Positions 1 to 31,004 of a stretch of DNA of 31,004 bases are shown here, piece after piece. How positions within the stretch are numbered: position 1 is the stretch's first letter; the number at the start of each line of letters is the position of its first letter. Below the pieces are notes generated by a model, which saw only the letters and a list, made by a program, of their open reading frames with translations, did not search any database and was not told the origin of the DNA. Position numbers and translations under genes: made by a program. This DNA comes from a virus: positions 1-31,004 of IMG/VR virus record IMGVR_UViG_3300024346_000333, one strand, 5' to 3'.

Positions 1-1
1 T

Positions 2-12
2 GAACTCCGCCT
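2..12. repeat. left copy of 11-bp terminal direct repeat (candidate cos end)
   Basis: GAACTCCGCCT here is repeated exactly at 30994-31004, the very end of the window; the outer flanking base differs (t at 1, a at 30993). In lambda-type phages the cohesive end lies just upstream of the small terminase gene, which is its position here. A filled-in 5' overhang of 11-12 nt would give this duplication. Chance or assembly trimming are the alternatives. Confidence 0.45.
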
Positions 13-99
13 TTCGATAAAAAATGTGTAAGACACGAAGTGACTTGCGTATAACAATCTCAGCCAATGTTAATAAGTTTACAAAAATGTGAACAGATT

Positions 100-150
100 T
101 TGACATGACAATTATTGACATTCTTAATATTTTTAAAAATAAAAAGGACT
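100..150 (+). promoter_or_regulatory. candidate promoter region with two TTGACA boxes
   Basis: Two perfect -35-like TTGACA hexamers lie at 100-105 and 115-120, followed by an A/T-only stretch. TAATAT (125-130) and AATAAA (138-143) are the possible -10 elements; spacing is about 19 for the first pair and 17 for the second, and neither -10 is a perfect match. An AAGGA ribosome site at 144-148 follows directly, so a transcript from here would read the packaging and head operon. The TTGACA boxes are seen; promoter activity is inferred. Confidence 0.4.
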
Positions 151-156
151 AACAAA

Positions 157-282
157 ATGGAAATCAGTTTCTCAGATGGGCAATTTTATGTGATGAATTT
201 TGCAGGGGAATGGGAATTAATAAATGAAGAGAAGGAAGCGGTAGAGAATGACGAACCCGAAGAAAATCGAGAAACAGAGTGA
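157..282 (+). CDS. small acidic protein, unknown function (41 aa)
   Basis: A 41-codon frame starts at ATG 157, nine bases after an AAGGA site, and ends with TGA at 280-282, overlapping the next gene by 35 bases. The product begins MEISFSDGQF, with alternating hydrophobic residues suggesting one beta hairpin, and ends in a strongly acidic tail (NDEPEENRETE). There is no membrane segment or recognised domain. It is the first gene after the promoter candidates and sits where some lambda-like phages carry small packaging accessories. Support is the ribosome site and the tight overlap; the function is not recognised. Confidence 0.5.
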   Translation: MEISFSDGQFYVMNFAGEWELINEEKEAVENDEPEENRETE

Positions 283-445
283 TAAAAGATTTTACACAGC
301 TAAAGAAGTATTATATAAACTAGCAAAAGACCATTGGGAATTTATGAACATTACAGAGGATGAGATCAGACTATTGACAGGTGATAGCACCCCGACCCAA
401 AGAAGGAATTTGTCCAGGGCACTGGCATATTTTAAAGGTGTATAA
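248..445 (+). CDS. hypothetical protein upstream of terminase (65 aa)
   Basis: A 65-residue, charged, mostly helical protein starting MTNPKKIEKQ. It begins inside the preceding small gene and ends with TAA one base before the small terminase ATG at 446, so translation is probably coupled on both sides. The middle (HWEFMNITEDEIRLLTGDSTPTQ in part) has the spacing of a helix-turn-helix, but I cannot assign a family. It might be a separate DNA-recognition partner of the small terminase, because that protein has an AT-hook tail where a winged helix would usually be. That idea is inference only. Confidence 0.6.
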   Translation: MTNPKKIEKQSDKRFYTAKEVLYKLAKDHWEFMNITEDEIRLLTGDSTPTQRRNLSRALAYFKGV

Positions 446-949
446 ATGGAAGAACCAACAATAAAACGAGGCAGAGGCAGGCCGAAGGGTACAACAAAGA
501 AAAAAGCAGCTAAGAAAAAAGCAATCGGCGCCAAGATAAAGAAAGCAGCAACGAAGAAACCCACCAAGAAATTACCGAAGAAAAGCAGAGACGAGCTTCT
601 TGATGAGATTGAACTCGGATTTGATGATGGTCTGCCAGATCTTGAGAACATGAATACAGACGAGCTTAATGATGAAAACATTAAGGCCATGATTCGAGCG
701 AGAACGGCACAAGCTAAAAAACAGGAAAGATTAAACGCAGTGGCTCAGAGTTCACTTGTGGAGAAAGAAATGGCAACCAATAAAATGGTGAATTTATGCC
801 AGAGATTTGTTGATCGTTTAAACAATGTACCCGATAAATTGACCCCACAATTACACAAGAGAACAAAGTCAGAGATTAGAAAAAAAATGATTATGGAATT
901 TGATGAGCTAAAAGCGAGCTTTGTGGAATTTATAAACGAGGGGATTTAG
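446..949 (+). CDS. terminase small subunit, Nu1-like, with AT-hook/lysine-rich N-terminus
   Basis: This 167-aa protein precedes the GpA-type large subunit, the place of Nu1 in lambda. Residues 8-15 (RGRGRPKG) are an AT-hook and residues 18-47 are a Lys/Ala-rich histone-H1-like stretch. From about residue 105 the pattern VEKEMATNKMVN...RFVDRLNNVPDKLTPQL resembles the C-terminal part of Nu1-type subunits, where a helix, a P..L.PQL motif and a last helix bind the large subunit. Its job would be to recognise cos DNA and load the motor. The usual winged-helix N-terminus is missing and minor-groove-binding sequence takes its place. The family call rests on position and the C-terminal motif. A GGCGCC site lies at 527. 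Confidence 0.65.
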   Translation: MEEPTIKRGRGRPKGTTKKKAAKKKAIGAKIKKAATKKPTKKLPKKSRDELLDEIELGFDDGLPDLENMNTDELNDENIKAMIRARTAQAKKQERLNAVAQSSLVEKEMATNKMVNLCQRFVDRLNNVPDKLTPQLHKRTKSEIRKKMIMEFDELKASFVEFINEGI

Positions 950-1066
950 GTGATATTTACTTATATATTTCATGGATCATGTTTAGAGCTAACTTTAGAT
1001 TATTACAATAAACGAGAAATTTATATAAATGACCATAATATCACCGACATCTATGTGGGGTTTTGA
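950..1066 (+). CDS. small GTG-start protein between terminase genes (38 aa)
   Basis: The gap between the terminase genes is exactly one open frame: GTG at 950 follows the upstream TAG (947-949) directly, and the TGA (1064-1066) directly precedes the large terminase ATG at 1067. A GAGGGG ribosome site lies at 938-943, seven bases before the GTG. The peptide begins MIFTYIFHGS, is rich in Tyr and Ile and looks like two or three beta strands. No family is recognised. The exact fit without spare bases and the good ribosome site are the evidence; it may act as a coupling leader for the large subunit. Confidence 0.55.
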   Translation: MIFTYIFHGSCLELTLDYYNKREIYINDHNITDIYVGF

Positions 1067-3019
1067 ATGTTAGAATTTTGTAGATGTGGCAAGCCAGTAA
1101 AAAAAGCAGGCCGATGTGCAGCGTGCTATGAGGTAGACCAAAGAGCAAGAAGAAAACAGGAGAGCGAGGCCATTCACCTTGAAATGGTGAACACTGGCTT
1201 TGAGGATTTGTTAAGATCGCAGCTCATCCCATTATTCAAGCGAGAGACTGATGAGCTAATAACAAAGTGGACAGAAAAAAACATTGTTCTGCCAGATGGC
1301 GAGGGCTTCTTTTCAATCAGTGCGCCTAATTGGGATTTTGCCCCAGAGATGCAGTTTATTTTTGAGCAATTAAAAAACCCAGATGTTAAAGAGATCTATT
1401 TACAATTTGGCTCCCAGTCTTCAAAAACATTATTTGAAATATGCGCTATCTCTTGGTTTATTGCAGATCGTAAAGTTAACGGGATGTTCGTACCTCCAGA
1501 CGAGCGACTGATCAAGCGCTTACAGGTACGGATGAGCAATATTTGGGAAAAGTCTAAGATCATGAACTATGAACCAAAAAAAGGGGGCAAAGAGTTCTCA
1601 AGTTTTGGAACCAATCGAGTGGCTTGGGGACTGGCTACCTCTCCCTCATCATTGGCAGAGATGCCAGCCGACTTTGTTGTCTTTGATGAGATAGACGAAA
1701 TCAAGCCGCAGGACGTTAATCCGATTCAATTGGCCAGGTCAAGGGGCAGAACAAAGCCAAACTTTAAGTTGATACTAGCATCCACTCCAAAATTATTGGA
1801 AGGCAATGGAGGGATCCAAGATTACTATAATAATTCTAAAAGGTACGCAATAGAAATGCAATGCCCTCACTGCAAAGAGTGGAGCGAATTTACTGAGGAG
1901 TGCATCAGCGCCGAAGAGGGCGCCGATTATAGAGAGATTGAGGCTAAGGGGCTAGGCTTTGCTATTTGCCCTAGTAACGGATGCGAGATACGAGACGAGA
2001 GCCATGAGCAGATGGTGGTAACACAAAGATGGAAAGACCTGGATCCCGATTTACCATGCACCTATGTGGGATTTCACAAAGCATCTTGGAACACTATTCA
2101 CAATGATTTTAGTTCGATAGCAGCAAAGAGAGTAAAAGCAAAAGAAGAGGGGACAAACTCATTTAAGGATTTTTATAACTCAGAATGTGCCAAGCCGACA
2201 GACCTGGATGCGCTAGGTGGGGACATAGAACAGACAGAGCTGGCCCTTGAAAAATATAATCGCAAAGAGATCCCAGAGGATGTTAAGAGCATAACCATCG
2301 GAATAGATGTAGGAACAGACAGAGTTTATTGTGTTGTGATTGGATGGGCGCCAGATAACAAAACTTATCAGATTTATGAGCAAGAAATATCATGGGATAA
2401 CCGAGATTGGGAAAAAGTAGAGAGAGGTATTGGCCACCTACTTGATGATATTAGCAGGTTTAGATATCTTGGGACTGGTTTACGTCCTCAATTTGTAGCT
2501 GGCGCCATGGATTCTGGTTATCGAGCCAATTTAGTTTATGACTTTTGCCGCAGGAATCCGCTGTGGATCCCAGTAAAAGGCAGGCACCCCCTCAATCGCC
2601 CTTGGGTTATTAACCCAGCCGACCCAGCTAAAAAAATGGGAAGGCAAGCGCATGGAGTTAAACTATACACATTAAACTCGTATCATTGGCAGGACGTAAT
2701 GCAGACAGCACTAGAACGCCCAGCCGACTCGGCAGGAAGTTTCAATTTACCTTTTGACTTTCATGGCAGATATTTGGATCACCTTAATGGCGAAGTTAAA
2801 AAGCTCCGTAAAAATTCGCAAGGTTTACAGGTCGAGGTCTGGGAAAAGAAAAGCCGAACGTCAAAAAATGATTATAGAGATGCGACTATTTATGGGCTAG
2901 TCAGAGGTTACACAATCGACTTAGATAAATTGAGAGAGCCAATAAAAAAAGCGGAGGCAATCATTAACAGAATTCCAGAACATAATCCAAATGTAAGGGG
3001 AACAATCCGCAGAAGATAA
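1067..3019 (+). CDS. terminase large subunit (lambda GpA family)
   Basis: This is the ATPase-nuclease motor that cuts concatemers and pumps DNA into the prohead; 650 aa, close to lambda GpA (641). An ATP-binding loop GSQSSKT lies at residues 115-121, a Walker B with acidic residues (FVVFDEIDEI) at 203-212, and a C-terminal nuclease with GIDVG around 412 and a GAMDSGYR segment near 480. The GpA-type internal zinc site (CPHC ... CPSNGC) is at about 267-310. Unusually, the N-terminus carries another Cys cluster (C5, C7, C17, C20) that looks like a small zinc ribbon. The start abuts the previous stop (TGAATG), so translation is probably coupled. GGCGCC occurs at 1919, 2347 and 2501. Confidence in the family is high. 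Confidence 0.93.
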   Translation: MLEFCRCGKPVKKAGRCAACYEVDQRARRKQESEAIHLEMVNTGFEDLLRSQLIPLFKRETDELITKWTEKNIVLPDGEGFFSISAPNWDFAPEMQFIFEQLKNPDVKEIYLQFGSQSSKTLFEICAISWFIADRKVNGMFVPPDERLIKRLQVRMSNIWEKSKIMNYEPKKGGKEFSSFGTNRVAWGLATSPSSLAEMPADFVVFDEIDEIKPQDVNPIQLARSRGRTKPNFKLILASTPKLLEGNGGIQDYYNNSKRYAIEMQCPHCKEWSEFTEECISAEEGADYREIEAKGLGFAICPSNGCEIRDESHEQMVVTQRWKDLDPDLPCTYVGFHKASWNTIHNDFSSIAAKRVKAKEEGTNSFKDFYNSECAKPTDLDALGGDIEQTELALEKYNRKEIPEDVKSITIGIDVGTDRVYCVVIGWAPDNKTYQIYEQEISWDNRDWEKVERGIGHLLDDISRFRYLGTGLRPQFVAGAMDSGYRANLVYDFCRRNPLWIPVKGRHPLNRPWVINPADPAKKMGRQAHGVKLYTLNSYHWQDVMQTALERPADSAGSFNLPFDFHGRYLDHLNGEVKKLRKNSQGLQVEVWEKKSRTSKNDYRDATIYGLVRGYTIDLDKLREPIKKAEAIINRIPEHNPNVRGTIRRR

Positions 3020-3037
3020 AAAAATACATATTTTTAT

Positions 3038-3052
3038 AAAATAACTTATTTT
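3038..3052. repeat. AT-only near-perfect palindrome before the connector gene
   Basis: AAAATAA-C-TTATTTT is a 15-base palindrome in the short gap between the terminase and connector genes. The following ATG at 3059 has no recognisable Shine-Dalgarno sequence. A related element in the opposite orientation lies at 17206-17225. It may be a weak hairpin, a protein-binding site or simply AT-rich sequence. Confidence 0.35.
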
Positions 3053-3058
3053 TTATAC

Positions 3059-3304
3059 ATGGCTACAAATTGGACAGAGCTGGCTGCCGAAATTGGCGCA
3101 GCAATACAGAAGACGACAGAGACGGGGCAGCTCAATGTTCAGTCTGTTACAGATCTTGATGGTCTATCTACATCCTTTCATAGTTTAGAGGATATGATGA
3201 AGTTTCTGGAAATGGCAGAAAGCAAGGCGCAAGCCGAAGAAGATGCAGCCAGCATTCCAGTGCATCGGCCCGTATATATTAGAAAAAGTAGTTTTAGACG
3301 ATGA
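3059..3304 (+). CDS. head-tail connector protein, gpW-like
   Basis: An 81-aa protein between large terminase and portal, the position of lambda gpW (68 aa), which plugs the portal after packaging and prepares the head for tail joining. The central pattern VTDLDGLSTSFHSLEDMMKFL resembles the beta hairpin plus helix of gpW, and the tail RPVYIRKSSFRR is basic like the gpW C-terminus. The ATG lacks a ribosome site and is preceded by AT-only sequence. The stop overlaps the portal start (ATGA at 3301-3304). The assignment rests mainly on gene order with modest motif support. Confidence 0.65.
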   Translation: MATNWTELAAEIGAAIQKTTETGQLNVQSVTDLDGLSTSFHSLEDMMKFLEMAESKAQAEEDAASIPVHRPVYIRKSSFRR

Positions 3305-4836
3305 CAACTCAAGCCTACTCAGCAGGAACCACAAGTATATTAGAGTATAATATCCCACAGGCTCGAATGGGTGAGGATAAGCTACTTAAAAGCGATTACT
3401 ATACTATAATAGATAATTGCATGGATTTGGTTCGCAATAGTCCAGTGGCCAAATCAGTAGTTCAAGCGCTTGAGGATTATGTAGCAGGCTCTGGCTTGAC
3501 ACCGAACGCAGGAAATCAAACAGCTATGAGCGTTTGGGAGTCCTGGTCTTTTGGTCGAGTTGATCTAGCAGGAACAAAGACTTTTAATCAAGTATTTAGA
3601 GACATTGTGAGCAATATAGCCGCTACTGGTGATGTGTTATTAACCACTCCAATAGATCCGAGCATTGGTAACGATGCCATCTCAATGCGCTTAGAACTAA
3701 CAAGCGGCGCCAGAGTACTAACTCCCTACGATTACCAAGACGAAAAAGATCAATTTGGAAACATTGTGAAGTTTGGAGTGGCTTTTCGTGATGGTGTTGA
3801 GGTCGGTTATTATATTCAGAAAATGGATAACGATCGAGTCCAGGGTGTAGGGGTGAGAGATGCTAGGAATTTTGACTATTTGGAAAAATACGATAGAAAC
3901 ACAGGCCGCTTAAATGCTATTTTAATTCGCAGACCAGCAGGGATGGCATCAGAACAGACTAGAGGCTTGTCTATACTCACGCCAGTATTTACTGCCATAA
4001 AAGACTTGGACGATCTAATTGTAACAGCTATACAAGGATCAAGAAACAAAGCGCACCTATCAGTTATACTAAACACTCCGACCCCAAACGAGGCTTATTC
4101 TGGTTTAGGTGCAGTTGATTCAGAGGGCAGCTTGATTGAGGCCACCGATAACCAAGGACATGCGCAGATCATTGGATCATTGCCAGATGGGGCCATTATG
4201 ACGGCGCCAGAGGGGACATCTGCCCAGGTTATTAACTCAAGTGGCGACATTGATAGAGATGCCTTGATTTTAAGGGCGCAGAAGCTAGTGAGCGCAGGAG
4301 TAGGCATCCCATACGAAATTTTATTCAAAGATTTATCTAACATAAATTTCAGTGGTGGAAAATTGGCCTTTGACTCATTTTTCCGATTGTCTCAATTCTG
4401 GACAAATGAACTCATTAAAGTATTTCAAGAGATTAACAAGTGGATCCAAATCGAGGCCCATCTCAAAGGTTTTGGAGTTGAGGATTTGCAGCCAGAAAAT
4501 ATTATATTAGAATTTATAGGATCTCAAAATTATGTGGATGCAGATCCAGGTAAGAACTCAAAAGCTGAAAGCGAAAGAATTGGAAACAATTTAACAACTA
4601 GCAGCAGGTTATTAGCTCAAAAAGGTGATAACTATAACGCTATTTTATTGGAAAAAGTGAACGAGTACAAAGCAGCCATTGCCCTCAGTGAGAGTGAAGG
4701 CGTGCCGATTGAAATCTTAATGCCATCCTTACAGGCTCAAGATGTTTTGGAGCTTGAGGAACAGGTGCAAAAATTGGAAGAAGATGATGCAGAAAATGAA
4801 GAGATCTCTGCCAAGTTTAAAGGTTTAGAACTATGA
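3301..4836 (+). CDS. portal protein, lambda gpB family
   Basis: 511 aa, the usual size for lambda-type portals (about 500-530). The N-terminal part includes a conserved-looking NCMDLVRNSPVAKSVVQALED helix. The C-terminal half has the family hallmark in which a glycine-rich turn, VSAGVGIPYEILFKD, is followed by NINFSGGKLAFDSF. The dodecameric portal forms the DNA channel at one capsid vertex and docks the terminase during packaging and the connector afterwards. The gene overlaps both neighbours by ATGA (3301 and 4833), so connector, portal and protease are translationally coupled. The C-terminus is acidic and may contact scaffold. Confidence 0.92.
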   Translation: MTTQAYSAGTTSILEYNIPQARMGEDKLLKSDYYTIIDNCMDLVRNSPVAKSVVQALEDYVAGSGLTPNAGNQTAMSVWESWSFGRVDLAGTKTFNQVFRDIVSNIAATGDVLLTTPIDPSIGNDAISMRLELTSGARVLTPYDYQDEKDQFGNIVKFGVAFRDGVEVGYYIQKMDNDRVQGVGVRDARNFDYLEKYDRNTGRLNAILIRRPAGMASEQTRGLSILTPVFTAIKDLDDLIVTAIQGSRNKAHLSVILNTPTPNEAYSGLGAVDSEGSLIEATDNQGHAQIIGSLPDGAIMTAPEGTSAQVINSSGDIDRDALILRAQKLVSAGVGIPYEILFKDLSNINFSGGKLAFDSFFRLSQFWTNELIKVFQEINKWIQIEAHLKGFGVEDLQPENIILEFIGSQNYVDADPGKNSKAESERIGNNLTTSSRLLAQKGDNYNAILLEKVNEYKAAIALSESEGVPIEILMPSLQAQDVLELEEQVQKLEEDDAENEEISAKFKGLEL

Positions 4837-5981
4837 AAACAATATTGTTATTTGACGAGATTGGCGCCATGGGGATCACTCCCGAAATGATAGCCAGAGA
4901 GCTTGAAATTGCAAATGGTGAAGACATTGAGATCCGCATAAACAGCGGAGGTGGTGATGTATTCGATGGCATTTCTATTTTTAACTTTTTAAAAAATTAC
5001 AATGGTAATATTACAATCATTGTGGATGGCATAGCTGCATCCATTGCATCCATTATTGCCCTAGCAGGTGATGAGCTGATTATGAATGAAGGTTCATTTT
5101 TAATGGTTCACAATCCTTGGGGTGGGATGATGGGTGAAAGCCAAGATTTTAGAAAGCAGGCCGATTTACTTGATGGCATTCGTGATCAGTTGCTGGGAAT
5201 TTACGAGAGGGCCACAGACTTAGATCGTGGACAAATTCAGGCGATGATGGACAGCGAAACATGGCTTAATGCCGATCAAGCTATTGAGATGGGATTTGCA
5301 ACCAGTAAACAAGAATCAATAAAAGTAGTGGCAAATCTTGATAAAACAAAATATATTTTTAATAATATTCCGATGGAGTTGAAGAAAATGAAAACAGAGC
5401 AAGAAATAATTCACAATGAAGTTGCTGAACAAATAGAAGCTGGCGACATCGTGCTAGATGAGACTCCACTGGACGAGGTTAAGGCTGCCATGGAGGAACC
5501 AACAGCAGAAGATGAAATCCAAGACGAAGAGCTTGAAGTGGAAACTGAGGAAATGGTAGAAGTTGAAGAGCTTGCCATGGAGCCAGAAGAGGAAGAAAAA
5601 GCACTCTATACAGAGAGCGATCTTGAGGAAGCGGTCAGCGCAGCACTAGCAGCAGAGAATACGCGCCGAGACGAAATTAAAGCTTTATCATTCCCAGGTC
5701 AAGAGGATCTAGTGGATCAGCTTATCATTGAGAATGTGTCTATTGATAACGCTATGAAGCGCTTGATCGTAAACGCAAAAGAATTAAAAGCCAATTTTAC
5801 ACCGAAAGAAGATTCAAGCGGTGGACTATTGGAGAAATTGCAGAACTCAGCCCCGAAGTCATTAGACTCAAAAGAGGGTGAAGTGAAAACAATCGAATCA
5901 TTAAGATTACAATTAAAAAATGAGACAAATGAGCAGAAGCGCATAGGTCTTAGACGTGAAATTAACAAATTAAAGAAATAG
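4833..5981 (+). CDS. prohead protease (ClpP-like, S14-type) with C-terminal scaffold region
   Basis: Residues 1-160 have the ClpP/crotonase fold: INSGGGDVFDG at 37-47, the nucleophile Ser70 in DGIAAS, a following IIALAGDELIM, and the catalytic His93 in MVHNPW. This is the usual arrangement of lambda gpC-like and other phage head proteases. After about residue 190 the sequence changes to a highly acidic, helical region and then a conserved-looking segment with EEAVSAALAAEN and a final coiled coil, typical of a fused or nested scaffold. The enzyme would assemble inside the prohead, trim head proteins and destroy itself. It overlaps the portal gene by ATGA, and the capsid gene follows ten bases later. 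Confidence 0.88.
   Translation: MKTILLFDEIGAMGITPEMIARELEIANGEDIEIRINSGGGDVFDGISIFNFLKNYNGNITIIVDGIAASIASIIALAGDELIMNEGSFLMVHNPWGGMMGESQDFRKQADLLDGIRDQLLGIYERATDLDRGQIQAMMDSETWLNADQAIEMGFATSKQESIKVVANLDKTKYIFNNIPMELKKMKTEQEIIHNEVAEQIEAGDIVLDETPLDEVKAAMEEPTAEDEIQDEELEVETEEMVEVEELAMEPEEEEKALYTESDLEEAVSAALAAENTRRDEIKALSFPGQEDLVDQLIIENVSIDNAMKRLIVNAKELKANFTPKEDSSGGLLEKLQNSAPKSLDSKEGEVKTIESLRLQLKNETNEQKRIGLRREINKLKK
5388..5981 (+). CDS. possible nested scaffold protein (internal start in the protease gene)
   Basis: ATG at 5388 is in frame with the protease (codon 186) and preceded by GGAG at 5375-5378, nine bases upstream. It lies where the catalytic domain ends and the acidic helical part begins. 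The product would be 197 aa, similar in design to lambda Nu3, which is made from an internal start inside gene C. Another in-frame ATG at 5373 is possible. No other scaffold gene is present before the capsid gene. Expression of the short form is inference. Confidence 0.4.
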   Translation: MKTEQEIIHNEVAEQIEAGDIVLDETPLDEVKAAMEEPTAEDEIQDEELEVETEEMVEVEELAMEPEEEEKALYTESDLEEAVSAALAAENTRRDEIKALSFPGQEDLVDQLIIENVSIDNAMKRLIVNAKELKANFTPKEDSSGGLLEKLQNSAPKSLDSKEGEVKTIESLRLQLKNETNEQKRIGLRREINKLKK

Positions 5982-5990
5982 GAGTATAAA

Positions 5991-6893
5991 ATGGCTATTG
6001 TAGATTCAGACATTTTAGAAATTGCCCAGGAGTCTATTGACTCAAAACGTCCCGAGTTCGTGGAGCTAGAGTCTTTCTCACTTCAAGCGACTACTAATAG
6101 AGTAGACATCGAAGAAGGTGATGGCGTTAAAGTTGGCATTTATCAGACCAATGTGGCCTCTGATTTTAATGCAGACACAAATAACTACGAGACCGAAGAT
6201 GGTGGTGGCTTAGTTTACAAAACTATCCCCATGGAAAAGCATCACAAATCAACCTTTAAGATCAAAGCTCAAACCACTCGTTTTGACATGGTTAAAATGA
6301 TGGATGCAGCCACAGTTGCAGTTGCTAAAAAGAATAACACCTATGTGTACAACTTGATTTTGGCAGCAGCTTATGCAAATGATTACACAGCAGGCGCAGC
6401 CTCTACTTTTGATCATGAAGCAGTGGCCGATCTTTGGCAATTATCACAAGACGGGGAATTTGGCGATCAGAAATCAATGATCCTAACAAACCCCTATTAT
6501 GCGGCACTCTTAAAAGATCCAAATCTAGCAGAGTTTGACAAAGCTAACACAGACGAGACTTTGCGCGATGCAGTAGTTCGTAGACTCTATGATTTTGAGA
6601 CAATGAGTTCAAACACTCTAGCAGCTTCAACAGGTGCAACAGGTGAAAATCTAGTTGGCTTCATTACCGACCAGGCAGCTATCGCAGTTGGTACAGCACT
6701 CCCAGCTATCCAGGATGAAGAATCTGCAAGCCGTAACTCAATAATCGAAACGATCCAAGGGCCTAATGGTTTAGCTATGCAATTCCGCAAGCATACCGAC
6801 CCAGCTACTGGGATTGTTTGGGGATCAGTTGAGAATGTTATCGGCGCCGCAGTTATGGATGAAACTCGCCTAACTCGTATCAAATCAGCATAA
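5991..6893 (+). CDS. major capsid protein
   Basis: A 300-aa protein directly downstream of the protease/scaffold gene, with a strong AGGAG ribosome site and a terminator-like hairpin after it, as expected for the most abundant head protein. The N-terminus (MAIVDSDILEIAQE) is helical and is followed by a beta-rich E-loop-like stretch (YETEDGGGLVYKTIPMEKHHKS). The last third (FRKHTDPATGIVWGSVENVIGAAVMDETRL) has the P-domain/A-domain feel of HK97-fold capsids. No decoration-protein gene lies between protease and capsid. The lambda gpE family is possible, but the assignment rests on position, size and expression signals. GGCGCC is at 6843. Confidence 0.8.
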   Translation: MAIVDSDILEIAQESIDSKRPEFVELESFSLQATTNRVDIEEGDGVKVGIYQTNVASDFNADTNNYETEDGGGLVYKTIPMEKHHKSTFKIKAQTTRFDMVKMMDAATVAVAKKNNTYVYNLILAAAYANDYTAGAASTFDHEAVADLWQLSQDGEFGDQKSMILTNPYYAALLKDPNLAEFDKANTDETLRDAVVRRLYDFETMSSNTLAASTGATGENLVGFITDQAAIAVGTALPAIQDEESASRNSIIETIQGPNGLAMQFRKHTDPATGIVWGSVENVIGAAVMDETRLTRIKSA

Positions 6894-6916
6894 CAATAAT
6901 ATTTCATGAGCAAATG

Positions 6917-6946
6917 ACAAGGGCCGCCCAATGTGGTGGCCTTTGT
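6917..6946 (+). terminator. strong hairpin after the capsid gene
   Basis: A 12-bp G/C-rich stem (6917-6928 with 6935-6946, one G-U pair) closes a six-base loop CAATGT 24 bases after the capsid stop. It is followed by TATCAT rather than a T run, so it is more likely a pause site, partial terminator or mRNA-stabilising structure that raises capsid over tail gene expression. Confidence 0.65.
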
Positions 6947-6966
6947 TATCATAAAGGAACTAATAA

Positions 6967-7203
6967 ATGAAAATATCAGTATTAATCGGAATAAAAGAAG
7001 ATGGCACAAGCGAGCCAATTCAATCGGGAATTTATGAAGATCTCTCAAAGATTGCTAAAGATTTAACGATTGAGAATAATACTCAATTTGTAAAAACTAG
7101 AATTTTCACTCAGTATTTACGTCAGTGGAAATGTGCAAAAAAGCAGCCTATTATATCTGAGGAATCAAAACGAGGTCGAGGCAGACCTAAAAAAGAAGAT
7201 TAG
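6967..7203 (+). CDS. small protein with C-terminal AT-hook (78 aa)
   Basis: The gene follows the capsid hairpin and has an AAAGGA site. Residues 1-60 look like a small alpha/beta protein with no recognised family. The C-terminus (KRGRGRPKKED) is a consensus AT-hook and nearly repeats the core found at the other end of the small terminase (KRGRGRPKG). In lambda this location holds FI and FII, head completion proteins; FI acts with the terminase at cos. A minor-groove-binding packaging accessory or capsid-internal DNA-binding protein is a reasonable guess but unproven. Confidence 0.65.
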   Translation: MKISVLIGIKEDGTSEPIQSGIYEDLSKIAKDLTIENNTQFVKTRIFTQYLRQWKCAKKQPIISEESKRGRGRPKKED

Positions 7204-7207
7204 AACG

Positions 7208-7840
7208 ATGCCCCGAAAAAAGAAAAGCGGATTTCATTTTGTGAACATGAAGCCATCTCTAAAAAAGATAGAGAAGGACATACAAGCGATTGACAATTCA
7301 ATTGGAGGGGCACACTCTGAGATTATCAACCTGGCGCAGCAAATAATCCAAAGAGACGGATTTCTAGATGCAAAAGGCTCAATTATAGAAAGTGGAAAAA
7401 AGCCACAATTTAAAGACACACCAGGAGCTAACAGAAAATCAAAAAAAGGTATTAACGCATTCCATGATAAAAAAATAGCAGACAGGTCTGGCCAGCTGCC
7501 TGGGTTATTCTCTGAGCTACTATTTAGCAAAGCGCCACTATCAAGTAAAAACCTATTTACAGCATCCAACAAAGGTATAGATGTGAGGATCTTTAAGCAA
7601 AATAAAAAAATATTAGCGGTTTATTCTATCACTGGCAAATATGAAAAGATCTTTGGAATTTTTGAAAACGGATCGAAAAAAGAAAAGATTGTTAGTTCCA
7701 GCGGCAAAGTAAAAAATGTAAGACGAGGGCAGCGGCGCATAGTTCGGCAAGGACTTGGAAAAGCACTTAGAAGATGGAAAAAAATTAATAACTTTTACTT
7801 AGAGAGAACACTGAGAGAAAGAAACCTGGCAAAAATATGA
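7208..7840 (+). CDS. probable neck/tail completion protein (gpZ or gp10-like)
   Basis: I place the start at ATG 7208 (210 aa), four bases after the preceding stop; an upstream in-frame ATG at 7133 would overlap the previous gene by 70 bases. The protein is very basic. The N-terminal helix (PSLKKIEKDIQAIDNSIGG) and the arginine-rich end (RRGQRRIVRQGLGKALRRW) fit the helix-sheet-helix of tail completion or head-tail joining proteins such as lambda Z. Position between capsid and tail terminator supports this. The stop overlaps the next ATG (ATGA). No close family recognised. Confidence 0.55.
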   Translation: MPRKKKSGFHFVNMKPSLKKIEKDIQAIDNSIGGAHSEIINLAQQIIQRDGFLDAKGSIIESGKKPQFKDTPGANRKSKKGINAFHDKKIADRSGQLPGLFSELLFSKAPLSSKNLFTASNKGIDVRIFKQNKKILAVYSITGKYEKIFGIFENGSKKEKIVSSSGKVKNVRRGQRRIVRQGLGKALRRWKKINNFYLERTLRERNLAKI

Positions 7841-8061
7841 TATATAGAGACGAAAATCTTAAAAATAAAACTTTCTTGGATGGCGATGTTTTTGTCGGAT
7901 GTATTTTGCACGATTGCATTATCCCCAAGGGGGCACTTGTAGACTCCAGTTGTCTAGTGATTGACAGCAAGCTAGAGAAGACTCAAGAGCCTAAAGAATG
8001 CGAACCATGTAAGAAGACCAAGAAAAAAAAGAAAGCCACAAAGGGTCTAAAAGATGCCTAG
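7837..8061 (+). CDS. hypothetical protein (74 aa), Cys-containing with lysine-rich tail
   Basis: It overlaps both neighbours: ATGA with the preceding gene and eight bases with the following one, so it is tightly coupled in the head-tail operon. Residues 1-40 have a repetitive beta pattern (NKTFLDGDVFVGCILHDCIIPKG) like one or two coils of a right-handed beta helix or pentapeptide fold. Then CEPC and a run of lysines follow. No family is recognised. It could be a neck or decoration accessory. Confidence 0.55.
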   Translation: MIYRDENLKNKTFLDGDVFVGCILHDCIIPKGALVDSSCLVIDSKLEKTQEPKECEPCKKTKKKKKATKGLKDA

Positions 8062-8539
8062 TAACAAAGCCGCAGATCTTATCCAAGAATTAGCCAGCTA
8101 CTATGGATCTATCTCAGTGGGCAATGGTTATTTTAACACGATTGCGATAAATGGTCTAGTTTATGGGGAAGAGTCATTCAATGAAAAGCAGTTTGGAGAC
8201 AGCGATTATCCCAGAGTAAAGATTATAACAAACCAGCTCATCATTCCAGAGTTCTCAACTAAAAGCTGCTCAAAAACTGCCTTAGAAATTATAGTCCATG
8301 GGTATTTGAGAAAAGAAGGAAACCGAGAGACTGGATTGCTATCTTATATTGACACATTGAATTGGGCCAAGGATTTGCGTGATGCGTTCCGTGCCTACTT
8401 AAATGGCCAAGATGGTGGCGATGTAGACGCAGATTTAGAAAATTCAGAAATACAGCAGCAAATAGGTTACGGAATGAACACTGTAACAGTAAGCTCAACT
8501 TTCACATTATCATTTGACGAAAAATTAGGAGTAAATTAA
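8054..8539 (+). CDS. probable tail terminator protein (lambda U-like)
   Basis: A 161-aa protein directly before the tail tube, the position of gpU. The pattern is typical: an N-terminal helix (KAADLIQELASYYGS), strands around YPRVKIITNQLIIPEF, a central ALEIIVHGYL strand with polar ends, a helix (WAKDLRDAFRAYL), and a final TVTVSSTFTLSFDE strand. This alpha/beta layout is shared by tail terminators and type I pilus-like ring proteins that cap the tail tube before head joining. Sequence similarity to lambda U is not visible, so the call combines position and predicted fold. Confidence 0.6.
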   Translation: MPSNKAADLIQELASYYGSISVGNGYFNTIAINGLVYGEESFNEKQFGDSDYPRVKIITNQLIIPEFSTKSCSKTALEIIVHGYLRKEGNRETGLLSYIDTLNWAKDLRDAFRAYLNGQDGGDVDADLENSEIQQQIGYGMNTVTVSSTFTLSFDEKLGVN

Positions 8540-8540
8540 A

Positions 8541-9713
8541 ATGCAAAGTAAAGACTTCGCCCTACGGCATGGATTGAAAAAAGAAAAAGGAAACCAACCA
8601 TCAGCAGCCGACTTATATGGTGGTGGGACAAACGTAGTAACAGGCGCCAATTGTCAGACTAGGTGGGAAGAGTTACAGATCACCGACACACCAGAGAAAT
8701 ATCAAGATATTTCGAACACAGGCAATCAGTGGATGAAAACTAAAGAAGTATCAAACGTCCCAGTCACTTGGACAGGTCGGAGTGCTTTTTTTGTTGATAA
8801 TTCACTAACAGAGCTAGTCAGTGCAATGGGTTACGAGGATTTGAGTGGGCCGATCAATTATGATACTACAAAATACTCCCATTTGATCTCATTGTTTCCA
8901 ATGGGAAAAGATCAAAGACTATACACAGCAGCAGAGGCAGCACTAGCAACAGCAAACGCAGGTTTATCGCCAGCTTATGCAGCAGGTGATTATATCAACG
9001 CATACATGAAGCTAGGGACTGAGATGGGGCCTTATGATAAATTTTGCACAAACGCAAATATATCAGAATTTACTCTCTCATGTGAGTCAAAAAACCCCTT
9101 GATGATGGAGTTCACAGGCCAAGGTGAAGCGGCAACCTATGATACGTCAAAAACCGAGTCAAGCACCTGGACAGACCGAGTTGGATGCGATGAAAACAAG
9201 TTTTTCATGCGCCATGCCTCATGTTTTTTTGGCCCAGTCGGCGCCCCTATTGAAAAGGCCATTTTTAACTTTTCAATCTCATCGGCTCAAGGTGTAGCGG
9301 ATGATCTTTTTCCCACAGGGACAGCAAACTCTGGACTAAGCAGAGCGGAGCCAGTATCGACAGGCGAGCAAACCATCCAAGTAGAGTTCCAAATTAATAA
9401 ACATGATACTATTGATTATAAAAACTATGAGCAGGCAGACATTGAATGTCAGCTTAAAATATCTTTTGTTCGTGGTGTAAAAAGTTTGGATTTGTTGCTG
9501 CCAGCTTTGAACGTGATTAGTGCAGAGCCAGAGGTAAGCGATGGGTCAAAAATTAATATCACAGCAGAGGCACATATCCCATGTGGCGCAGATCCATTTA
9601 CTACTGAGAGATCAATTAGTGGAACGGAACAAGTCTTATTATATCCTCAGACTCCTTTTTACATGATGTTATCAAATGCAAATGGTGAAAATGGTCTACG
9701 ATTTGAAGGATAA
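8541..9713 (+). CDS. major tail tube protein
   Basis: A 390-aa, beta-rich protein with a strong ribosome site (TTAGGAGTAAATTAAA before ATG), placed before the tail chaperones and followed by the best intrinsic terminator in the structural region. These are normal features of a siphovirus tail tube gene. Repeated strand patterns such as NVPVTWTGRSAFFV and KAIFNFSISSAQG fit the beta-sandwich tube fold. At 390 aa it is larger than lambda V (246 aa), so it may carry an extra surface domain. Function is inferred from order and composition. GGCGCC occurs at 8643 and 9240. Confidence 0.72.
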   Translation: MQSKDFALRHGLKKEKGNQPSAADLYGGGTNVVTGANCQTRWEELQITDTPEKYQDISNTGNQWMKTKEVSNVPVTWTGRSAFFVDNSLTELVSAMGYEDLSGPINYDTTKYSHLISLFPMGKDQRLYTAAEAALATANAGLSPAYAAGDYINAYMKLGTEMGPYDKFCTNANISEFTLSCESKNPLMMEFTGQGEAATYDTSKTESSTWTDRVGCDENKFFMRHASCFFGPVGAPIEKAIFNFSISSAQGVADDLFPTGTANSGLSRAEPVSTGEQTIQVEFQINKHDTIDYKNYEQADIECQLKISFVRGVKSLDLLLPALNVISAEPEVSDGSKINITAEAHIPCGADPFTTERSISGTEQVLLYPQTPFYMMLSNANGENGLRFEG

Positions 9714-9758
9714 TTAACTATATTATTAGAAACTCCTTTGTGGCGTTTTGTTGGTTAG

Positions 9759-9794
9759 TAGCACCAGGGATCTTTTCCTGGTGCTATTTTTTTT
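9759..9794 (+). terminator. rho-independent terminator after tail tube gene
   Basis: A perfect 10-bp stem (9759-9768 TAGCACCAGG with 9777-9786) with an eight-base loop is followed by eight T residues (9787-9794). It separates the abundant tube transcript from the chaperone and tape-measure genes. An open frame runs through it from 9740, but the downstream start at 9830 is the credible one. Confidence 0.9.
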
Positions 9795-9829
9795 ATTATA
9801 TTTTAGATAAATCAACAAAGGAGACACAA

Positions 9830-10264
9830 ATGGCGTTAAAATTCGTGCCTAGAGGCCCAGAGTATTCTGAGGATGGAACTATTATAGAATTTAACAGAAT
9901 CACACAAGGTGATTTGAATAAGTTTAATTTAGAAAACAACCCATTCAAGGACAGACCTAGAGAAGAGCGCACCGAGATTATTCAAATGATTATTGATGGG
10001 AAGTATAATGAGATAGATATGACTCCAGAAGAGTCTGCCCAGTCAATGAATCAGATGCCCATTTTTTGTGTTGAATTTGTCAAGGATATAAAAAACCTAG
10101 TGGACCACAATGGCACTCTTATTAAATACAATGAGCTTACTTTTGAAATGAAAAAAATACTATTTGATGATCTTTATTATTCCAATGATGATTTCAGAGA
10201 CTTTGTTCTAGCCGTCAAAGACGGATCTAAAAAAAAATTTGCTAAAATGGATGAAGATAAATGA
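9830..10264 (+). CDS. tail assembly chaperone, gpG-like
   Basis: The start is ATG 9830, with AAAGGAG nine bases upstream; the open frame extends upstream through the terminator, which is why the earlier ATG is rejected. The 144-aa acidic, helical protein (MALKFVPRGPEYS) sits between tube and tape measure, the place of lambda G. It would coat the tape measure during tail assembly. Near its end, an A9-T3 run (10229-10240) lies just before the overlapping downstream frame, suggesting a programmed frameshift that makes a G-T fusion. No motif identifies it independently, but the position and overlap are characteristic. Confidence 0.7.
   Translation: MALKFVPRGPEYSEDGTIIEFNRITQGDLNKFNLENNPFKDRPREERTEIIQMIIDGKYNEIDMTPEESAQSMNQMPIFCVEFVKDIKNLVDHNGTLIKYNELTFEMKKILFDDLYYSNDDFRDFVLAVKDGSKKKFAKMDEDK
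10229..10240 (+). promoter_or_regulatory. candidate programmed frameshift slippery run (A9T3)
   Basis: The chaperone frame reads TCT AAA AAA AAA TTT GCT. Nine A residues are followed by three T, 22 bases before its TGA at 10262. The downstream frame (ending 10667) is open through this run and is reached by a -2 or +1 shift, not by the -1 shift lambda uses. The frame relation is seen; frameshifting is inferred. Confidence 0.5.
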
Positions 10265-10667
10265 ATTTGGCTTTGATTCGTCTAGCTGCAATAGTTGTAA
10301 ATATGACAAAGAGGAATCAGACGAGCTAATTGATGGGGTGCCGCATTGTCTCAAAGAAGGTTATTGTAAACATTTAAAAAATGTTAAAATGATCATAAAA
10401 AAAGAAGGTTTAGACGGCAACCCTATGAATTTCTATAAAGCTGGATGTTTGGAGCGTTTTGAGGCCATTACAGAGCAAATTATAGCCTTATCGCCTTATG
10501 ATGGCATGAAACTACCCACAATATCATTTTATCCTCACATGGAGGGGGAGGTGGATCATGGCGCCGTTGATTTCATTCAATTATTAAGCCTTAAAATAAG
10601 CTATATTAGAAATAGTATGCTTGATCAAAGAATGAAGGAAGCAAAGCGCCATGGCTCTGGAATTTAG
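10239..10667 (+). CDS. tail assembly chaperone extension, gpT-like (probably expressed by frameshift)
   Basis: An open frame of about 142 codons overlaps the end of the G-like gene and the start of the tape measure gene (10651). Its possible independent starts (TTG 10239, ATG 10251) have no convincing ribosome site, which fits expression as the C-terminal part of a frameshifted chaperone. The N-terminal part holds a Cys cluster (CNSCKYD ... CLKEGYCKH) that could bind zinc. The rest is helical, ending near RMKEAKRHGSGI. In lambda-like tails the T part binds tail tube while G binds the tape measure. GGCGCC is at 10560. Confidence 0.65.
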   Translation: MLKWMKINEFGFDSSSCNSCKYDKEESDELIDGVPHCLKEGYCKHLKNVKMIIKKEGLDGNPMNFYKAGCLERFEAITEQIIALSPYDGMKLPTISFYPHMEGEVDHGAVDFIQLLSLKISYIRNSMLDQRMKEAKRHGSGI

Positions 10668-12771
10668 TATTGAAATTGATGATAATGGAACTCCAAAACT
10701 GAGGAAATTCCAAAAAGAAACCAAAAAAACAGGTTCAGTAAGCGAGTCGGCATCTAAAGCTATTGGCGCCATCGGTAAAGGTTTAGCCGTAGCAGGAGCA
10801 GCCGCAGGAGTCGCAGGCGCTGCATTGTTTACTCTCACAAAGGGAGTGGCAGATAGCAGGGACAAAATAACTAAAATGGGGCGTGAGCTTGGCTTGACTA
10901 CTGAGTTTTTAAGCGGCATGGGGCACGCTGCCCAGCTTGGAGGCTCAGACTTAAAAACATTTCAAAAAGGCATGGCAAGGTTATCCAGAACTGCATCCGA
11001 TGCGCAGTCTGGTTTATCAACAGCAGCACGATCATTTTCAGATTTGGGAATTAATGTAGAAGATTCCAATGGAGTCATGAAAACAAACGATGATCTGCTT
11101 TTTGAGATAGCCGATAAATTTAAAGACATGCCCAATGGAGTGCTAAAAGCAGCAAAGGCCCAAGAAATATTTGGCAGATCTGGAAAAGATTTAATTAATA
11201 CATTGAACCAGGGAAGTGCAGCGCTTAAAAATCAAATTGGCGAGGCTAAAGATCTTGGTATTGCATTCTCAGAACAAGCTGGCAAAGAGGCCGAACTATT
11301 TAATGATACAATGTTGAGATTAAAAACAAGTGCAGAGGGTTCACTCGCTCCAATTGGTGAGGAAATGATCCCAATCATGACAGACGCATTTGCAGAACTA
11401 CAAACAGCCGTTGAAATAGCTGGCCCAGCAATGCTCCAAATTTTTGATGCACTCAAACCAGTTATTGAAAGCACTCTCTCATTATTAGTTGATACAGCTC
11501 AAGGATGGGCACAAATTGCCAAAGAGTTGGCCGATGCCATAGATTTAACGGATGACTTCAAAAAAGCAGAAGAAGAGACAACCGATGCAGTGGTTAAAGC
11601 CGCACTTGAAAAAATGGCAGCAAAAGATGCAGAAAGAAAAGCAGACGAGAAAGCGGCTAAAATAGCAGAAAAGCAAGCCAAGCGAGCCAAGCAACAGCAG
11701 GAATTAAACGCAAACAGAAACAGAGAAAAAAGAAAAGCACAGGCCGAGAAGGAAGCCAAAGCTGCAATAAGACTAGAGCAGCAAAGAATCCAAAAAGAAT
11801 CAGATCTAAGAGACGAGGCAGCGCAAAAAACACTGGATGCAAGAAAAGAAGCCGATCAAATTTATAATGACATGATTGAAACAAGGCTACAAAATGAGGC
11901 CGATGTTAATCGTGAGATAGCCATGTTAAACATGACAGAATTTGAACGCAAAAAATTTCTGATTGAAGAGGAGTTCAAAGCTCGTGAGGATGTAGTTGGA
12001 AAGACCATAGAACTAGAAAAATCAAAGGCGCAGGCACTCAGCGAACTAGAACAAGAACAAAGCAACAGAAGAAAAGAAAATCTCATTGCTCAATTTGATA
12101 ACATTGCAGAAATTACATCAAATGTGAGCGGCGCCCTAGCAGCAATCACACAGGCAGAACAAAATAATATAAATGCAGCCTTTGAGGAGCGTAGTCAAAA
12201 AGTAGAAGATTTCTATAATCGGCAAATTAAGCAAGCCGAGGGCAATGCAGACAAACAGGAAAAGCTGCAAAGAGAGCGAGACGAAAAGCTCAGAAGATTA
12301 GAAGAGAAGAGAGAAAAAGATCTACAAAAAGCTGCAAAGAAAACAGCAGAGGCAAGGAAACGAGCGGCACAATTAGAGATCATTGTTAATACTGCCGCAG
12401 CAGTTACTAAGGCAGGGGTAATTACTCCATTGGCAATTGCCACTAGTTTTGCAGGCGCAGCGCAATTAGTAGCAGCAGAAAGCGCTCAATACTTTAAGGG
12501 AGGCATGACACCAGGGGAGCAGCAAACCATCTCAGTTGGTGAGAACGGCCCCGAATTTGTCGTTTCAAGTGGAGGCACTAGGGCAGCAGGAGAAGCAGCG
12601 CTCGAAGATATAAATAATGGCAGGCTAGAAGATGCAGCCAATAAATTGATTGGGAAAACAAGCGGCCAATCTGGTGGTGTGAATTTATACATCCAAGGCG
12701 GTGTAATAGATGAGCAATTTCTAGAAAATACACTATTACCTAAATTAGAACAATTAGACAGAAGGTCATAG
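10651..12771 (+). CDS. tape measure protein
   Basis: 706 aa, the typical mix for a siphovirus tape measure. Residues 30-60 are a hydrophobic Gly/Ala-rich segment (GKGLAVAGAAAGVAGAALF) followed by ITKMGRELGLTTEFL, a pattern frequent in these proteins. Residues 300-580 are long charged coiled coil with many EKQAKRAKQQQ-like stretches, and the end is Gly-rich (PGEQQTISVGENGPEFVV) as in the C-termini that plug the tail tip. At about 0.15 nm per residue the tail should be near 105 nm. It would also help DNA cross the inner membrane. The start has AAGGAAG upstream and overlaps the chaperone frame by 17 bases. GGCGCC at 10765 and 12130. Confidence 0.88.
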   Translation: MALEFSIEIDDNGTPKLRKFQKETKKTGSVSESASKAIGAIGKGLAVAGAAAGVAGAALFTLTKGVADSRDKITKMGRELGLTTEFLSGMGHAAQLGGSDLKTFQKGMARLSRTASDAQSGLSTAARSFSDLGINVEDSNGVMKTNDDLLFEIADKFKDMPNGVLKAAKAQEIFGRSGKDLINTLNQGSAALKNQIGEAKDLGIAFSEQAGKEAELFNDTMLRLKTSAEGSLAPIGEEMIPIMTDAFAELQTAVEIAGPAMLQIFDALKPVIESTLSLLVDTAQGWAQIAKELADAIDLTDDFKKAEEETTDAVVKAALEKMAAKDAERKADEKAAKIAEKQAKRAKQQQELNANRNREKRKAQAEKEAKAAIRLEQQRIQKESDLRDEAAQKTLDARKEADQIYNDMIETRLQNEADVNREIAMLNMTEFERKKFLIEEEFKAREDVVGKTIELEKSKAQALSELEQEQSNRRKENLIAQFDNIAEITSNVSGALAAITQAEQNNINAAFEERSQKVEDFYNRQIKQAEGNADKQEKLQRERDEKLRRLEEKREKDLQKAAKKTAEARKRAAQLEIIVNTAAAVTKAGVITPLAIATSFAGAAQLVAAESAQYFKGGMTPGEQQTISVGENGPEFVVSSGGTRAAGEAALEDINNGRLEDAANKLIGKTSGQSGGVNLYIQGGVIDEQFLENTLLPKLEQLDRRS

Positions 12772-13212
12772 ATGAGTCAGATAACTATCGGCAATGTAAT
12801 AATCCAAAGAGGGATTGAGCATACATCTCAATATTGGATTGAAAGAATTAATCAGAAATCTCAGAGATCGGTTACAGGCGAATTTTTTACTTTTGACAAT
12901 TCACGCAGCATTTTAAGGGGATTCATTGAAATCAGATATATCACATACAATGAGGCAGTTGCATTGCGTGATTTTATTACAAACACTATCCGCTTTGGTC
13001 GTTTTAATTTTGATATTATTCCAGACTCATTTGTAGATTTGGGACTAGGTGAGGGAGTAACAATTCCATCAGCCCGATATGATGGAGATCTCAGCACCGA
13101 GTCAATTATTAAGCCAATCGGCAAAGCGAATAAGTTTAATGTATCATTTCCGTATTATTATGCGATCCCAGCAACGTCTGGATTACCAGACCATGAAGGA
13201 GTTATAGGCTAA
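12772..13212 (+). CDS. minor tail protein (146 aa), position of lambda gpM
   Basis: The ATG directly follows the tape measure stop and has AAGG upstream. The 146-aa protein is beta-rich with segments such as RGFIEIRYITYNEAVALRDF and RFGRFNFDIIPDSFVD, then a long loop and a final strand. Proteins of this size immediately after the tape measure usually form the distal tail ring. The sequence is not recognised beyond that. Its stop and the next start share bases (TAATG at 13210-13214). Confidence 0.6.
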   Translation: MSQITIGNVIIQRGIEHTSQYWIERINQKSQRSVTGEFFTFDNSRSILRGFIEIRYITYNEAVALRDFITNTIRFGRFNFDIIPDSFVDLGLGEGVTIPSARYDGDLSTESIIKPIGKANKFNVSFPYYYAIPATSGLPDHEGVIG

Positions 13213-14963
13213 TGGCCATTCAAACAGAAAAATTTGGCTTTGTTGTAAGAAACCAATCCACAGGTGAAAAACTAAGCGGCGCCCTAGTTGAGCTAAGAGA
13301 AAATTCAAATAATTATGTTTTGACAGAAGTCGGTACAAGTGGATTCTATCAAATAGCCAGCATTCCCACAGGGAAGTATGAAGTTTATGTAGATTCAGTG
13401 AATAGTAATGCAACGATGGCAGTGGGAGCTGGTCAAATTGCAGCACTTGGAAACATAATAGACAATGTGCCAATATCTACGACCGATGCTTATGAATTTA
13501 AGACACCAGATGGCTTGAAATTAGTTTTAGATCTTGACCAGGTGGCAAATGTAGCGATCCCGATCCCAACAGGGGGAGACACAAATAAGATCATAGTGGT
13601 GGACTCAGCAGGAGACTATCAGCTAGTAGATGCAAGCTCGGCAGATGATCAGCTTGTCAAAGTATCAAGCGCCGACACAACAAGCGGTTATTTAGATGGC
13701 AAACTAATTGCAGGCACAAATATCACACTCACTAAGGGGAATGTGGGCGCCGATGAAACCCTTGAGATATCATCGACAGGGGCAACGATTCCGACACCAG
13801 CACTAGATGGCTCATTTCTTGTCAAGAATACAAATGGCACATTTACTTTGCTAGATGGTGTGTCTGGCCCTCCTATGAGATGGGACTCTGCTAACAGTAG
13901 ATTTCTATGGCAAGGTCAATTAGACTTTACAGGTGCATATAACCTTACTAATGGCTCAATCCAAAACTTCCTTGATGCCTCAGGTGTTCAAGATGCTTTT
14001 ATTGCAAATCAAAGTGGTGGTGGTTTGACAATGGCCTCTAACAATGGCCTTACTTTAATAGCTGGCGATGATGTATATATTGCCGCTACTAATATAGGAA
14101 AAAAGATACAGCTTGACTCTTTACTAGTTGAAACAACTAGTGAATTGAAAGTTGGACTAATTACAGTTGGGACGCAAGTTGGTCTAGTTGGTTATGACTC
14201 AGCAGGAAAATTGATTCAAGGAACAGCGCCAACTGGAACGCAAGATCTTGACTCAGTACTCACGCAAGGCAACTCAAGCTCACAAAATATTAATTTAACA
14301 AGTGGAGCAAGTTTAAATGTAGATGGGCAAGTAGATGTTGGAGGGATTTTAGATGTAGGTGAAAATGCAAGCTCACCACAAACAAGATTAGGTAAAAACA
14401 CATTTGCAACTACAACAGGTGCAGGTATTTCACAACTGATTAGTGGTGGGAGTATCTTTTATGACTTCAAGACTGATGCGGCAGGGACACTATTTTTTAG
14501 ATGTGGTGAAGGTGCCGAAGCAGGCTCTGCTCATCAGTTTATGGTAGTAGACCCTACCGATGGTAGTGTTAAAATTCCAAACCTACCCACAGGTACACAG
14601 GTCGGGCTAGTAGGTTATGATTCCACAGGTAAGCTAATTGAGGCAGATAGACAACTAACAACTCAAGCCTCAACAAACCCCTCAACCATGGCAGTGGATG
14701 CCTCGTTATATAAACAAATAAGCGCTAATAATTTAGCTCAAACTTGCACAATTCCATTACCTACCAATGGAGTAGATGGTTCTAAAGTAATTTACAGATT
14801 CAGAGCAGTAGCAACCTCAACTCTATCATGGAATGCAGGATTTAATGATCTCAAGGGAGCTTTGCCCACGTCCATAGCAATTAACAAATCTCTCTATGTG
14901 GGGGTTATATACGATGCGTTTACATCGACTTGGGACGTTGTCAGCGTAGTGGAGCAAAACTAG
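13212..14963 (+). CDS. tail fibre or receptor-binding protein with N-terminal beta sandwich
   Basis: 583 aa. Residues 5-60 match the pattern of a carboxypeptidase-regulatory-like (Ig-like) domain: FVVRNQSTGEKLSGALVEL ... GFYQIASIPTGKYEVYVD. Two similar segments, GTQVGLVGYDSAGKLIQ near residue 318 and GTQVGLVGYDSTGKLIE near 461, show an internal repeat. Between them, TGTQDLDSVLTQGNSSSQNI is a sequence style common in phage tail fibres, suggesting a trimeric beta-helical shaft. It should contact the cell surface. The stretch 13752-16403, which includes most of this gene, has no GGCGCC site although the start of the gene has two, so the distal part may have been exchanged. Confidence 0.75.
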   Translation: MAIQTEKFGFVVRNQSTGEKLSGALVELRENSNNYVLTEVGTSGFYQIASIPTGKYEVYVDSVNSNATMAVGAGQIAALGNIIDNVPISTTDAYEFKTPDGLKLVLDLDQVANVAIPIPTGGDTNKIIVVDSAGDYQLVDASSADDQLVKVSSADTTSGYLDGKLIAGTNITLTKGNVGADETLEISSTGATIPTPALDGSFLVKNTNGTFTLLDGVSGPPMRWDSANSRFLWQGQLDFTGAYNLTNGSIQNFLDASGVQDAFIANQSGGGLTMASNNGLTLIAGDDVYIAATNIGKKIQLDSLLVETTSELKVGLITVGTQVGLVGYDSAGKLIQGTAPTGTQDLDSVLTQGNSSSQNINLTSGASLNVDGQVDVGGILDVGENASSPQTRLGKNTFATTTGAGISQLISGGSIFYDFKTDAAGTLFFRCGEGAEAGSAHQFMVVDPTDGSVKIPNLPTGTQVGLVGYDSTGKLIEADRQLTTQASTNPSTMAVDASLYKQISANNLAQTCTIPLPTNGVDGSKVIYRFRAVATSTLSWNAGFNDLKGALPTSIAINKSLYVGVIYDAFTSTWDVVSVVEQN

Positions 14964-15629
14964 ATGGCACTAGCAATAGGAAATAAAACTCAATTTGTAC
15001 AAACGCCATCTTTTCCATGGACTTCTCTAACAAGGGCGCACACACAGAATACAGGGGCAAATGGTTTTTTATTTGTTTCTTTTATCATGGATAATAGTGA
15101 GGTATACACAGGGTGCACTTATGGGGGTCAGACTATGACTCTCATCAAGACTCAAAACTTTGGAGGGCTATCACAACGATGGGCTTGCTATGGTTTACTG
15201 AATCCACCGACAGGCAATAATAATATTGTAGTATCTTTCAATCAAGCTCAATTTACCCCCGTTTCAATGTTTGCCGTAAGTTTCACAGGAAGTGGTGGAG
15301 CAGGGCTATTTGCAACGAATGGAGCGAGCAGCACACCAAATAGTAAAACTTTATCAGTCAGTGCAGGATCTTGCATCTATGCCACAGGCATCTCAAACAA
15401 TGCTTTCACAGGTATTGATATAGATGGATCCGCCAGACCTTTAGAATTTCAGCATAACACTAACAAGCAGGTAAGCGGTGCTTTGAGTCTAGTCCCATTA
15501 TCAGCAGGTAGTATAAGCGTAGTTACTAAAGTAAATTTCGGTAGTGTATCTAACTCTAGGGTAGAGATTAAAGCAGCAGCAACCCCACCACCATCCGATG
15601 ATGGCAGTTTTTTATTAATGTTTGATTAA
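14964..15629 (+). CDS. beta-sandwich surface protein next to tail fibre (221 aa)
   Basis: The ATG directly follows the fibre stop. The sequence YTGCTYGGQTMTLIK ... WACYGLLNPPTGNNNIVVSF ... FAVSFTG follows a pattern seen in many phage tail and bacterial surface proteins: a strand, YGG..M, an aromatic strand, then NPP.G..NIVV.F. That suggests a jelly-roll-like or concanavalin-like fold. It has no transmembrane part or signal peptide. It probably decorates the tail tip or fibre and could bind sugars. The link to host recognition is inferred from its place. Confidence 0.6.
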   Translation: MALAIGNKTQFVQTPSFPWTSLTRAHTQNTGANGFLFVSFIMDNSEVYTGCTYGGQTMTLIKTQNFGGLSQRWACYGLLNPPTGNNNIVVSFNQAQFTPVSMFAVSFTGSGGAGLFATNGASSTPNSKTLSVSAGSCIYATGISNNAFTGIDIDGSARPLEFQHNTNKQVSGALSLVPLSAGSISVVTKVNFGSVSNSRVEIKAAATPPPSDDGSFLLMFD

Positions 15630-15640
15630 GGAGCAAATTA

Positions 15641-15973
15641 ATGATTAAAAGAGAAAATTTTCCAATATGTGCAAAGACCACAAATATAGAGATGCAATGG
15701 AGCAGCACAGGAGTCGATGATCTAGAGCTCGTCTCTGCTCATCTTACTTTTGACAATATAAATGCCACAACGGCAGGATGTATTCAAAAAGAGCGGACTT
15801 CTTTACCTTTTGATTTAGTAGATCCCATCCCATGGAACTCGGACGTGCCTCAAGCAATCAAGGATGCTTTTCCCAATGGGCCAGGTGAGGCGATTAGGTT
15901 CTCTTTGGGTGACGTTTATGAGTCCGATGAGCATCAGTATAGACTAGGAACAAAAACGAGACCAGAGGAATAA
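15641..15973 (+). CDS. hypothetical protein (110 aa)
   Basis: Well-placed AAGGAG ribosome site and a short gap to the next gene. The protein begins MIKRENFPICAKTTNIEMQW and has a mixed beta pattern; there is no motif, signal or membrane segment I recognise. Position just after the fibre block suggests a small tail or fibre-assembly partner, but a separate accessory function is equally possible. Confidence 0.6.
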   Translation: MIKRENFPICAKTTNIEMQWSSTGVDDLELVSAHLTFDNINATTAGCIQKERTSLPFDLVDPIPWNSDVPQAIKDAFPNGPGEAIRFSLGDVYESDEHQYRLGTKTRPEE

Positions 15974-15974
15974 A

Positions 15975-16223
15975 ATGGCGATTACAAAAAGAATTGAAAA
16001 CGATAGCATAACAAGAGCTTGCGAAATAAGAATAAGATCTAAATCAGAAGCTATAAGATTATTTTATACTAATGATCTAATGGGTGATAGAGGTAACTTT
16101 TTCCTCACATCGGAAGAAGCCTTGAATGTAGTATCTGAAAAGGATCTACTTGAATTTCAGAGAATACTAGGACTTTTAGCAGATTATAAGAACCCAGACA
16201 ATGAACAAAATACAGACGTTTAA
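15975..16223 (+). CDS. hypothetical protein (82 aa)
   Basis: Starts two bases after the previous stop with an AGAGGA ribosome site. The charged, mostly helical sequence begins MAITKRIENDSITRACEIRI and has an ILGLLADYKNPDNEQ end. No family is recognised. Its last 23 bases overlap the phospholipase-like gene, so the two are probably translated together and may act together. Confidence 0.6.
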   Translation: MAITKRIENDSITRACEIRIRSKSEAIRLFYTNDLMGDRGNFFLTSEEALNVVSEKDLLEFQRILGLLADYKNPDNEQNTDV

Positions 16224-16605
16224 AAGATCAGATTTAAATAGCAATTTGGACTGCCCATATTGCCCAGGTAAAAAAGTATTTACCAATGGGTGCGGAGGTA
16301 AAGGGATGAAAGTGGTTAATAAATTACTTTCATTTTTACCATCATCCAAATTATTTCATGGAGCTTGCTCATTGCATGATATAGTCTATCAATTGGTTAG
16401 CATGGCGCCGATTAAGGTAGAATATCCCAATGGTAAAATAATAGTTTTGAGGAATAGACTAGATTGTGATAATATATGGCTAAAGGAAATGTTACAACTA
16501 GCAGACCATGCTGGATGGTATAAAAAAGTCATGATTTGGGCAGCTCATAGAAATTACAAGCTAGTCAGAAAAAACGGCGCCAAATTTTACAAACATGATC
16601 ATTGA
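16201..16605 (+). CDS. phospholipase A2-like protein (134 aa)
   Basis: Residues 30-35 (GCGGKG) resemble the calcium-binding glycine loop of secreted phospholipases A2. Residues 56-63 (CSLHDIVY) match the C..HD..Y core with the catalytic His59-Asp60. Residues 89-90 give a later CD pair like the cysteine-aspartate of the second helix. The remainder is basic, with an aromatic tail. The expected reaction is calcium-dependent hydrolysis of the sn-2 ester of phospholipids. It has no signal peptide. It sits inside the tail cluster and upstream of a membrane protein, suggesting a role in lysis or envelope damage. The alternative is a DUF1353-like phage protein, which also has an HD..Y motif. GGCGCC at 16404 and 16576. 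Confidence 0.55.
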   Translation: MNKIQTFKRSDLNSNLDCPYCPGKKVFTNGCGGKGMKVVNKLLSFLPSSKLFHGACSLHDIVYQLVSMAPIKVEYPNGKIIVLRNRLDCDNIWLKEMLQLADHAGWYKKVMIWAAHRNYKLVRKNGAKFYKHDH

Positions 16606-16718
16606 AAACATAAAAAGCTAAATAAATAAAATGAATAAACACAATTATCACATTGTTAAATGCTCAATTTAAAAGCTAAATTTATAAAATAGCATTATAA
16701 AAAAGCTAATTTTAAAAT
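16606..16718 (+). repeat. AT-rich gap with three AAAAGCTA direct repeats
   Basis: This 113-base gap is nearly all A/T. AAAAGCTA occurs at about 16613-16620, 16671-16678 and 16701-16708, with a further AAGCTA at 17213-17218 after the following gene. Spacings are 58 and 30 bases. Short repeats of this kind can be binding sites, AT-rich unwinding elements or the scars of a cassette insertion. Confidence 0.4.
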
Positions 16719-17204
16719 GTGGATGCAGTTGAAGGAATTAAATTTGTCCTTGAGAATTACAAGGAACTCGGCAGCAGTGCATCAGCTGCGGTTATGCTCG
16801 TTTTTTTTGCTTACTATAAATTCATACAAAAGCAATTTAATGCAGTCAAAACAGAAATCAAAGCAGATCAAAAGCTCGACAAAGAAAAATTTGATGAGCT
16901 TAAAGCAGTACTTGATGGATTGCTGGCAGGTGCGAGTGAATTGGAAAGAATTAAAAACGATCATGCCAAATCAATTGATCACATTAAAAAGAATTTTTCC
17001 GATATGAATTTTAGCTTAGAGGCCCAGGAGCGTAAAGTGGTAGAGAATGCTCACAGAATAGAGCTTAACAAAGTTACAATAAACACATTGAAGGGAATTA
17101 TTACAGACCTAATTGCAGACACAAAGAAATTTGGTGAGCGAGCCAATAGTATGGAGATGAGTCTGGCTAAAATGCTAGGTGCCTTATCTAAAAATTTCGA
17201 TTAG
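16719..17204 (+). CDS. membrane-anchored coiled-coil protein (holin- or spanin-like place)
   Basis: GTG start at 16719; no clear ribosome site precedes it. The 161-aa product has one hydrophobic segment at about residues 20-37 (SASAAVMLVFFAYYKFI) followed by long charged helices with heptad spacing up to the C-terminus. This suggests a protein anchored in the inner membrane with a coiled coil on one side. Placed after the phospholipase-like gene, it could serve in lysis, or in injection if it is part of the virion. An overlapping +1 frame from ATG 16717 is rejected because its product is unstructured. Neither holin nor spanin motifs are specific enough to decide. Confidence 0.6.
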   Translation: MDAVEGIKFVLENYKELGSSASAAVMLVFFAYYKFIQKQFNAVKTEIKADQKLDKEKFDELKAVLDGLLAGASELERIKNDHAKSIDHIKKNFSDMNFSLEAQERKVVENAHRIELNKVTINTLKGIITDLIADTKKFGERANSMEMSLAKMLGALSKNFD

Positions 17205-17205
17205 C

Positions 17206-17225
17206 ATAAAATAAGCTATTTTTAT
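17206..17225. repeat. AT-rich imperfect hairpin before the tail-tip gene
   Basis: AAAATA-AGC-TATTTT forms a short hairpin between the coiled-coil gene and the tail-tip gene. Read on the other strand, it resembles the palindrome at 3038-3052 (ATAAAATA.CTTATTTT). Weak terminator or binding site; low certainty. Confidence 0.35.
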
Positions 17226-17246
17226 ATTAATCCAAACGAGGTTAAT

Positions 17247-19826
17247 ATGGCGATCACAAGAACACAAAACACATTTTCTAATTTATACTATTTAATCAGA
17301 GTAAGAAAAGAAACAGGCTCATGGAATAATATCCCAGGCTACTCGCCAGCCTCGTCCAATATATTTAGATTTGCCACTCTCTCGAACGATTCTTATTATG
17401 GAGCGGCGCCCGATGTTATTAACATACAAGATTGGGGCTTGAGTATATCAACTATTGACAACTCATTTGGTGGTTTACTTACTGAGAAACCAGTGGCCAA
17501 GATCCCCAAAACATCCTTTTCAATTGATAACCTTGAACTATTTTATCACAGGCTTTGTGAGGCCAATGGGGGTGATTTAAACTCGTTTTATGGCGCCGAG
17601 GTAGATGTGTTTCTATGCAATGGATTGGTGCCTGGTTTATTCTGGACAGGCTCAAGCTGGGAGAATGACTTTGGGGTAGCAGATCCATTGTGGCAACTAC
17701 CAAATCCAGGAGCTAACTATCCAAATGATGATTTTATTTATCCCATATTCAAGGGAACTATAAACGATATAGGATTCAGCACTAGCACCACATCATTTAG
17801 TTGTTTAGGTGTTTCAGATAAGATCAATAGAAAATTTGGAACATTGTCAGGTTTAAATTCAAACTTTAAAACGAGAGGGCAGATCATTCCAATCACATAT
17901 GGGAATTGGACACAGGATGGAGATTTGGCGCCGCTCATTTTAGAGCGTGATTCTCAAGATATACCGAGGATCTTTTTAGACACTCAGCCAATTGATAGAC
18001 TAGACAATTTGCGACTTTATGATAAAGTTAGTGAGCTAGATTACAGGGTAGAAAATACAAAGGTAGTAGATGAGACAGCGGCAATTGTTACCTTTCAAGA
18101 TAGCACCTCAAGCGCAGACCTAGAGGCCAATATTTCAGATGATTCAAAAGACTGGGACAATGGCAGCCAATTAGATAACGTTTTAACAAATCACTTTCCA
18201 GGAGCCAAGCAGCTTTTATATAATCTTGATGGTGAGTCGGTAGCTTTTCATCATGATTTCGATAAATTTCCCACAAACCCAACGTACACCACAAACAGAT
18301 CAGCGAGTCGTGGATGGTCTGGTGGTGAGATTTTGCCTCATGTTTCCACTGATGAACTCTTTGAAATAGATGCAGAAATACAAAAAGCAAATGCAATAAT
18401 TACAATTGACTTATTGCCTAGTGAATTATATCTAAGTAATGGTGGTAATTTTACCGAGGCCAGAGGCACAGGATCATTTCAACTCACATTAGAAAACACA
18501 GATCCAAATGAACAGGATTTAAGCTATTCAAAGTATTTTTTTAAAGTTGGTGGTGTTTATACAGGCACCGCATATATTAGTCAAGTCAGCGCTATTTTTA
18601 GTCTAAAATATAAAGATTTTGGTTTTAGCGGTGAGGTTTTATCTTATGATGTTGAAGCATCAGTTTTGGGCAGCAGGTTTAATAATATTGATAATGACTT
18701 TTTGGCCGATCTTGTTTTTAGGATACGAGACCCCCAAGACTTTACTAACGAAATTCTTAGGATTGATCAGCTTTGCAAAGATCCAACAGACAGGCCGCAG
18801 CAATTTGAAACAGCAAGCGCCTCGGCATTGGCATATTTTCCAGATACCGATTCATTAAAAGAAGGATTGGAATTAAGTTTTGCAATCAATTCCTTACAAA
18901 ATGATTTTCCATCCGTACCTAGTAACCTAACACTCAACTATTTTGCGGCTCAATGTAAGATTAAAGTCTACGCAGAGAATGGTCTCTGGTACTGGAAAGG
19001 ACTCGGCCGCATTGATTCCACAAATAGTCTAATTGAAGCCCCATCCGATGTTTTAGCAGATATACAAAAGAAAGAACTGCAATTTCTACAATTTATTGAT
19101 GCAACACAAAGTCGATCAGATTGGAAAAATTCCTTTTCACTTTATGGCAATGAACCAACGTATAGAGCATTTGTAAATAATTTTTGTAAAAACAACGGCG
19201 CCGCATTATTTCAAAATGCAGCAGGCTATCAGGTACTTTTTGACCTAGAGAAAAAATTCTCACCAGATCACACGATCAATATGAATCAAATTGAGCTAAA
19301 AGATAACTTGCAGGGGATTAACTATACATTCACAGACCGAGAAAACATATACAATGAGTTTATCTTAAAGTTTAGAGCAAGCCCAGCTAATAAACAATTT
19401 TTAAATATTTTGAAAATTAACGAGAATGAGATCACATCGACCGAACCCTTGGAATTTTTTACTTCTGGGGATGCGCCAGCTTTGAGACAAAGATGCGAGG
19501 ATGCCACAGAATATTTAGGCCTGGACACTGGCGAGGTAAAACAATTTGTTTTTGAATCTAGTATAATCAGAGACCAAAGAACAGCAGAACAATTATTACA
19601 GCATTTAGTTCGATGGCATACTACTACAAAGGTAAATTTAAGAATTGATACAATCCTATCAGAAACCTATGACTTTGAGCTAGGCGATCAAGTTATTTTA
19701 GGAGATGTAGATGGATTGCCAGAAAAGGTTAAGGATGCCCAGTATATCATAACAGGAAAGCGGATTAATCCTAATTTGACAGGAGCAGGGCCAAGTATTC
19801 AGATTTCAATGACACAAGTTATTTAA
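17247..19826 (+). CDS. large tail-tip/baseplate protein (859 aa)
   Basis: The largest gene in the window, beta-rich and without coiled coil. The C-terminal third carries the pattern of tail-hub or tip proteins: EILRIDQ-type turns, a segment NIYNEFILKFRASPANKQF, an RTAEQLLQHLVRWHTTTKVNLRI strand-helix, and then FELGDQVILGDVDG with a YIITGKRINP end, like the last domain of phage tip attachment (J-like) and gp27/gp44-like hub proteins. The N-terminal part (KIPKTSFSIDNLELFYHRLC) likely fits a distal-tail ring. It would form the tip that contacts the cell and opens the tube. Four GGCGCC sites (17405, 17592, 17927, 19197). The ribosome site is a weak GAGG. Confidence 0.7.
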   Translation: MAITRTQNTFSNLYYLIRVRKETGSWNNIPGYSPASSNIFRFATLSNDSYYGAAPDVINIQDWGLSISTIDNSFGGLLTEKPVAKIPKTSFSIDNLELFYHRLCEANGGDLNSFYGAEVDVFLCNGLVPGLFWTGSSWENDFGVADPLWQLPNPGANYPNDDFIYPIFKGTINDIGFSTSTTSFSCLGVSDKINRKFGTLSGLNSNFKTRGQIIPITYGNWTQDGDLAPLILERDSQDIPRIFLDTQPIDRLDNLRLYDKVSELDYRVENTKVVDETAAIVTFQDSTSSADLEANISDDSKDWDNGSQLDNVLTNHFPGAKQLLYNLDGESVAFHHDFDKFPTNPTYTTNRSASRGWSGGEILPHVSTDELFEIDAEIQKANAIITIDLLPSELYLSNGGNFTEARGTGSFQLTLENTDPNEQDLSYSKYFFKVGGVYTGTAYISQVSAIFSLKYKDFGFSGEVLSYDVEASVLGSRFNNIDNDFLADLVFRIRDPQDFTNEILRIDQLCKDPTDRPQQFETASASALAYFPDTDSLKEGLELSFAINSLQNDFPSVPSNLTLNYFAAQCKIKVYAENGLWYWKGLGRIDSTNSLIEAPSDVLADIQKKELQFLQFIDATQSRSDWKNSFSLYGNEPTYRAFVNNFCKNNGAALFQNAAGYQVLFDLEKKFSPDHTINMNQIELKDNLQGINYTFTDRENIYNEFILKFRASPANKQFLNILKINENEITSTEPLEFFTSGDAPALRQRCEDATEYLGLDTGEVKQFVFESSIIRDQRTAEQLLQHLVRWHTTTKVNLRIDTILSETYDFELGDQVILGDVDGLPEKVKDAQYIITGKRINPNLTGAGPSIQISMTQVI

Positions 19827-19865
19827 ATAAAAACCTTGAAAAAATAAACGAGTGAGAATATATTT

Positions 19866-20336
19866 TTGGAACCAAAGCGAATAACACTAAAATTTGAGGC
19901 AATAAGCGCAAACCATAAGATGTACGGAGCTAACAAAGTAAGCGCTAGATATCTATATAAAAAGGAGCGCGATGAGCTACAAAAGGAAGTGAGCAATCAA
20001 ATTGGAGAGTATAAAGCTAGCGATCGGAAAGCCTTAAAAATAACACGTTATTGGGGTAGTAGAAAGCGAAGTTTTGACGAGGCCAATCTAATTGGTGGGT
20101 TTAAAATCTTAATTGATAGCCTAGTAAGGTCTGGATTTTTGGTAGATGATAACGTGGAATATTTCAAAGGTTATTATTTTCAACAAAAAAGCCAATCGGC
20201 AACGGCATATATTACAATTGAGGTACTAGACCCATTTAATGAGCTTGTGACAGCTTTGAGTAAAATCAGTGAACAGATGGAAGTGAAAGAACCAACACTA
20301 TTAAAAGCAGCTAAAATAGCTGGATTAACTAACTAA
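19866..20336 (+). CDS. RusA-like Holliday junction resolvase
   Basis: TTG start at 19866 (156 aa). The diagnostic segment is at 70-95: FDEANLIGGFKILIDSL...GFLVDD. Asp71, Asn74, Lys80, Asp84 and the Asp94-Asp95 pair correspond to the D...N....K...D.L....DD pattern of RusA endonucleases, which cleave four-way junctions in phage recombination and packaging intermediates. Usual RusA is about 120 aa; the extra C-terminal 35 residues here are helical. It begins the DNA metabolism block, with Sak4-like and SSB-like genes next, so it probably resolves the joint molecules that they make. Confidence 0.82.
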   Translation: MEPKRITLKFEAISANHKMYGANKVSARYLYKKERDELQKEVSNQIGEYKASDRKALKITRYWGSRKRSFDEANLIGGFKILIDSLVRSGFLVDDNVEYFKGYYFQQKSQSATAYITIEVLDPFNELVTALSKISEQMEVKEPTLLKAAKIAGLTN

Positions 20337-20348
20337 CAAAGGACACAA

Positions 20349-21050
20349 ATGAAGATCATTACTAAGAGGGTTATAAAGCCCCCTAGAGTCGTACTATATG
20401 CCCCTGAGGGAGTCGGAAAGACTACTTTCGGAACACAAGCGCCATCCCCTTTATTTATTTGCACAGAGCGAGGAACAGATAACTTTGATGTGCCTAGAGT
20501 GAATTGTCAGACTTGGGACGAAGTTACCGAGGCATTGAACTATCTAGCAGCAGGAAAGCATGAGTTTAAAACTTTAGTCATTGACACACTGGACTGGCTT
20601 GAGGCTTTGCTTATCAAGGATATATGTGAGAAAGCAGAAAAGAAATCCATTGAAGAATTTGGATTCGGTAAAGGTTTTACACTACTAGAGGAACGCACTA
20701 GAGAGTTTATAATGGGCCTTGATTACCTAATCGACAAGGGCATAAATATCTTTTTACTAGCTCATGCAAAAATTGAAAAATTCCAAGATCCAGAAATCAC
20801 TGAGGCAATGGATAGATGGACGATGAAATGCCATAAGAGAACAGCAGCAGTCTACAAAGAGTGGGCCGATGCCGTACTATTTGCAAACCATGATCGAATG
20901 GTGGTAGATGGAAAAGCCAAGGGAGGTTATACTCGCCTAGTTTGGGGAACTCATACAGCAGCTAGAGATGCAAAGAACAGATATAACATTCCAGACTTGA
21001 CAGAATTAGATTACAATAAACTAGAACCATATTTTCAAGGACAAAAATAG
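20349..21050 (+). CDS. Sak4-like RecA-fold ATPase (recombinase)
   Basis: 233 aa, AACAAAGGA ribosome site. Walker A APEGVGKTTF at 18-27, a Walker B-like TLVIDTLDWLEAL near 76-88, and a FLLAHAKIEKF segment near 137-147. This is the common architecture of the small AAA-type phage ATPases called Sak4, which anneal single strands or exchange strands for phage recombination. Sak4 genes are usually next to SSB genes, and here an SSB-like gene follows at once (the stop abuts the ATG). An alternative name is phage nucleotide-binding protein, with the same fold. Confidence 0.8.
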   Translation: MKIITKRVIKPPRVVLYAPEGVGKTTFGTQAPSPLFICTERGTDNFDVPRVNCQTWDEVTEALNYLAAGKHEFKTLVIDTLDWLEALLIKDICEKAEKKSIEEFGFGKGFTLLEERTREFIMGLDYLIDKGINIFLLAHAKIEKFQDPEITEAMDRWTMKCHKRTAAVYKEWADAVLFANHDRMVVDGKAKGGYTRLVWGTHTAARDAKNRYNIPDLTELDYNKLEPYFQGQK

Positions 21051-21626
21051 ATGAATCAGCAAAAAGGCACCGACTTCGGATGGGATGCAAATCTCTCCCA
21101 GCAATGGATTAACGAGCAAGCGAGCGAGCAAAAAGAAAAGCGAGAGATCCAGGATGCAGGTAATTATGAGTTCAAAATTATTTCAATGGAACGCAAAAGC
21201 GTTAAACCTGGTGGCAAATATGCAGGGGCGCCGATGGCAGCACTTAAGTATGAAATCGGCGGCACTATTGTTTTTGATTGGATCATCCTAAACACAGACT
21301 ACAATCAGAAAATAGCTAATTTCATGAAGTCGGTTTTTGGTGATCAACAACCACCTCCTGGATTTTGGGATCAATTAGTGGGCCGCTCTATATTGTTGGA
21401 AGTCGATAAAACTGAGGAAACATTCACCCCAAGCGATAAAAATGAGCCAGTTACATTTTACAAAAACAATGTGAAAAAATACTTAGATAAAACCCTAGAG
21501 CATAATATGGGAGCATTTGAAACGCAGGCGCCGAAAAAAGAAACCACTGCCCCCTCTTATAATAATCCGATTCCAGCGGCGCCGACTACTACAATACCAC
21601 CAATGGATGACATTTTGCCATTTTAA
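21051..21626 (+). CDS. SSB-like single-strand DNA-binding protein
   Basis: 191 aa. The middle has an OB-like strand pattern (GNYEFKIISMERK, PMAALKYEIGGTIVFDWIIL, LVGRSILLEVDK, VTFYKNNVKKYL), similar to DUF669-type phage proteins. The tail is Pro/Thr-rich and ends PPMDDILPF, which resembles the acidic-hydrophobic tip (DDDIPF) that bacterial SSB uses to recruit partners. It would coat single strands and load the Sak4-like ATPase encoded just upstream. Three GGCGCC sites fall in this gene, two of them in the flexible Pro/Ala tail. Confidence 0.72.
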   Translation: MNQQKGTDFGWDANLSQQWINEQASEQKEKREIQDAGNYEFKIISMERKSVKPGGKYAGAPMAALKYEIGGTIVFDWIILNTDYNQKIANFMKSVFGDQQPPPGFWDQLVGRSILLEVDKTEETFTPSDKNEPVTFYKNNVKKYLDKTLEHNMGAFETQAPKKETTAPSYNNPIPAAPTTTIPPMDDILPF

Positions 21627-21631
21627 ATGAC

Positions 21632-21649
21632 TGCTAGGAAAGACTAGCA
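21632..21649 (+). other. perfect hairpin upstream of the tRNA-like gene
   Basis: TGCTAG and CTAGCA form a 6-bp stem around a GAAAGA loop, four bases before the tRNA-like acceptor stem. There is no T run. It could be a weak terminator for the SSB transcript or a processing signal for the RNA downstream. Confidence 0.55.
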
Positions 21650-21653
21650 TTAT

Positions 21654-21802
21654 GAACGAGTGGCGAAATTGGTAGACGCACTAAAGTGAAAGTATTCGTA
21701 AGATGTTCAGAAACTTTAGATTGACTGTGGATAAAACCTAGAGACACCAAGCTCTCAAGTCGGTATAAAAATCCAATGCAGGTTCGAATCCTGCCTCGTT
21801 CA
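21654..21802 (+). tRNA. tRNA-Leu-like gene with an expanded middle (149 nt)
   Basis: The acceptor stem is perfect: GAACGAG (21654-21660) with CTCGTTC (21795-21801), then A as discriminator, with no encoded CCA. The D arm GCG/CGC around AAATTGGTAGA is of the tRNA-Leu type. The T arm is perfect: GCAGG (21778-21782), loop TTCGAAT, CCTGC (21790-21794). Between D and T arms are 98 nt instead of about 35. A 7-bp stem CTAAAGT/ACTTTAG (21681-21687, 21713-21719) encloses 25 nt where a 7-nt anticodon loop is normal. A second possible stem ATTGACT/AGTCGGT (21720-21726, 21758-21764, two G-U pairs) lies in the variable region. No anticodon is certain; GAA at 21688-21690 is one candidate, but the D arm argues for Leu. 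It may be an intron-containing tRNA, a degenerate one or a tRNA-like RNA with another use. Confidence 0.6.
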
Positions 21803-21816
21803 ATAAACAGAAATTA

Positions 21817-21870
21817 ACGCAACAGAAAATGTTTAAAAATTGAGATCCTTTAAATTAATTTTAGTTGCGT
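21817..21870 (+). other. long-loop inverted repeat downstream of the tRNA-like gene
   Basis: ACGCAAC (21817-21823) and GTTGCGT (21864-21870) are perfectly complementary, with a partly paired AT-rich extension inside. It may be an RNA structure at the end of the tRNA-like transcript or a control element for the helicase-methyltransferase gene. Confidence 0.45.
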
Positions 21871-21918
21871 GATGGCGATCGGCCTGGTGGCTCAACTTAA
21901 CCGATATGATTCGATTTC

Positions 21919-21940
21919 ATACGATCGTATAAAACACAAA
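21919..21940 (+). promoter_or_regulatory. 12-bp palindrome plus CGTATAAAACACAAA box upstream of helicase-methyltransferase
   Basis: ATACGATCGTAT (21919-21930) is a perfect palindrome, a credible operator. It runs into CGTATAAAACACAAA (21926-21940), a 15-base string repeated exactly at 29376-29390 upstream of the endolysin. The TATAAA could be a -10 element, but no -35 consensus is visible, so a phage- or host-specific promoter is possible. Confidence 0.5.
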
Positions 21941-21964
21941 CCAACAAACCAACAAAGGAAACAA

Positions 21965-24163
21965 ATGGACTACAATCTATTTTTAAAGCAAAAAGAGAAC
22001 AATGTTATAAAGTCAGGTTTTGACATTGCTGAATCAGAACTGAATAAAAACCTATTTGATTTTCAAAAGCATATAGTGAAAAAAGCACTCAAGCATGGTA
22101 AATATGCCATCTTTGCAGATTGCGGACTAGGGAAAACACTTATGCAACTTGAATGGGCTTATCAGGTATCAAAGAAGGAAAGCAAACCGTCATTAATTTT
22201 AGCACCTTTGGCAGTAGTTCAGCAAACAATAGAACAGGGCGCAAAATTTGGCATTAATGTTGAGCGGTTAAAATCCGATGTATTTGGCCAAGGTGTTTAC
22301 ATAACTAATTACGAGCAAATAGATAATTTTGACCTAGGTCAGTTTGTCTCAGTTGCAATTGATGAAGCTTCTATTTTAAAAAATTATAGCGGAGCATTAA
22401 AAAATAAAATCATTAAAAGATTTAAAAATACAAAATACAAAACAGCATGGACTGCCACTCCATCGCCAAACGATCACATTGAATTGGGAAATATTAGTGA
22501 GTTTTTAGACGTTTTATCAAGCCGTAAAATGGTATCTGAGTTTTTTATTAATGACATTTTCTCAAAAGATGAATTACTAACAAAAAGCAAGTGGCGACTA
22601 AAATCCCATGCAGAAGATACTTTTTGGAAATGGGTTTCAATGTGGGCAGTAGCTGCAGCTACTCCATCAGATTTAGGATATAACTCTCAAGGCTATAATC
22701 TGCCTAGTTTGGATTTTATAAACGTAGAGGTTAAAACAAAAAAGCAGGACAATGGAAAGCTATTTAACGATAACACAGTGACTGCTACTTCTTTTTATAA
22801 ACAGCTTAGTCAAACCTTGGAAGATCGAGCAAATAAAGTTTTATCAATTGTTGAGGGTAGCGCAGAGAATTTTATTATCTGGGTAAAAACCGATGAGGAT
22901 GGCGACTATATTAACAAAATGCTGCCAAATGCTAAACAAGTAAAGGGAAGCGATAAAGTAGAGTACAAAGAAAATACACTAAATGGATTTGCTAAAAATG
23001 AATTTAAGGTTCTAATTACCAAAGCAAAGATTGCGCAGTTTGGGTTAAATTATCAAAATTGTCATAATCAAATTTTTATGAGCTATGATTTTAGTTTTGA
23101 ATCACTTTATCAAGCTGTGAGAAGGTCGTATAGATTTGGCCAAAAAAACGATGTTTCTATTTATATGATTTCATTAGATACAATGGAAAATGTTAATAGC
23201 ACACTAAAAAGAAAACAGCAACAATTTCACGAAATGCAAACTAAAATGGTAAATAAAATGAAACAAGAATTTATAGATAATACAGCCAGTGAGATTATTC
23301 ACGAAACTGATAACTACAAATTAATAAATGACGATTGCATAAAAGCTATGCAGAGCCTAGAGGAAGAGTCAATAGATTATAGTTTCTTTTCGCCACCTTT
23401 TAGTGATTTATACATGTACTCAAGCGATAAAAGAGATCTAAGTAACAGCGCAGACTATGATCAATTTTTTAGCCACTTTGAGTATGTTTGTAAAGATTTA
23501 CTTAGAATTTTAAAGTCTGGCAGATTAGTCTCAATGCATTTGACTCAATTATCTACAACTATCACAAACAATGGATATATTTCAATCGTAGACTTTAGGG
23601 GTGATATAATTAGAATGATGCAGAAGTTAGGCTATTATTTTCATGCTGAGGTGGCAATTAGAAAGGACCCCAAAACAATTGCACAAAGAACCAAAGCTCA
23701 AAGCTTATTGCATGGCACAACTAAAAAAGATTCAACAAAGGTGAGAATGGCTTTTCCCGATTATATTTTAACATTTAAAAAGCCAGGTGAAAACTTAGAG
23801 CCAATTAACCATGAAGGCAATGGAGTCCCTTTCGATCTTTGGTGTAAAATAGCAGAACCGATATGGATGCAAGTAGACGAAAAAAAAGTATTAAGTGTTA
23901 AACAAGTAAATAAGGGAAATGATGAAAAGCACATGACGCCTACTCAGTTGCAGCCCATTGAATGGCTATATATGCTATACACAAACCCCAATGATACTGT
24001 TTTTAGTCCTTTTAGTGGGATTGGCTCGGAAGGTTATCAAGCTGTAAAAATGGGAAGAAAATACATCGGAGCTGAGTTAAAAAAGAACTACTGGGAAACC
24101 TCAATAGAAAACTTAAATTTAGCGGAGCATGAAGCCACAAATGTAATTGATTTATTTTCATAA
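21965..24163 (+). CDS. SNF2-type helicase fused to SPPF-class DNA methyltransferase
   Basis: Start at ATG 21965 (732 aa) with AAAGGA upstream; the ATG at 21869 is rejected as it has no ribosome site and includes the palindrome and leader. Residues 1-450 are a superfamily 2 helicase: GLGKT at 54-58, DEAS at 133-136, TATPSPND at 163-170, and a motif VI segment QAVRRSYRFGQKND. Residues 450-732 are a DNA methyltransferase with catalytic SPPF at 476-479 and then the AdoMet-binding FSPFSGIGSEG at 680-690. The order catalytic first, AdoMet last is the beta class, and SPPF is typical of N4-cytosine enzymes. Such fusions occur in other phages, probably to protect DNA from restriction. There is no nuclease partner. 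The gene itself has no GGCGCC. Confidence 0.85.
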   Translation: MDYNLFLKQKENNVIKSGFDIAESELNKNLFDFQKHIVKKALKHGKYAIFADCGLGKTLMQLEWAYQVSKKESKPSLILAPLAVVQQTIEQGAKFGINVERLKSDVFGQGVYITNYEQIDNFDLGQFVSVAIDEASILKNYSGALKNKIIKRFKNTKYKTAWTATPSPNDHIELGNISEFLDVLSSRKMVSEFFINDIFSKDELLTKSKWRLKSHAEDTFWKWVSMWAVAAATPSDLGYNSQGYNLPSLDFINVEVKTKKQDNGKLFNDNTVTATSFYKQLSQTLEDRANKVLSIVEGSAENFIIWVKTDEDGDYINKMLPNAKQVKGSDKVEYKENTLNGFAKNEFKVLITKAKIAQFGLNYQNCHNQIFMSYDFSFESLYQAVRRSYRFGQKNDVSIYMISLDTMENVNSTLKRKQQQFHEMQTKMVNKMKQEFIDNTASEIIHETDNYKLINDDCIKAMQSLEEESIDYSFFSPPFSDLYMYSSDKRDLSNSADYDQFFSHFEYVCKDLLRILKSGRLVSMHLTQLSTTITNNGYISIVDFRGDIIRMMQKLGYYFHAEVAIRKDPKTIAQRTKAQSLLHGTTKKDSTKVRMAFPDYILTFKKPGENLEPINHEGNGVPFDLWCKIAEPIWMQVDEKKVLSVKQVNKGNDEKHMTPTQLQPIEWLYMLYTNPNDTVFSPFSGIGSEGYQAVKMGRKYIGAELKKNYWETSIENLNLAEHEATNVIDLFS

Positions 24164-24169
24164 ACTTAA

Positions 24170-24194
24170 AGCTGCCTATACTATTTAGGCAGCT
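24170..24194 (+). terminator. hairpin after helicase-methyltransferase gene
   Basis: A perfect 9-bp stem AGCTGCCTA/TAGGCAGCT with a seven-base loop begins seven bases after the stop codon. No T run follows (ATATATACA). It is likely a terminator or attenuator before the primase-helicase gene. Confidence 0.65.
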
Positions 24195-24230
24195 ATATAT
24201 ACAATCAACAAACCAACGAGACAAACATAA

Positions 24231-26150
24231 ATGAGTTATAAAAGTATTATTGACGATTATATCCACACACCTATTTTTGAAGGTGGCAGGAATCACGCAC
24301 TATTTAAGGCCGCAGCAGCTTGTAAGGATGAAGGTTATACACAAGCCGACACAGAGCAAGCACTCACACAAAAAGCGCAGGGAGATGGCTTAAATGCGAG
24401 AGAAATCAATCAGTGCATTCAATCAGCATTTGCCCGACCAGTTAGTGAGCTGCCAAGATTGGAAGGTGGCCAAATAGGGCAAAATCTATCTTGGGATGAG
24501 GACCTTAATGGCCTTATCCATGCTCCAAAAAGAAAAATAGAAGTTTACAAAGCGGAAATCCCACCACCTGGATCCAATTGGTTAGAAGATTATAAAAGAC
24601 TAATTGAAAGCGCTTTTTTAGAAAATGAAAAAATAAACATTGTTAAAAATGTTTATGAGCGAGAAGGGAAATACATCCCAGGTGGCAAAGGTGAAAACAG
24701 CCCCTTTGAACAAATTACCAAATCAGACAGCGATCAATTTCATGATTGGATTGGTCATGATAATGGTGTATTTGTCAGAATCAATCCGATGGATGGACAA
24801 GGTGGCGCCGATAAAAATGTCACTTCTCATCGTCATGTTTTGGTAGAATCCGACACATTACCCCCAGAACAGCAACTAGCAATTTATAGAGAATTACAGC
24901 TTCCAGTGAGTGGCCTCATTCATTCTGGTGGTAAATCAGTCCATGCGTGGGTGAGAGTTGAAGCCGAAAACATAGAGCAATACAAAAAAAGATGTGCTTA
25001 TGTTTATGAAGTGCTAGAGGCTCAAGGCTTTGAGATTGACCACTCAAATAAAAACCCCTCAAGGCTCTCAAGATTACCAGGAGTCAAGAGAGGCGAGAAC
25101 TATCAATATTTAATACAGGAGAGATCCGGACAGCCAGATTTTGAGACCTGGGTAAAATGGTGGGAAACAAAAGCCAATGGATTGCCAGAGATCGAGAGCT
25201 TTGAGGATCTAGCCAGAGAAGACCCACCACTTGCTCCCGTTTTGATTGATGGGGTATTAAGGCAAGGCCACAAGCTACTCATCGGAGGCCCATCCAAAGC
25301 AGGAAAGTCATTTTGGCTAATTAATCTAGCCTTGTCTCTATCAAGTGGGAAGCCATTTTTCAATTTTGCAGTCAAACCATCTAGTGTATTATATGTGAAT
25401 TTTGAAATTGATAGACCATCATTTGCAGACAGAGTAAAGAAAACAGCCAAGGCCCTCAATATTAATAATTTTGCAAATTTGGATGTTTGGAACCTAAGAG
25501 GAAAGTCGGCAGGAATTGAGGAACTAGCACCGCAAATAATTAGAAACATTAAAAGCCGTAATTATGGCGCCGTAATATTAGATCCTACTTATAAATTCAT
25601 GGGGAACAGAGACGAAAACAATGCAGGCGATATTACCGAGTTAATGAATTATTTAGATCAGATAGCAGTCCAGACAGGATGTTCAATTATTATTGCGAGT
25701 CATTTCTCTAAGGGTAAACAAGGCGATAAAAATCAGACTGATCGGATTAGTGGCTCTGGTGTTTTTGGGAGGGATCCCGATGCCATTGTTACCTTGTCAG
25801 AGGTTAAAGATGAACCTAATGGCTATAAAATGGAAGGGACTCTAAGAGAATTCAAGCCGTTCGACCCAGTTGGGGTAAGGTTTGAATATCCCATCCATGT
25901 GGTAGATGATGAGCTGGGACAGGCAGAGGTAGACGGACAAACACAAAAGGGGATAACTAGCCAGGAACTCATTGAGGCAGCTCTCACAATAACAGGGGGA
26001 GACATTGCTGAAAATATACCATGGAAAACATTTAAAGCATCATTGAATTATAGCGATGGAAAACTCAAAAGATTCATTGAGGGAATGAAGCCCCATGATG
26101 GACTATTAATACAATTGATAGCTGGCTATGTGGTAATAAAAGAAGGATAA
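24231..26150 (+). CDS. primase-helicase fusion (AEP-type primase, RepA-like helicase)
   Basis: 639 aa. The N-terminal ~70 residues are helical, like a primase C-terminal/PriCT-type module. Around 200-290, VLVESD, HSGGKSVHAW (231-240) and NPSRLSRLPGVKRG follow the archaeo-eukaryotic primase pattern, with metal-binding acids and the S.H motif. Residues 345-550 are a RecA-fold helicase: Walker A GGPSKAGKS (352-360), Walker B VILDPTYKF (448-456) and a later IIASHFSKG, as in RSF1010 RepA. The C-terminal 80 residues are a winged-helix-like end. It would open the origin and prime synthesis, and the phage would depend on a host polymerase. A perfect terminator follows. GGCGCC at 24804 and 25566. Confidence 0.87.
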   Translation: MSYKSIIDDYIHTPIFEGGRNHALFKAAAACKDEGYTQADTEQALTQKAQGDGLNAREINQCIQSAFARPVSELPRLEGGQIGQNLSWDEDLNGLIHAPKRKIEVYKAEIPPPGSNWLEDYKRLIESAFLENEKINIVKNVYEREGKYIPGGKGENSPFEQITKSDSDQFHDWIGHDNGVFVRINPMDGQGGADKNVTSHRHVLVESDTLPPEQQLAIYRELQLPVSGLIHSGGKSVHAWVRVEAENIEQYKKRCAYVYEVLEAQGFEIDHSNKNPSRLSRLPGVKRGENYQYLIQERSGQPDFETWVKWWETKANGLPEIESFEDLAREDPPLAPVLIDGVLRQGHKLLIGGPSKAGKSFWLINLALSLSSGKPFFNFAVKPSSVLYVNFEIDRPSFADRVKKTAKALNINNFANLDVWNLRGKSAGIEELAPQIIRNIKSRNYGAVILDPTYKFMGNRDENNAGDITELMNYLDQIAVQTGCSIIIASHFSKGKQGDKNQTDRISGSGVFGRDPDAIVTLSEVKDEPNGYKMEGTLREFKPFDPVGVRFEYPIHVVDDELGQAEVDGQTQKGITSQELIEAALTITGGDIAENIPWKTFKASLNYSDGKLKRFIEGMKPHDGLLIQLIAGYVVIKEG

Positions 26151-26158
26151 GCAAAGAG

Positions 26159-26187
26159 AGTGATTTTTAAATAAATCACTTTTTTTT
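26159..26187 (+). terminator. rho-independent terminator after primase-helicase
   Basis: Perfect 8-bp stem AGTGATTT (26159-26166) with AAATCACT (26173-26180), six-base loop, and a run of T from 26180 to 26187. It ends the replication transcript before the small-gene operon. Confidence 0.9.
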
Positions 26188-26203
26188 ATTAATACTTTGG
26201 ATT

Positions 26204-26236
26204 TTGTTATACATTGTTATATCTTTTGTATAACAA
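26204..26236 (+). promoter_or_regulatory. operator-like cluster and promoter of small-gene operon
   Basis: TTGTTATAC (26204-26212) and GTATAACAA (26228-26236) are perfect inverted repeats 15 bases apart. TTGTTATA recurs as a direct repeat at 26214-26221, ten bases (one turn) from the first copy. The last copy supplies TATAAC as a -10-like element, and an AAAGGTG ribosome site follows. It lies between a terminator and the first small gene. A repressor such as the RHH protein at 26955 is a possible ligand (inference). Confidence 0.55.
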
Positions 26237-26256
26237 ACAAAACAAAGGTGTAAAAA

Positions 26257-26442
26257 ATGTTTACTAAAATCAACAACTATTCATGCGGATTAAAAAACAA
26301 AGAAAAAGCGGCCAAAAAATTGATTAACGATATAAACATGATTAAAGAGCTAACTGCTAATTATGAGCTTTACAAATATGAAACAGGGGATAATTGCAAA
26401 TTTATTGATTTCGTAATTGGCGCATATATAGAAATTGACTAA
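26257..26442 (+). CDS. hypothetical protein (61 aa), first of the small-gene operon
   Basis: Ribosome site AAAGGTG about ten bases upstream. The product begins MFTKINNYSCGLKNKEKAAK, is basic in its first half and ends with an acidic, Tyr/Ile-rich segment. No domain is recognised. As the first gene after the operator cluster it is probably expressed early and may act on the host. Confidence 0.6.
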   Translation: MFTKINNYSCGLKNKEKAAKKLINDINMIKELTANYELYKYETGDNCKFIDFVIGAYIEID

Positions 26443-26456
26443 CCAACAAGGCAAAT

Positions 26457-26645
26457 ATGAAAAACGAGCAAGCATTCAAAGCATATAATCAAAAATTAGC
26501 AGCCATTAAAGTGCTGCAAAAAGAAGTGAACAAAGCACTTAAAAACCATGAACAGAGTAACAAACTCAACGCAGATTGGTCTAGCGTTGGATCAATTACA
26601 TACATCCACGAAAAGCTCACACAAATTAGGGATTTTATCAAATGA
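26457..26645 (+). CDS. hypothetical coiled-coil protein (62 aa)
   Basis: CAACAAGG ribosome leader. Almost fully helical and charged, with heptad-like spacing (NQKLAAIKVLQKEVNKALK). It overlaps the next gene by ATGA at 26642. No family recognised. Confidence 0.6.
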   Translation: MKNEQAFKAYNQKLAAIKVLQKEVNKALKNHEQSNKLNADWSSVGSITYIHEKLTQIRDFIK

Positions 26646-26833
26646 GAACATTGCAGCAAAAAATAGAACTCGCTGAGAAAACCCACAGGCACCTCATGGA
26701 CATCATAAAAACAGATCGATACAGACAATCAACTAGAATACAGCACAGGGGAATCATCGCCAGGTTAGAGCGACTATATAATGAATATAGAGAAACCTAT
26801 GGCGCCGACTATACTAGCGAGGGAACAAAATGA
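26642..26833 (+). CDS. hypothetical helical protein (63 aa)
   Basis: Starts at an ATGA overlap and ends at an ATGA overlap, so it is coupled on both sides. Basic and helical (MRTLQQKIELAEKTHRHLMD). It has a GGCGCC in the YGAD codons near the end (26801). Similar length and helical nature suggest it could pair with the preceding protein; this is only a guess. Confidence 0.6.
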   Translation: MRTLQQKIELAEKTHRHLMDIIKTDRYRQSTRIQHRGIIARLERLYNEYRETYGADYTSEGTK

Positions 26834-26964
26834 TAGCAGATAATTGGATTGGATTATATTTCATCATATCAATAACTGGCCTCATGTGGCTATCATGGGG
26901 AGAAACGAAGCCTAAAAAAGAAAACAAGATACTATCGAAAACTAGGAGAAAAAGATGGTTTTAA
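26830..26964 (+). CDS. single-span membrane peptide (44 aa)
   Basis: ATG 26830 overlaps the previous stop (ATGA). The N-terminal half is a hydrophobic segment (WIGLYFIISITGLMWLSW), then a strongly basic tail (TRRKRWF) that should remain in the cytoplasm. It is too short for standard gene finders. It could insert into the inner membrane and modify host functions or help lysis. The ten-base overlap with the next gene supports a real coding chain. Confidence 0.5.
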   Translation: MIADNWIGLYFIISITGLMWLSWGETKPKKENKILSKTRRKRWF

Positions 26965-27083
26965 AAGCGCTTAGATTATCCCAGAACATGATAATAGATA
27001 TCACTAACAAAGCAGAACAAGAAAAGCGCTCATTTAGCTCAATGATCAGAATATTGATACAAAAAGGATTGGATGCAAAATGA
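26955..27083 (+). CDS. ribbon-helix-helix regulator (42 aa)
   Basis: ATG 26955 with GGAGAAAAAG upstream, ending TGA 27083. The sequence LKALRLSQNMIIDITNKAEQ is a short strand plus helix, and SFSSMIRILIQKGLDAK supplies the second helix with the conserved serine cap and Gly-Leu end. This is the whole Arc/MetJ-type fold in 42 residues, binding DNA as a dimer with the strand in the major groove. Repeats at 26204-26236 are an obvious candidate target; this would be autoregulation. Confidence 0.65.
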   Translation: MVLKALRLSQNMIIDITNKAEQEKRSFSSMIRILIQKGLDAK

Positions 27084-27214
27084 AAAACCAATTCATGACA
27101 CAGAGAACCAAGGAAAGCATAATATTATACAAATGGACTGGATCCACTTGGAAACTCATCCACATAAAGGACTCGATTAATGCCCAGAGCAATCGTAAAA
27201 ATTATTGCCACTAA
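27080..27214 (+). CDS. hypothetical peptide (44 aa) overlapping neighbours
   Basis: Starts with an ATGA overlap of the RHH stop and ends 35 bases inside the following gene. Begins MKNQFMTQRTKESI; mixed, basic, no recognised motif. The start overlap supports it; the long overlap downstream weakens it. Confidence 0.35.
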   Translation: MKNQFMTQRTKESIILYKWTGSTWKLIHIKDSINAQSNRKNYCH

Positions 27215-27515
27215 AGGAAAACAGGAGATTATCTACCAAACACAAATTGAAGCAGCTCATGCATTCAATGTTAATCCAAACATGATTCAATCAGCTTGCT
27301 CCAAAGGCACTAAGATGGATGGATGGAAATTGAACAAAATAAGAGAGGGCAAAAATAGATGTTTAAGCTGCAATGTAGAACTCAATAATCGAGAGGATGA
27401 GTATTGCATGGAATGTTATTACAAAGAACTTACAGGCAAGCCACTAAGAACCACCGAGACAATCAACAGAACCACAGACATAAATATCATTTACCCCACA
27501 CAGGGGCATGAATAA
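27180..27515 (+). CDS. HTH plus zinc-ribbon protein (111 aa)
   Basis: Residues 18-50 (YQTQIEAAHAFNVNPNMIQSA and the following G-W strand) look like a NUMOD-type helix-turn-helix found in homing endonucleases and phage regulators. Residues 60-80 have CLSC and CMEC pairs, a zinc ribbon. No nuclease motif is present, so it is likely a DNA-binding regulator or the remnant of a homing endonuclease. It overlaps the next frame slightly. Function not established. Confidence 0.6.
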   Translation: MPRAIVKIIATKGKQEIIYQTQIEAAHAFNVNPNMIQSACSKGTKMDGWKLNKIREGKNRCLSCNVELNNREDEYCMECYYKELTGKPLRTTETINRTTDINIIYPTQGHE

Positions 27516-27528
27516 CAAGGAGAGAACC

Positions 27529-27768
27529 ATGGCCGCAAGAAAAGGACAAAAGCCTTACATACCACCAGGAGAGACACCTATCAAGCTACTATTTGACTAT
27601 GCAGGCTATAAAACCACCAAAGAAATAGCCGAAGCGGTGGGAGTGGCGCCGAATACACTGAGAAAATGGGATAGAACAGATGACTGGAGACAATGGGCTT
27701 TGCAAAAAATAGGCTTTGAAATAGTTTACGTCGGATTAGACGAGGAAGAGGAAGAGGTAGAAGAATGA
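27529..27768 (+). CDS. helix-turn-helix protein with acidic tail (79 aa)
   Basis: I choose ATG 27529 (AAGGAGAGAACC upstream) rather than ATG 27508. The segment TTKEIAEAVGVAPNTLRKW is a clear helix-turn-helix of the terminase-small-subunit/transposase-like HTH_23 type. The end is a run of Glu residues that may mimic DNA or modulate binding. The stop overlaps the next ATG (ATGA). Contains GGCGCC at 27645 in the turn of the HTH. Likely a transcriptional regulator; a second DNA-packaging adaptor cannot be excluded. Confidence 0.65.
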   Translation: MAARKGQKPYIPPGETPIKLLFDYAGYKTTKEIAEAVGVAPNTLRKWDRTDDWRQWALQKIGFEIVYVGLDEEEEEVEE

Positions 27769-28079
27769 ACATTAATAAACAAGTTGAGAGAATTATTGCA
27801 TGGGGTGAATCCAAGGGCATAATGAAGAGAGAAAACTCATTTAAGCAATTTACAAAGATGACAGAAGAGACTGGCGAGATTGCAGCAGCTCTATTTAGAG
27901 ATGATATAGAACTCCTCAAAGATTCGATAGGGGATCAATTTGTTACGGCCGTAATTTTAGCCGAACAAAATAACCTATCTATTTATGATTGCATAGAGAC
28001 AGCCCTCCAAGTGATCGAAAAGCGAAAAACTATAACAATTAATGGAAAAGTTATGAAAGAAAGCGATCTTAAAAAATGA
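27765..28079 (+). CDS. MazG-like nucleotide pyrophosphohydrolase
   Basis: 104 aa. The metal-binding helix TEETGEIAAAL (residues 33-43, Glu34, Glu35, Glu38) and the second acidic helix DSIGDQFVTAV (53-63, Asp53, Asp57) are the core of the MazG/all-alpha NTP-PPase fold. Phage MazG proteins hydrolyse nucleoside triphosphates and are proposed to change alarmone levels or protect against non-canonical dNTPs. It starts and ends with ATGA overlaps, in the middle of the small-gene chain. Confidence 0.8.
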   Translation: MNINKQVERIIAWGESKGIMKRENSFKQFTKMTEETGEIAAALFRDDIELLKDSIGDQFVTAVILAEQNNLSIYDCIETALQVIEKRKTITINGKVMKESDLKK

Positions 28080-28216
28080 ACAAAATACCATGGATGATAA
28101 CAGAAATTATAGCCATGCCCTTTGTTTTAGTTGGCTACATTTACGAATCAATAGCCACATCTTTTATTGTAGGCAAAGAAATAAACAAAAATCATTGGAA
28201 CAAATATGGAAAATGA
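28076..28216 (+). CDS. single-span membrane peptide (46 aa)
   Basis: The start overlaps the MazG-like stop (ATGA). Hydrophobic segment at residues 7-35 (WMITEIIAMPFVLVGYIY) and a basic C-terminal tail. No family. Coupling and composition support it as real, and it could serve as a holin-type or host-modifying peptide. Confidence 0.45.
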   Translation: MNKIPWMITEIIAMPFVLVGYIYESIATSFIVGKEINKNHWNKYGK

Positions 28217-28295
28217 ATGGATATTCGTGGCGCCGTTTATGACAATTATCGTAACTATGGCCATCATATTAAAAGATACTAGAGGGAAGAAATGA
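28206..28295 (+). CDS. single-span membrane micropeptide (29 aa)
   Basis: ATG 28206 lies inside the previous frame, with GGAA upstream, and the stop overlaps the next ATG (ATGA at 28292-28295). The peptide MENEWIFVAPFMTIIVTMAI plus a basic end is one membrane span. It contains the GGCGCC at 28229 (Ala-Pro codons). Very short, but the exact overlap at its end is consistent with the operon's pattern. Confidence 0.4.
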   Translation: MENEWIFVAPFMTIIVTMAIILKDTRGKK

Positions 28296-28684
28296 ACTAC
28301 TTTAAACCAACTAACAGCACCGACCAGGTGAACGATAAACTACTGGCCAAAGTAGTCGATCACATTGATTATATACTCACTCAGTTTAGGATGAGAATAG
28401 TCCACAGCAAAGTAAATAATCCACTTAAAGAGTTTACTAAGCAAGGACTCAGCGATCTGAGAGAGATTGATCATAACCATTGGTTAAGAGTTATGAACGC
28501 ATATTTTTTAAGGTTAAAAAGCTACTTCATGGAGGGTGTTTTCTTTGTTGGCGCCGTTAAACTAAATGAGCTAATATCGATCTATACTAAGCAGCTCATG
28601 AACATTAAAAACGCCTCAATGGATGACTACGAACACATTATTATCTATCTATTTGGGTTATTCTCAAAAAACACAAGGAAATAA
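28292..28684 (+). CDS. hypothetical helical protein (130 aa)
   Basis: Starts by ATGA overlap. Mostly alpha-helical with a hydrophobic middle (YFMEGVFFVGAVKLNELISIY) that is amphipathic rather than clearly membrane-spanning. No motif is recognised. It is the longest protein of the small-gene block. GGCGCC at 28550. Confidence 0.65.
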   Translation: MNYFKPTNSTDQVNDKLLAKVVDHIDYILTQFRMRIVHSKVNNPLKEFTKQGLSDLREIDHNHWLRVMNAYFLRLKSYFMEGVFFVGAVKLNELISIYTKQLMNIKNASMDDYEHIIIYLFGLFSKNTRK

Positions 28685-28783
28685 ATGAAAAAAATTAGAG
28701 ACTACCCTTTAAATCTTAATTTTAAAAATTTAAATTTTACATCAAGTAACGACTCGTTAAAAGGACTCGTACTTCTAGCTTAA
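28685..28783 (+). CDS. possible 32-aa peptide
   Basis: ATG 28685 directly follows the preceding stop and runs to TAA 28783. The sequence is Asn/Leu-rich (MKKIRDYPLNLNFKN). There is no ribosome site other than coupling and no known motif. It may be untranslated leader before the hairpin downstream. Confidence 0.25.
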   Translation: MKKIRDYPLNLNFKNLNFTSSNDSLKGLVLLA

Positions 28784-28820
28784 GCCAGTTTTTGCCAAAA
28801 AAACAAACTGGCGCATTAAG
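28779..28820 (+). other. large hairpin and structured non-coding stretch (to 28968)
   Basis: CTTAAGCCAGTTT (28779-28791) pairs with AAACTGGC-gca-TTAAG (28805-28820), 13 bp with a three-base bulge around a 13-nt loop. The following bases to 28968 hold no convincing gene; AAGTG (28827-28831) and CACTT (about 28853-28857) can form a second stem. Then comes a C/A-rich leader and ribosome site for the next gene. Terminator, ncRNA or 5' regulatory RNA are all possible. Confidence 0.5.
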
Positions 28821-28968
28821 CGAAACAAGTGCGATGTGATTTTAAAAAATCCCACTTCTTTCTCTATACGCCTTTTGTTTATCAAACTGAACAAGTAGAG
28901 GTAAAATTTAAAAATAATATCGTTACAAAAAAAACCAATAAAACCAACCAACAAAACAAAGGTACACA

Positions 28969-29352
28969 ATGACTATTGTAGAAATAGAGCAGCTACTTCT
29001 TGAGCTGCAAGATAGAGTCATAGCACTCGAAACAAAGCCAAAATCAAAATCAAAATCAAAAGTTAAATTTGAGAAAAGCCTATCTTTGGAAGGCTATGTT
29101 TCTCTGGTATATCCAAACGCAAAAAAAAGCATTGAAAGACGTTTAAACGTAGAATGTAATGTGGAAATAAATCACGTCATTGAGAAAGCTCAGGCCGATC
29201 AAAAATTCATGGATGATTTTGCCAGTTGGAAAATGGGAGACGATACAGCCAGGCCAACCATCTACTTTAGTAATGGCTATGGAATCAGTCAGCTAAAATT
29301 TGGGACTGCTGGATTCTTTGCTAAGAAATTCGACAAAAACACAGAAAACTAA
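28969..29352 (+). CDS. hypothetical protein with KS repeat (127 aa)
   Basis: Strong CAACAAAACAAAGG leader. N-terminal coiled coil (EIEQLLLELQDRVIALE), then a KSKSKSK linker encoded by a tandem AAATCA hexamer (29041-29058), then an alpha/beta domain ending with a Gly/Phe-rich segment. No known family. It looks like an oligomerising module joined to a small domain. Confidence 0.65.
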   Translation: MTIVEIEQLLLELQDRVIALETKPKSKSKSKVKFEKSLSLEGYVSLVYPNAKKSIERRLNVECNVEINHVIEKAQADQKFMDDFASWKMGDDTARPTIYFSNGYGISQLKFGTAGFFAKKFDKNTEN

Positions 29353-29370
29353 TACACTATTTTTTTTAGT

Positions 29371-29390
29371 GGCGCCGTATAAAACACAAA
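29371..29390 (+). promoter_or_regulatory. intergenic GGCGCC plus CGTATAAAACACAAA box upstream of endolysin
   Basis: GGCGCC (29371-29376) adjoins the 15-base string CGTATAAAACACAAA (29376-29390) that also occurs at 21926-21940. It is the only GGCGCC in this genome outside genes. The TATAAA may be a -10 box for endolysin expression; no -35 is evident. Confidence 0.45.
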
Positions 29391-29405
29391 ACAAAGAGAG
29401 AATAA

Positions 29406-29843
29406 ATGTACATCTGCAAATATTTTAAAATACATGAACTGGTATCACCAGAGATATTGGATAGCTTGGGAGAGGCAAAGTGTTGGGAGAATATTCCAGA
29501 GATCGTGAAATTTCAGTTAGATCAATTTAGGGAAGAATTTTATAGCTCATATAAACAAACCTTAAGAATAAATGACTATGGATTTGGAGGGTCTAGAAAA
29601 TACTCTGGTGTACGTCCTCAAGATTGCAGCATAGGGGCCAAGGGATCAACTCACAAGCAGTGGACTACATTCGACATTCAGACCTGGGATGTTAATGAGA
29701 TAGACGCCATCCATGCTTTTACTGAATCCATGGCCGATTTTTTTAATATTGCCAGGATAGAAAAATTTGAACACACACCAACCTGGACACATATAGAATT
29801 TGCAGAGACTTGGGTAGACAAAGCATACTGGTTTAATATTTAG
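29406..29843 (+). CDS. endolysin, M15-type peptidase
   Basis: 145 aa. GSTHKQWTTFD has His83 and Asp90 in the S.H.......D spacing of M15 D-Ala-D-Ala carboxypeptidase-like enzymes, and TWTHIEF supplies the second zinc histidine (His129) in the W.H.E motif. YSGVRP just before is the usual GYRP-like substrate strand. Such small peptidases cut the peptide cross-links of peptidoglycan (as L-alanyl-D-glutamate peptidases of T5 and others). There is no signal peptide and no binding domain, so export requires a holin. The canonical Gly after His is replaced by Gln-Trp, a slight departure. Confidence 0.78.
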   Translation: MYICKYFKIHELVSPEILDSLGEAKCWENIPEIVKFQLDQFREEFYSSYKQTLRINDYGFGGSRKYSGVRPQDCSIGAKGSTHKQWTTFDIQTWDVNEIDAIHAFTESMADFFNIARIEKFEHTPTWTHIEFAETWVDKAYWFNI

Positions 29844-29854
29844 GGGATTAAAGA

Positions 29855-30091
29855 ATGATTGAATATAAAGTTAAAGTATATCCTAGTGGTATTAAAGAAT
29901 GGTACTTGAATGGTCAAAGACATAGAGAAGATGGTCCTTCTGTTGAATGTAGTGATGGTGATAAAGCATGGTATTTAAATGGTGAAGAACTAACTGAAGA
30001 AGAATTTAATAATAGAACCAATGTTCAAGAATTAACTATTGAACAGATAGAAGCTAAACTAGGATATAAAATTAAAGTAGTAGGAGATTAA
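29855..30091 (+). CDS. HREDGPA-repeat protein, short copy (78 aa)
   Basis: AGGGGATTAAAGA ribosome leader. It carries one MORN-like unit (KEWYLNGQRHREDGPS), then a C-terminal domain (EELTEEEFNNRT...EQIEAKLGYKIKVVGD) that is nearly identical to the end of the next gene. The first ~37 bases of leader and start are shared too (29846-29882 with 30086-30122). It is a duplicated gene. The repeat is known from phages, giant viruses and bacteria without a clear biochemical role. Confidence 0.7.
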   Translation: MIEYKVKVYPSGIKEWYLNGQRHREDGPSVECSDGDKAWYLNGEELTEEEFNNRTNVQELTIEQIEAKLGYKIKVVGD

Positions 30092-30094
30092 AGA

Positions 30095-30745
30095 ATGATT
30101 GAATATAAAGTTAAAGTATATGAAGATGGACTTAAAGAATGGTTCTTGAATGGTGAGAGACATAGAGAAGATGGTCCAGCTATTGAATGGGGGCGTGGAA
30201 ATAAAGTATGGTACTTGAATGATAAACGTCATAGAGAAGATGGACCAGCTTGTGAATGGGCTAATGGATCTAAAGAATGGTACTTGAATGATAAACTCCA
30301 TAGAGAAGATGGTCCAGCTGTTGAATGTTCTGATGAGAGTAAATTCTGGTATATAAATGGTCAGTTACATAGAGAAGATGGACCAGCTTATGAAGGAGCT
30401 AATGGAGATAAATTCTGGTACTTAAATGGTCAAAGACATAGAGAAGATGGACCAGCTAGTGAATGTTCTGATGAGAGTAAATTCTGGTATATAAATGGTC
30501 AGTTACATAGAGAAGATGGTCCAGCTATTGAATATGCTGATGAGAGTAAATCCTGGTATATAAATGGTCAGTTACATAGAGAAGATGGACCAGCTATTGA
30601 ATATGCTGATGGAGATAAATTCTGGTACTTAAATGGTGAAGAACTAACTGAACAAGAATTCAATAATAGAACTCAAACTAAAGAATTAACTATTGAACAG
30701 ATAGAAGCCAAACTAGGATACAAAATTAAAGTAGTAAGGGACTAA
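30095..30745 (+). CDS. HREDGPA-repeat protein, expanded copy (216 aa)
   Basis: Seven units of about 23 aa (69 bases), with consensus K-x-W-Y-x-N-G-x-x-H-R-E-D-G-P-A-x-E, followed by a last WYLNGEEL half unit and the same C-terminal domain as the short copy. Units such as KFWYINGQLHREDGPA recur almost base for base, which indicates recent tandem duplication. The likely fold is a MORN-like beta hairpin ladder that could bind proteins or membranes. Codon choice is AT-rich and uniform and no GGCGCC occurs, unlike most of the genome. It may be recently acquired. Function unknown. Confidence 0.75.
   Translation: MIEYKVKVYEDGLKEWFLNGERHREDGPAIEWGRGNKVWYLNDKRHREDGPACEWANGSKEWYLNDKLHREDGPAVECSDESKFWYINGQLHREDGPAYEGANGDKFWYLNGQRHREDGPASECSDESKFWYINGQLHREDGPAIEYADESKSWYINGQLHREDGPAIEYADGDKFWYLNGEELTEQEFNNRTQTKELTIEQIEAKLGYKIKVVRD
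30130..30640 (+). repeat. 69-bp tandem repeats coding for HREDGPA units
   Basis: About 7.5 units, each carrying a CATAGAGAAGATGGnCCAGC core (first at about 30160-30179). Individual units are nearly identical for stretches of 40 bases or more (for example around 30345-30380 and 30483-30520), so recombination can change copy number. Confidence 0.8.
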
Positions 30746-30749
30746 GCTA

Positions 30750-30914
30750 GTGTATAGAAATGAATGGCATTGGTATCTTGGTTACCTAATACTTACAGCA
30801 ATGATTTATATATCTATTCACAATCTATCAACAGACATTGTGAGAACAAGAGCCAGTCGATTTGGCAGAACAAACGCACAAAGATCGAAGACCAAGGAGG
30901 GGAGGGGGCGCTAG
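30750..30914 (+). CDS. last gene: membrane peptide with basic tail (54 aa), holin candidate
   Basis: GTG start at 30750 with AAGGGA about ten bases upstream; ends TAG 30912-30914. Residues 6-27 are a hydrophobic segment (WHWYLGYLILTAMIYISI), followed by an Arg/Lys-rich tail (RTRASRFGRTNAQRSKTKEG). It lies after the endolysin and repeat genes and is the closest membrane protein to the endolysin, so a holin or similar lysis role is possible; single-span holins with basic tails exist. It is not a recognised family. Confidence 0.45.
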   Translation: MYRNEWHWYLGYLILTAMIYISIHNLSTDIVRTRASRFGRTNAQRSKTKEGRGR

Positions 30915-30931
30915 GGTGAATAATTTTTTTA

Positions 30932-30964
30932 AAAGTGCCGTTTTTAGCCTAAAAAAGCCACTTT
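30932..30964 (+). terminator. hairpin at right end (13 of 15 pairs), rightward terminator or cos structure
   Basis: 30932-30946 pairs with 30950-30964 (13 of 15 positions) around a GCC loop; AATTTTTTT precedes it. The bases before (30898-30917) are G-rich. Between here and 31004 there is no gene; the last bases hold CCTAGG (30973-30978) and the terminal repeat. This may be the late terminator or part of the terminase recognition region. Confidence 0.5.
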
Positions 30965-30993
30965 GGGTCCTCCCTAGGTGGCAGGCCATGGCA

Positions 30994-31004
30994 GAACTCC
31001 GCCT
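30994..31004. repeat. right copy of 11-bp terminal direct repeat
   Basis: GAACTCCGCCT is identical to bases 2-12. Together they fit the two ends of a linear genome joined through a cohesive end, or an assembly overlap too short for the program to trim. Confidence 0.45.

Follow-up and report, generated by a model that had tools for sequence, protein, structure and literature searches.

The window, a 31,004-base virus record with a G+C content of 38.6% that was analysed over its full length, carries the hexamer GGCGCC about once per kb, and this excess is a genuine, strong and reproducible feature. What is enriched is not the palindrome itself but a polar word built around it, GGCGCCG (CGGCGCC on the minus strand). 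The excess is a property of a phage group and not of the window alone, and suggests that the iterated word does not follow from the genes but acts as a DNA signal for machinery of the host or the phage. Our favoured interpretation, held tentatively at a probability of roughly 0.4, is that GGCGCCG serves as a Chi-like polar site for the end-processing and recombination machinery of the host.

A direct count returned 31 GGCGCC, the first at position 527 and the last at 29371-29376, the same number that the first-pass annotation had given for this AT-rich sequence. With the sites left unmasked, Markov models of orders 1, 2, 3 and 4 predicted 2.0, 3.2, 10.7 and 21.5 copies, respectively. The motif inflates the counts of its own sub-words, and this alone makes the order-3 and order-4 values high; after masking of the sites, all four orders predicted between 1.7 and 3.2 copies, and the order-4 prediction of about 21, which fell to 2.8, was rejected as circular. 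Shuffling synonymous codons in open reading frames (ORFs) of at least 70 amino acids gave 4.4 ± 2.0 copies against 28 observed, with a maximum of 14 in 2,000 runs. This represents an excess of about six times over protein coding and codon choice, and its z value of 11.5 was the highest among all hexamers. Neither of the null models that the annotation had called for, Markov or codon-preserving, thus predicts about 30 copies. The runner-up among six-base palindromes by order-1 ratio was AGCGCT (12 versus 4.5 expected) and none came near GGCGCC; CGGCCG, which had been noticed twice, was counted twice.

When frames were assigned using ORFs of at least 70 amino acids, 19 sites were read as Gly-Ala and 9 as Ala-Pro, with 3 outside. 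Two of the latter fall within short ORFs (26642-26833, Gly-Ala; 28206-28295, Ala-Pro), and their inclusion reproduces the 20 Gly-Ala, 10 Ala-Pro and single intergenic site reported earlier. The sites are distributed across 15 large genes with a spacing compatible with random placement (CV 0.79, P 0.13). The earlier proposal that selection or mutation at the DNA level, and not codon preference, lies behind the excess is corroborated by the codon shuffles, the use of several frames, the intergenic site and the relatives described below. A role as restriction target, which should lead to avoidance in phage DNA, was ruled out by the enrichment.

At 26 of the 31 sites a G follows or a C precedes the core. 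Eleven of the plus-strand heptamers lie to the right of 17.5 kb, at 17592-17598 (common to the related contigs G003 and G005), 17927-17933, 21227-21233 and 25566-25572 (both common to G003, with matching context in L033 too), 21527-21533, 24804-24810, 26801-26807 and 28229-28235 (both inside short ORFs), 27645-27651, 28550-28556 and 29371-29377 (the intergenic site), and four lie to the left, at 1919-1925 (common to G002), 10560-10566, 13746-13752 and 16404-16410. The eight minus-strand copies are found at 526-532, 3705-3711 (common to G003 and G004), 4202-4208, 9239-9245, 12129-12135, 13277-13283, 16575-16581 and 17404-17410, and three copies of CGGCGCCG (6842-6849, 19196-19203 and 21577-21584) present the heptamer on both strands. 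Counted over both strands of the window ORFs, GGCGCCG/CGGCGCC is the most enriched 7-mer (26 versus 2.3 expected, z 13.9). GGCGCC without an extra C/G flank (2347-2352, 2501-2506, 4863-4868, 8643-8648 and 10765-10770) occurs 5 times versus 2.4 expected, which is near chance; the excess in the window is therefore restricted to the asymmetric word, and the view of the first-pass annotation that the palindrome is the iterated unit does not hold. At the Ala-Pro sites Pro is encoded by CCG in 6 of 9 cases versus 33 of 321 Pro codons overall, indicating that the G extension is not just codon context. The heptamer often lies within TGGCGCCG or GGCGCCGA. A search of the literature for reports of over-represented GGCGCCG gave nothing relevant.

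The relatives, as had been suggested, were then compared: contigs at roughly 70-75% terminase identity, plus two more found via the AAA_24 gene. The excess is present there too: in every relative tested GGCGCC ranks first in enrichment among the palindromic hexamers (z 12 in G003, a 34-kb relative), at densities of about 0.3-0.8 per kb, or about 0.3 to 1 for the group including the window; L020, a contig with a tail protein at 51% identity, contains no GGCGCC. The same heptamer tops the 7-mers in G003 (17 versus 0.6 expected, z 21.5), G005 (7 versus 0.6), G002 (5 versus 0.4) and L033, a contig found later (6 versus 0.4). Two small contigs close in sequence to G003 are exceptions in that they hold more unflanked GGCGCC, with flanked sites making up 2 of 5 in G004 and 3 of 5 in L019. 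Individual positions turn over: 25 window sites could be aligned to G003 and 4 were shared, as were 4 of the 10 alignable G003 sites. For other all-G/C hexamers the shared fraction was comparable (10 of 76), and conserved functional positions of GGCGCC were accordingly rejected. Few shared sites together with high density in the relatives imply that density is maintained while single positions change.

The heptamers also show a modest trend in orientation, which is suggestive only. One-sided window heptamers number 4 plus and 8 minus to the left of 17.5 kb and 11 plus and 0 minus to the right (Fisher 0.0013, with the boundary picked after looking), and the heptamers of L033, a contig spanning the right half, are 5 plus and 1 minus. 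For the distinct sites of all relatives, split at the window midpoint, a hand tally with post hoc boundaries gave 8 plus to 10 minus on the left and 20 plus to 5 minus on the right (Fisher 0.024), in record coordinates that are perhaps not the physical genome ends. Since coding and codon context alone favour plus over minus by about 2:1, the unusual half is the left one. The Chi site of E. coli acts with polarity, and if GGCGCCG did likewise, the minus-left/plus-right layout would meet a nuclease entering from either end.

According to the Chi-like interpretation, a host end-processing or recombination nuclease of the RecBCD or AddAB type would recognise the short asymmetric GGCGCCG, and phage DNA rich in this word would be spared degradation and steered to recombination or concatemer formation. 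Of this scheme, we infer the nuclease, the protective role and the presence of the same word in the host genome. The occurrence of the heptamer in several frames, in both orientations and between genes counts in its favour, as does the upkeep of density while sites turn over. The short word enriched in the DNA of the window and its relatives has in common with E. coli Chi (GCTGGTGG) its asymmetry, GC-richness, length of 7-8 bases and over-representation in phages. Bobay et al. (2013, PMC3784561) found Chi to be over-represented in those E. coli phages that lack a RecBCD inhibitor, and this extends to phages with their own recombinase (O/E 2.5) and to the virulent T5 (PMC3784561). The window phage resembles these phages (PMC3784561) perhaps in the orientation trend and in a putative recombination gene of its own, an AAA_24 ATPase (20349-21050, plus strand) that shares approximately 41% identity with a phage protein carrying the annotation Sak4-like single-stranded DNA annealing protein and that is relevant to a Chi-like role. 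Against this interpretation, the word is about five times as dense in the window (one site per kb) as Chi is in E. coli phages and is also more strongly over-represented, its core is perfectly palindromic, which is unusual for Chi, and a RecBCD inhibitor could be among the small window genes. Of the roles listed by the first-pass annotation, that of a binding or strand-exchange site in the manner of Chi is at present the best, if tentative, fit.

A serious though less favoured candidate is a methylation or repair imprint of the kind proposed for the highly iterated palindromes (HIPs) of cyanobacteria, such as HIP1 (GCGATCGC). Here cytosines in sequences resembling GGCGCC would be methylated by the host, and mismatch repair directed by this methylation, or a similar mutational ratchet, would turn near-misses into the motif; all DNA replicating in the cell, phage included, would be covered and no phage function required. 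The parallel with HIP1 that had been drawn earlier stands, and the accompanying remark that the motif is different holds against HIP1 itself only, since Calothrix PCC 7103 has GGCGCC as its alternative HIP, with roughly one copy per kb (Elhai, 2015, PMC4390886). In Calothrix the word has been linked to GrCGyC methyltransferases, the top octamer, CAGGCGCC, is asymmetric too, and methylation-directed mismatch repair has been proposed as the source of the word in the G-meC model (PMC4390886); in Rhizobium, GGCGCC is known to carry m4C (PMC8709438). The window shares this six-base core, its density (1.0 per kb) and a frame-independent over-representation far above expectation (PMC4390886), and the free turnover of sites is also consistent with an imprint. 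The word in the window differs from HIPs in that it occurs in a phage group, is an asymmetric 7-mer and can do without a methyltransferase of the phage; the unflanked palindrome, as noted above, is not clearly enriched. Several one-base neighbours are slightly depleted when GGCGCAG is left aside (30 versus 45.6, P ~0.02), as a ratchet predicts, but overall the neighbours are as expected (48 versus 51.9), with GGCGCAG itself enriched (18 versus 6.3), and these counts do not discriminate between a ratchet and selection. No integrase was noticed among the window ORFs, suggesting that the phage would replicate as host DNA only briefly, and searches found no host. The asymmetry of the unit and the orientation trend make us lean slightly towards the Chi-like site over such an imprint.

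Iterated words were also sought in 15 control phages, mostly AT-rich (seven whole or 50-kb sequences, seven marine or Acinetobacter stretches, and WCHABP12). None of the 15 showed an excess of GGCGCC or of the heptamer. Acinetobacter phage HFM1 iterates another word, ACGGCG (68 versus 14.3 expected in ORFs; 78 within 50 kb), in all frames and both orientations; the word showed no excess in Acinetobacter phage WCHABP12 and is not among the top words in Ab3-TPeters. Like the heptamer, ACGGCG is a GC-rich word iterated in an AT-rich phage, although it is a different word (the overlap is CGGCG) in a phage unrelated to that of the window. Iterated GC-rich words in AT-rich phages are thus not unique to this group, and it is conceivable, if rather unlikely, that GGCGCCG is a polar genome-wide signal distinct from both Chi and methylation marks, is selected for density in the phage lineage and its host, and belongs with words like ACGGCG to a broader class, so far unrecognised, of polar words iterated in AT-rich phages.

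We consider it rather unlikely that GGCGCCG is a binding site, kept at high density, for a protein of this phage group such as a replication, packaging or transcription factor. The distribution of the excess, which extends to every relative with a protein identity of roughly 60-75% but not to L020, with a tail protein at just 51%, would agree with such a site, but GGCGCC is mostly intragenic, has neither a fixed spacing nor a conserved place, and no candidate protein was identified. The window does encode an SNF2-type helicase fused to a DNA methyltransferase with a domain in the N6_N4_Mtase family (21869-24163, plus strand), and this enzyme might be supposed to read and preserve the motif. 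We regard this as very improbable: G003 has no N6_N4_Mtase match and retains its excess, and L033 has a GIY-YIG-type ORF in place of the helicase-methyltransferase and lacks the methyltransferase gene. As relatives with the excess do without it, the phage enzyme is dispensable, and a mark set by a methyltransferase of the phage, as one form of the methylation mark suggested earlier, need not be invoked. GGCGCC is absent from the gene itself, although its codons lead one to expect only 0.13 copies. No tRNAs were found in the window. Finally, an effect of codon pairs or amino-acid composition, or chance among the 2,080 strand-merged hexamers, can be dismissed: Gly-Ala is indeed the most frequent frame and the top words of some control phages reach z 8 to 16, but the codon shuffles never exceeded 14 copies, the sites occupy two frames and an intergenic position, and the excess recurs in relatives at different positions.

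GGCGCC has already been described as an iterated palindrome, and the polar heptamer of this phage group is a variant of it. What highly iterated words like HIP1 do has been an open question since the 1990s, and a small phage that carries such a word at full density, with relatives in which sites move and density is kept, is easier to use as a test system than the chromosome of a cyanobacterium. Were the word the Chi of the host, phage DNA would predict the Chi sequence of an uncultured bacterium and aid identification of the host. Alignments of the terminase and primase to 84,980 prokaryote genomes gave no match to a host, and no closely related phage was found in GenBank. The distant phage matches of the window genes converge on no single host; for a peptidase-like gene they lie in phages of Vibrio, Polaribacter and Sulfurimonas, which points to a marine setting without naming a host, and the uncultured window phage is probably marine.

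Among the words one base removed from the heptamer GGCGCCG/CGGCGCC, GGCGCAG is enriched in the pooled ORFs of the window and its relatives (18 copies against 6.3 expected) and several others are depleted. In a more distant relative (L020), whose tail protein is 51% identical, GGCGCC is absent and CGGCCG occurs three times against 0.2 expected; this contig carries a standalone methyltransferase gene (540-1262).

Some control phages have favoured words of their own. In Acinetobacter phage HFM1 (OR246918, 1-50000), ACGGCG occurs 78 times in these 50 kb, with every frame and either orientation represented and a z of 16 against codon shuffles. The same word shows no excess in Acinetobacter phage WCHABP12 and is not among the top words of Ab3-TPeters. 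The first 15 kb of two marine phages, Thalassomonas phage BA3 and Croceibacter phage P2559S, have ACCGGG/ACCCGGT and GGCTTA/CTTAAGC as their respective top words, each with a z of about 10, possibly stemming from intragenic repeats.

The interval that separates the primase from the 21051-type gene contains the helicase-methyltransferase (21869-24163) in the window, whereas the corresponding place in two relatives is occupied by a GIY-YIG/NUMOD3-type homing endonuclease ORF (G003, 8298-9095; L033, 3434-4441). G003 also carries a PAPS-reductase/DUF3440 gene adjoining a ParB-looking ORF (2509-4361), which by eye resemble an IbrA/IbrB-like pair; the ParB-looking part gave no Pfam match. In the window, two adjoining ORFs (29855-30745) are built from repeated WYLNG..HREDGPA units, the second matching DUF6745 weakly.
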